Assembly: GCA_022575985.1 (NCBI GenBank)
Contig: JAKSXM010000002.1
Coordinates: 17,967,001 to 18,031,000 of the forward strand
DNA from: Anagrus nilaparvatae
Taxonomy: Eukaryota; Arthropoda; Insecta; Hymenoptera; Mymaridae
DNA: 64,000 nt
Direction of reading: 5' to 3'
Positions 1 to 64,000 of this stretch are shown here, piece after piece; the stretch's first letter is position 1, and the number at the start of each line of letters is the position of its first letter. The notes under the pieces were generated by a model. The model did no database searches. It saw nothing but the letters and a program-made list of their open reading frames with translations, and was not told where the DNA came from. A program made the translations under genes and the position numbers.

Positions 1-710
1 AATTTTATTAAGCGACATGTTTTGTTCAATTTTTTATCTAAGTTTGCATTGATTTAAGAGTTTAATATATATTGGTGTACTTAAAACATGATTTAGTTTA
101 TAAAATAGAAACTATAAATCTTGGACAATGATTCCTGCTGTGTGTATGTGTGTCTTTTTTTATTTGATTTGCTAACTATAACATTAAATTATATAGGCTT
201 TTTTTCGACAATAATTTATTTTAACTTGTTAAACTAGTTACTAATTTTTAAACATATGTTTTGCTTTGATTATTATATTATATTCTATTGTTTTAATTTT
301 TTAAAACATATTTTTTTTTTGCTCGTAACATATAAAAAATATAATAAAAATTTTGACGATTGTTGTTAACTTTTTACTTTTTAAAAACATAAACTCTCGT
401 AAAAAAAATATTTAAAATTGTATAATAAATCATGTAAGTTCACAAATATATTTTGTTGTTATATATATTTTTTTAATATTATTTGTAAATATATAATATG
501 TGTGTGTGTGTGCATATGTGATTAATGTATGATTTATTGTATGAGTGTAAGTTTATATATGGGTAGAAATTTTAAATTTTTTGGTTATTATGGAAGTTAA
601 TGAGAAGGAAGTTATCGGTTGATTAATCGAAAAAATTTATTTTCTTAATAAGTTTGTACGAGAGTTTGTAACACTTGTTTAATGTATAAGATTTAGTGAC
701 TCCAAAATTT

Positions 711-749
711 TTCTCGCAAATGAAATGATCTTATAAGGATATATAAATA
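711..749 (+). promoter_or_regulatory. PSE-like box plus TATA, copy 1
   Basis: The box TTCTCGCAAATGAAATGA is at 711-728, followed by an 11-bp spacer and TATATAAATA at 740. If it works like a fly U6 promoter, transcription would start near 770. The first T4 run after that is near 798-801, so any short RNA would be about 30 nt or would read on. Confidence 0.55.
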
Positions 750-1295
750 GATCATTTAACTTATGTAGCTTGAATTTACTCCCATTATATAATAATATTT
801 TCGTAAAATTTTAATTGATCAAAATATAAAAACATTAACTCTAATTTCTTAACTATAACCTTTTTGAATTTTCATTTTCTGTAGATGTTTCCTATAAATA
901 AAAGATTTATTCAATTCTTTAGTATACTAGATATGGGTTCGTATCTCGCAGGTTATATAGCGAGCATCATAAGGCTCTAGGTTTTTCATTCGATTATAAT
1001 ATTTTTTATTCGTAACTTTTCTAGAATAAAGACTATATTATCATAATTATTTGCTTTATTGAATTCAGTTATAAATAATTTAAATATTATCACCAACAAT
1101 AAACTAACATTTTCCTGTGAAATATTTGTGAATTTGCGTAAATTGTTTTTTTACTTTTAATTAGTTTATTACGAAAGTTAATTGGAATAATTAAGTTTTG
1201 AAGTATTGAGTTATTATAAATGGTCAATACGTTTTATTTTAAAATTATAACCAAAATATTCTTTAGATATTTTTGATTTGTTTAGAAAATATATT

Positions 1296-1332
1296 TTCTC
1301 GCAAATGAAATGACTTCATAAGATTATATAAG
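1296..1332 (+). promoter_or_regulatory. PSE-like box plus TATA, copy 2
   Basis: The 18-bp box at 1296-1313 is identical to that of copy 1. It is followed by an 11-bp spacer and TATATAAG at 1325. Flanks on both sides resemble those of the copy at 31906, including an upstream ATTGAGTTATTA-like stretch and a downstream AAACGTTATTTA. Confidence 0.6.
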
Positions 1333-1354
1333 TAGATCCATGAAAATTTTTAGT

Positions 1355-1406
1355 ATATTTACTAAAACGTTATTTAATATGGCTAAACTGAGTGAAAATT
1401 ATTTTT
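1355..1406 (+). ncRNA. Hypothetical short Pol III-type RNA
   Basis: This is the predicted transcript of the promoter-like motif at 1296, taking the start 30 bp after the first T of the TATA box and the end at a T5 run (1402-1406). The segment AAACGTTATTTA is shared with the predicted transcript of the copy at 31906. It matches no known RNA that I recognise. Both ends are inferred. Confidence 0.2.
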
Positions 1407-4400
1407 ATTGTTATATAGTATAAATTATTATTTGGAGTTGATTCCTTCATAATTAAGTGGTTCTTTTCTTTTCTTTATGAAATATGAATTGTAAATTTTT
1501 TAATACTTACAAAAGTGTATAAATTGACTCTCAGGTTTGAATTCCCGTTTTATGCAGTCTCCAAAGAGCTTATTTTGGCTGTGTCTGGCATATGGTTGAT
1601 CATGACCAGTAAATTTAGTTAGTTCCTTTCATGAACAATAACTTAATTGTGTATTTTAAATTCTTCAATTAGTAGGCATTTCACAAAAATTATCATTAAA
1701 AACCCGTAATATCTCTCATATTTTAAATTTTACACCCTATATTCTCAAAAATGACCCAAGCAACACAAATTCCTTCCCATATATCATAATTTTGATGGTT
1801 TTCTTTTGATCTATTTCCTTCACTTTACCTTTATTTTCTTAAAACATAACCTTCAAAAAAATATTATTTCTATATACCCTTTATTTTAATTCAAGGTAAA
1901 AAAAACCTTAAGGTATATTAAAATAAAAATAAAAAATTTTTGTATTAACGCATAAAAAAAAGAAATAAAATTATTATTAAAAGTATTAAAAAATATCTAA
2001 CCTTGAAAAAAAATAAAAAAAATTTTCTTTTGTAGAAAAACGCCCCAATATATACAAGAGTTTATTTTTTTTTATTTAAATATCATCCATAAAAATAAAA
2101 TTGACTTATATGAGATAATGCCGCACGAATTTAAACGTATTTATAGGTTATGAATTTGAAAATATTAAAAATAATAAATCCGCCTACGGTAAGTAATAAT
2201 TTGAGGTTAGTAATACATACGAATTAAATATACGTTAACAACATATATAATATTTAGTATTGACAATCATAATATGATCCCAAATTAAGATTGTTAAAAA
2301 TATTACAAGGTATATAAAACCGACTTATAAATGATGCGAAAAGTCTACATATATTTTACAAAAATTTATTTCTTTTTTTTATATTCACATTTTGCTCGAG
2401 GGTTATTATTACATACTTTTATTTTTTATTCTTAGATTTATTTACTCATTTTTTAAGCTACTGTTTTCTTTATATATATAAATCAAACATAACCTGAAAA
2501 AAGAGAAAAAAAAAACTTTAATAATTAACGGTTTAATTGACTTGACGATTCTTAGTAAATTGTTAATCGGAATCTTTTGATGTTTAATATGTATATTGAT
2601 ACTTAAGTATAAGTTAGAAAGAGATAGATATATATATAAAACAAATTAAAAATAAAAAATTATTAGAGCAAAGTTTTTTTTTATTATTGTCACAGTTACA
2701 TAAGTTGATTAATGGAACAGAAAGTATGTAAGATATTTTTGTAAAATTTTAATTACAAAAGGTCGTATTTTACATTTAAGTGATTTTTTATTACCCTAAA
2801 ATAAATCTGATTATCAATCATATAAAATTATATTTTGTAAAATAAAATTATTTTTATCAGAAAATAAAAAAGTTGATACGTACATAACCTTACTTTTCTT
2901 CCGAAAAAATCATTAGACCATATATTTTGAGTTAAGTATGCTTACTTACATTATAGACTAACTATTTAGTTACTATTAAAAGTGATAGTAGATATTTTAT
3001 ATATACTAAAACCGGAAAGATAATCACGTAACAAGAAAGTTAATAAAGTATACTTTGATTTTTTATAATAAAAATTTTCTTGTAAATTTTTACTAATAAA
3101 TTTAAAAAAAAAATTCTAACCTAAAATATTTAACTTGAGGGTGTAATTAAATATGTGTAATATACTTTGAGTAATTTACATGTAATATAAGTTACGTAAT
3201 TTTAAATTATATATTTAAAAAGAAGAGTTCTGTTCCTTATAAATTAATTTGTGTTTTTTAAAAAATAAATTTTAAAGAAAAGATAAGTGTTTTTAATTAT
3301 ATATTAGATAGAAAAATAGGTATAGTTACGTGCTAAAATTAAACAATGTGTAATTTTATTAGATTATTAATTAATTTTCAATAAAAGTGTCTGTAATAAA
3401 TATTGAAAAGTAAAAAAAAACTACTAGATATTTTATTTTCTCTTGTAAAAAAAGGTATTAAAAATATATAGAAAGATTTTTACTTACACACAAAGTTTAG
3501 AGTCACGATTTTCCATACTTCATCGGTCAGTCCGATCTTTTTTTATTTTTTTTGAGTTAAGTTCGTGAATTTAGTTTTTTGTCATCTTCCTTATAAATAA
3601 TAGTCTTGACATTGATCAGGATGTGTCTTTTTTATGGTCATTGAACTAAACAGGAAATAATATGTACCTATTTTTACTCATAACCTCTAAAGTATATAAT
3701 AAGGTTCTTTGAACCTTTTATAAATAAACTAAAAAACCTTTTCTATGTCGTGAATGTCGATTTTTTTATGATATACAACCAGTAAAAACTAAATGTAAAT
3801 TTTTTTTCTATATTATAATGGGTGTAGCCAGGCGTAAAGCATAAATTTTTGGCGCGCGCATATATTTAACGTGGCGCGCATGCATATCTTAAAAAACATA
3901 ACCTATAACTGTTTTATTATATTTTTTTTCAGGAAGTATTTAAGTCACGACAATTTATAATATATTTATAAATACGTAAGAAAAAAATTAAATTTTTAGT
4001 TTTACGATTTGAATTATTTTGTTTATTTTAATTATATTTATATTAGATGCGTATTGAATTACATAGGGTTAAGAAATTCCAATTATCAAGAATTTAAGCA
4101 TGATATCATTTACATTGGTATAAAATTTCCAATCTGAATATCAAAATGTGACGTAAAAGACATTTTTACATAAAATAACACTCGCGTATACATAAAATAA
4201 AACTTACGCAACCCTAACCTATAAGTTTTTTTATGTATGTATGGACCAAATAGTTATTTTTTTAGATATATATATAACGATTTTATTTTATTATTATCAT
4301 ATTATAAAATCTATTAAACATTTATTATATATTATGTTATAAAAGTTTTTTTTAGAGTCGAAAGAAAATGTCAAAAGAAAAGTTTTTATTTTCCTGTGTT

Positions 4401-5470
4401 TTTGATTTATCAAATTGATAAGAGTGACAGTAAATATATATAATAATATAGGGTGTTATAAATATTATTTAAAAATCACGATTTTTTTAGATCGATGCTT
4501 CCTTGTTGATAGAATTTTTTATTGCCTAAAGGTTAGATATTTTTTTAAAACAGTTTTTTTTTAAACGATTATGTCAAATATTTTAAAGAATTTTTTTTTT
4601 GTTGTTAAAATTATATATATCAACGTTAAATCACGTTTATTTTTTATATATACTTGCTTTATATGTTGAAAATGTACTTTTATACTCTTAAAATGACATT
4701 TTAACTATTAGAAAAGACAAGTGTATTTATACATACCAAAACAAAAAGTGTTTAAGGAATTTTATTAGATTTATTTATATTTTATTTATAATACATTGAA
4801 TGTAATGCATGTTTTTTATGCGTGTATTTGTATAAATGTTGAAATTTTTTTTTTACTTATTATTTGTATTGAAAAGAGTAGTATAGGTATATAATAAAAA
4901 TTTTTTTTGCTCAAATCAATAATGTATAATTATGTTTGACATAATTAAACTAGTATTAAAAATTTTTGTTTCTTTTAGATATTTTAAGAAATAGGTATAA
5001 TTAATGTTTTTTTTTTTAATGTCGTATAAATGAGTTTAATTATATCAAAATTAAACAATTTAGACATTTTTTTACTTTTTTTTGAAATGTTGTTTATTTT
5101 TTTGTTTTGCTATTTGTTGTATTGTCAATTTCATTGGGCTGTTTGAAGTATTCCAACATTAAAAAAAAAAAAATATTATTTCTAATTTTTGGGAATTTCT
5201 TTTTTAACACCTCTATTTGGGTACAGCTTCCATAGATATTTCTAAATTTAGTTTTAAAAACGTCATTCTGTTCTTTTATAGCTCCTAATTAGCAAAAAAA
5301 GATCGGGGTGAAATGATAAGGAAAAAAAGTTGGAAAATTGTTTTCTTTGAAAAATTGTATTCGGAAAATTTACAGTTAACTAAACATATATTAAATTAAA
5401 ATTTTCAAAAGATAATGAAAAATATTAGAATTATTGATATAAATAGATATAAATAAAAATGTAAAAATTT

Positions 5471-5507
5471 TTCTCACAAATGAAATGACTTTACAATGTT
5501 ATAAATA
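5471..5507 (+). promoter_or_regulatory. PSE-like box plus TATA, copy 3
   Basis: The box TTCTCACAAATGAAATGA differs at one position from the commonest form. The spacer is 11 bp and TATAAATA is at 5500-5507. Sequence downstream at 5531-5559 matches that of copy 6 (8186-8214), sharing CATCTAATT and GACATTGTATTTAT. Confidence 0.6.
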
Positions 5508-5892
5508 GAAATAGAAACATCTGCTTTAATCATCTAATTATTGTTGACATTGTATTTATGTTCTCTCTAAAAAAATGGAAAATTAATTTTATTAACAAAT
5601 ATTATTAATAAATCTTTATTTTGAAAATATTTATTTATTATTTAAATCATTAAGTTTGCCTTTGAAATATCAAACAACATTTTCTGAATAATTTATTTAA
5701 TTATTTTCACCACCAATTATAATAGTAAATTAATTATTAACGATTAAAACGTTTTTAAGTACACAACTAATTAAAACGAATGAAAGAAATGTATTATTTA
5801 ACACATAAATTAACCAAAATTACTATTAGAATTCATTATAATATTAATTTTATTAATATAAATAGTAGGGTAATATCAAAGTGAAAATATTT

Positions 5893-5929
5893 TTCTCGCA
5901 AGTAAAATTACTTTACTATGTTATAAACA
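5893..5929 (+). promoter_or_regulatory. PSE-like box plus TATA, copy 4
   Basis: The box TTCTCGCAAGTAAAATTA matches 16 of 18 positions. After an 11-bp spacer comes TATAAACA at 5922. It lies 422 bp after copy 3 on the same strand, and the upstream A/T context (GAAAATATTTT) is shared. Confidence 0.5.
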
Positions 5930-6400
5930 GAAGGCTTGAATTTGTAATAGTTATCCAAAATACAAATATTATGAATCTCTTGTACTATTAAAATTACACG
6001 GTACGTAAATAGTCATCTATAGTTATATGGAATTTCATATCTTTGTTAGCATGACATCGTCAAATACTTATACATTGGTATTTAAAACGATTGCTGTATT
6101 ATTATGTATTGTGAAAATTTAAATTAAAATTTGAGAATATTTTCCATTTTTTGCTTTTGCTGAATAATACACTATCTGAAAAATATCAATTGACAGTTTG
6201 TATTATGACATAAATTCTTTGGTAAAATTAACTTAAAATTATTTAAAGATTAAATGGTTCAAATAAAATAAGTGGATACTTCATATGCATGGTTATATTA
6301 ATTTTCATATTTGAGTTTATACCAAAGTCAAATAAATTAATATTGGTTTTTGAGAAATTTATAATTTATACAAAAAATTTAATAAAATTTATTATTTTAT

Positions 6401-6515
6401 AGGTCTGTTCTTTTTGTCCCAGCTAACTACTTTTTTCTTTTTATGGTAAAAAAGTTAACCCCGGTTTACCATAAAAGGAAGAAAGAAGTTAACTCGATAA
6501 CAAAAAGAACAGACC
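6401..6515. mobile_element. Foldback miniature element, 115 bp
   Basis: It begins AGGTCTGTTCTTTTTGT and ends with the exact reverse complement. The arms continue pairing inward to TTATGGTAAA and TTTACCATAA around a loop containing AAGTTAACCCC. TAT lies on both sides, possibly a short target duplication. It has no coding capacity. Confidence 0.7.
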
Positions 6516-6659
6516 TTATTTTTCATATTTAATAATATTTATATGTATAAAAGAAAGTTAATTTAAATCATTAAAAAAAAAAAAAATAAAGTGTACTAGG
6601 ATTGATTGAAATTAATTTCCTAAATATGCGACGAAAATCAAAGTATAAAAATGTTTCGA

Positions 6660-6696
6660 TTCTCGCAAATGAAATGACTTCACAATACTATAAATA
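6660..6696 (+). promoter_or_regulatory. PSE-like box plus TATA, copy 5
   Basis: The box TTCTCGCAAATGAAATGA is at 6660-6677, followed by an 11-bp spacer and TATAAATA at 6689-6696. Downstream sequence is unlike the other copies apart from weak similarity to copy 4. Confidence 0.6.
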
Positions 6697-8131
6697 AAAT
6701 GCTCAAATTCTGAAATAATTATCATTTATACATGTATACGTATTCAAAATTAATTATAATTTAACTGCATTTAGTCTTTAAAATACGTCTATTTCTTCGT
6801 TTGTGAGTGGCTTAGCTGCATTTATTCTACTTAAATAATTAATTTAGTATATTTAGTCTTCTGGTGTAGTAATTATAGTCTTCTGGATGTAGAGTGTTGA
6901 AGACGAGTGCAATACTATTAATCAAAATATTGTTATTCTTTTCAGTTTTCAAGATCTTTTGGCAGATTTTCATAAAACTAAGATAGAATAATAAATAATA
7001 TTCATAACTACAATTAATTTTAATTAATTTTAAAAGCGAATAAAACCATTTATAAACCAATGGCTACAAAGATATTTTCCCAGTGAATTTATCATTCAAA
7101 GTTAATAAACTTAAAAAATGATAACTAAAAAAATAAATCAGCCTTTAAAAATCATAAATTTTCAAAAGTGATATCTCTATAAAGATTTTAATCTTAATCT
7201 ATAACTTGAAAAATAGAAATAATTTTCTATATATAATAAACTCGTATAAAAAATAAAACTTCCTTTAAGATTATAAATAAATAAAAAAAACTTTCATAAA
7301 AATTTTTGCTATAAGTAAAAGATGATCTAATTTAAAATACATTGAACTTTTTTTCTTTAAATTTCTTTTTATTTATTTAACAAACTAAATATAGGAAGAA
7401 GTTTAACCAGTCAACTACTATTTTTTTTTTATATTTATTTAGAAATATTTTTATTTATTTTACCAAATAAGAAAATTTATAAATTTTCAATATATTAACT
7501 GATGATACTATGAAATTTTCATCTAAAAATAAAGATGTTAAAATATATTTAAATACTTAATGGAATTTTTCTTACTTAATCTATTACAGTAATTAAAAGA
7601 AAGTTCAAGTATATATATTTAAAATATTAAATTAAAACATGATCTTTAATTGCATTTAATTGTGGTTTATTATTATATATATATATACTATAAAATTCGA
7701 TATGTTATCTAATTTGCATAAGATATATTTTATGTACCTGTTTTATTCTTGTATTATGTTAATAAGTTTATTTTTAATGCATTTAAAAAAAAATACATAA
7801 AAGGTTATTTTATTTATTTATTATATCGTTATATATATGCTTAAATTTATATATAAATCTTTTTATTATTTATACTTATTTTAATTAAGAAAATTCGTTT
7901 ACTTTTTTTATTATAAAAATTTTTTAATATTTGTTTAAATGTTTATATGGGTCGTTTGTGATGAAAATAAAATATTGGGTTCTTTGTAGTTTTATAGTTT
8001 GGATTTTTAACTGAGGTGTGTTTTTAATTTTGATTAATTTTTTCTGCTGAAATTAAGAGGTTGATTTTATTCCGGTTAATATATGGAGGAGAGAAGAGTT
8101 TATACAGATGAAAATTAAAGTGTAAAAATTT

Positions 8132-8168
8132 TTCTCGCAAGTGAAATGATCTTCCTATGTTATAAATA
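8132..8168 (+). promoter_or_regulatory. PSE-like box plus TATA, copy 6
   Basis: The box TTCTCGCAAGTGAAATGA is at 8132-8149, followed by an 11-bp spacer and TATAAATA at 8161-8168. This is one of the best copies, and its downstream block is shared with copy 3. Confidence 0.65.
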
Positions 8169-8190
8169 GAAATATCTGTTTCCATCATCT

Positions 8191-8225
8191 AATTGTTATA
8201 GACATTGTATTTATATATATTTTTT
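8191..8225 (+). ncRNA. Hypothetical short Pol III-type RNA
   Basis: This is the predicted product of the promoter-like motif at 8132. The start is placed 30 bp after the TATA box begins, and a T6 run at 8220-8225 could terminate Pol III. The part GACATTGTATTTAT is conserved with the segment downstream of the motif at 5471. It is not a recognisable snRNA, tRNA or snoRNA. The ends are inferred. Confidence 0.25.
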
Positions 8226-9815
8226 ATTGCTATTGATTTTATTGGATATGTCATTTGGTAACTCCTTTATTCAAACGCCTAGTAAAAATTAAGGCTGTAA
8301 TCAAATCTGATTTTTTATAGGTAAATTACAGTAATATCTTAAATAAATAAACTAATTTAATACATCGTGCCGTAATCCAAACATACACTGGGATTTTACT
8401 GTGATTTTTAATACACGTATGCCTTTGATTATCCCATTAAGTGTCTATAAATTAAAAGGGACATCCTTGTTAGAAGGTAATACCACCAATAAGTAAGAAA
8501 TAAGCATATAATTATTTAAGAAATACATCGAAGCAATACGATTATTTGATATAATCCAGTCAAATCGCGGTAAAAAGTCTATAGTAGACAAAATCTGGTG
8601 ATGGTCACTGACTAAACACCCTCAACTGTATATTGACTGGAGTATTAATGGAACAGATTTTTATTAGTTTTTTTGTGAAAATGGCTAGATATTAGAATTG
8701 AAATAATTTAATTTTAGCAACTATCACAAGAAATTATAAAATTGACCTTTTAATTTTGTTTACATATTAAAAAATATTAGTAAAATTTAAAGAGAGCTAA
8801 TAAAATAAAAATCAGTTGCTAACAATGACCGTCTTCAAATAGCATTTTCTTTTATCTTCTATTTAAAAAATATGACTTTTTTATTTTTTTTTACTGAAAC
8901 TAACTCTTTTTTTCCTTAAAAACCTGTATAAAGTCTTTAATAGGCCATTCCTTAATTTACCGAGTATTTACTATTTAGAAAAATTAAAGCATTCCAAGCA
9001 TGAAAAAGTCCGAAAATGTTTAAATTTACTAAATAAACTAACCTAAAAAACAAAATTTTTCAAAAAAAATTGAAAATTAACCATATACCTTATTATAATG
9101 ACAACATTGTAATTTACGATCGCATGTTTTAATCACACAAAAAGAGAAAAAAAAATCACATTCCAAAAAGGGTTTCAGTTCAAAGGTCTTTACCTTTTTA
9201 ATTAGTATTAAGTAAAACCTAAAGGCAGCAATATTCCAAACCATACAACGTTTATTTTCCTACAAAAACCTTTTTGTTGTGATTAAAATGATAAAAATTA
9301 ATTGATTCATTGTAAAGTTTACTTATATATTTTTAATAGCATTTTTAAAAAATCAATTTATTTAATATTTATTAAGTCTGCCCTTGTCAAAAAGAAATAA
9401 TGTATTTATTAAAATATATAAAAATTATAATTATAAATCTAGATTATAAATATAATATATAATTATTAAAAAACTTTCATTTTCTATATATTTATAGGTA
9501 TATATATAAAGATTTTTTTAATTTATGAATCTTTACTTATTTTTTTTTTTTTATTAATTTATTTTTAATATTATGAGGAAGTAATAATAGTAATTTTTTT
9601 AAACAATTGTTTTATTTATTTAGTTATTATGGTAATTTTTTGAGTATGGATTTTAAGATTTATTTTATGATTTTTTAATGTAAAAGAGACGATTTTTTAT
9701 ATATTTTGATTGATGGTTTTAGTGTAGTATGTTTGTATTTAAATTTTTTTTTTTGGCTTCTGTATACTCTTTTGTTTTAGAGTAAAAATTAAAAAATTTA
9801 GCCATAGCTATTAGT

Positions 9816-10022
9816 AAGGGGTGTGCGGTTACGCGTAATTACTCAGGTTTCAGTTACCCAACCCAAATTTTTGGCCTTTTTATTCAAATCAAATTTTTTG
9901 TAAAGCTCAAAAATTTTCTAAAATGGTCCGCAGTCAAAGTTTTGAATTGGAACCTTCCTTGGATATTCAAATCCCAACCCAACTCGAAATAAAAGACCTG
10001 AAATTTTAGGTACCCATACGCT
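9816..10022. mobile_element. Degenerate hAT-like miniature element
   Basis: The left end TAAGGGGTGTGCGG resembles hAT-family termini, and the right end (TACCCATACGCT) is a poor reverse complement of it. GCTATTAG precedes and GCTATTTA follows, a plausible decayed 8-bp target duplication. The interior has ACCCAACCCAA and AACCCAACTCG, like the proline-codon-like repeats of known small hAT elements. Confidence 0.4.
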
Positions 10023-12041
10023 GCTATTTATTAGAATGGAGTTTTAGCCCCAAGATCCAAATTTTATTTTATAATGCTAGTCTGACTGGATCTAAGAATT
10101 TTCCTTCGAAAAAATTTTGAGTGTGTCCAAAATGTTTGCTGAATGTACCACAATTAATAACATTAATAGTATAAAACCCTTAAGTAACCAACAAAACTTA
10201 ATTACTTTTTTTATCTGATTCTTAGCGATTCATTTAATGAAAAAGTAGATTTTTGGGATCAATTTATCTAGAATTTACTATATCCTTACAGATCCGGTTT
10301 AATTTTCTCCTGACCACTAAAATTCTTAGCTCATCTCGTACCCAACAACATATTTCTACAAAAATCCTTTCTTACACTAACGCACATTCTTTTAACCATA
10401 AAATACACAATGAGAAAATTTTATCTCACGTATGCCTGTAAGATTAAAATTTTTTCACACGTTTTCCAATACATACGTTTAATTTTAATTAAAAATTAAT
10501 TTTAAATCAATAAATTTAACGATAATAATAAAAAACTTAAATTATTATTCCATTTAGTACTTAATCTAAATAATAATTTTGTAATAAAATACAAATTTAA
10601 AAAATAAAATCATAAAAAAATATTTTTTAACATCCGTTTTGTAAATTATTGCTAAATCTGTTAATCCGCCAATTCTTCTTACTAATTATTCTAAACGTAT
10701 AATATTTTTTTATTAGCCTCATTTATTACCTCGAATATAACAATAATAATAAAAACTAACATACACCAGCATCCTCATTTTTGCTAAATAAATAAAAAAG
10801 ATAATTAAACATTTGTTAAAATGTAATTTTTTTGTCTGGATGCGCAACTTTCGCTGTAATTTAAAAAAAACTCAAACGTCTTCATTTTTAAAGAAGAAGT
10901 ACTCAAGTTTTATTATTATTATTATGTTTATCTTTAATATCAATTATGCACTTGTGTGTCTCTTTAAAAAAATCTGATGCACAACCAAACCGGTTTTCAT
11001 TTTTTTTTTTAGCAAAAATTAATATCCGTTATTTTTGAATAATAAAATATTTGAACTTTTTATTAAATTATTGTGAGAAAAAAACATTTTTTGTGATTTT
11101 AATCAAAGGTACTTATATAAAAATTAATATCAAAATATTTACGTTCTAATTTACAATTCTATATATATCGCGTTATCAATGCGCGCATATTATAAAATCA
11201 TTTATATTATTAAATTGCGTTTGTAATATTGAAAGCCGTTTTGAAAGTTTTTATAATATTTTTTTTTTTTTTTTTTAAATAAAATACGGCAGCCATATAG
11301 CGACAAGTCTTGCGTAAATTACACAATGTTATAATGTGTGTATTTGTGTGTATTTGATTTTTTATATGTTGTTTGCCTTTCAAACGTAATAAGCAAAGTG
11401 TTAAAATGAAAATTATTATCATAAAATGGTTTGCTTTTTTATGGAAATGATTGTAATTTTAAGAAAGATGATTTTTGGGTATTTAATGGTTTTTTGGAAA
11501 ATATGAACTGGAGTTGTTAGAAAATTAGATTTTGATGATTATTTTAGGCGAATTTTGGTTGATTTGGGCCTGCGTTGAAAAATTAAAATGAATTTTGATG
11601 CTTTTAGCTGATATACAAAATAAAAGATTGCTGTTTCCGGAAAAATAAATTTCAAGTTAAATTACAAAAGTTTATGCGAATTATAATGAAACTAGACATA
11701 ATTTGAAATTTACGATAAGTTTCCTGCGTTTGAAATTTCAAGAAATTTTTTTCAATTCCCTAGTATTTATAGAAAATTGTCTTGCTTGTTTGAAACTTAA
11801 AGCGTCTGAAATAAAAAATAAAATGCAGCAGTTTTTATATATAATTAACTTTAGGACCTTATCAGTTAGAAAAATTCGAAGCAAACCTTTGATATTTCAG
11901 GCATAGAAACTTACCCATGTGGTTTGAAAATTGTAATTTTTTATGAATATTTTCTTCTATTTACTTCTGATATGTTAGGAAACTGGCTCTGAAATTTATC
12001 TATCAATAATAAACAAAAATTATTAACAAATTTGTTAAATA

Positions 12042-12300
12042 TACACTGAAAACAAAATCCGATTGCGGATAGCGGAATTCCGTTTGTGGATAGTGAATTT
12101 TTTACGGCTCATTGTACCGCTGCGCGCATATTTTATAAAAGCGAAAAAAAATTTTGTATTTAATTTTTTTTACATTTCAAGTAACTTGAAATTGTTTGAG
12201 TATGAAAAAAAATTCTGCTAGACACAAGTGGAATTCCGTTCGCCGTTATCCAAATTCCACTAATGGCAAACAAATCACCATCGGATTTACTTTTAGAGTA
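12042..12300. mobile_element. TACACTGAAAA-type miniature element, 259 bp
   Basis: The left end TACACTGAAAAC..AAATCCGAT and the reverse-complemented right end TACTCTAAAAG..AAATCCGAT align over about 21 bp. GGAATTCCG occurs in both arms. Related single ends occur at 32497-32524 and 63330-63369. Confidence 0.6.
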
Positions 12301-13760
12301 AATAAATAAGATTATCTCGCATCAGCCGATAGAATTTACAATTTTAAGCTTAAAAAACCATATCAAATTTTCCATAACCGTTAAGGGTGACTTGCTCGGA
12401 GTATAACCAAGTTGGGGTAACATATTTTTATAATTAAAATCCAAAATTTCTTACTAAATAAAAGCATTTGAATATCCAACCATAACCTAAAAAATCCAGC
12501 TTCACCCATGGTATAAAGATTAGAAAACACCAATTTTAAACAAACGTTTATCTTACATTATCTAAAAACTCTTAAACATCCCAAGATTCAAAACATAAAT
12601 ATTAATATTAAACGACAATAAAATAAAATAAACAATAAAAATTCTATTTTACGAATTTATAACTATTTCGTGAGTAGGTGTTTAACCTCTTGCACAAAAA
12701 TTTAACGTGATTAAACAATTATTTAAATAAAAAAAAAAACACTTTGATATTACATAAAAACAAAATAGTACCAAAAAAAACATAACCTATAAATACTTAT
12801 CTCTCTTTTTTAGTAAAATAAACATAACCTCAAAATAAAAAAAAAAATTAAATAATTTCTATTGTATTTTAATGACAAATGACTTAAAAAAGTACCTATT
12901 TTTTAATCAATTTGAATAATCTAATTTTTTTATACTTTTATTATATAAGTTTTAGCATAAAATAAAGAAAAGATTGATAAAATTGATAAATAAAATATTC
13001 AATAGTTACAGTAAATTAAAATGTTAAAATTATAATAAAAAATTTGTAATAAAAGTTAAATAAATAAAAACCATTTAATTCAAATCTTTTTTTTCTATTT
13101 AATTTGAAATTACTGTTTAGTATTACACAAATATAGAAAATAATTATTACAATGGCTCTTTTTGAAGGAAAAAAAATCATTAATACTCAATTAAAGATAC
13201 TAATTAAATGCTTTTAAAAAAGGAAATTTATTTTTATTTTCAAAAAAATAAATAATTACGTAAAAATAAAGATTTATTTACTTTTTATGTGTAGGTATAA
13301 AAAGTTTTAATTTTTATTCATTTTTTATTTTTATAAGTTCAGGTAATTACAAAATTATTTAATGTAATTGAATTTACCATTTATTGATGCAGTAAAATTT
13401 AGATTCTTCTATTTAGAAATTCATTTTTCTGCCCAAGAGTTCAGCTAAATTTTTATTCGTGGCTAAAAATACTAAAAATACTATTTTTACCCCTACTACT
13501 TGTTTTGACCATAACCTATAAATAAAAAAACTAAAATTTTTTTCTGAGCTTTACGAAAGTGCGTTCATATGTGCAAAACGAACTGGTTAATAAAAAAAGT
13601 CCTTGATGTGTCAATAAAAAAAAGTCTAAAAAACTAATAGCGAAAGTGACTTCTGATGCAAAAATATTTCTTAAGTTTGATGATTTGTAATTATTTTCCT
13701 CAATTTAGGCTTAGATAATTTAAAACTAACAAATATTTTAAATCACGTTCAAGAACTCAG

Positions 13761-13930
13761 TACACTGAAAAATTATCCTGCATGAATAGAATCCAATTTT
13801 CATAAGTGGATTTTTTTACGCCAAGTGGACTATGATTACAGCAAATGCATATCCTGATAACTGTAAGGCGAAAAAATGTACTTGCTGCAAGTGAATTCTT
13901 CCATCATTAGCAAAATAATTTTTCAATATA
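13761..13930. mobile_element. TACACTGAAAA-type miniature element, 170 bp
   Basis: The left end is TACACTGAAAAATTAT and the reverse-complemented right end is TATATTGAAAAATTAT. The interior has several short inverted pieces, such as AAGTGGA and TCCACTT-like segments. Same terminus type as the element at 12042. Confidence 0.5.
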
Positions 13931-16900
13931 TTTTCAAATATTTTAATATGGTCAAATCTGAAAGGCAACCAAGTAAAGTCAGCTTCATTCTCACCTCTAG
14001 CTTACCACATATGAAATTAGAGAACACACAAATTTTTTATTAAGTCATTGATATTACACATACAATTCTTGCAAAAAGTGTATCTCTTACTTTCTACACA
14101 CCTTCGTATAAAAAACTAATTATTTTCCTTACATACCTAAATCTGAAGATAGTAAATCTATAAATAAAATTTAAACAACTAGATTTACAAAACTATAAAA
14201 AAAAAACAATGTATTATTGTTAAAAAAAATTTTTTACCAAATAATACCTGATTAAGATAAAAAAGTAAAATCACAGGTGTGAAATATTTAAAACAAGTGT
14301 GAATATCATTTAAATAGCAATTAAAATTTACACACATAGTTTAAAAATAAATAATTTGACACGTTATGTATAAAATTGCAAATATGAGTTTATAACTAGA
14401 TATGGAAAATACTGGTAACAAAATGTTTAAAACGAGATTAAATTTGAAGTATAACTAAAACGAGTAATTCAACTTGTTTATTAACGCTTGATTATTTCCT
14501 ATGTTTATTTTGTTTTAGGTTAGGTTTGAAGATTACTGAAAATGACTTGTTACATTTTTTTGATAAAATAGAAAGTTTTTTTAGTACTAAATAGCTTTTT
14601 TATCTTTATTGAGTTTACTACAATGAAAAATTTTAGTAAATCAGATGAAAATATTTATTTAAAATTCTAAATAATAAATGAATCATTTAAGACCAATAAA
14701 ATTTCAATGTATCTAATCTATTTTTTTAATATAATTTTTGTAGAAAAAAAATTTAAAAAATTACATTGTTTTATTTTAAAACAATAAGACAAGTAAATTA
14801 AAATGCTAAATAGCTTGTTGATAAGATTAGAATCAGAAACTGACATTTGTTTTTTCTTTGATTTACTTCTTGTTTTATTGTTGTTTTTGTTGTTGTAAAA
14901 ATTAAAAAAGGAAATTGTAATGCTTCTTGTTTTTTTTATTACTTTTTTTTAGGATGTATAAATTTTAGTTGGTTTTTGAGTTTTATTACCAAAATTATTT
15001 ATGGTAGATGTAAAGAGGAAGTTGAGGTTAATTTAGTACAAGGATGTTTTGAAAAGTTTATGTAAATTTGTTTTTGTAGTTTTCGGATGTTAGGGCGAAG
15101 TTAATTATTTTGAGGAAATATTGGGACTCAATTTTTTGATATTTTGATGGGTGAATTGAATTTATTGCTTTTTATATAAGAAAGTTCAAGTGGTCCAATT
15201 TGCAAACAATGGAACCACGCAGAGGCTGAGAAATAATTTTTGAGCCAAGTTATAATAAAAAACCGATTCTATGCTAAGTTCTTGTACTCCCTGAACCATG
15301 AAAATGATGCAAGACATTTTAAATCCAAAGATTATGTATCATCTTTATTAAGATTTAAAAAAAAATCGAAACCTTTAAACTTATACCATCGAAAAATCTA
15401 GGTCAAAACAGTTCAGTTGCCTAAAAGAAAGCGAATGACCTTCCCTAACAATCACGACCAAATTCGTTATTTAATATATTTTAACTTTCTTAATCTTATA
15501 ATAAAGATTTTTATTACACCATTTATCAAACTAACCAAATCAATAATAAATCATAACAATACCCCAAACATACCCATTTTCAGAGAAAAAGAAACCGACG
15601 TTATTCATTTTTGTATTTTATAAAAAACCGTGCAAATTTATTAAATAAACGCCTGTAATAATAAATTATCAATGTGAATACCTCAAACGAAATATTTAAA
15701 ATTTATTATGATCATTTGATATGACAGAAAATAAAATATTAAATACTAAAATTGGAACCTTGAATTAATCAAATTTTCATTATACGATATTTACACTCTT
15801 TTCTCTTCCTTTATCGACGTATCAATTTATTAAAAAAAAGTCTTAAATATCTTCATTTAAAAATATATAATTCATAATAATAACTTAATTAAAATAAAAA
15901 TCGATTTTATTTTTTAGTGTATAATCATCAGTAATTTTTATTATTATTTATATACTTATATTGTATGATATTTGAAGGTTATGAAAAGGTATTTTTATTT
16001 TAAATTATTAGTAATTTTATTAAATATATATGCAAAAGTTTACTTATGTTGTCATGTATCTAATTGCATTATCACTTCAATTTTAATAATTTAATCATAT
16101 GGTGTATTTTTTTTATGTACACTGGGAATTATTTTTGTTTGGTTTATCTTTGAGGGTACGTGGTAAGGGCTCTTTGAGGTAGGAATGGAAATTTGAAATA
16201 AAATTACTTAATACTGGCAGATTTTCTTTATAGGGATGAATTTTAAGTTAAAAGTCCAGTTTAATATAACTTTTAAATTTATTTTTATAGCCCTATTGGG
16301 AAAAATTCAAAATCGTTTTCATTGTGCAAAAAAGCGTCGGATTGGCTACAGTGGATCCATTTTATTTTATTTAAAAATTTTTCTTTTTGATGCATTTAAC
16401 ATTACTAGTGTCTATTATAAAGAAAAAGTGTTCGTCCTAAAAAATTAAATTTTCATTTAATGCTTTAGAAGACCTGTTTGATCTCTAAAAACTTGTCGAA
16501 TTTATCCTCAAAGTCCTTTTTTTAACAAAACATCATTATTTACTCTAAGGATCTAGCGAGCCTAGACTGTTAAAATTTTTGCACTAAAAATTACTAACTG
16601 GAAGTAAATTCACTAACAAAAAATATTATGAACCAACCATACCCAAACATTAATTTACACTTACAATTTCAAACACACCAATCTCACAGTATATGTACAC
16701 CTCAAATTATTTACCATTATGCAAACGCACACATATCATTAAAAAAATGTGTGGAAGTAAATTACATTACAACCAATTTATGCAAATTACATTTAAAAAT
16801 ACACACAAAAACCTAACTTTTTGAAAGTAATCAAAAATTGTTAAGAAAGAAAATGTAATTTTCATTCTTGACATTCCTTTTATGTTTCTTTAGTTTATTT

Positions 16901-17666
16901 AATTTTTTTTTTGGGACAATTATTATTACAACTGACCTTCCTTTCTCAGATTCAATTTCTCTTGTATAAAATTTTTTGTTGTCTACTGTTTTGCATTATG
17001 AATTTTAAATTAAACACACACACACACATAAATTTTGTTTTTTATAATATTTGAGGTTATGTAATTCAAATGCTTTTATATTATTAACTATTAATAGTCC
17101 TTTAGATATAATTAACTATTAACAAATTATTTTTATACCATATAAAATTTTATAACAAATTGATTTTTTTTGTGTTTGTGTGTGTGTGTACCTTTATTAA
17201 AAAATTGCATAATTTTTCTAAATTTATTAACGTTATTAAAATAAAATGGTTTAAATAAAACGATTAATAATAAAAATAAATTTTTTTTTTTAATTTCAAA
17301 ACATTTAATATGGTTTATTGTTAATTAAAATAATTTATTTATGTATTTAAGGTGGTGTATAGACTTAAATATAATTTTAATATGAATTGGTTCTTTTATA
17401 ATATTCACAAATTTATAAGCACTTAATAATAATTTTTTAATTAAATTTTTGATTATAGTAATTTAATTTAGTGTTTTTTTAAATATTTATTATGTGAAAT
17501 GTTAATATGTAATTTATTTCTTCCTGTATTTCATATTTTTTTAATGGTTTTTAATTTATTCAGTTTTTGTGGTTTTAATGATGAAATTTTGAAATTTGAC
17601 TTGGTGGGTGATTATTGTTGTACATGTATACTATTTTTTGACTTTTTTTAATCCAATGTAGATCTA

Positions 17667-18036
17667 CACTGTAAAAAGTAACTTTCTTATATTAACAAAA
17701 AAAATAGAACATTTACGAAACATTAGTAAATTTTCGAAAAAAATCGTATAATTACTTTTAGTATATCAACAAAAAATTCGAGTATTCTCGATTTTTTTTT
17801 ATAAATTCGCAAAAAAAGTTGATAATTTACCATTTTTTTTCTCGAAAATTTACGAAAAAAGTTGTAAATTCACAAAAAAAAATCAAGAATTTTCGAATTT
17901 TTTGTTAAAATACTAAATTTAATAATAATATAAGTTACGATTTTTTCAAATATTTACAAATTTTTTTGAAAATTTACTAATTTTTCGAAAATATTCTATT
18001 TTTTGTGTTAATCTAAGCAAGTTACTTTTTACAGTG
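17667..18036. mobile_element. TA-flanked palindromic miniature element, 370 bp
   Basis: The termini are CACTGTAAAAAGTAACTT and its near-perfect reverse complement, with TA directly outside both ends (17665-17666, 18037-18038), as expected for Tc1/mariner-type insertion. The interior consists of repeated A/T and TTCGAAAA/TTTTCGAA pieces that fold on themselves. No ORF. Confidence 0.75.
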
Positions 18037-21000
18037 TAGGAAATGTTTATATTTAATTTCTACTGCTCAACATTTTCCCAATAATGTTAAAAGTGATTCT
18101 AATAACTTACTATATTTTGATGTTTTAGTCATTTTTAGTAGAAAAATACTATTATTTTCTAATCTTTCACAGCCAAAAAATATTGGATCAATATTTTCTT
18201 TTACGAAAAATTTAATTTTGATCCAAAACTTTTTGTAAAATACCTAAAATACAGTACACCATAAAGCCTGAATATTTTCCCATCTTGTTTGAATCGTTTG
18301 AACCATTTCACAATCCCTTAATAAATTTAAATATCAATTATACAACGCACAACACCAAACCTTTAATTAAATTAGAGCCCATAGGCTAAAAAAGCTCATA
18401 AAAAAAATTTTTTCAAGGCCAAATATAAACCACAAGATAATAAAAATTTTCGTAACTGAAATTATTTTTTATCTTTATTACACTACTTAATTGAATTTGA
18501 GTTGTAAAAATTACAAGTTAAAAATAAAAATTGATACTTTTAAAAAATGTAATATTTTTATATCATGCCATGTGAAAATTAAAAAAATAAAGAAACAATA
18601 AAAGTATTTTTTTTAATAAATCTGACATTAGAATCATGTGAAAAAAAGTAGTTTTGAAATATCTAAATGATGACTAATTACATATATTTTTTCTTTTTGG
18701 ATTATGACATTTTTTATTTTTGGTTCAATTCATTTATGTCAAAATATTTTTTATCAAAAAAATTAAATCTCTAAATAAAGTATCAAAAATAATAATAATA
18801 GTAAACAAACGTCATAAAAAAAAAATTTCATCACGTTTTTTGACATAAAAATTGATATGGGTGAAAAAAAAAATTATTGTAGCACCTTTTACTTTTTTTT
18901 AAAAAAAATTGATAAAATTTTAAAAGTTTTTAATCATACAGTGGATTTAAAATTTGTACCTTGCAAAAAGTATATATTCGTTTTAATACGAAGAAAAAGA
19001 CAAAAGAATGCAATAAATTGCATAAGAAAGGTATTATTGTCATTTATAATAAAGGTCAGGAACTCGTCTCAACAACATGCACACAGCTGCATGTGCAATT
19101 TTTATTAAAGAAAAAAAATAGCGTTGGTGTTTTACTTTCTAAAGGTCACATTTTAATACGTAATAGTTTTTCTATAATTTTTTTTTAAGAGTATTAAAAA
19201 AGTGATAGTATTTTTATTGCGTGACGAAATCTGTTAAAAAATTAATCAAATATTAAAAATCTTTTAATTATTCGTTTGGAAAAATAAAAAAGATGACATC
19301 AATTGACCTCTCACTTTTTTATTTATTTGAGATTTATTTCTATTTTTTTTCTATTGAAAATATGACCTAGAACCTACTTAGATGTTCATCTTCCTGCATC
19401 TCCTCCTAAAACAAAATTTTCACTTTTTATTATGATATCTTCATTTTTATTTTTGCAATTTCAATTCGTGACTGTTAAGTTCGACTTAGTGTTTAGTATC
19501 TTTTATTGCATAAAAAAATATTAAATTGAATTTTTTTTTTAAATTTGATGATAATGATTGATGCAGTTTTTTTTTTAGAAAGCATCTTTTCTTGAAGGCA
19601 TATTTTTTTAATAATATTTTGAAATTATCTAAAATTATTACGAAATTAAAAAAAACTTCAATTTTTTCACACTAATTTTATGTATTAAAATGTTTAATTA
19701 TTTTATTTGAATTTTTCGTATGATTAATGACACTTTTTTTTTTATGAAAAAAATTTTTTAAATATCATCTTTTTCTGATTGCCAATAAAACGTTCAAAAG
19801 TTTATAAGTTCATTTTGTATTACAAAATTTTTTTAATCATTTTTTTTTTTTAAATTTTTAAATTTATGTTTTTTGATAGGCAATATTTTTAAGAAGACAA
19901 ATTATTACTTGTTTTAGTGATTAAATTGACATTAATAATAATTAATTTATTGCATGTTGAGGAGTGTTTAATAATTTTTCTTGTCATAATAATTTTTCGT
20001 AATTTATATGCTATTTTTAAAATTTTGAATTTAATGAAGGTTTAAAGGTTTTAGATTTATTCGAAGAGTCGATTTTTTCTTTGTTTGATATTTGAAATTT
20101 TATTCAAATACCCAAGTAGTTCTTTTAACAAATCACTTTTAATAATTACAAAGTTAAAAAAACTTATAAATTTTACTTTAAAATGACTTTCAATTTCACT
20201 CAAAACAAAAACTATTTAAACCGATGAAAGTAATCTATCAATAACTGCCAAAATAAATTTTAGTCAAACAAGATCAAGTTTAGATTTTTTTAAATTTAAA
20301 GATTTTACAATCAATTAAAACCATTAAATGATTTGAATCTTGTGAAAATTTTAAGTTTCTATTTTGAGATCTTAGTTAAAGTCACTCAGCTAGCGACTAT
20401 GTGACTTTGATTTTTTGATTCTTTAAAACTATTAAAAACAATTGCTCTCACGCCCTAGATTTTTTAGATGATTTTCCAGAACTTTGTTGTACCAGTTGAA
20501 ATCTAAATGGTTATTTTAATATGTAATACGCGCATTTTTGAAAATAGAAAAGTTTTTCGAGGTTTCTAAGTATGGGAAAATTAGGTAGACATTAAAATAA
20601 TATTTTTATTTACAGAAAAATACTTTCGCTGTAACCACTCAAATAAACTATCATCAATAGCTGCATAATATTAATGCCTGCACACTACAATTTTATGATT
20701 AAATTTGCGTCCAAAAATGTAATTAAAATTACTCACTCAAATCATAACCTTAAAATTCCCACTATCCAAAAACCATACAATTTTAATAAAAAAAAAAAGA
20801 CAGGAAGCACTTAAAAATCCGTTGAAAATCAAATTAGTACAAAAAGAAGCGTTAAAATATAAAAAAAATTATATTTAACCTTCAGAAAGGTTATAAATAC
20901 TTTTTAAGAGGTTAAGAAAGAATATTAAAAAAAAAAGTGCAATAACTTTAAAATATAACATTAAGAAATCATACACTTCTCTTCTGAGTACATAATAAAA

Positions 21001-21289
21001 GACTTACTGTCAGTTTAAAAAAAGAGCGCGTTTAATATTACAAAACAACTCAATTACACGCTAAAACCAAGCCAAAAAAATTATATAGCCAGAAAAATTT
21101 AGTCCAAAAAAATGCATAATTATTAAAATTTTAGGATTAAACATTTTTTTTTTAATTATGTCATTATATATGATAAATACCATAATTTAAATAATTATGA
21201 GCCTAATTTTAAAAACCGAGTCAAAAATGTAAAACTGTTTACATAAAAGTTAACTCGATCGATACACAAAGAAGATGAAAAGTAAAGAA

Positions 21290-21470
21290 TGGCAGACATC
21301 ATCATCAAAGCTTAAAAAAAAGAAAAGAAATACGTTACGTGACAAGTGGGATGCGCTTGTTTGGCACGCGCCTTCCGACTTTATATATAACCGGTTGATC
21401 CGATTACAATCACCCGTCACGAGTATTATAAATTCTCTCTCTTTATTAACAAATAATCAACAAGTCTCTA
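21290..21470 (+). promoter_or_regulatory. Possible TATA-type Pol II promoter region
   Basis: Within a region of otherwise extreme A+T content, this stretch has GGGATGCGCTTGTTTGGCAC, TATATATAA at 21382-21390, then CCGGTTGATCCGATTACAAT and a TCACCC initiator-like site about 30 bp after the TATA box. It could be the start of the chitin-binding gene 14 kb downstream, but no start codon with a signal peptide and an in-phase donor was found. Confidence 0.2.
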
Positions 21471-21778
21471 TGATTAAATAATTTTTTTTTTTTGCGTAAA
21501 TTAATAAAAAAAAACAATAATAAATAGTTCGCGGTCATATTATATATCAATGTGGTAGTAAGTTTTTATATATATAAAATAAAATTCTAGATTATGCAAG
21601 AGTTTCTGCTCCAATTTCAATATATATTCGCATATTTCACTTGCGCGCGCCCAATACAACTAACTTTCACGAGATAGACCATAAAATATTTTCTATCTCT
21701 TTTTAAATATAAAAAATTCTAACTTTCACTTATCGCGATCTAAACTAAAAACTTGCAGTTTTACTATACTCTAAGATA

Positions 21779-21800
21779 TTTTTTTTTTTTTTTTTTTTTT
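21779..21800. repeat. T homopolymer, about 22 bp
   Basis: Uninterrupted T run. It is the longest homopolymer noticed and prone to sequencing-length error. Confidence 0.9.
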
Positions 21801-22863
21801 ATCAAGAAAATATTTTTTTTTTTTAATATGTTTCAAAATAATATATTTAAAGTAATTATTATTATTATTTTTATATCATAATCTTTTATCATTTAAAATA
21901 TATATAAATTTATGAGATATTTATCATGTAATAATGTTTTTACATATTATTTTTAACACGTAATCTTTTTTTTTTGCGGTTTAATTATAACGAGTTGTGT
22001 TTATTGATAAGGAAAAAAAAAATTTTTTTTATTAGAAAAATTTTCAACAAATAAAAAAAGAAATATGATTTTTAGTACTTAATGTAATATAAATTGATTA
22101 CAAATATACGTAAGCGTTAGTTACATGTGCACTGTAAAATCAAACAACCTGATGACCTCAATAACAGGACGCGAAAGGATTATATTTTTTTTTAAACCAT
22201 CAAGGTCGTTTCTTTTCTTTTTTAAATAAATGAAATATAAAAATATTTATATAAACCCTTTCGAAAATATTTTTTTTAAACAAGTGTAAGTGAGGGAGTT
22301 TTTATTCTATCTTCAAGGATTTTTTTTTTAAATATACATTATTGTTATTACTTCCGGCTTAAAATTTTATGTTTAACCTTGCGAATTTATTTATTTTTTA
22401 GAGGATTATTGATGGATTTTTTTTTATGGTGTTTTTGGGTGAGAGATTATTAATGATTTTTAATTGGCTTTTGGAAGATAGAGAAATTGAAAAACTAAGA
22501 GGGTTATGGACTAATTCTAAAATGTTTTTCAGATGTTTTAGCTTTTATTTGCCTTTTTTATACTTATTTAACCCAATTACAATATATAATTTTTCACTCA
22601 ATATTTTTAGATTTATTAGGAGTTTCTACTGATATAATATATTTTATTAGTAAATTGCGTGATCAGGTTGAGATAGGAGTGACTAAAACAAACGTAAATC
22701 ACTTAAATTTATCCTATAAAATTAAAGGAAAATCATATCCGCAACTGAATATTTTGAGATAGAAACAAATTCTAAATGATAATTTACAAATATTTATTTA
22801 CAACATATTTAGGAATCTATTAACGAGAACTTTACAATTTACGAAATTCAATAAATTCTCTTA

Positions 22864-22900
22864 TATTTATACTATTGAAAAGACATTTCACTTGCGAGAA
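22864..22900 (-). promoter_or_regulatory. PSE-like box plus TATA, minus-strand copy
   Basis: On the minus strand the box is TTCTCGCAAGTGAAATGT (22900-22883), followed by an 11-bp spacer and TATAAATA (22871-22864). TATAAATATAAG is shared with the two minus-strand copies that follow. Transcription would run toward lower coordinates from about 22841. Confidence 0.6.
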
Positions 22901-23291
22901 TAATTTGATATTTTTTTTGCTCTTTCAAAAACCATACTTTTAATTAATTTTGATAATTGAATGAATGAAATTTTAAAAAGTTCTATTGAGACAATTTCTA
23001 AAATGTATCCTTTTGATAAAAAATTAGTTACAATAATTTTCCGCTACTAGCTTAGGATTTTTATATAATAAATTATTCTTGGGTCCAAAATTCACGCTAT
23101 ATTTTTTATTATATTAAAAGTCATAAAACATATAATGCGAGTTAGGTTCCTGATGAAAAATAGTTAGTTAGTGTCTCAAGCTTCTGAAACATTAAATTAC
23201 TGAAGAAATCACTCATTTAATAGGGTTTTTGCATGAAATAAATTTTAAAATTCTATTTGGTTGGTTTTGTAGTTTATAAAAAAAAAATATA

Positions 23292-23367
23292 GACACGTAT
23301 TTTTTTAATAATTTATTAATTAATCCGTCATTTTTAATTTATATAAAAAATAAAAAAAATACGTGTC
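23292..23367. repeat. Short inverted repeat, 76 bp
   Basis: GACACGTATTTTTTTA is mirrored by TAAAAAAAATACGTGTC around a 40-bp A+T-rich loop. It may be a tiny foldback element or a chance hairpin. Confidence 0.4.
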
Positions 23368-23678
23368 GACTATTCTCTGATATATTTTCAGGATAACAAA
23401 AAATCTCAATAACGTTGAACAACTCTATTTATTGTCAAAATTTAAAAACTACTAAAGAGATTCAATAATTATAATTATAAAATGTTTTATGAAATGGTCC
23501 AATTTTTCAGAATATCTGTTTCTTTTCTAAACGTAAATCAAAAGAAGCTGGAAACAAAAAATCTAATTTTTTTTTAAACAGTTTAAAAAAAAACTGAAAT
23601 ATTAAATAGAGATAATTTTTGATTTTTATTGTAAGATATGTAAACAAAAAATTTAATATCTAACATGAAAATTTCTTA

Positions 23679-23715
23679 TATTTATACACTTGAAAAGACA
23701 TTTCACTTGCGAGAA
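23679..23715 (-). promoter_or_regulatory. PSE-like box plus TATA, minus-strand copy
   Basis: The minus-strand box TTCTCGCAAGTGAAATGT is at 23715-23698, with an 11-bp spacer and TATAAATA at 23686-23679. Box and spacer are nearly identical to the copy at 22864, while the sequence beyond the TATA box diverges. Confidence 0.6.
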
Positions 23716-24624
23716 AATTTTTATTTTGAATAATGAAAATATATTTTGTAAATTTCACTTTAAAAGTCGCCAAAAATCCATCCCTTAGCACAGCTTAAAA
23801 TATGAATCTTTATAAAAATAAAAGTATAATTAGACAGGTCAATATTTAATTTCAGAAAAAATCACTTTATAAAAAATTTATTCACTATTCAATACCTAAA
23901 AATGTAAAAGTAATTTTTATAATTGTTATATTTTCATAATTACACGTTGATATATTTTTATCAGATACTTAAACATTAATAAAAAGCATAACTACTCTGA
24001 TTATCTGCGTGAAAGTAAATTAAAAAAAAAGGTAATTATTACGGTTAATGAGATTTTTTTTTTCAATAATAATATTTATTTATATAACATTAACGATATA
24101 TTTATAGATGATAATGATTAATTTAATGAGTCTACGTAGAAAATAACCTCACTATTTTAAATTATAAGGAAAATTACATTTTATCAAAATTTTAAAACAC
24201 ATCTTATTTATTTTAAATTATATACTTACATGCTTTAAATTATCAAAAATTATCATCTTGATAAAAAGTATGAGAGAAAATTTATGCGTATTTTATGAAA
24301 TTTACATTTTCGATAACATTTTTATTATATATTAAAGACTAATAATTCTTTTTTTAACCTTCATTCATCTTCCTTTTTTTTTTAATTTTTTGCTGTTTTC
24401 ATCGTTTATTCAGCTTGTTATTATTTATTTTTTATAAAATGTAAAAAGACTTGTTTTAAGTTATCATTATCCATTATTTTTGCTCATTTTCTTGCATTAA
24501 ATACGTTACAGTTTATACTAATAATTTGGGTTTTTGAAGCTACTAATTTTTTTTTTTAATTCGTGAATTTGCATTAATTTTATTATGCTTTAAATTTAAA
24601 ATTTTACAGAGTTTGCTTTTGGTA

Positions 24625-24683
24625 AGCCCTTTCTACATCAGATTAAAAATCGATATTAAATCTGGTCATCTTTAAAATTTATA
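24625..24683. mobile_element. Single arm of the AGCCC foldback family
   Basis: It begins AGCCCTTTCTACATCAGATT and stays aligned with the left arm of the element at 60887 through TAAATCTGGTCATC and TTTAAAATTT. The opposite arm is absent, so this is a solo or truncated copy. Confidence 0.65.
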
Positions 24684-24951
24684 ATAGTACATTAAATTAC
24701 CTGAAATAGGTTGAATTTTTTATCTCAACATTAAGACGTAGGATGCATGAAAACCGCTAAAAACAAAAACGATAATTTAATTCACAATTAATATTGTGAT
24801 AACTTATTCTCCGATATTCGGAACGTGCACATAATTCAATAAATAAATAAGAAATATTCTTAATGATAAATTATAGAATAATAATTTGAATTAACTTTTA
24901 GTTATAAAAATATTTATATTTTCACTGAACTATCCATATATCAATAACTTA

Positions 24952-24988
24952 TATTTATACCCTTGAAAACTCATTTCACTTGCGAGAA
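24952..24988 (-). promoter_or_regulatory. PSE-like box plus TATA, minus-strand copy
   Basis: The minus-strand box TTCTCGCAAGTGAAATGA is at 24988-24971, with an 11-bp spacer and TATAAATA at 24959-24952. It is the third of three same-strand copies within 2.1 kb. Confidence 0.6.
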
Positions 24989-27497
24989 AAATTTTATTAA
25001 ATATATACTACTTACATCAAGTATATTTTCAATAACCAATTACTGATTTTATACAACATCAATTCTGCAAATCATTAAAGAATCAATATTAGGACATTTA
25101 ATATTTTATTGCATATAATATGATAAAGTTAAAAAATACGCAAATAAAAATACACACACGATACATAAAAATCAAAACATTAAAAGTAGCATCTTAAAAC
25201 CAAAATAAATCACTACATACATTAAAAAAAATACAAACGCAGTTAATAAAAATTGACACCTATAAATTAAAAAAAATTTAATAAATAATCACATTATTAA
25301 TAAATCAAAAAAACCAAAGTAAATAACCAATAAAAACGTTATATAATTTACAATTATTATTCATCAATAATATAAAAAAATATTTTCTTCATCAAATTTT
25401 TTTTCCTTTCTATACAAAATATATATAAATCATCGCTTTTGAAATAATAATAATATAATTATTGTTTAAAAAATATTTTTCGTAATAATCTACTTTATAT
25501 TTTACACATAAAAAAAAAAATGATTAAAATCTATAATTTTTTTACGTAAGACTTTAAACAAATATTTTGATATAGATTTCTATAAAATTTTACAATAATA
25601 AAAAAAAAGAGGACCAATTATTTAATTTATTACATAACCTAAACAAAAATTTAATCAAAAAATAATAATACGCACATTTATAAAAAAAAAAGTATCATCT
25701 TCCTTTCATTTTTCACAAACTAAATAAATTTCGAAAGTATATTTTCACGCAATATATATATAGCATCATCTAATTCTCGCGCGTGCTTTTACAATATAAT
25801 TTTATTTTCCCTGTCTATACGAGCCAATTATGTAAGTAAAAAAAAAATAAAACACATGTTATGAGAAGAAATAATTACTGAGGGTATATACGCTTCTTTT
25901 TTTTAATCTTACATTATGATCAATGAGTTGGTAGATATAAAATTTTTTTTTGTTGGCTGTTTTTTTTTTTATAATAAACTATTTAAAATATGCTCTTGTT
26001 TTATGGGTCTTGCGACATTCGGTGTATATTTTCATCATAATATTATATTTTCTTCCTTATGTGTTTATTTTAACTTTTTATAATCAATTTCTTATGCCAT
26101 TATGTTTTTTTTTTGTTGGGTTTTTATACTTTTGGTTTTGTAATGTTTGGTGTTGTATTGGTTTTTTTTTTTTAAATATTTTTGCTAGTAATTAAGATTT
26201 AGTGTGTTGGATTTGAAGTTTTTAAGGAAGTTTAAAGGGTACGTAAGGCTGAATTGGTAAGGGTTGAAAATCAAAAATTGAATTTTTAGCACACTGTTGA
26301 ATGTTAAAAGCAACTCCTGTAAATGTTTAAAAAAAATAGTTTGTTTAAAAAAAATTAGTAAATTTGGAATAAAAATTGTAAATTTACAAAAAACCGTCAG
26401 TTTTATTTTTTTATTTTTTTTGCAGTTCACAAATATTTTTCACAAATTTTCAAAAAAAAATCCAGAAAAAAACCATTTGCCCCAAGCGGAATATCTAAAA
26501 CTTCTTGTTAATTTAAGATCATAATATTAATGTAACCACCAGTCTAATATACATTTATTCAATAATACAGTTAATTAATATAAAAATAAGTTAATTATAC
26601 AAATAACGACATATTTCACATGCCTAAGTAAACAAATAAACAAAATTATATTTATTTAAGTTAATAATGAGAGAATTTACTAGACTAGAGTGTTATAAAT
26701 ATGAGAAATAAAATTTTTATTTTTTGTGATTTAATAAGTTTATGTAACGAATTAAAACACATTGACAACAAAATTTTCATTAATTTTTCAGATTCTTAAG
26801 CAAAAAAATAGTGTTTATGTGAATATTCTCATAAGTCAAATTCTGTCTTACCAACTCGTCTTTTTCTACTTAAATCTTAAAACACCTTAAAATCTCTAAA
26901 AAATCTCTCTAAATAATTTATTGTCTATTTAAATTAATAAACCGTAATAGGATGGCAACGCCTTCTGACCTAATTCTAAATAAGCAGAAACAAACAAATA
27001 ATAAATAATTAATCTTACAATTTTTTTCTAATTACAAGAAAAAATATAATATTTTATAAAAAAAAAAAAAATATTTTCTATGATTTGCATAACACATTTC
27101 ACAAACAATTGACTTTTTTCCCATGATATAGAAATATATTTCCACTTGGTTAACATAAACTTTTGCTGATGAGCAATCGTTTAATGCATTATAGGATTTA
27201 ATCGTACGTGCATTATTAACTATTCTGTATATGCTTTGCTAATGTAAATTTGATTCTCTTTCTCTCTCTATCACACACACACATACATGTACTTGATTTG
27301 ATGTACAAATATCCGTTTTAGTTTGATACTTACTCATTTTTAATTATTTCTGTGTATCACGTGTAGATTATAATTTCACTCGTATGTACGAATTTGTCTT
27401 ACCAACTCGTCTGTTACTACTTATAATTCTATTTATGCTTGATACTTTTTTTACTTCTAGAAAATAAAACTTTAAAAAATTTTTGTACACATGTATT

Positions 27498-27521
27498 CAC
27501 ACACACACACACACACACACA
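27498..27521. repeat. CA microsatellite
   Basis: Uninterrupted CA run of about 24 bp. Confidence 0.95.
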
Positions 27522-29462
27522 ATTTAATCTTCAAAATCTCATATTAAAAAAACTTACCCCAAAAAATCATTTAAATTTTCATAAATCTAATACAAAGGAA
27601 GTAGTCTATAGCTCCATAAAAAAATAATGAAAATTAAATATTTCACGTAACTACTTAATTATTAAAGCTAAATTTACCTCAAAAATCAAATCAAATTATC
27701 TTTATGTACCGTAAACAGTATCTAACCAAACGTTTAATTGACAGATCGTTAATTACAATTAAATTCAATAGATATTTACATTAACATGCTTAGAATTATA
27801 TAAACAACACACACAAACATAAAGTAAAATTTCTATTTTGAAAATAAATAATATCTTAATGTAAAACAACAATCAAAATTAATTAAAAAACAAAAGTGTA
27901 TCAAGAGTAGTGAACTTATAAAATAATCAATCAAGAAAATTAAAATCGAAAGTGATAAATTTTCTAGACTTTTAAAGCACACACATAGTAAAAGTTTATA
28001 TAAATTTTAATCTAATTTATTTTATATACCCATTTGTGTGTGTGTGTGTAAAATGTTTTAATTAAAAATAATTCATGCATATTTTATGTGTAAGCTGTGT
28101 AGAAAGTAAATTAAAACAATTTTATGCGTTTTTTTACTCCTAAAATTTTCAAAATTGAGTTAAATGACACTGAAATCGAAAGTGAATTTTTTTAAAACTT
28201 TTGTTTTTTAATTAAAACTCAAAACACATTTTGATTTTCATTGTCATTTTAATTTTAATTCTAAACTTGTTTACATCTAATTACCAATCGACTTTATAAA
28301 ATTTTAATTTTTACAAAACAAAACCATAGAAATAATTTTTAATAGAAAGTAGTTTAGGTGTAAAATAAAAACACATTCATGTCGTATTATTATCGTAGTT
28401 TTTTATTTTTATGATACCAAAAAAAATAAAACAAAAGATATATTACAAGTTTTTTTGTCTTTTCGTGTCTCATTAAAAATTTTTTTTAACGCACGTAAAA
28501 CATGGCTTAAAAAAAATCACTCTCGATTGCAAATATTGTCTACAGCGTGCGCGTGGTCAAGGCTCATTTCCTTTGCTCTCTCGTGTTATTTTTATCGAGT
28601 TTATTTTATATATGGGGAAAGTAAATAAACTATTTAAAGGTTGAATTAAAATTTTTTAATAAATTTGATTTTTTTATTGTTTATTGTCGTGTCTTATTTT
28701 CAAATAAAAAATCGATTTATTTTATGGCTTTGTGTGTACTAAATAATTTGAATTTTTAATGCTATAAAATTTTTTAAATATGTTACATTTTTTTAAAAAT
28801 TTTATTTAATTATATTCAGAAAAAAAAAGATCTGGAATTTTAAGGTTGGTACAAATAAGGTTATTTTTTTTTGATATGAGATCGTAAATCGTTGGACTTG
28901 TTTTTATTTTTATTTAAGTTCCTATGTAAGAATCGTGCTTGTAAAAATAGTTAGTTATCAAGGGCGTGAAAATTTGACATTTTGGTGTGATTAAGAGTGT
29001 ATTTTTGACCTTGATCACGCGAGTGTTTGGAGTTATTTGTCCTGAAAAGGATGCAGGTGAAGGTTGGTATGGTTGAATGACTTCTGAAAATTATCCAAAT
29101 TTAAATAAAAACGATCATAATTGTAATAAAAATCAACATAAACGATCTTTGAACTCATCCTTGCACGTCAATTTGAGGTACATTTTAGCCTCCCAGGCGT
29201 AATTTTGAGTATAAAAAAGTTGTAAAAAAAATTTTAACAAAATTAACTTTTGGCCAATTATATTCACAAACAAAATATTCAAAAACATCTACGACTAAAT
29301 TGGAAATTATTATTATTATTATCATTTGCTTTACCTGTTATTCAACATGATTTCTGATTCAGGATAGGCTTCCCAAATTAGAAATATCGACGTCAACTAC
29401 CCATCAGCGGATTTTTTTTTTAAGTTTCTTTACTTCTAGTCATTCCTCCACTTCCGACTTAC

Positions 29463-29522
29463 GTTCAACAAAGACTTGACATCAAACCCCTTCCAAGAGT
29501 CAGACTGAGTAGCATCGAACCA
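29463..29522 (-). other. Possible 60-bp coding exon
   Basis: On the minus strand an acceptor TTATTTTACAG precedes 20 open codons (WFDATQSDSWKGFDVKSLLN), ending at a consensus donor AAC|GTAAGT. The composition is richer in G and C than the neighbourhood, and the other two frames contain stops. No partner exon or family is recognised. It may belong to an undetected minus-strand gene or be coincidence. Confidence 0.2.
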
Positions 29523-31233
29523 CTGTAAAATAACATTGTATTTGTTCTTATTTCAATGACACAACTCAAAGTACTTTATTTGCTCAATATAATACAATAT
29601 TTGCTTAATGTTTCATTTTTTCTTTATCTAAATATTTGAACATTAAGTTTTGTATTTTTTAAAAATACATTTGCAGTATTTTCTTACAATTAAAATTTTA
29701 CTACTCGGGAAAAAAGTTCCAGTATCTGCAAATGAAGACTTACATAATGAGTAAAGGAAATCTGCAGGTGTACCATTCAAATAAATAGCCAAAATATCGA
29801 ATATTAAATAATCGACAAAATAATATTTTGCTGAAAAGTTTTCAAAACAACTTTTAAACTTAAGGCATGTAAAACATGCTGCTTATTATTTAATAAAGAG
29901 TTGATTGATTATGATTTATTATTGATTTAACTTGTTAATTGATACAGTTAAATAATCAAGTTAATAAGTTTGTTATGTTTTTTAGAATACCAAAAAAGTA
30001 ATAGCAACATTTTGATATTTAGAGATCGGAAAGTAGGGAGAGACAAGCTTGTGCGGGCATTGAAATCTCTAGGTGATAGTATGGCTGTTTTATTTATGTT
30101 TGGTTTTTGTTCAATTACAGTAGATTAGTGTCTAAAGAAAATCTTTTGTGTATGTTTGGGCTTGAATTTTGTGTTAGAAAAGCTTGGAAGATACTTGTAA
30201 AATATAAAAATGATAATTGAAAATGTGCTTTTAACTAAGTTTCAAAAATTATTAAAAAATATTAAGCTCTGCAACTTTATTCTGTCGTTTTACAAAAATA
30301 AAATTTCAGAATAACAAATTTTTCCACCAAATACAACCGAAATTCTACCAGAAATTGGTCAATCCAAATTTATTACCTTATAAAACAAAGAATTTCTTAT
30401 ATCTCAACCAAAACATCTAATCAAAAAATTTCAATATATACAAACCCAAACAAACCCAACTAATACACTCAACAAACTATAATTAAATTAAAAAATCTGT
30501 ATCAAAATAATCTCTTAAAATTAAATACCTAAACTCTAATCATAAAGTTGATTTATTTATTAATAATAAATTAAATTTTAAATACAAGATTTTTTAATTA
30601 GATTTTAATTATCACCATAAAAAAATATTTTTTTGATATGAGTAAAAAAACTTGATATGATATCGAAATTTTAGAATATTATATTTACTACTATTGAGTA
30701 ATAATTTTATATCGTGATTAGTTGTATCTCCTGTTTTTTTTATATTCGTTACACGTATTGTAATTATTACTAATATTTTTCTTTAATTGTGTAAAAATTT
30801 ATTTTTAGAACCTGTATTTTCAATCACGTGATTGATATATGTGATAATTTTATAATTATTGATTTTTTTTGCATGTGTTTGTGTGTGTTTGAATTTTTTA
30901 AAATATTGTAGCAGAAATTAAAGGTAAAATTGAGAATTGGTTAGTTTGAGTGAAATTATTTTACAAGAAAATTTGATAAATTGCAAGTTGTTCAGATTCT
31001 TTCTTGCAAGCTCCTTCAAAAATTAAAAAAACCTGATAAAATTTTTCTTTTTTCCAATGCTCATTAAAAAAACCAAGAAAAACTTAACATTGTCTTAAAT
31101 ACATTTTATTTATTATTATTTTATAAGAAAAGGAGATAGAAAGGCGTGGCAATATTTTTTTTTGATGTCGAAAGCTCCCTTCTCATGTTCTATATATAAA
31201 ATTATAAAAATGACCTTCAGCTAACATATATTG

Positions 31234-31253
31234 TAATAATAATAATAATAATA
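31234..31253. repeat. AAT trinucleotide repeat
   Basis: About six uninterrupted TAA/AAT units. Confidence 0.9.
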
Positions 31254-31532
31254 ACACTAATATTTAAACAAGGAAAATTTTAAACATTTGTAAAAACGTA
31301 TCAAATTAAATGACACAGCAAAAAAAAATTGATAGCAAAGAAAATGATAATTAAACAAACAGTGATGTTAGAGATTTTAATAATTGATATTTTTGAGTAA
31401 TAAAAATTGCGAGTTAAATATATCAGAATTTATGAGTAATTTATTTAATTTATTGATTATTTTTTAACACTATAAAAAACAATTATAAAGATTTTAATAA
31501 ATAAATTTATTATCCCACGCAATTTTTTTTAA

Positions 31533-31550
31533 GTGTGTGTGTGTGTGTGT
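31533..31550. repeat. TG microsatellite
   Basis: GT dinucleotide run of 18 bp. Shorter TG/CA runs occur near 500, 17017, 17178, 28033 and 52572. Confidence 0.9.
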
Positions 31551-31905
31551 ATTTAGTAATAAAGTGTTGTGTTGTAAATTATAGTATTATTTATTAGGTT
31601 AATAAAAAAATTATACTTTTTTAATTAGGCATATTTATTAAGACTGTAAATTTTGTTTTGGCTGACGAGGGATTGGAAGTTGAAGGTTTTTTGATTGAGT
31701 GATTTGTTTTTATAATTTATGTATTTAGAGTTTTTTTAATAGTTTCATGTACTATTTTAGTATTTAGTACGATTTAGTACTAACAATAAAAAATTATAAT
31801 AATTAAATTTTTGAGGTATTGGGTTATTAATACTCAATATGCACTATTTTTAAATTTTAACCAAAATGCTATTTAGTTATTTTTGGTTTATTTAAAAAAT
31901 TTATT

Positions 31906-31942
31906 TTCTCGCAAATGAAATGATTTCATAAGGTTATATAAC
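31906..31942 (+). promoter_or_regulatory. PSE-like box plus TATA, copy paired with 1296
   Basis: The box TTCTCGCAAATGAAATGA is at 31906-31923, followed by an 11-bp spacer and TATATAAC at 31935. About 100 bp upstream and 60 bp downstream align by eye with the copy at 1296. The two are paralogous units. Confidence 0.6.
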
Positions 31943-32496
31943 CAGATTCATGATAATTTTTGTTATATTTCCTGAAACGTTATTTATTGTAACTAAATTA
32001 AATAAAAAATAATCTTCTTTATTTTATAAGTATACATTTTTATAATATTCAGTTCTTTGATTTCTTGCATAATAATGATTTTTATGTAGGCAAATTGTAT
32101 CTTACTATATTACCACCAACGATAAACCTCGCAATGAACAAAAATTTTCCTGTGAAAAATGGAATATTAAGAAAGTAAATTAAAATTTTGAGATATTTAG
32201 GTTGTTAATAATATATTTTTGAACCACTACTTGTCACTTATAGAGTAGGAACCGAATATTACTATTACCATAAGAACTGAAAATGTTTATGCTAGAGCCG
32301 AGATGCAGGATTCCAAAAATCTTCTCTTAAAATATGATTATTTTTTTTTATTTTCTTTCAAAATTATATAGATACAAAAATATTTTTTAAGTTTCTTTTA
32401 TGAATTGCGTACATTAAATTAAAAAAAATATTTCAAACTAATTTTGATTTTGAAAAAAATAATTCTTTTTAAAAGAATATTTTTAGAATATTTTTG

Positions 32497-32524
32497 TCTG
32501 CTAGCGGATACATTTTTTCGTGTA
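32497..32524 (-). mobile_element. Single end of a TACACTGAAAA-type element
   Basis: The minus strand reads TACACGAAAAAATGTATCCG, then CTAGCAGA. This matches the end at 63330-63369, which has TCCGC and GCTAGCAGA in the same order. The other end was not found. Confidence 0.35.
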
Positions 32525-32726
32525 TGGGATTTAAGTACGAATTCTAATTCTATTACTATTTATAATAATTTATAATCCAACTCTTGGGCTTGTCTCTTAA
32601 AGTCTATTATTGCGTTTTCATCGTTTTGAGTACATGTTGGTTATGGCTCCCAAATATTAGTATGCAATTCGGATTGCAATTTACGTACGATCTGGGACTT
32701 TTTTTATTTACGGCCGAGGACAAAAC

Positions 32727-32823
32727 ATAATTTTTCTTCGTCAGTGGCAAGAAAAAGCGTATTTTCGAATGGCGCCGTGGCCGGGAAATACGTGCTTTCT
32801 GGCCGTTGATAAGAAAAATTATT
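32727..32823. repeat. G+C-richer imperfect hairpin
   Basis: ATAATTTTTCTTCGTCAGTG pairs imperfectly with the right arm ending TTGATAAGAAAAATTAT, around a centre holding AATGGCGCCGTGGCCGG. The composition is unlike that of the flanks, suggesting an inserted foldback element. CTAAATGGCGCCACAG follows about 50 bp later. Confidence 0.45.
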
Positions 32824-35502
32824 AATAAACCACAAATTAAAACTTAAAAGGTAAAAGGTTTATTTTGTTCTCTAAATGGCGCCACAGAAATGAAATTGAA
32901 ATTAGACATAAATTAATAAAAATATTAATAAAAAGTATAAAAATAAAGCAAATATGTCATTGTGTCAATTAAAAAAATCAGTTCTTTTTGAATTTTTCAA
33001 AAAAAACTTCCGAAATTCCAACTGTTGCTGAAAAAATTTATCAAATATTTAAATATGAAAGTAATTCAATAAAATAATCCTATCTGAGTAACCTGTCTAT
33101 ACCCAGCATTCATTGACCTTTCCAATCCGTCCTTCAAGATCTATAAAATGTAAACAAGATTAAAAAATAAAAATTTTCCATAATATTAACAAAACACACG
33201 CAAAAAAGTAATTCTGCACACGCATAACCTATAACACCAAAAAACCCACCTACAATAAATTTTAACAATTTTGACCTGTTATATATAATTGATCTTATAA
33301 CAATTACATCGATACCTAAATACCCTTTTATGGAAAACCATTAAAAAAACAAAAGAAAATTAAAATTAATATCATGTAATTTAGCAACTCTTAAAACCTA
33401 ACCTAAAAAATCCAAAAATGGTTTTTTGATCTAAAATTAATATTATTAAATTTTGCAAAATTATTCAATAAAAATTGACATATTTATAGTACAGCACAAG
33501 AAATTATGTTAATAATAGCATATATAAAAAAACAGGCAATAATAATAAATTCTTTTCATGTTTAATAACAATAATTATGAAAAAAAAGTATAAGCTAACA
33601 TAACCTAATATTACAAATACACAATACTAAATAAGGCAAATGTTTTTTTTTCGCAAATAAAAAATATTTGTTAACACACAATCGGTCAAGCCTATTAATA
33701 AATATATTATCAAACGTGATATTATTATTATTAGAAACAATGTTTTTTAGTTCTAAAAGAAATAGATACACGCAATGCAATATTTCTTAAAGGCGTGCTC
33801 AACAAATCTGGCGCATACTATGGTGTTTACAATTCTGTAACATACTTTGATGAATAACTAGAGTATGAATTTTTTTTTCTTTAAAACACATATTAAGTGT
33901 CAAATGTACAACACAGTAGCATGTAATAGAATTTTTACAAGGTCGTATCCGAAAATCCGGTTTTTTTTTTGCGTCTAATTGCGTAAAAATATAAAACAAC
34001 GTATTTATTTACACACACACGCATTTAATACACAAATAATTTTAATTATTAGAATCGATTAAATATACAAAGTGAATGCATGATATATTTAAATAATAAT
34101 AACGTTTTTTTAAAATAATTAACATAAATTTAATTAGAATATATAAATTTTCTTATCTTATTATGAATATCGCGTATTTAAAAAAAAAAAAAATTATGTC
34201 AAAAAAAAATATTTCTTAAGTAATTATCTATAAATCTTATTGAAGTGATTGTTATTTTTTTTGTAATCTATCTTTCTTTAAGAAAACCACACCTATTATA
34301 CGACTTATGGGTATATTGTAATAATAGTATTATATGAAATTAATTTATTTTTTTTTTCTTTTGTCATAATTTAATATTATGATTTTTTAATAATTAAAAT
34401 TTGCTTAAGGGTATTTGCGATAGTAATCGGTTTTAAAACGCCCCTAATTGTATGGTAAAATCGACGTTTATGGGTATTTATGGGGATTTCGATGTTTTGT
34501 TGGTATGTGTTTTTAAGAAGAAAATGTATATTAGCCTGGTGAACAAAATTTACTTAATTTTTGATTTTTGGGCACAATTATGGGTTGTTTGCCGAAAAAA
34601 TATGGTTTTTAAAATTTTAGTACTTACAGACCTTGATGAATTCTGCTATCGACTGCATGTAAGAAATAGTCTAACTTTTATTTGCTTCAAAAAAGTACTT
34701 ATAGGATTGATGCGAAATTCATATTCTTTTTAATGGTTTCTAATTTAACTGGTACGCCATAAAGCCTGAAAAGCAGACCTAATTTTAACTTTTTAGAAGG
34801 CTTTGAACAACGAGTAAAAAAACTTAGTTTTAAAAAACTTTTACTTTCAAAATTCCCGCTCATTTCAATTTCATAATTTACACGATTTTCGCAAAAGTAT
34901 AAATTTTTCAATCTTAAAAATTAAATTATTTAGTAAAATTAGTTTTTTTTAAGCTATTCCAAATTTCGGGGTTCCAAAATCAAAATTTATTCAAATTTTT
35001 ATGACAAATCGCTTTAACCCTAGAATAATTAATCAAATTTAGCCTTAACTAAAGAAAAAAAAATTTTCAAATAAATCCGTACCCAGTAAACTAACCAAAA
35101 CCTAAAAATTGCAATTATATCATAACCTAAAAAACAGCATAACAATCACATAACAAATCTGACCGAATTATTATGAAAATTTTATAATAACAAAAAAAAA
35201 ATAATATACAATACACATTTTATAATATTGACTTTCACTAGAAATTGATGCCTATACATATTATAGAATGATTGATCCAACGGGGTCGTGCCCTTTTTTT
35301 TGTTGAAATCAACATTTAAAGCAATAATTTCCTCTCTCTCTTTCAATAGATGATTCAATATATAATTCTGATTCGTGATTTTGTAATACAAAAACTCTCT
35401 ATAAATAAATAAATGATTATAATACGAGAGTATTCGATCATGAAAATTACCCAGTCTATAATTTTAGATGTATAAATTATACCTATTTTTTTGTTATTAC
35501 AG

Positions 35503-35677
35503 AGGCACAGAGGATAACACCAAGAAGTCCACGTGCTAGTAGAAATCCAGCTGGTCTTGAATTTGAGTGTCCTGAAGAATTTGGTTATTATCCACATCCA
35601 CGTGATTGCACACAATATTATGTTTGTGTTTTTGGTGGTGCGTTACTCGAATCTTGTACTGGTGGACTAATGTACAG
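35503..35677 (+). CDS. Chitin-binding (peritrophin-A/CBM14) protein, internal exon A
   Basis: This exon encodes the first four cysteines of a CBM14 chitin-binding domain. The acceptor follows a pyrimidine-rich tract ending TTATTACAG, and the donor is TACAG|GTAAAA. The exon begins with the last two bases of a codon and ends with the first two of another, leaving 57 whole codons. They open AQRITPRSPRASRNPAG, a basic Pro/Arg/Ser linker, and then enter the domain at ECPEEFGYYPHPRDC, followed by TQYYVC and the fourth Cys in LLESC. With exon B the cysteine spacing is C-x12-C-x5-C-x9-C-x12-C-x7-C, which fits peritrophin-A. The family binds chitin in cuticle or peritrophic matrix and is secreted. A single domain with low-complexity flanks points to the CPAP1-type cuticular class (inference). 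No signal peptide or start codon is visible, so at least one upstream exon is missing or unrecognised. An acceptor 8 bp further in (GCACAG) is possible but has a poorer context. Confidence 0.9.
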
Positions 35678-36942
35678 GTAAAAAATTTAAATTAATATGT
35701 TGACTTTTTTTTTTCGTCAGTGTATCCTTCAATAAACAAAAGTGTACGTAATAATGTCAACTAAATCTCTTGTTAAAAGAACCTTTTTTTTAACATAAAA
35801 TTTTAATGTACTCAAACAGAAAGTACATAAAAAAGGACTTTTTAAAAATACATTTTAATCAATATAAATGCACTTGTTAAGATTGACACATTTTATGTCT
35901 TTAAAAAAACAGTAAATAATTAATTGTCCAACTCTATTGTTTTGCATACTTTTTGTAAAAAATCCCATTTTAATTAAAAGGAAAAAAATGTTGGTTCAAA
36001 ATTTATTTCGAGTAGTATGATTCAATTAAAATTTATTTCTGTAAGTGCGTGTAAGTTGTATTTATTTTAGTTTTTTTTTTTGTTTTAAAAAAAAATAGAT
36101 GAGAAGTCTACCTTGAGGACATTTTTAAATAAAATAAATTATATATAAAAACCTTGAGTTAAAAAAGAAATAAATATTATTTTCGTATGTTTTTGTTATT
36201 TGATACTTAAAAATAATAAAGTATGTTAATTGAATAATATGCCCAATTATTTTGGTTTACGAGGCTTTTTTTAAAAAATTTTAATATTAATTATAGTCTG
36301 AGAATTTAGTTGAGATTTTAAGGTGGCTTGTGTTTGTATAAAAATTTTTGGGCTCAGTTTGATCTGTTTAAAAAATATCACTAAGATACCCTTCTTGTAT
36401 TTCAAGGGGTGTTCTGATCTAGAAGAGCAGGGACCAGAATTATTAGATAGGGTTTCTTAGGCTCTTATATTTTAAATAATACTTTTGATTCAATTTTTCA
36501 ATTGAACCAAAAAGTTATGGTTTACTTCATATTTTTATCATAAATAAGCTCCATAAAGAACTAGGTCTCTTTTTTATTAATTTTATAATCACGATATTCA
36601 ATAAGCCAAGTACCAATTTTTGGTCAAAAATGACTAATAGCTATGAAAATTACAGTTTTTAAAATAAATAAGTTTTGTAAATCTTCTTCTTTATTGAAGT
36701 TTTAAAAAGATTTTTATATAAATCTGAAATATGAACATTTAGTTGTTAGAGGTGTTATTTTTAAAGAACGTTTCGCATGGAATAGAATAATTATTTAACT
36801 TAAAAAATTTTTTTTATTTCTGGTAAATTTTAGATATATTAAAAAATTATTTAAATTTATTGAAAATAACTCAAACTCCTTACAGTTTTGATAAAATTAA
36901 TATATTTTATGTAACAACCTAAAATACCTATAGATGTCGCTT

Positions 36943-36979
36943 TTCTCATATAAGAATTGGCATTCCAATATTATATAAA
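36943..36979 (+). promoter_or_regulatory. Diverged PSE-like box plus TATA, AGATGKCG subfamily
   Basis: TTCTCATATAAGAATTGG is at 36943-36960, followed by an 11-bp spacer and TATATAAA at 36972. The box is preceded by TAGATGTCGC (36931-36940). The whole unit is repeated at 37556-37602. The box matches only about 12 of 18 consensus positions, but the spacing and the paralogue support it. Confidence 0.4.
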
Positions 36980-37565
36980 CAGTTTAAATGCTCACGTATT
37001 TTTGTGACAATTTTGTAAAATAAATTTTTTAACCAATATTATTTTATAACTTTTACTTGTCGGATTGTTTGGAAGTTAACTATACTATTAAATGGTTTTT
37101 TTACCATCTTAAATTTGCTGTTTTTGATAACAGTCACTAAAAATTCAAACATTCTCATATAAAATTATTTAATTTGTTTTTAAAATATTATTTTCAATTT
37201 ATTGTATTTAAATTCTAAATTTTAAAAGCAAAATTCAAGCTGAACAACCTGAAATTGTAGGCTAATTTTTTAATTACTGTTTATATTTTTTATGAATACA
37301 AATTTTTGAATTATAAACAATTTTTTGTGTTTATCGCACTAAAATTTAGCAACTTTCAACAAAAATTACATAATACCTTGCAGAGTCATTTTTTAGTACA
37401 GTATATAACTAAGATTAATTCCTAATTAAATCTTCGCTATTCGTGTACTTCAGATAAATTTTATTTCAAAATAAAACTTTTTCAAACTTATTGATATTCA
37501 CTTGAATAAATAATAATTTTACTAAAAATTGAATATCTTACAAAAAAAATATCTAGATGTCGCTT

Positions 37566-37602
37566 CTCCCGTACAAGAATTGGCATTTCAATATTATATA
37601 AG
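37566..37602 (+). promoter_or_regulatory. Diverged PSE-like box plus TATA, paralogue of 36943
   Basis: CTCCCGTACAAGAATTGG, an 11-bp spacer (CATTTCAATAT) and TATATAAG, preceded by AGATGTCGC. It aligns with the copy 620 bp upstream from the AGATGTCGC box to beyond the TATA box. Downstream sequence is only loosely similar. Confidence 0.4.
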
Positions 37603-40600
37603 GAGTTTATATATTCGTGCATTTTTTGTAAATGCTCTAAAACAATTTTTAATTATTTAATTATTATTATTTATTACTTTACTCCTGTCGGGCTTTTTTT
37701 GAGGTCCACTGCTGTTTGTCGATGCCTCTTCAGCCTGTCAAACCAATATTGAATTTACTTTTTTTGATTTACTATAAAGCTGTTGAAAAATTTAATGTTA
37801 ATTTTTAATTAGTTTCAATATGAAATTAGCAAGTGGTTAAATTCTCCATGAACGTAATATGAAAATTATTAATTAATCATAATTTCTTCATATAAGTATT
37901 TAAATGGATTAGTTGATTTTGAAAATATAATTTTTTTATTTTCCTTACACTCGTAACTTTTCGATTCTAATCCACGTGATCTCATTTTTGAGCAAACAAA
38001 AACTATTTGCTGATTTTGGTACTAATTTTAGGCTAATTTCTTTTCTTTGCTTTTGAATTTATCAAATATTCAATTTACATTTCAAATTTAGGATAGATTA
38101 CGGGGAGCTCCTTAAATTTCTTAAAAACAGAAATATTAAAATAAAAAAATAATTTTTTCGTAATATAATGGCTTAATTTACAGTATTTAATTAAATTTTT
38201 CAAATAATTTATAATATTTATTGTTTAAAAAAATGTTAGATTTATTTTTCTTCAAAAAGAATATTTTCTTTTGTAAACACACAAATGTAATTAAATGATT
38301 CAAATTCTTTAAAAAAAAATATCTTACTCAAACTGTTAAATACACGTTCTTTACATTTCGTTTAATTGAAGATTTATATTTTAAAAAATGCAATTTATTA
38401 AAAAAAAAAAAAAAAATCTGTTGACATTGCAGACATGTAACTTTTCAACAGCATAAAAATTCTTTTAATGAATGTATAAACACAAATAAATGTAATTTTT
38501 TGTTGCTTGGTTTTTTAAGTGGGTATTTTACAAGTATCCAACTGTGTCAAATTATTAGTACGAAGAAAACTTATTAGTTTTGAAGGTTTTTAGCCTCTGG
38601 ATTTATTCTTTTTATAATTTATTAAAATTCTTTTTGTTTTTTGCAGTTTAGATTTTTACATTTTTTAAATTATGGCTTTTGTGGCTGTAATAATATCGTG
38701 ATTTTTTAATTAATACGTTTTTTTCAGATTCTTTACGTATGCAGAATTCTTGATCGATTGTTTTCGAAATAAATATTTTTTTGTAATTAGTAGTGCAGTT
38801 TTAAGTTTTCGTAACATACTGGCTTTGGCTAATTTTCAATAATTGCTTTCAAAATTGTTCTTATTTATTGACATATTTATGAAGGAAATATTTATGATTC
38901 TCTCTAATTTCAAAATTGAAATTTCAAAAATTTTGTACTTTAATGAATTCATCATTATTTTTAAAAATTCTTAATCCTCAATATCATAAAATCAAGCAAT
39001 TTTCAAAATTTATTCACATGAAAAAATTTAATATTATGAATTTTCCCGTCATTATTTATACAATTTCATACAATAAATTTAACCAATTTGACTAAAAATA
39101 TAAAAAAAATTTTCTCAAAAAAAAAAAAAATTGAAGAAAATAAAAACTGATATTTATTCAATTATAATAATGTAACTTCCGACAAATCTAAAATCAGCCT
39201 AAAGGAAAATACAGTAAAAATTTTCATTTTATTTGCAAAAAAAAAAATTTTATTTTTCAATTTAAAAATTGTTATTATTAAATCAAAAAGTTATACATTT
39301 TATTTATATAAAATTTAGTATGTAAGTACTGTACACGTTGAGAATTTAATTTTTGACTGATAATATTGCTTAAAGCGTATTTTACAAATTTGTTACTCAC
39401 GATTATTATAAAATTTTAAAAATTATACTTAACATGTTGTATCTAATGTAATATGATGTTTTATTCAAAATTTTAATTTTAATATAATTGCAAAAAAAAA
39501 ATTTTCCGGCAACATATTTTTTTTTTTGGTTATGTAATCTAATTTTTTTGTTTTTTTTTGGATTATGTAAGGGCTGTAAGGATTTTTAATGTAAAATTTT
39601 TTTTTTTACAAGGAGATTCTATGGATTTGAGATCATAAAAACTCTCCAAGCTTTCAGGGTGTTAATGTAACTGAAAAAACATTTCCCGAACCTATAACTT
39701 GGTTAAATGAGGTTTCTGGACCTAAAAAGGATTTTATTTTATATAATAAGCCTCTCATCAAATAACTTCCGATTTTTGAAACCTAGAGAATTTATTTTGG
39801 TAAAAATTGCAGTTTTGGTAACAGTTTAACAATTGGTCATTTTGGGCCCAAAATGGGCTCTTAGTTTATTTATCATCGTGGAGAATAAAGATACTTAATT
39901 TACGGAGTTTAAAAATAGACCCTTGCATAAAATTGAGGCCACTTTGAAAAACATTTCTTCAGCTGTGTATACCTGAATATTTGAATTCACCTTATAAATA
40001 AAATTTGTTATTATTAAATTCAATTCAAAGAAATTAAGAGTTATTTTAATTTTACTTAAATTATTAGCTAAAAATTTAAATGCAAATCGCTTCAATATTC
40101 AAGCATTCCTATCATTACCAAAGATTACAAAATGCCTCAATAATTCAAGTTAATTAATTTTTTTTATGAATTTAATTTTTTTCTGGTTTTTCTTGTTAGT
40201 AAATCTGATTAAAATTTTAAAATCATTTGATTATGTTAACTAACCTTAATCCATTAGATTACTTAATTTTCACTATTTTAGATTACATTTTTTTATAAGA
40301 TTAAAATTTATATTATCATTTATTTAAAGACCAAATTACATTTTTCTTTCACCATATAACCCGAATTCTATTCCCATTAAACATCCTCAAAATCAAAAAT
40401 CAACCTTTGGAGTTTTAGATTACATCCTGTTCAAAATTCCAAAGTATTATTTCATAGTTTACAACTACTGAATAACATAAACCTGCAACAAGAATGGCTC
40501 CATTTCCCGGATACTAAATTTTTACCTTGAATAATTATTCTGAAAATTTGACTTTAACTCCAATAATCAAAAATATAATCATAAACACGATTTCTCATTA

Positions 40601-41307
40601 TTTAATTAAACGCTTTCATTTTGTTGAATAAAATATTTTCATATTATAACTTGAAGGCTTTTTATTTGTATTTAAAAAAATATGATTAGCGCGAATATAA
40701 ATTAAATTAAAAATCAAAAAACCGACGCACATTATAAGAACCAGCAAAAATAATAATTTATGGTAATGGACAACATGAAAGCTCAATGCCAATTTTCTTT
40801 GCATTAACTTTTGTCTTAAAATATAATCGTCTACTATTATTTTCTGCTTTTTGCATATAATTTTTAATCGACCTTTTTACCAATTTTTTTAAAACAAAAA
40901 TTACGAGATTACTGCGTGTAAATAAGGAAAATAAATAGAAAGTACGTAAAAATAATTTGATAAAGAAAAAAGAATTTTTATTTATTTTTAAATAAATATG
41001 TGATAAATTCTGATACTTTAAAAAGGTACTGACTTACATAACAAAAACTTTTTATAAAATATTATCTTATTTTTTTTTTTTTAAGTCCTTTTTTTTATCA
41101 ATTTATAAAAAGATTAATTTTCTCGCTGTTTTATTGCAGTTTTTGTATGAAAAAGTTCAAAAATTTTATATAAAATTGGGTTAAATTAAGGATTTTTTTG
41201 ACATATTCACGATAAATTTTTTGTTTTTTACATAATGAGAAATTTTGTAATCAATTTTTATTGTCTTTGGGATTGTAATTAAAAGTGAATTTTTTTAAAA
41301 TTTATTA

Positions 41308-41346
41308 ATCGACGTTTTGGTAACAATAGTTACCCTTGTCAAGGTA
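41308..41346 (-). mobile_element. Decayed hammerhead-like motif (Penelope-like remnant?)
   Basis: The minus strand reads CTTGACAAGG, then a stem GGTAAC/GTTACC with a 4-nt loop, then AAAACGTCGATTAATAAA. The order is box, stem II, GAAAC-like box, GTC, as in ribozymes of Penelope-like elements, with CUGAUGA and GAAA each altered. No reverse transcriptase sequence is nearby. Confidence 0.4.
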
Positions 41347-44300
41347 GGTACTGCATAAATAACAATATAAAACACGAATAATTAAATAACAAGAGAAATT
41401 TCGAAATTTTTTTGGACTAATGTGAGAAAGTATTTTATAATTTAATTATTTATGCATCGTATTGATGTGGGTTAATAAGGGTAATTATTGGGGCTAAAAT
41501 GTCGGTTATTAAAATTTTAGACAATTTTTGGCCATTATTGAGATTGTAAATTAAGTGTACTTTGCGAAAAATTACATTTTAAAGAGTCCTGAGTTTAAAA
41601 ACCGATTAAAACTTAAAGAAATCAAAGCAGCTTCGTTTCTAGGATACTTCAACGTACCCTATAATATAATCTAAATTTTTGAAGAAAACCAAAAGTTGCA
41701 TAAAAAATTGCCCCAAAATCTAAAAATAAAAAATTACTCCAATAAAACTAGATTAACAAGTTTAATTACTGAATTTTCTTCATAAGAAATAATATTTATT
41801 GCATAACCGCGTTATTAGTATCAATAAAATTTAATAACGTGATAATAAATACTAATGAGAAAAATTTCATTCTCTTATAAATAAATAATATTTTTATTGA
41901 TTGAAATAAAAGCTTTCACTTACATATTTTTTTATCACTTAAAAGAAAAAGTTTGTTAAAATTTTGTAATCTTAATTTTTTTGAAATATTTTTTATTTCG
42001 TTTAAAAAAGTGTTAAAATTATTAGAATTTCATGCTTATAAGAGTTTATAAGAAAAATATCCATCATAAAAATGATCATAATTTATATTTTACTGCTACG
42101 TGCATGTCTTAATGTTCTGTCAAATATTTTATACATTTGATTTTTAAATGTCAGTTTGATAAGGACAAAATAAATTTTTCTTTTTTTTGATTGGTTTTAA
42201 TATTTTATGTCATTGAAATATAAATTTTTATGATTAAGTGCTTTTGTGAATGAAGGATTTATTTAAATTTATAAATTATTGTTATTGTATTAAGATATTA
42301 CCACCGGGGTAGCTAAAATTTGACTCCCATATATTTTCGACGTCTAAAATATATATTCGACGTCTATAAAACATCGTCCCTCGTCTCAATAATTTTATTT
42401 CCAATGAAAAACTCAAGCTAATTGGTCGAAATTGGAAGAAAATTAAAAATTATTAAAATTAAATACATCATAGACTTTAATTAGAGCACCAGCAATTTTA
42501 AATGTATACAAAATTTTAAAATGGTGTAAAATGGGTCCACCTTAGCGTATTTAACGTATTTTTGGTCACTAGAGACGATTTTAAAGGTTTTATACGCTTT
42601 CCGATGAGCAGTTTTGGGTGATTGAATTCAAATTTTTAAAGTTCAAATTGATAAGCCCAAAATAAGTTATTCCAAGTAGTATAAAAATGTTTTACAGTTT
42701 TTGGAGTCAGATTCTGAAATGATGTTTTTGATTTAACTATAATAAAAGCTTGTAAATCTATGTTAAAACATTGTTGGCGCTTTGGCTATTTTCGAACATT
42801 GTAATGAAAATTTATATTTTTTCTAATGAAATTGCTATTTCTGATTTTTCCATCAAAAAATAAATAATCAATTTTCGAATTTTCAATCTATTTCACTAAT
42901 AAACGACCCAGATTATATTGAAAAATAAAAAGTAAAAACCGAACAGATAAAACAAACTAATTAAACTTCAATTATTTAGAGTCCACAGTAATAGAAAGTG
43001 CATCAATTTAGATGAAAGTAATACAGATTGAATAAATTATATAAAAATTTCAAAAAAAAACTAACGAAATAAGATATAAAAAAAATATTTTTTTGGCACA
43101 CGACCAAAAAGTAACATACTTAATCTTAAAAATAAATCTGAAGAAAAAGAAAAGAAGTGATGTGAGAAAACTACATATATAAAAATGTAAACTTGAAAGT
43201 ACACACGTATATAAAATTTAAACTTCGATGGTATCGAAAATCCATTGCAAAGTCAAACATTAAAGCAACATGGTTATTAGGCCAATATCTTGAATGTTCG
43301 TATTGTCAATTTAATTTTTTGGAAAATAGACCTTTATATTAATTCTGATTAAATAAAAAAAAAGATTAAAATTTGGTACTTAATTTGAGTGAAAATTTTT
43401 TTCGTAAATTTAGCAAAAAATAAAAATTTTTTTGCAAAAAACATGGAAAAGTTTTTATAAAAGAAAGAGAAAGTAACAAGGGCAAAAAGGAATTGACGGA
43501 AGCGTAAAAAATGTATATCAAGATTTTCGAACACAGGTTAAAAAATGCAGAGAAACAGGTGAAGGTTACAATAATTAAAACTGATTTAAAAATGTCTGAG
43601 CAAGAAAAATTATTTTTAGTAACAACAAATTATCAGTAATTTGTATAAATAAAAACAAAATTACATGTAAACACTAGCGTAAGTCAAAAAAATTGATAAA
43701 AAGATTGAAACTTACGATACATAAGTTTTGTATTATAGGTTACAAATACGATTTAAAGAAATGATATTAAAATTTATTTGAAGATCTTATGGTTGGATAT
43801 GAAGAAAAGAAGAATTTGATGAGAGAGAGATATTTTATAATAATGCAATATTATAGGGTCCAGCAAATTGGAGAATATTGCATAAACAAATAAAATATAT
43901 TTTATTACTTAAGTTTTATTGAGTAAGACACGCTTTATGCAAGGTGGGTTCATCTTTGATATTTTATCGGATTTTTATTTTATTCGAGTTTTAGTTTATT
44001 GGTGTAAATTTTTTCAAACGTTTTGAGATTTGTTTTCTTCAGTGATACTGATTTAAATACTCTAAATTTTTCTTTTGTTATACACCTCGATTGGAAGTCT
44101 CGTTATTGGACCAAAAATTTAACCTTATGATTTCTCTAACATTTTACTTTTAGTTAGAAATGTCTTTAATAGCTGTTTAATAAAATACCATCACCTATGA
44201 TATTTGATGTTTGTATAACTATAGAAACTGCGTAGGCAGCTATAAAACGCTAAAAAGTTTTAGAGATCGATAATAGAAAATTGAAATTTATTGGCTATAA

Positions 44301-45184
44301 AGATTAAAATCGAGCTACATTACTAGATAGATTTAATGCTTGGTTATTCCTGCTTTGTTTACTTAATATTTTTCTACTGAATTAACATATATTTTCCGGT
44401 TTGATTTGACCCCGTTGTAATTTTATTTTACATCAACATGCAATTTAAATATGGGACATGTTCATATGAAGGGTATTTGAAAAAGTTAAAAATGGAAATT
44501 TTTAGGAATGGAGGTAAAAAGTTAATTTTTTAGGAGATCAAATGGACTTAGGATAATTTGAATTTAGGGACTATTCTACGATATCGATACAATTTTTTTT
44601 ATTATACAAATATGATGAATGCTTGATTTCTTCGAATTTAAATTTTTTTTCTGATTTTTAATTCCCTTAATTGTCATCCATAAATTACGTTAGGATTCAT
44701 ATTTTGAAACTTTTTTAAACAAAATAATACTATCTCTGAACACAGTCTTTCAATAAAAATATATATTTTTTAATACTCTGTTACGAAGCTTACTTACGAA
44801 GAGTATAATTAAATTAATTTTTACTTATTGCATCGTACTCATAACCTAAGAATAAATTTATTGATAATGACCTAAACATCGAAATTCAAGAGATACATAA
44901 TAAACGTATGAAATAATTTACTGTCTGTATCTTAATTTTTAGAAAAACAAGAATAAATCTTAAATATAAAACAATAAAGGACATTTAAAAAAAAAATAAA
45001 TCAGACCACTAAAAAAAATTTCTTAAGTATAATCGTTCCTAGACTGAAAATTGAATAAATATTTAAATGGCTTAAGCCATTGATCAATTAAATCAATAAT
45101 TTTTACATTTTTGTTGTTAAAAATTTTTTATTTACTTATGTTATTTTATGGAAGAATGTAATTTATACAAATATTGAATTTTAA

Positions 45185-45223
45185 CTTATATATATACTGT
45201 AGAAGAATTTTTGTTTGTAAGAA
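45185..45223 (-). promoter_or_regulatory. Weak PSE-like box plus TATA, minus strand
   Basis: The minus-strand box TTCTTACAAACAAAAATT is followed by an 11-bp spacer and TATATATAAG. It is preceded by AGATGGCGC (near 45231-45239), as in the other members of the AGATGKCG subfamily. The box is poor, and the TATA match sits in a TA run that allows several registers. Confidence 0.25.
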
Positions 45224-46639
45224 ATTAAAGCGCCATCTATATTTTTACTTTAATTTACCAGTTTTTAGATTTGGTGAGCGAAAAATATTGTTTATGGTAT
45301 CATAAAAAAAATATATTGATTTAATTGTACTTATAGGATAGGAAAATACTACTTTTTTTTTTAATGGAATTTTTTTAACGCTTTATACATAATTCACTTA
45401 CTTTTTACCTTATTTTTTGTTTCAATAATCAAAAAATAAGTTGACAAATGAGAGAATCGTTTTAAAAGTTGATTAAATTTAAAGTGGATCTCTTTTTTTC
45501 AAATATTGATATCTGAAATTCAATTTGTAATATTGTAATATTATTTGTAATGTTCTTATAGAAATGTAAATTAAATAAAGGCATTTTTTAACTTGTAAAC
45601 AAAACATCGAATTACTGGACCCTAAAGGTTCAAATAAAAATTTAAAAAAGTAAATACGATGTGAAAAAATTTTATGTAACAATTTCATGCCCTAATTTTA
45701 TGAAATAATCGCATTACCAATAAATCTGCTATAAAAATATTCGATATGCAAAAAAAAAAAAAAATCAAAAAAAAATTTCACAATTTTAATCTTTTATAAA
45801 AATAAAGCAAGAAAAAAATAAATAAAAATAATCGATTATAATTCGACTTTACAGTGCACTAACCGACAGACGTTGATGTTTTAATTTATAAAAGTTTTTT
45901 AAAAAATGTATAGGTATATAATACACAACCATATAATAATCATAAAAAATAATCTTGTTAATAAAAAAAATACAGTAATTTTCCTTAAAAAAAAAAGTAA
46001 GTAAGTAAAATTTAAATAAAAAAAAAATCACGTAATCTTTTATAACAAAAGGCTTAAAATAATAAAAAAAACTTCCGTAAAAAAATTTTTTTCTATTTAT
46101 TAAAAATGTAAAGTAGTAGTCTTATAATAAACATAGAAAATAAATTACACATTTATTATCTTGAGTGAATAATCATAGTTAACACGTAATTAGTATTCAT
46201 TAAAAAAAAAAAATTTATGTGATGAGAATAATTATTGATGATAAAATAGTATGGAAGTAAAAAAATCGTTTAATGTAAATATTATTTATTATTTAATGTG
46301 TCTGTTAAATGTAATAAAAGGTTATCAGTTTTATTAAAATAGCTATTTAATTTTATAGTAATTGGTATAAATATATAAAATGAAAAGTTTTTTTTTAAAT
46401 TACTATTTAATTAAAATGTTTTCTTTAAGATTGTACGAATAATGTTTATAGTTATGGTGAATATGGATGGTTCTAAACAATTTTTCGAGCAATTTTTTCA
46501 AGAACTTTTTTTTTTTATTAAAGATAAACTTTGATCAAGAACTAAATAAACTAAAAATATAATTTTTATAAAACTTTAAGAAAAATATTAAAAAGAGAGG
46601 GGAGATACATAATTTAAGATATATTTTAAATTAAAATTT

Positions 46640-46676
46640 TTCTCGCAAGTGAAATGACCACTAAATGATATAAATA
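46640..46676 (+). promoter_or_regulatory. PSE-like box plus TATA
   Basis: TTCTCGCAAGTGAAATGA is at 46640-46657, followed by an 11-bp spacer and TATAAATA at 46669-46676. It is one of the cleanest copies, 180 bp before the hAT-like element at 46859. TATAAATATAAG is shared with the minus-strand trio near 22.9-25 kb. Confidence 0.65.
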
Positions 46677-46858
46677 TAAGATAATTTTTCTTTGGTTAAA
46701 TCGTTAAATCGTACATATTTAAAAAAAATTAATGTTATTTATTATGAATCTTTAATCTAAGTAAGTTATTATCAAATTAAATTATCATTACCGTCTGTTT
46801 CTGCGTAATTTAATTTTATTCAGTTTCATCGTAGTTTATGAACTGAATTCAATAAGCT

Positions 46859-47304
46859 AGGGATGGGCGATACTGGTCAGGTATCGAGTATCGGTGGTAT
46901 CGATATTTAGATTTAATATCGATACTGAGCATCGATATTTGAGTCAAAAATATCGATATTTTATAGTATCGATACTCTATAATCGAAATCAAAGTTTTTA
47001 AAGAATTTTAGCAGAAGACAGAAGCTTTTTTAATGATCAAAACAGATAAGATTGAATTTAAATGTGCTAAATGTTGCAATTATAAGTTATCACAAATAAA
47101 TAAAATCATTTTTTTTTAAACAGATTTTTGACCTTTTTGAGAAATATTTATTAACAAAATTTATAATAATTTTTTCGATACGATACTGCCTGAAAATATC
47201 GAAGTATCGAAGTATCGGTTACCAGAAGTATCGAATTAAAATATCGATATTTACGCTTTCTAAATATCGATAATTTCAAGTATCGATAAATATCGCCCAT
47301 CCCT
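46859..47304. mobile_element. hAT-like element packed with TATCGATA palindromes
   Basis: The termini are AGGGATGGGCGATA and TATCGCCCATCCCT, typical of small hAT elements. I count seven TATCGATA palindromes and one CATCGATA inside. AATAAGCT lies directly before the left end (46851-46858) and again at 47321-47328, 16 bp past the right inverted repeat. This could be the 8-bp target duplication if the element really ends at 47320. No transposase ORF. Confidence 0.75.
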
Positions 47305-47372
47305 AATGATTTATATATTGAATAAGCTATTAAAAAAGAAGAAACATGTTAATTAACTATACATGTTTTAAT

Positions 47373-47502
47373 AATAATAATGAAAATTATCTAGGTATTA
47401 TCCGTCGTGTGTGACTTCGTTAACTCGTCTATACCGACGCGTTTCGAGACTCTTGTCTCATGGGATAATACGGATAATACCTAGGTAATTTTCATTATTA
47501 TT
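47373..47502 (-). mobile_element. Foldback with hammerhead-like core (Penelope-like remnant?)
   Basis: A 33-bp inverted repeat with one mismatch (47373-47405 and 47470-47502, containing CTAGGTATTATCCG) encloses 64 bp. Its minus strand reads CATGAGACAAGAGTCTCG, then AAACGCGTC. GAGAC..GTCTC forms a stem followed by GAAAC and GTC, as in a hammerhead ribozyme, but the CUGAUGA box is not intact. Penelope-like elements carry such ribozymes (family knowledge). Confidence 0.45.
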
Positions 47503-47563
47503 CTATCCGTGACTTGGATACCAAACATGTGTTTTTTAAATACATGTTTTATTACTGAAATTC

Positions 47564-47600
47564 CTCTCGCAAATGAAAAGACTGCGAGATAGTATAAATA
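47564..47600 (+). promoter_or_regulatory. PSE-like box plus TATA
   Basis: CTCTCGCAAATGAAAAGA matches 16 of 18 positions. After an 11-bp spacer comes TATAAATA at 47593-47600. A T7 run lies about 70 bp further on, giving the best-delimited candidate transcript in the window. Confidence 0.55.
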
Positions 47601-47622
47601 TACTAACTATTTACAATAATTT

Positions 47623-47669
47623 ATGCAGGATTTAAAAAGCAGCTGTTTAGGCTGTACTTAGATTTTTTT
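47623..47669 (+). ncRNA. Hypothetical 45-50 nt Pol III-type RNA with a hairpin
   Basis: The start is placed 30 bp after the TATA box begins, and T7 at 47663-47669 is a strong Pol III terminator. Inside, CAGC (47640-47643) pairs with GCTG (47651-47654) around a 7-nt loop. Flanking AAG and CTT extend the stem across a 2-nt bulge. It resembles no known RNA that I recognise. Promoter, hairpin and terminator together make it the first candidate to test. Confidence 0.3.
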
Positions 47670-48291
47670 CAAATTATTATTATTGGTATTTTCTAATCTT
47701 GTTATGGCTAAGTAATTTTTTATTATTTAATTAACTAAATTTTTACAAAAAGTGTGCTATATAGAGGGTATATAGAGTACCTACAACATCATTATTATCA
47801 ATATATTTGATTACTGTCATTGTAAGATTTTAAGATTGAATTTAAATTTTGATGCAATTTTAAATTTGTAGCTTAAGCCTCCAAACAGAATTATTTTTTT
47901 AATTCTATATTCTTTAAAAATTTTAAGTTTTTGCTACAGAGAGGAGGCTTTATTCATGATATTTAATTTATCTTTTAATGCATTCAATCATCGCACCAAT
48001 TTAATTTATAAAATTTTTCAATTTTATAGATATAAAAAACTAGGTGATTCTATAAAAAAAAAAAAATTCAACTGTATTTTTGAGTCAGAAACAATGCCGA
48101 ATGCTTACATTTAATAAAACTTAAAATTTTTCAATACATGATCTTTATTATTTTGAACCGACTTTTACTCCGAAATTCCATCCCCAAAAAATGATCCCCC
48201 AAAAAAACCACAAACAAAAACCCCATAACCTCTATAAATTAAACTTGCATATACAATTAAAAAAAAACACATAAATAAATTTTTCTATTAC

Positions 48292-48294
<3 letters not shown>

Positions 48295-48325
<31 letters not shown>
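48295..48325. repeat. CA microsatellite
   Basis: Uninterrupted AC dinucleotide run of about 31 bp, the longest in the window, 450 bp before exon B. Confidence 0.95.
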
Positions 48326-48326
<1 letters not shown>

Positions 48327-48773
48327 CTATCTTCTATTAAAAAAAATCTGTCATGTTACTTTATAATAGTTTATTAGTAAATAATATACATGTCTGTAGG
48401 TGGTTTTATAAATAGATATTATTATATACACGTTATTTTAAAAAAATATATAAACGAAGGATTGAATCACTTAAATCGTGTTTTTTAAAATATTACTTAT
48501 TAGTTATTTCAACAATTTTTTTAGTAATTACGCGTTTATGTTACAGGATTTTTTTTTTTCTTTTTTTTTGATACATACATTACATTTAAACAAAATATTG
48601 CACGTTTTTATGTTTATTAAGAAATTTTTTAAGATTTTCAATAAAAAAAAACTGGAAATACATTGATTTATTTACTTATATATCAATTTTATTGACAAGT
48701 TTTAGTAATATAATTGTTTAATAAAAACCGTTAATAATAATGAATTTAAAAATAAATAAATTTTAACTTTCAG

Positions 48774-48869
48774 TCACGAATTACAAACATGCGATTGGCC
48801 TCGTAACGTTGATTGTCCTGAAAACAGTTCTCAATCCAAGGACATCGATGATGATCCGTTGCTGGAAAG
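48774..48869 (+). CDS. Chitin-binding protein, internal exon B (end of CBM14 domain)
   Basis: A 96-bp exon sits between the acceptor TTAACTTTCAG and the donor GAAAG|GTAAGA. Joined to exon A the split codon reads Ser, and the frame continues HELQTCDWPRNVDC, supplying the fifth and sixth cysteines of the chitin-binding domain. The motif CDWP before the last Cys is typical of arthropod peritrophin-A domains. An acidic stretch follows (SKDIDDDPLLE) before the split Arg codon that leads to exon C. Both neighbouring introns exceed 13 kb, yet the phases match exactly, which is the main reason to trust so short an exon. Nothing in it looks broken. Confidence 0.9.
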
Positions 48870-49856
48870 GTAAGAAAAATAATTTTCAACTAAAAATATT
48901 TAAATAAATTTATATCCAATTAAAATTGTTTAGAGTGAGGGAGGGGGGGGGAATAAAAAAAGAAATTTAAAATTATTTAAAAATATTTAAGCATGTCTTA
49001 ATATTTATTAAGTATAATTAGTTTGACTTATAAATCAATTAAAATATATGTCAAAATAAATTTGTACGTAATTATTTCATAGATAACTTTCATATTTTTT
49101 TCTCTGATATTACGTATTGAACGTAATCTAAAAGAAAAAAAAAAAAAGTTTGATGGAAATGTTTATTTTTCTCTTTTATATTGATTAATGATTAAATTTA
49201 TATATATATATCTTCAAAAAATACGTTATAATTATATATAGGGAGTTGCATAAGACACACATAAATTTATATAAATACAAAAACGTGATTTGTTTAGTAT
49301 ACATCAATCATGTATTATTTTTTTGATTAACTTAAAAATTTTTAGTTATACAAATAATTTACTGGATAAGAGTACGTATGATTAATAAAATGATTAATTT
49401 TTTTTAAATATATGGATAGTTTCCTGGAATTTTAGAAGAAAGTGTTTTTTGACGATTTTTTTGGTTAAGGGTGCATTGATAATTGATAAAATTTGAGTGT
49501 AGGTCTTAATTAAGTGGTTAACGCCTGATCGACATTTCTTGGACAAATGGAATTTTCAATATAAACTGATGTATATTTTGGGCTCAAAACCATACCTAGG
49601 CGGTTGATATTTCCATTTCAAAAGGGTAAATTATAACTAACTTTTTGACAAAATTTGAAATATTTTTCAATCTACTTCAAAGGTTGATATTTCAATTTTT
49701 GGAGGTTGAAGCTCAAAAAAGATTTCGCAAATAGAAAATTTTACCCAAACCACCTATCGTGTGAGGTTTAAGCTTTAAATATTAAGTATTAATTTACTTA
49801 ACAAGTTCGCCCACTAACTCCTTTAAGCATCCCCCAGTGAGATCTGACATGAGAAG

Positions 49857-50605
49857 TATATCGGTAGTTCTTAGCTATTTTTACCCAAGTCTTGAGGTCG
49901 ATGTCTTGAATTTAAAAAAGTAATTAAATTTTACTACTTTTTTATTCTATTTATTCTTTTGATTTTAGGAGGTTACTTTATTTTTCTTCTTTTCACAGCG
50001 TCATGGAGGCCTCCAAAAGTTTACCCAGTAGGGTTTTCAACGTAAAATATTCTGAGAAATCCAAAAATCAAGTCAAAATTTTCATGTTCTGTCAGAAAAA
50101 ACTAGAAAATCGGAAAATTCAGTAAATAAAACATTTTCAAAATCAGTTTTTTGAGCTTAAAATTGGTTTTTATGCACTTAAAAGGCAAAAAAGGAGTTTA
50201 ACAACATGAAAAGTATGGGAAAAAAATATTTTAAAAAAAAGTGACGCTTATCGAGAAATTTGTATTTAAAGGTTTTCTTTAGTTTTTCCGATTTTTCGAC
50301 TTTTTCTGAGATTTTTCCGAGGAAATATAGCCAGATTCAGATCGGGCGAGAAATTTTTCTACCTACCTTTAAACAAAAAATATTTTTTAGGGCGTTCAGA
50401 AAATAAAATGCAAGTGGGTGGCTCAGAATTAAAAAAAAATCAAAATTGGAAAAACAACTGCCAAATCGGAACCAAGCCACCTAGAGCCTTGAAAATTGTC
50501 CGGTTAGCGTATTTTTATATACCAAAAACAGTGCAATTGGTATTTTTTAAATCCAAGACATCAAACTCAGACTTGGGTAAAAATAGCTAAGAACTACCGG
50601 TATAC
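49857..50605. mobile_element. Inverted-repeat DNA element, 749 bp
   Basis: The ends GTATAYCGGTAGTTCTTAGC pair over about 60 bp, including CTATTTTTACCCAAGTCT. The interior is less A+T-rich than the intron and includes a 60-codon open frame at 50408 that I regard as non-functional. No transposase motif is recognisable, so it is a non-autonomous element of unknown superfamily. Confidence 0.7.
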
Positions 50606-51605
50606 ACATTTGATTTTTTACCTTTTTCCTAGTACTAGTAATCATTTTCGCCTCAAATCAAGTATAATTTTTGCTTTAGTCGCAATGGGTTAAATCTCTG
50701 TTATCAAAGTAAAATCTTTGAAGTTGACAATTCTATAATTTTTTCATGAAGTCTTAGAATACACTTGAACTAATGATATTCACCAATAAAAATCTGATCT
50801 GGAGTCCAAGAAATGACAAAGTTTATCCATAGCCATAAATTATAATTTAAACACACAAATTTGAAGACCTCCCCTTATTAGATTCAGTAAAAAAAATCCA
50901 AAAATCGACTATGCCTAAATTACTTAAATTTTCCCATATATAAAAAACATAACTGTTACTTTTTTTTTTCTCTAAAAATTGCATTATATTTTATAATTAT
51001 TTAAAATATTGTAAATTGTAGGTGTTTATCATATAATAATAATTATATATGTCTATTAATCACTACATGTCGGTATACAGTCATAAATTTTTGACATTTA
51101 CAACTTTTTTTTTAAAAACTTTTTTACTATTTATAATAAGAAAAAACTTGTAAATTATATATTTTCAAGTTATTATTATAAAATATTAAATAATCAATAC
51201 TTATTTATTATTATTATTATTATTCTTTTTTTTTTCTTACATAATTTTAGCATAATTTTACTTCATAAATAATTATTAATACATTTTTTTTTATTATAAC
51301 CTAAAAAAAATTGAACGGTAAGATATATATACCGTTTTTTTCGTTAATACTTAGTTTTTGTATTACAGGAAATAATATTTTTTTGTATAGTCTGAGCGAA
51401 AATATGGAAATATTTAAATGCAATTTTTGTGACGTGATAGATTTTGAAGTAAATATGACCGTTTTTGGGCTTAAATTAGGCTACTTGCCAGATTTAACCG
51501 TTTGAAATATTCATTGTTAGTTAAAATGAAAATTCAATAAAATCAAAATTAGATTTACAGTATTTGATCTTGATTTTTATGCCAGTTAAAGAAGAAGTCT
51601 TAGCC

Positions 51606-52140
51606 CACTTGCGTTAGAGTGGACGAAACGTGTCACTTGGTATCTGACAAACCGAAAAATCGTTTTAGAACCATAAAGTAAACAGATAAATATCAGTGTT
51701 TTTTTTTATAGTCAATTTTAATCTACAATCGTTTAAAAAACATAAATTTAGAATTGAACATCCAAAAAACAAAGAGTTTAAGCCTATTTCCCGAACAAAA
51801 CGTGCCTCTCAGTAAAACAGTTTATTATTTATTATTCGGAAATTGTGCCCGGGGGCTTCTGAGGTCGCGAAGTTCAAAAATATCATTTCATCTAAGGACG
51901 AAAAACACTATAAATAATTAGCACTTCTACCAAATTAAAAATTTTATTCTTTTCAGATCTTATATTTTTTTAGCCTTTCGATAAAATTTTATAGGCGGGT
52001 TTTGACAGCAAAATTGCTTATTCATAGATATTAAATCCTCTAGAACTGAGTTTCTGACAAGATTTTGGTCCTAAAACGATTTTTAGATTCAAAATTCTTT
52101 GAAAATTATGGCTGCTAGATATCAAGTGGCACATTTTGTT
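51606..52140. mobile_element. Decayed inverted-repeat element with hammerhead-like ends
   Basis: The left arm has GTGGACGAAACGTGTCACTT, followed by GGTATCTGACA and AATCGTTTTAGAACCA. The right arm (about 52050-52140) is the reverse complement, with CAAAATGTGCCACTTGATAT and AATCGTTTTAGGACCA, and carries an extra stretch of about 40 bp. GGACGAAACGTGTC resembles the 3' core of a hammerhead. The interior contains a G+C-rich patch (GCCCGGGGGC) but no ORF. Confidence 0.45.
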
Positions 52141-55130
52141 AGCATCTGCACTAATCGTTTAATTTATTAACTCTTTAACCAAAGCAATTTTCAGCTCTCT
52201 TAGACATTAAAATTATCTCAAAAATTAATTTATCAAACTTATAAAATAATTTACAAAACTTAATTCAAAAATTTCTTTAAAAATCTAAAATACAAGTCCG
52301 AGTTTAGCTCAGACTACCAATAAAACTGCATTATCACTAAAAATTCCTCTAAATACACACACGCACATAATTACAAACACTTTATTTTCATAAATTAAAA
52401 AAGTATAAAAAAAAGACACCAAAGTGAAAACAAAATGCATATTTCCTATATTTATATATTAAAATGTTTAATGTTGTCCACCCTTTTACACGTATAAATA
52501 AACATAGTAATTATATTTATAATAAAAAAAACTTTCTTTATTGAATTTTAATGTATATAATAAAAATAATAACACACACACACAGAAAAAACAAGTAAGT
52601 TGCTTTAAGGCAATTATATATCACACCTCAATATTATTATTTTTAACTGATTAAAATATTAGATACATAGTTTAAAATTAGAAAATTTTCACTTAATAAA
52701 ATGTACTCTATAGAAAATTATTTATCGTGTTGTCACTTACTTATTTATTTATTTTTTTAACCGGGCGTGAAAATTATTAAAAATTATATTGTTATGCAAT
52801 TTAATGATATTAAGCAAGCGAAAAAAAATACTCGCAGGTTATTATAGTAGTACTTTTTTTTTGTACCAATTTTTGTGTATCGACTATATAGAAAGTACAC
52901 GTATATTGTCTCTGAATTTATTAAATAACAAAAAATATTAAATTTACCAGTACATTAATTTTAGACTCTATAAAAAGCATTTAATTATTTATAAATATTT
53001 GTTTTCTAGTTACGTAATTTTAAAAAAAATTGCATAAAAATTAAACGGAAAACGAAATAAATATTGATCGTATGTAATTCGTATAATTGAAGGTTTTTAT
53101 GTATAAGCTTGAGGTAATTTATATGTATTTTACGAAATATTGAAAAAAATCCATCACTTATTATAAATATTTTAATGATGATGTTAGATGATTGTAGTTG
53201 AAAATAATGTTTTTTGTAAAAAAAAAAAGTAATTGCCGTGTATTTTAGATTTTAATTTAAGTGAAATACTTGTTGGCCACGAAAGTGTTTTTATTTTTTT
53301 AATAGAAATATGTATAGGATAATTATTTTTTTAGTGTGTATATTAGAGTGGGTATTGTTTTCGATTTTAAGGAAATTAGGCTTTTTTTGACGTGACATTT
53401 TTGGGTCTTACGACTTATTCCCTGGCTAAATTTATAGACTCGAACCTCCTGTGTTTTTATATCATTACAGTTTAGGTTATAATATTTATTTATGATTTAA
53501 AACACTTGTAAGTAAAATAACATAAAACCAACAGAATTTTTGGTATTTAGGCAGATTCTGTACAGAATTTTTATTTTCTCCTTTTTTATTTATAGGATAT
53601 AAATTGCAGAAAATTCTAATTCAAGTTTTAAATTCCTCAAAAAATCTTACTGTAGTTCCCCCAGATTGTTTTTTTAAGACAAAATTTAGATATTTCTAAA
53701 AAACCGTATGTTTCGTAAATACTTAAATAAAAAAATTAATTTTTTTTTATTTGGTTTTTTCGTACAGCGTTTCATAAATATCTGAAATTTCCCTTAAATA
53801 GGGTACTTTTGTAAAGTTTCCCAAATATTTCGATAATAGAGACAGAATTTCCCATTTTAATCTGATAATAGAAAAATAAGTTCCAGAGATCCTATCCAAA
53901 ATCTGCCCAAAACCCAAAAATTCAATTGCTTTTATTAGTGAATAAAATTTTGATAAAGTAAGAACCAATCTAATATACATAAATAATATAGTACATAATG
54001 ATGCTACTAAATTATATATATGACTTTTTAGAAAGGAAAAATATATAATATTCGAGAACAATTGAAGCCGCAAGGTCTCATCAAAATAAGCGGTTGCAAT
54101 CGTCTTAACAAATAACACTCTAAACAGAACCGCCCTCGCTTAACACCTACAAATCTTTTATACATACATATTTACTTATTTTATTCTCTTCTTTATTATA
54201 TAATATCAACCTATTTTTATGTTTTTACATCAGATTATAAAATTTGGATTAGTTTTTTATTATTTTTTTTTAATTTCAACATCAGATAAATTTATAAAAA
54301 TTAAAAACATTTTTATATTATGCAAAATTAAGTACTATGAGATAGAAAAATTTATTTTTTATAGGTTTGTTTTTTGTTGTTGTTTTTTTAAATAATTGTA
54401 TAAGTACATATAATAAAAGAAATTTATGGTGAAATATTTGAATGGAAAAATTTAAGAGTTTTTTTTTAATATTATTTGGGTTAAATAAAAATTAATTTAT
54501 AGATCAACATTTATTTTAATAAAAATTTTCTTATATTTTCATATTTTTGTTCAAATTTTTCATAAATAGTCATAAAATGATATAAATGAAATTTGTGGTT
54601 TGCTGTAGGTTACTTACATAGTGTAAAAATACTCTGTAGCTATATGTCATTTTTAAGGACAATGTTTTAGAATTTAATTTAAAATAGAAATTCATTTTGA
54701 AGCTTTATAATAATTCTAGAAAAAAAATAACCAACACTTTATTGTTAATTTAATTTAATTTCCTGTAGAAAACGAGCAAGTTATTCAAAAAAGACTATAT
54801 TTAGTAAAATTTTACATAAATAAGCAGAGACAAAAACTCTTAAATCCAGTTTCAAACAACAGATGACATAAAAAATTTGATGAAAAAAGAAAGAGATGAT
54901 ATAGAAAAAATTAATAATTTTTGTAGTTTAGAAGAATTCTAAGTAAAAATTACATTAAAAATAATAACGTAATACCGCACTACTCGAAACTAAAAATTTT
55001 TGATAAGATTCCAAAAAAAAACATTTTGTAGATCCAAACATTAAAGTTAAAGATACAATTATAGAATTTCCAATTATTCATTTAAGAATTTATTTTATAT
55101 TTTTTAAAACATACAAATTTTAAATTCCAG

Positions 55131-55167
55131 ATTATATAAGTTTTAAAATCCTTTTTTTATATGAGAA
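55131..55167 (-). promoter_or_regulatory. Diverged PSE-like box plus TATA, minus strand
   Basis: The minus-strand sequence TTCTCATATAAAAAAAGG is followed by an 11-bp spacer (ATTTTAAAACT) and TATATAAT, and preceded by CAGATGGCG. It is paralogous to the copy at 56371, which has the identical spacer. CTGGA(A/T)TT(T)AA follows both TATA boxes. Confidence 0.4.
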
Positions 55168-56370
55168 AATACGCCATCTGTATATGATCAAACAAAGTAG
55201 AGTTTTTAAATTTTTACTTTTTCTTTGTTTTACTTTTAAATACTTATTTAAATATGATAAAGAAATAGTTTTTAAATATATTTAATTCTCCACTTTCTAT
55301 TAATTACAAATGTTCATAATATTGCAAAATACGGTAAAGTATTAATAATTATTAACTTGTATTCATGTTTAATATTTATTGTTTTAAAGTCCCGATAAAA
55401 GCGATGCAATTGCGATTATTGACTTCGCTCCGTATTTTTTATGTGTATCCCAGCTGGTAAATGTGTTACCGTATAACCAAAGTATAAAAAAACGAAAAAA
55501 TGTTACCCTAAAATTAAAAACAATATTAGTCCTACTCCATGCCATCACAAACATGATTCAAAACTTACAAAAATACTTACAAAAACCATTTTGACCAATG
55601 ACACCGAAAAGCAAGTTCAAAAAGTATAAGTATTGAAAAGGGCCAAAAAAACCATTACTCCAATTACCCATCTTTGTTTGATATATTCTTCTGAATTTTC
55701 AAAAACAAATTAATTTTACAAAATTGATCAATTTTAATAAATTTACTTACGATTACAGTCATAAAAAATACACATTGCTGAATTTATTTAAAATATTATT
55801 GGTTAATAATTTATTCTAAGAAATAATAAAGAAAATAAATTGCAAACAAATTAGTTAATGAAAATTTTATTGCATATGAAGTAAAAAAAAAAACTAATTT
55901 TTTTATGAATATATTATATTGTATTATAGTTGTTTAAACTTTTTATAAAAAAATAGATAATATTTTCTGACACTTATAAAAGCGCGCGCTTATAGTAACA
56001 ATAATAATTTATATTTTGATATCGTTAAAATTTTGATAATTTTGCTCGCTGTATAAAATATTAAATTACTTTGATTTTTCTTAATTCAAAATAAATAATT
56101 TTTTTGATAAAAATTACCGTAACTCACATTCTGGCAATTTCAGTATTCAATGTTTTGGAATTTAAAATTTGTTAATAAAAAATTTTAAGATACATTTTTC
56201 TATCCTTAACTGATAAGTTATTTTATAAAATTCCACGAAGAATTCGGAATAATTTATTTTCAATCTAATTTCTATCTTTTAAATTTCTAATAAAAATTTA
56301 ATATTTAACATAAATTAATAAAATTGAGTTTTAAATATTCATAAATGTTCAATAAAATACTTAAATCCAG

Positions 56371-56407
56371 CTTATATAAGTTTTAAAATCCTTTTCTTTT
56401 GCGAGAA
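56371..56407 (-). promoter_or_regulatory. PSE-like box plus TATA, minus strand
   Basis: The minus-strand sequence TTCTCGCAAAAGAAAAGG matches 15 of 18 positions, followed by an 11-bp spacer and TATATAAG. It is preceded by CCAGATGGCAG. It links the diverged AGATGKCG subfamily to the main family because it has both the CTCGCAA core and the upstream box. Confidence 0.5.
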
Positions 56408-56844
56408 AATCTGCCATCTGGATATTGAAAGGGAACTATTCCGTCGTGAAAAAGTATTTTTAAATATATTTAATTTTATTACTTTTCTTTGTTTATCTTT
56501 CTACACAGTTAGATTGTTTTGCTTGAAATTTCAAACCATTCAAGGAATTCATCAGCGTTGTTTTTAAATATTCATTTAAATACTTTTTTATTATATAAAT
56601 CTGAAATATTTTTTATAACTTATTATTTATATCAATTCTCACCTTTTATAAAATGATGAAAATATTGACCTACACATAATGTTATTAAATTTATTCAATA
56701 TTCGTGGCCTAAAAAGTAAAGAAAATAAAAAATGGCTCAAAAATTTGTAACATTCTTTTTATAAGGCTAAGGATTGTATGTGATGTTTATTTGTCAATGG
56801 TAAGAAAAAACTTATAACCGGTTTGTGAAAACACAACCTAAATG

Positions 56845-57240
56845 CATGGAACATGTTTAGTTACAACCGTGGTTACAACTGAGTATTAGGAATAATGCAA
56901 ATGTTATTCAACATTACAAAACAATTTGCTATATTTATAATTTGTAATTATCACCTCTCTAGCTGTTAAGAATCTAAATCCAAACTATTTTGATTCCCTA
57001 AACGCATATTATTCTAGGTCCCTAAATTAAAAAATTATTCTAAGTCCCTAAAACCGAATTGTCCAAGTCCCTAAATCGATATTATTCTAAGTCCCTAAAT
57101 CCGGATTCTTCTCAAAGTTGAAATTATTCTAAGTCTTGTTTGACCCCCTCCCCCACCCTTAAATCGGACAAATTTGAACCGCCCTTACTTAATTTTCTAT
57201 TTATGAGGTACCCCCTCTCTATAAACATGTTCCATGTTAA
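56845..57240. mobile_element. CATGGAACATG-ended element with internal tandem repeats
   Basis: The ends are CATGGAACATGTTTAG and TAAACATGTTCCATG, the right end followed by TTAA. The interior has about five imperfect copies of an AAGTCCCTAAATC-type unit spaced near 25-30 bp (57000-57140), then TTGACCCCCTCCCCCACCC. Related copies lie at 60120-60226 (partial) and 61197-61408 (inverted, shorter). TTAA at an end suggests a piggyBac-type target. Confidence 0.6.
57000..57140. repeat. Imperfect tandem repeat (TCTAAGTCCCTAAA unit)
   Basis: ATTATTCTAAGTCCCTAAA recurs with variations (TCTAGGTCCCTAAAT, CCAAGTCCCTAAATCG, TCTAAGTCCCTAAATCC), inside the CATGGAACATG-ended element. Confidence 0.7.
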
Positions 57241-58492
57241 CGTCTTTGCTCAGTAGTGACCAGTGAGGAAATAAGTACACCCTGTGGTTTCTAAGAGGTC
57301 TAAGAAGTATGAATAGTGAGCAAACAAGCTTTAAAAGACTCCTGCCACCTAAGAGAACCATTCGTGGACAAACGTCCAAATTGAATAAAATTTCTTTGGT
57401 CCCTTTTTGAAATTTTATAAACTGTTAGCTACCCTTAAATTATGGCTATATAAAAAATATTTTTTACATAATTTTATTCTACACATACAAAAAAAATCCA
57501 ATTATTTTTTTGTATTACATAAAGTTTAAATTAGTCATGAATTTTTATAAATTAATTATCATAAAAATTCTTTATTAAAAAAAATAAAAACTAGAGTAGA
57601 AACAAAAATAATTACGTAAAACAAGTTACTTTTAAAAAAAAACAATGGATATACCTATTTTTTTAAAAATACAATTAAAATTTACAAAATAGACTAGAAG
57701 AATTCAATTATTATTTTTTTTTGAAAAAAGAGAATTTTTTATATATACTTTCTTAAAAATAATTTTTTATAAGTGAAAAAAAAATACAATTTATTTTTAA
57801 CATAAAATAATTGTATATTAAAAAAATACTAAAACTTGTTTATTGCTGCTAAAAATTAATATTAAAAAAAAATAATATGTTGCTATTTTTTGTATAAACT
57901 ACATTTTTGGAAAATTTCTTAAAATAAAAATGAAAGTTAGAAAAATATTACTTACAAATTATATGTGTGTAATCGAGGCATGCACATACTAAATCTTTGC
58001 ATTATGAATAACGGATTATGTGAAATTTTGTTAAAATTATGAAAATATTGGCTAAAAATTCACTCTTTTATTGGGGGTAAAGGACATCTGCAGAGGAAAA
58101 TTTGAGGTTGAAATCATGATTGTAAAAATATACTTTTAAAATTTATTCTGTATTCATTAATTGCAATTTAAAATAAGTAGCATCGAGCCAGCTATATGTT
58201 GTCATCTTGGTTGTCATTAAGAATAAACACGACTTTAGAAATATTCGATTGCAATTAAAATTTATCCAGTTCGTCTACACGACTTTGAAGAATTAAAGCT
58301 ATTTGCTAGACAGATTTCCCTTGAATCGCATCTACCAAGACTGAAAACTTTCGCAATGTATAATAAAAGTTTACTCTATAATAATCATTCTGCAGCTATG
58401 TGAAAATGTCCCTAATTCTCTATAAGAGTGTAAGCAATGAATATTTGCTTTAGTATGTAACCCATCTATCGTAAAAGACTGCGTATATTTAT

Positions 58493-58529
58493 TTCTCGAA
58501 AGAGAAATGAGTTCTCATCTCTATAAATA
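58493..58529 (+). promoter_or_regulatory. PSE-like box plus TATA
   Basis: TTCTCGAAAGAGAAATGA matches 16 of 18 positions, followed by an 11-bp spacer and TATAAATA at 58522-58529. The surrounding 300 bp is less A+T-rich than most of the intron. The downstream sequence AAAGAAGCGGTGTCAC is unlike that of the other copies. Confidence 0.5.
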
Positions 58530-60119
58530 AAAGAAGCGGTGTCACTTTATAATAATGATTATATAATTTACATATTAAATATTTATACTAATAATAATAA
58601 TTGTCATTTTCGGTTTGTTATGTTATTTTTTAGTTGTTGCCTATTCAAAAATTTTTTACTCGAAACCTCAAATAGTCTTAATCCTCGTAAAAACAGGGCC
58701 AATTTCTCATTAATATTAACTTCGTTGATTTGCTAGCATTCTATATAAATGTGTCCCGAAACGCGATCTTGGCAATCAGTTACTACAATAAACCGAATTT
58801 TTACCATTTTAAAACAGCAACGCATAATTCGAGCATTTAGACACCTACACAATACTATTATAAAACCAGACAAATTATTCTAATAGACAAAAAAATTTAT
58901 ATTATTCCCATTTTGGCATAAGTTAATTACATCCATTGTGTATATTTTATAAAATAAAAGGATAATCGGAAATCTAAAATAAAAATGCAAAGGTCGTGTG
59001 CACACATACATAGATAATCAGTCTTAAACATATTTGGGATTACACTGATCATGTCATCAGTTTATAATTTTATATTATTATTTTTCAATTCTATTGTTTT
59101 TTTTTTCATAACATTTTTTTTCTATATTTAGAGGTTAGGTTCATTTTTTTAAAAATTGTAATTTTTAAACCACAAAATAAATTATTATTTTTTTTTTAAT
59201 AAAATACCCTAGTACAAGTTTTTTAACCTGATACTTTATAAAATGTTTTACGTAAAATCCTGTCACTTAATAGCAGTAGATAATTTTTTTTTTCTCTCAA
59301 AAGCCGCAATATATGAACTAAACTTATTTCCAAGTCTGCTTTTTTTAGAGTATATTTACCTGCTGCTACTACATACTACTTTCTCTTTAAAAAATAAATA
59401 TAATTTTACTTTTTTTTTATAATATTTTAGATAATATATAATATAAAAAAATTTTTTTTTTATTTTGCAAAAAAAATTATAAATAATCTATTTAAAAAGA
59501 AAACATTGTATTGCTGTATAAAATGATAAATAATATGTATTTTTCAATCTATTCATAAAATTTTATGTGTGTGTGTATGTATAATAGACACATTGATTAT
59601 TTTTGCATACAAAATTTTTATAATTATTGAATATATTATTTATGTAAGTTTTTGTATTTATTTATTCAAATTTTTTATGTTTATTTATTTATGAAAATTG
59701 GATTTGGTTATTGGATTATGTAAATTTAAATTTCACGATAATGTTGTTGAAAAAAAGTTGTTAATTTGTGTAAGTTATAGTGTGATTATGTACGATTATG
59801 TAGATTACTGTTGAAAATTTTTATTTTTCGTATCAAAGTAAAGATTGGACAGTAAATTCAAAATTCGGTCCGGAATTGGTTGAAGAAATTGAACTGCGAT
59901 TTGGAAGTTATTAGTTAAAGGCACCTTGGGATTCGTGTTTTAAAAATGTACAATTCTGTTCTGAATCACAGAAAACACTTATATGAAACTTAAAGCTATT
60001 TGAATTGTACACAACTAAATGTGCAAGAAACATAAAAATTTTCCAAACTCAGATTTTTTTTTTTGATTTTCTGAACTCGAATATACCCCAACATGTTTAA
60101 TAAACATATGTTCTTTATA

Positions 60120-60226
60120 AATCTGGGTAAGTCCTTGAGCCCGAATTAAGTGCCTAAATCAAAATTGCTTAAAGTGCCTAATGACCCACTCGAGGTATCC
60201 CATTTTACAAATATGTTCCATGTTAA
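60120..60226. mobile_element. Partial copy of the CATGGAACATG element
   Basis: It contains AAGTGCCTAAATC and AAAGTGCCTAATGACCC, then ATGTTCCATGTTAA, in the same order as the right half of the element at 56845. The left end is lost or unrecognisable. Confidence 0.5.
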
Positions 60227-60886
60227 TAATTTCCATCAATGTAGTTCCAATCACTACAGTTTTAAATGACATAAAAAGCTAAGTAGATTCTTAATTTCAA
60301 AGGAGAGATATTATTTTAAAATAGTAATTTTAAATTCTGGCTATTTTACCTAATTGTGCTTTTACAAACTTTTTTTGCACAACATAGTTAAATTATTCAA
60401 TTAGATTATTAAGCAAAAGTTATTTTCTTCAATAAAGTTAAATAAGATATTAAAATCGTTGCTGTTTTTTTTTTATTTTTATAGGAAATATTTAATAATT
60501 GCAATAAAAATATTTTATTATTGTAAATTTTTTAGTTAATTATCCATATAATTGACACAAATTTTTACAAAAATATAAAAAATAAATTACAAATAATTTT
60601 ATATATCACTTAAATTTTTTAATATCTATATTAATATCTAAAAAATGTACCAATAAAAAATATTCTAATAAATGAATAAAAAAAAATTATTCCACGAAAA
60701 ATAAGTTGTAAACTGACAATATTATAAATAATGGAAAAAAAATAAAATTAAATAAGTCATTATAAATACATAGAAAAATCCTGATTTTCGTAATGTTTTT
60801 CTTTCATCTAATTTTTTTTTATACACGGAGAGAAATTTTACATTAATAATAAGGGAAATATTTTACTTATGAATTTTTACGATATA

Positions 60887-61037
60887 AGCCCTTTCTACAT
60901 CAGATTAAAATTCGATATTAAATCTGGTCATCTTTAAAATTTGTAGTGTGGAGTTATTTACGATTCCCAGCTACACTATATAAATTTTAAAGATGACCAG
61001 ATTTGATATCGACTTTTAATCTGATGTAGTAAGGGCT
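60887..61037. mobile_element. AGCCC foldback element, 151 bp
   Basis: Two arms of about 60 bp pair nearly perfectly: the left starts AGCCCTTTCTACATCAGATT and the right ends with its reverse complement apart from one mismatch. A loop of about 25 bp separates them. ATA flanks both sides. Another arm of the same family lies at 24625. Confidence 0.75.
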
Positions 61038-61196
61038 ATACTAGACTGTAGAGATGTTGGGCTACCCTAATTTCGATTTTTCATTTTGCTTCGATTTGGA
61101 ACAAGTAGGGTTTTTAATGACCCCGAAATGTTTTAGAAGTCTGCAGACATGGTTTTGAATCGGGAATTTCCCTGGATTTACGATTCTATAAAAATT

Positions 61197-61408
61197 TTAA
61201 CATGGAACATGTTTAGAGGCAAGGGAGGTATTTCAATCACGTCATTTAGGGAGGAGGGGGGGGGGTCAAATAAACTTAAAATAATTTCAATAAAGGGGTA
61301 TAAAATTGCAAGAATTTTAGGAGCTTCAAATTCTTTATTTTTGGATTAATAACTTAAAATTGTAAAAGCTTCAAGATTAAAAATATGTATTTAAACATGT
61401 TTCATGTT
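61197..61408 (-). mobile_element. Inverted, shorter copy of the CATGGAACATG element
   Basis: It starts TTAACATGGAACATGTTTAG and ends AAACATGTTTCATG. The reverse complement contains TTGAAATTATTTTAAG and TTTGACCCCC, matching the element at 56845. A run of ten or more G near 61258-61267 is part of the shared C/G tract. A 66-codon frame over it is not a gene. Confidence 0.6.
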
Positions 61409-62416
61409 CGTTGTTTGTGATTGTGTTGTATTTTCTTATTAGTCCAAAAACATATAAAAAATCTCTTAAATTGTTTTTCTTTCCAAAAATATAAAATTTA
61501 ATGCATAAAAATGAAATAAAAATGTTTGAGTTTTTAGCAATTTACGTATAATTGAAAAATAATCTTAAAAAGTAAATGGTACTATCGTATAACCAAGGAC
61601 ATTTTAGATTTTAAAACAGTACATAAAAATTATTTTATCTTAAATAGAATATAACCCGAGAAATATTAAAAAATATGTTGAAATCTAATGTTCATTACAA
61701 TTGTAATTGATTACATTAATGTAGATTTAGTTAGAAATATTTAAAAAACTGGATAAATAATAAAAAATTAATTACTATAAAAAGTATTAAAAAATATCAG
61801 TAAATCCAAAAATGCACCAAGCACTACCCATCTGGTCAAAAAAAGCCCATACATAAAAAAAAAACTTAATTACAATAATTACATCAATAATGTCCATTAA
61901 TTACATAAAAATATTATTCATGTTCCCCAACCCAAACCTTAAATTAAAAGTGATAAAATTTAAAATAATTAAACAAATTCATATAATTTATTTCAATAAT
62001 CCATATTTATTTAAAAAAACGTATTTTACATTAAAATAAATTGTATTAATTTATATTTTTCCAATAATTTTATTTTTTATTTAGACTTAATTTTTTATAA
62101 AAAATTACTTTTTTAATAATAAAATAATTTCGTTGTGTATTGTAATACATGTTATTATTTTTATTTAAGCATGTTTAACCACACGAATAATTCATACATA
62201 TATTTTGACATCTTGATACCAAGTTTGCGTGCAATCTTTATTTATAATTTCGTAAATACACAAAAATTACTTATTTATAAAATAATTTTACATTTAACCT
62301 TGAAAGAAAAAAAAGCCATTATTTAAAAAAATTATTTTTAAATTCCAAGAATTTTTTAATAGTAAAATACTGGTATTAATAAGGTCATGTGAAAATAAAA
62401 TATGTTTAAATTACAG

Positions 62417-62753
62417 AGGAGCTGAAAGAGCAGAATCAGTTCAGCAAAATCAGCAACAGCAGCCAAATCAACATCGTCAGAATAATCAAAACAATCAGCA
62501 TCATCATCAACATTATCAACCACAAAGAACAGTTCAACGTCAGTCAGTAACGATATCGTCACCATCAGTCTCACCGATACCAGACAGACAATTACGTCAA
62601 AGACAACAACATCAACGTACTTACAATGACGAAGATTTTGAACCAGCATCTGAAATTGAAAGTGATAGACAACAAAGAGTTTATAGAGGACAACCATCAA
62701 CAATTGGACAAGTTGCGAGGGACAGAGATGGTCTTAGAAGAAATATCATATCG
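62417..62753 (+). CDS. Chitin-binding protein, exon C, Gln/His/Asn-rich and Arg-rich tail
   Basis: The acceptor is AAATTACAG, and the first base completes an Arg codon begun in exon B. The next 112 codons are open. They start GAERAESVQQNQQQQPNQHR and run through an Asn/Gln/His-rich tract (including NNQHHHQHYQ) to about residue 35 of the exon. A Ser/Thr/Pro segment follows (VTISSPSVSPIPD), then a mixed-charge part (YNDEDFEPASEIESDRQQR) and RDRDGLRRNIIS. Long polar, low-complexity tails next to a single CBM14 domain are common in cuticular analogues of peritrophins; the tail's role is unknown. The exon probably ends at the donor TCG|GTAAAT. Reading on through that site instead gives Val-Asn and a TGA stop at 62760-62762, so this could be the terminal exon. 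The base composition is clearly richer in C and G than the flanks. The opposite strand is also open for 115 codons, a by-product of the CAA/CAG/CAT repeats. Confidence 0.85.
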
Positions 62754-64000
62754 GTAAATTGAATTTTTTAATGAAATCAAAATGACTTTTGCTTTTTTCT
62801 CTCTCTTTTATTAACGTGTGATTAATCTTAATTTGATATACAATCCCATAATGATAAAATCAGACTTTTTTTATTATTATTATTATACTTTTACTCTCTT
62901 CGTATGTTGTTGTATTCACATTTTTAATTATAAGGAAAAATTACGTCATGATGAAAATTACACTAATTACAATAAAAATAATTTAACAAAAAAATACAAA
63001 AAAATAACAGAAACTCTCTTTTTTTTTTATTGGTAACTTGTACGAATTCAATAATGATAATTGAGTTAATTTAACCGTTAAAGATTTCGAAAGTGTAACA
63101 AACATTTATATGCATTTTACGGTTCCTTTCGAAAAAAATAAAAATCCAAAAGATTATTTCTTTCTTTTTTTATTTATAACGTTTATTATACTGTAATTTT
63201 TTTATACGAATTTTTATTTAAGGTAAATCTTATAAACAAGAAATAAACAAAAATATTTATAGCAAAATTTTGCGCAAATTTTTTCTTTATCAGTAGAATT
63301 TAAATTTTTACAAAATTACCTATATTAAAAAAAATTCTGCTAGCATAAAGCGGATTTTTTTTCAGTGTATATAATTTGCCCTCAAATTTTGAAATTAGCT
63401 TTACAATCTTAAAGTAGCAAGTTTTAAAGTTTTTTCAGTCTTGTGAGTATAAAACCGTCAAAATTAGACACAAATGAGCGGATTGTTTCAGTCAGAAATA
63501 GCATTTAGTTTCCAAAAAAGTTCCAAAAACTCTGCCTGGAAGATTCCCAGAAAACTCTTAATTCTCTAAAATTTTGAATGCTTTATTCAAGCTATTTTTA
63601 TTATATTGTGTAACAATGATATACAGTAAAAAAATGGGACTTAAAAAATTTTTTGGACTAAACAAAAATATTTTTTTAAAACTTTTTTTGTTACTTTTAT
63701 TTCATTTGCTACCATTTAAAAAAACAAACAAATTCCGGCTGCCTCGACCAAAATTCTGGTAACAGAAACTCCTGTTGGTTAATCCGGATAGAAATCAGAA
63801 AACATTCAGGATTTTCTTTATTTTTTGTGTTTTCAAACTTTCAATATAAATTAAGTTAAAAGCAGAAATTAAAATTATTTTTGCCCAATTTTGGATAATT
63901 TTTTTACTTCGAAAATTTCAAAAAATTAAAATTTGAATTTAAAAACATGAATATGCTTTCTAGAAAAAAAAGCATAAAAGAAACAGAATTTCTGGGATCT
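62754..64000. other. Sequence after exon C: intron or 3' region
   Basis: It opens with GTAAATTGA, which is either a splice donor or the final codons and stop of the gene. No further exon is seen before the window ends. One end of a TACACTGAAAA-type element lies at 63330-63369. The remainder is A+T-rich sequence with T runs, and the small open frames at 62818 and 63574 look like chance. Confidence 0.6.
63330..63369 (-). mobile_element. Single end of a TACACTGAAAA-type element
   Basis: The minus strand reads TACACTGAAAAAAAATCCGC, followed by TTTATGCTAGCAGAATT. It shares its terminus with 12042 and 13761 and the GCTAGCAGA box with 32497. No partner end was found in the window. Confidence 0.4.

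Follow-up and report, generated by a model that had tools for sequence, protein, structure and literature searches.

Recurring PSEA-like box and TATA units in a 64-kb stretch of insect DNA as candidate promoters of short non-coding RNAs

RNAPIII type 3 promoters of insects are composed of a PSEA and a TATA box, and the telomerase RNA of Hymenoptera is driven by a promoter of this type, according to PMC9841428. For the fly U6 gene, PMC4227766, the source of the PSEA sequence used for comparison here, describes 12 bp between PSEA and TATA, positions 5 to 8 as the most conserved among the insect PSEAs analysed, and positions 19 and 20 as those that distinguish fly Pol II from Pol III PSEAs. In nematodes, PMC6436959 reports that the piRNA loci of Plectus sambesii lack a TATA box and have YRNT start motifs. 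Among the published papers listed in a literature search, as judged by title and the start of the abstract, no insect family of SNAPc-driven small RNAs was found. Here we describe a window of insect DNA (the whole stretch analysed, 64 kb) with many copies of a box and TATA unit that we read, at a probability of about one in two, as promoters of SNAPc type from which short non-coding RNAs of varied sequence would be made, in a formal parallel to the dispersed piRNA loci of nematodes.

A preliminary description of the window had listed 18 copies of an 18-bp box followed after 11 bp by a TATA box. Seventeen of these were present as described, with 29 bp from box start to TATA start in all 17, and the eighteenth (at 45185) was weak. 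The minus-strand coordinates listed earlier were found to mark the TATA-side ends; the true box starts are 22900, 23715, 24988, 55167 and 56407. The 17 copies split into 13 near-identical copies (class A) and four looser copies (class B), the latter with the element AGATGKC[GA] upstream of the box. The weak copy, with its box from 45223 on the minus strand, still has this extra upstream element. Two introns of a chitin-binding gene (the host gene of the following list), each of 13 kb, hold seven of the 17 copies.

711..747, plus strand: class A box TTCTCGCAAATGAAATGA, 11 bp, TATATAAA
1296..1332, plus strand: class A perfect box and TATATAAG; paralogue of 31906
5471..5507, plus strand: class A box with 1 mismatch and TATAAATA
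5893..5929, plus strand: class A box with 2 mismatches and TATAAACA
6660..6696, plus strand: class A perfect box and TATAAATA
8132..8168, plus strand: class A perfect box and TATAAATA; similarity to 5471 reaches about +90
22864..22900, minus strand: class A box with 1 mismatch and TATAAATA
23679..23715, minus strand: class A box with 1 mismatch and TATAAATA
24952..24988, minus strand: class A perfect box and TATAAATA; top matrix score, 41.7
31906..31942, plus strand: class A perfect box and TATATAAC; 77% identity to the 1296 region over 292 bp
35503..35677, plus strand: host-gene exon, first part of the CBM_14 domain, ends AG/gtaaaa; boundaries from sequence and homology
36932..36979, plus strand: class B, element AGATGTCG, box TTCTCATATAAGAATTGG (start 36943), TATATAAA; host-gene intron
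37555..37602, plus strand: class B, element AGATGTCG, box CTCCCGTACAAGAATTGG (start 37566), TATATAAG; host-gene intron
45187..45238, minus strand: weak class B copy outside the 17, element AGATGGCG, box TTCTTACAAACAAAAATT, TATATATA; matrix score 7.2, within noise
46640..46676, plus strand: class A perfect box and TATAAATA; host-gene intron
47564..47600, plus strand: class A box with 2 mismatches and TATAAATA; host-gene intron
48774..48869, plus strand: host-gene exon, second part of the CBM_14 domain (SHELQTCDWPRN...)
55131..55179, minus strand: class B, element AGATGGCG, box TTCTCATATAAAAAAAGG, TATATAAT; host-gene intron, antisense; matrix score 17.8
56371..56419, minus strand: class B, element AGATGGCA, box TTCTCGCAAAAGAAAAGG (3 mismatches to class A), TATATAAG; host-gene intron, antisense
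58493..58529, plus strand: class A box with 2 mismatches and TATAAATA; host-gene intron
62417..62762, plus strand: host-gene exon (...DRQQRVYRGQPSTIGQVARDRDG...); provisional 3' limit

Boxes on both strands of the window were counted by their mismatches to TTCTCGCAARTGAAATGA, without use of a matrix and with TATA[AT]A required at +29. By this approach, all 13 boxes with 0 to 2 mismatches were found to have the TATA box, compared to one of two with 3 mismatches (56407 minus, class B), none of three with 4, none of 16 with 5, one of 106 with 6 (36943), six of 458 with 7 (37566, 55167 minus, the weak 45223 minus and three taken as background) and 14 of 1705 with 8. Three of the four class B copies, at 6 to 7 mismatches, are unrecognisable by the class A box alone. 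When counted from the TATA side, 9 of 72 occurrences of TATAAATA and 6 of 88 of TATATAA[AGC] in the window had a box (at most 7 mismatches) at the 29-bp spacing, and all 15 matched listed copies. A matrix gave maxima of 9.2 to 21.3 in 10 third-order Markov sequences and scores of 24.2 to 41.7 for 16 of the 17 sites, in a test that is partly circular as the matrix was trained on the same sites; the remaining site (55167 minus) is inside the null range. The earlier claim that the box recurs beyond chance thus holds for class A, for which a chance origin is ruled out by both the mismatch count and the matrix null. Exact box matches were detected at five loci of viral contigs, none with a TATA box at +29, and the viral contigs had no U6 gene core. 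A looser box and TATA pattern was found at seven viral-contig loci (five of these in one common stretch) and at 12 loci of prokaryote genomes, and a stricter pattern at none; judged by the bases next to the matches and a GC content of 26-59%, the loose-pattern loci were taken for chance and prokaryotic or viral relatives were set aside.

The box had been likened to the fly U6 PSEA, and this likeness stands for the core and the near-equal spacing to TATA but not for the box as a whole. The tetranucleotide TCTC was present at PSEA positions 5 to 8 in 16 of the 17 copies, with TCCC in the class B copy at 37566 as the exception. Identity to the U6:96Ab PSEA was 5 to 10 of 21 positions (8 of 21 for the class A consensus), which is at chance level, as 10% of all 21-mers in the window reach at least 9 of 21. 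This mismatch is weak evidence, given the rapid evolution reported for the snRNA promoters of insects. At PSEA positions 19 and 20, class A has a Pol III-like T and a Pol II-like G, and because of this mixture the polymerase cannot be told from these positions. Pol III in particular, which had been proposed for these units, is not indicated, because T-run terminators were not in excess: the first T4 run was at a median of 41 compared to 27 at random anchors, in A+T-rich DNA where T-runs are common.

Downstream of the TATA boxes, no coding or known RNA genes were detectable. In agreement with the preliminary description, no Rfam family was matched at gathering score. Five weaker matches (E up to 1), all to miRNA models below cut-off, consisted of a pair at 6422-6493 on both strands, 0.5 kb after 5893, and others at a palindrome near 60.9 kb; none of the five starts just after a TATA box. 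An ARAGORN search gave no match, and telomerase-template-like words were found at +50 to +350 in none of the 17 copies. The 17 downstream stretches had no consistent fold, and a structured RNA product was set aside, as a low folding score over 100 nt was obtained for just one stretch (z of -2.9 for 24988 minus; -1.6 to +2.3 for the others). No start-site motif beyond +45 was significant over about 400 column-base tests, the single standout column being a C at +50 in 8 of 17 copies (P 0.00026). An A+T-rich valley was detected at +80 to +119 from the box, with a GC content of 0.149 compared to 0.228 (P 5e-5 for the bin and 5e-4 after scanning bins), as a post hoc find among copies that are partly related. 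It was also found in 10 group representatives (GC 0.130, P 1.5e-4) and by comparison to 145 TATA sites without a listed box (P 0.002), which are themselves slightly low in this interval (GC 0.205). No high-GC zone precedes the valley (GC 0.21 at +40 to +79).

It is possible, if somewhat unlikely, that the copies are instead ordinary Pol II TATA promoters of fast-evolving small spliced mRNAs or lncRNAs, bound by another sequence-specific factor and not by SNAPc, with class B and its AGATGGCG of mRNA type. The AGATGKC[GA] element speaks for this, since five of its six occurrences in the window are followed, 11-15 bp downstream, by a class B box (that of the weak 45223 minus included). Plausible splice sites and short ORFs behind some copies speak for it too, such as an exon with an ATG some 0.7 kb past 56407 minus and a 130-aa open frame at 53747-54139 minus, about 1 kb after 55167 minus. 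By contrast, the longest ORFs in the 400 or 800 bp downstream were not above those at random anchors (P(high) 0.83-0.92), and none of 24 three-frame reads of the eight regions that follow all 17 sites matched a Pfam domain at E up to 0.1. The 130-aa frame, which we took to be reminiscent of insect gustatory receptors, gave nothing in Pfam at E up to 1 and had no homologue among 12 candidates, and a chemoreceptor gene behind class B was set aside. When 594 ORFs were compared all against all, nine pairs emerged: several of them run across the motif, one (38 residues) follows the paralogous copies 36943 and 37566, and the others are elsewhere in the window. Copies of one group are only 422-1472 bp apart; genes with distant or fast-changing exons could escape such comparisons.

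Conservation was limited to the box and TATA, with a weaker fringe at -7 to 0 and +37 to +45, so that the promoter-like part is the conserved part, as had been described. Pairwise identity in class A was 0.895 for the box, 0.486 for the spacer and 0.853 for TATA, and use of one copy per related group gave 0.87-0.91 for the box and 0.39-0.43 for the spacer. Beyond -7 and +45, identity equalled the composition expectation in a fixed-register comparison, chosen as loose blastn was swamped by A+T-rich noise. The sequences after TATA, earlier described as mostly different, are so overall; nevertheless, four pairs share sequence beyond the motif, namely 1296/31906, 36943/37566 (65% over 417 bp), 5471/8132 (80% over 120 bp) and 55167/56407 (71% over 150 bp), and similarity past the motif was also observed in 5471/5893 and in the group of 22900, 23715 and 24988. 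Shared sequence of this kind (65-80% over 120-417 bp) and the clustering of the copies (spacing P 0.02) are what would be expected if a repeat family had captured an snRNA promoter and the copies were its remains. This explanation is nonetheless improbable. Conservation of the spacer is far below that of the box and TATA, which speaks against it: repeats do not decay into 37-bp units whose middle has diverged. Within the 64-kb window, where several pairs extend past the motif, the class A copies had no common alignment as one element, and no ends of a repeat element were found. Nor does any class A box of intermediate decay keep its TATA box, as the one such box at 3 mismatches is class B and boxes with 4-5 mismatches had TATA in 0 of 19 cases. 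The conservation profile is more in keeping with selected core promoters than with a repeat in decay. Least probable is a conserved protein-binding site beside an A+T-rich element (an enhancer, insulator or replication site) and not a transcription start, which would suit the intronic position of 7 of the 17 copies and the presumed resemblance of AGATGGCG to Pho/YY1- or CTCF-type sites. Against it, all 17 copies have TATAAATA, TATATAAN or TATAAACA as their second half, always on one side of the box and at an unvarying distance.

For the SNAPc-type promoters that we favor, the observations at hand are the conserved architecture, fixed spacing, selection-like profile, A+T-rich valley and grouping. 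The unit would be a compact two-part core promoter, with a PSEA-like box putatively bound by SNAPc and, 11 bp away, a TATA box for TBP. A short non-coding transcript is predicted to start about 25-30 bp after TATA, through either Pol II or Pol III, and may end early inside the A+T-rich zone, roughly 20-60 nt past the predicted start. Such units would be located in introns, and perhaps also between genes, on both strands of a very GC-poor insect genome, probably that of a hymenopteran wasp. Neighbouring copies less than 1.5 kb apart were on the same strand in 9 of 9 cases (P 0.003), and these small groups may arise by tandem duplication. Selection would hold the promoter while the transcribed sequence drifts freely, as expected if any function depends on how diverse the products are, or on transcription itself. 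The copies may point to a class of short RNA genes not described so far.

If every unit gave rise to an RNA and the density of 17 per 64 kb held elsewhere, about 26,000 snRNA-type promoters with unannotated products would be expected per 100 Mb. If true, an insect would have put snRNA promoters to new use for a broad repertoire of small RNAs, and the nematode model of a promoter motif with a pausing zone could be tested in another phylum. Even without piRNA products, the copies would provide a natural series for polymerase choice by a PSEA and TATA unit. We consider it doubtful, yet worth stating, that a hymenopteran insect, independently of nematodes, reused the SNAPc promoter for genome-wide, single-transcript intronic small-RNA loci with a diversifying piRNA-like repertoire, with TATA and possibly with Pol III. 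The analogy to nematode piRNA loci drawn in the preliminary description applies to the intronic location, the use of both strands and, tentatively, the A+T-rich zone after the expected start, but not to the TATA box. In the nematode loci, a low-melting zone lies just after the start, at the 3' ends of the precursors.

Among known systems, SINE-like repeats that are snRNA-derived or promoter-bearing are similar in their dispersed copies and some related pairs, but differ in that class A has no common body, the spacer is diverged and element ends are absent from the window. Insect type 3 promoters (U6, hymenopteran telomerase RNA) share an upstream box of about 21 bp with a TTCTC core, a gap of 11-12 bp (11 in 17 of 17 copies here, 12 in fly U6) and TATA; unlike these, the units described here are present in many copies per 64 kb with no recognisable RNA gene behind any, and outside the core the box differs from the PSEA of fly U6. 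The piRNA loci of P. sambesii, as reported in PMC6436959, differ by their lack of the TATA box that all 17 copies carry. Similar in layout are dispersed piRNA loci of the Pristionchus type, in which many independent units share one snRNA-like upstream motif, have mostly diverse downstream sequences and occupy introns on both strands; low melting just past the expected start may be a further likeness.

In a matrix-free count on both strands of the window, boxes were binned by mismatches to TTCTCGCAARTGAAATGA and scored for TATA[AT]A at +29, counted from the box start. By this approach, TATA[AT]A was detected at +29 for 13/13 boxes with 0-2 mismatches, 1/2 with 3, 0/19 with 4-5, 1/106 with 6, 6/458 with 7 and 14/1705 with 8; the consensus was derived from the counted sites themselves, and the gap at 4-5 mismatches is independent of that derivation. 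Seventeen of the 18 copies in the preliminary description were located as promoter-like units (18-bp PSE-like box, 11-bp spacer and TATA box), the eighteenth (45223, minus) being weak, and the proposed constant distance of 29 bp from box start to TATA start was upheld in 17/17. The units, named by box start, were of two classes:

711, 1296, 5471, 5893, 6660, 8132, 31906, 46640, 47564, 58493; plus; class A copies
22900, 23715, 24988; minus; class A copies
36943, 37566; plus; class B copies
55167, 56407; minus; class B copies (weak 45223, minus, also class B)

The class A box was near-invariant. The class B box was looser, differing from class A at 3 to 7 positions, and was preceded 11-15 bp upstream by AGATGKC[GA], an element with six occurrences in the window, five of them at class B boxes (weak 45223 included). 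Copies were grouped (spacing P 0.02), and neighbours less than 1.5 kb apart were on the same strand in 9/9 pairs (permutation P 0.003), suggesting that they arose by local tandem duplication.

A host gene spans the right half of the window, and its two ~13-kb introns hold seven of the 17 copies together with the weak one, in both orientations:

35503-62762; plus; host gene with CBM_14 (peritrophin-A) domain
35503-35677, 48774-48869, 62417-62762; plus; its exons (boundaries read from sequence and homology)

A single CBM_14 domain is split by a 13-kb intron, a second of similar size follows, and the conserved C-terminal stretch is SDRQQRVYRGQPSTIGQVARDRDG. Among the 120 of 222 homologues listed, the ten with an organism name were from nine insects and one shrimp, and the top-scoring named matches were hemipteran (psyllid, aphid). 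The homologue fifth in the list, from Microctonus hyperodae (Braconidae), has RASRN, DPLLER and RQQHQ in common with the host gene where others differ; another homologue (P0003) shares these stretches in part. GC was 22.8% in the window, and GC3 was 0.17 in the frames of the two longer exons and 0.38 in the short exon. In PMC10978632, two braconids, Aphidius ervi and Lysiphlebus fabarum, are said to have had the lowest GC of any arthropod previously described (GC3 15.5 and 10.7%). Host-gene homology and base composition were read as suggesting a GC-poor, aphidiine-like braconid or, less probably, a hemipteran.

Judged from the sequence, conservation of the box and TATA box fits selection better than descent from a repeat. 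Pairwise identity among class A copies, compared in fixed register, was 0.895 for the box, 0.486 for the spacer and 0.853 for the TATA box, with a weaker fringe (0.566 at -7..0 and 0.405 at +37..+45) beyond which flanks on both sides were at composition expectation. The same picture was obtained with one copy per related group (spacer 0.39-0.43 vs 0.27-0.28 expected). Duplication of units does occur, since likeness extended beyond the motif for pairs 1296/31906 (77% over 292 bp), 36943/37566 (65% over 417 bp), 5471/8132 (80% over 120 bp) and 55167/56407 (71% over 150 bp). The motif lay inside 6 of the 17 direct-repeat families of the whole window (D1, D2, D3, D5, D6 and D7). The earlier statement that sequences after the TATA box mostly differ stood for most flanks, which lacked any resemblance, but not for these four pairs. 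Were the copies a recently spread 37-bp repeat, however, the spacer would have been kept too, and resemblance is gone from most flanks while box and TATA box retain theirs.

Other repeats were observed in the window. A palindrome at 60887-61037 (67-bp arms, 90% complementary, 17 bp apart) had sub-threshold miRNA-model matches on both strands, and its arm recurred 36 kb away at 24623-24683 (97% identical over 61 bp); it is perhaps a small mobile element. An inverted repeat at 17664-18039 (85-bp arms, 89% complementary, 206 bp apart) had a related copy (72%) at 26302-26393. A short inverted duplicate of a peptide-like stretch at 49801-49911 (minus) and 50508-50690 (plus) (KTWVKIAKNYRYT / QTWVKIAKNYRYT) is probably an old repeat, and a 24-bp tandem array (5.8 copies, 71% matches) was present at 56974-57112.

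Consistent with the description of the units as having no known RNA downstream, no Rfam family reached the gathering score. Five matches at E up to 1 all stayed below cut-off: three lay at the palindrome (60903-61021), and each strand of 6422-6493, 0.5 kb downstream of 5893, gave one more. No tRNA was found, and no Pfam match at E up to 0.1 in 24 three-frame reads of eight regions jointly following all 17 promoters. In the 400 and 800 bp downstream, the longest ORFs were not above random anchors, T-runs downstream were not enriched, and downstream RNA folding was ordinary apart from one z of -2.9. Over +80..+119 from the box, by contrast, GC dropped to 0.149, compared with 0.228 for the window; for this bin, which was picked by looking and with anchors partly related, P was 5e-5, rising to 5e-4 after the bin scan. 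This valley was 0.130 in one-per-group representatives (P 1.5e-4) and differed from 145 TATA sites lacking one of the listed boxes (0.205; P 0.002).

Three further stretches were noted. An open frame of 130 aa (53747-54139, minus) in DNA very rich in A+T, without Pfam match or homologue, had what we took to be a gustatory-receptor-like look. Two short frames at 55385-55700 (minus), ~0.7 kb after promoter 56407 with a 70-bp intron-like stretch (MGNWSNGFFGPFQYLYFL...) between them, are a possible small spliced gene. At 46840-46960 (plus), ~200 bp after promoter 46640, GGGATGGGCGATA is followed by clustered TATCGATA-like words, possibly, by resemblance, the end of a DNA transposon.

In the proposed mechanism, the box would be bound by SNAPc and the TATA box by TBP, the polymerase, possibly Pol III rather than Pol II, would start shortly after the TATA box, and the transcript would end in the A+T-rich zone. 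With a start ~28 bp after the TATA start, the valley would lie at about +20 to +60 of the transcript.

For comparison with fly U6, the 21-bp PSEA was taken as TAATTCTCAACTGCTCTTTCC, the 21 bp preceding the GGTACC linker of the U6:96Ab probe whose sequence is given in PMC4227766. Positions 5-8, the most conserved among the insect PSEAs analysed in that source, matched in 16/17 copies, and the box-TATA gap was 11 bp compared to 12 bp in fly. Over all 21 positions, by contrast, copies matched at 5-10, and 10% of the window's 21-mers reach at least 9. The evidence for putative membership among SNAPc promoters is thus core and spacing, not overall similarity. Fly PSEAs read T and C at positions 19 and 20 when of the Pol III type, and G/A and G when of the Pol II type (PMC4227766); class A has T and G. 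Insect RNAPIII type 3 promoters are described as consisting of PSEA and TATA, hymenopteran telomerase RNA has such a promoter, and in most insect genomes PSE-started sequences with a template-like region could be predicted by the thousand, a difficulty according to the authors (PMC9841428). PSE, TATA and poly-T are present in insect MRP RNA genes, while insect RNase P RNA genes are described without a PSE or properly placed TATA (PMC4287351), so the suggested RNase P comparison is not apt.

According to PMC6436959, nematode piRNA loci use a motif derived from the snRNA promoter, and those of Pristionchus are intronic, run in either orientation and have a low-melting zone at the ends of their precursors. 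Dispersal, intronic position and diverse downstream sequence are common to these loci and the window's units, as perhaps is the low-melting zone, with the GC valley as its possible counterpart. The units have a TATA box, whereas in Plectus sambesii TATA is reported at Pol III snRNA loci and not at piRNA loci. By analogy, the units may work like nematode piRNA loci without being members of them.
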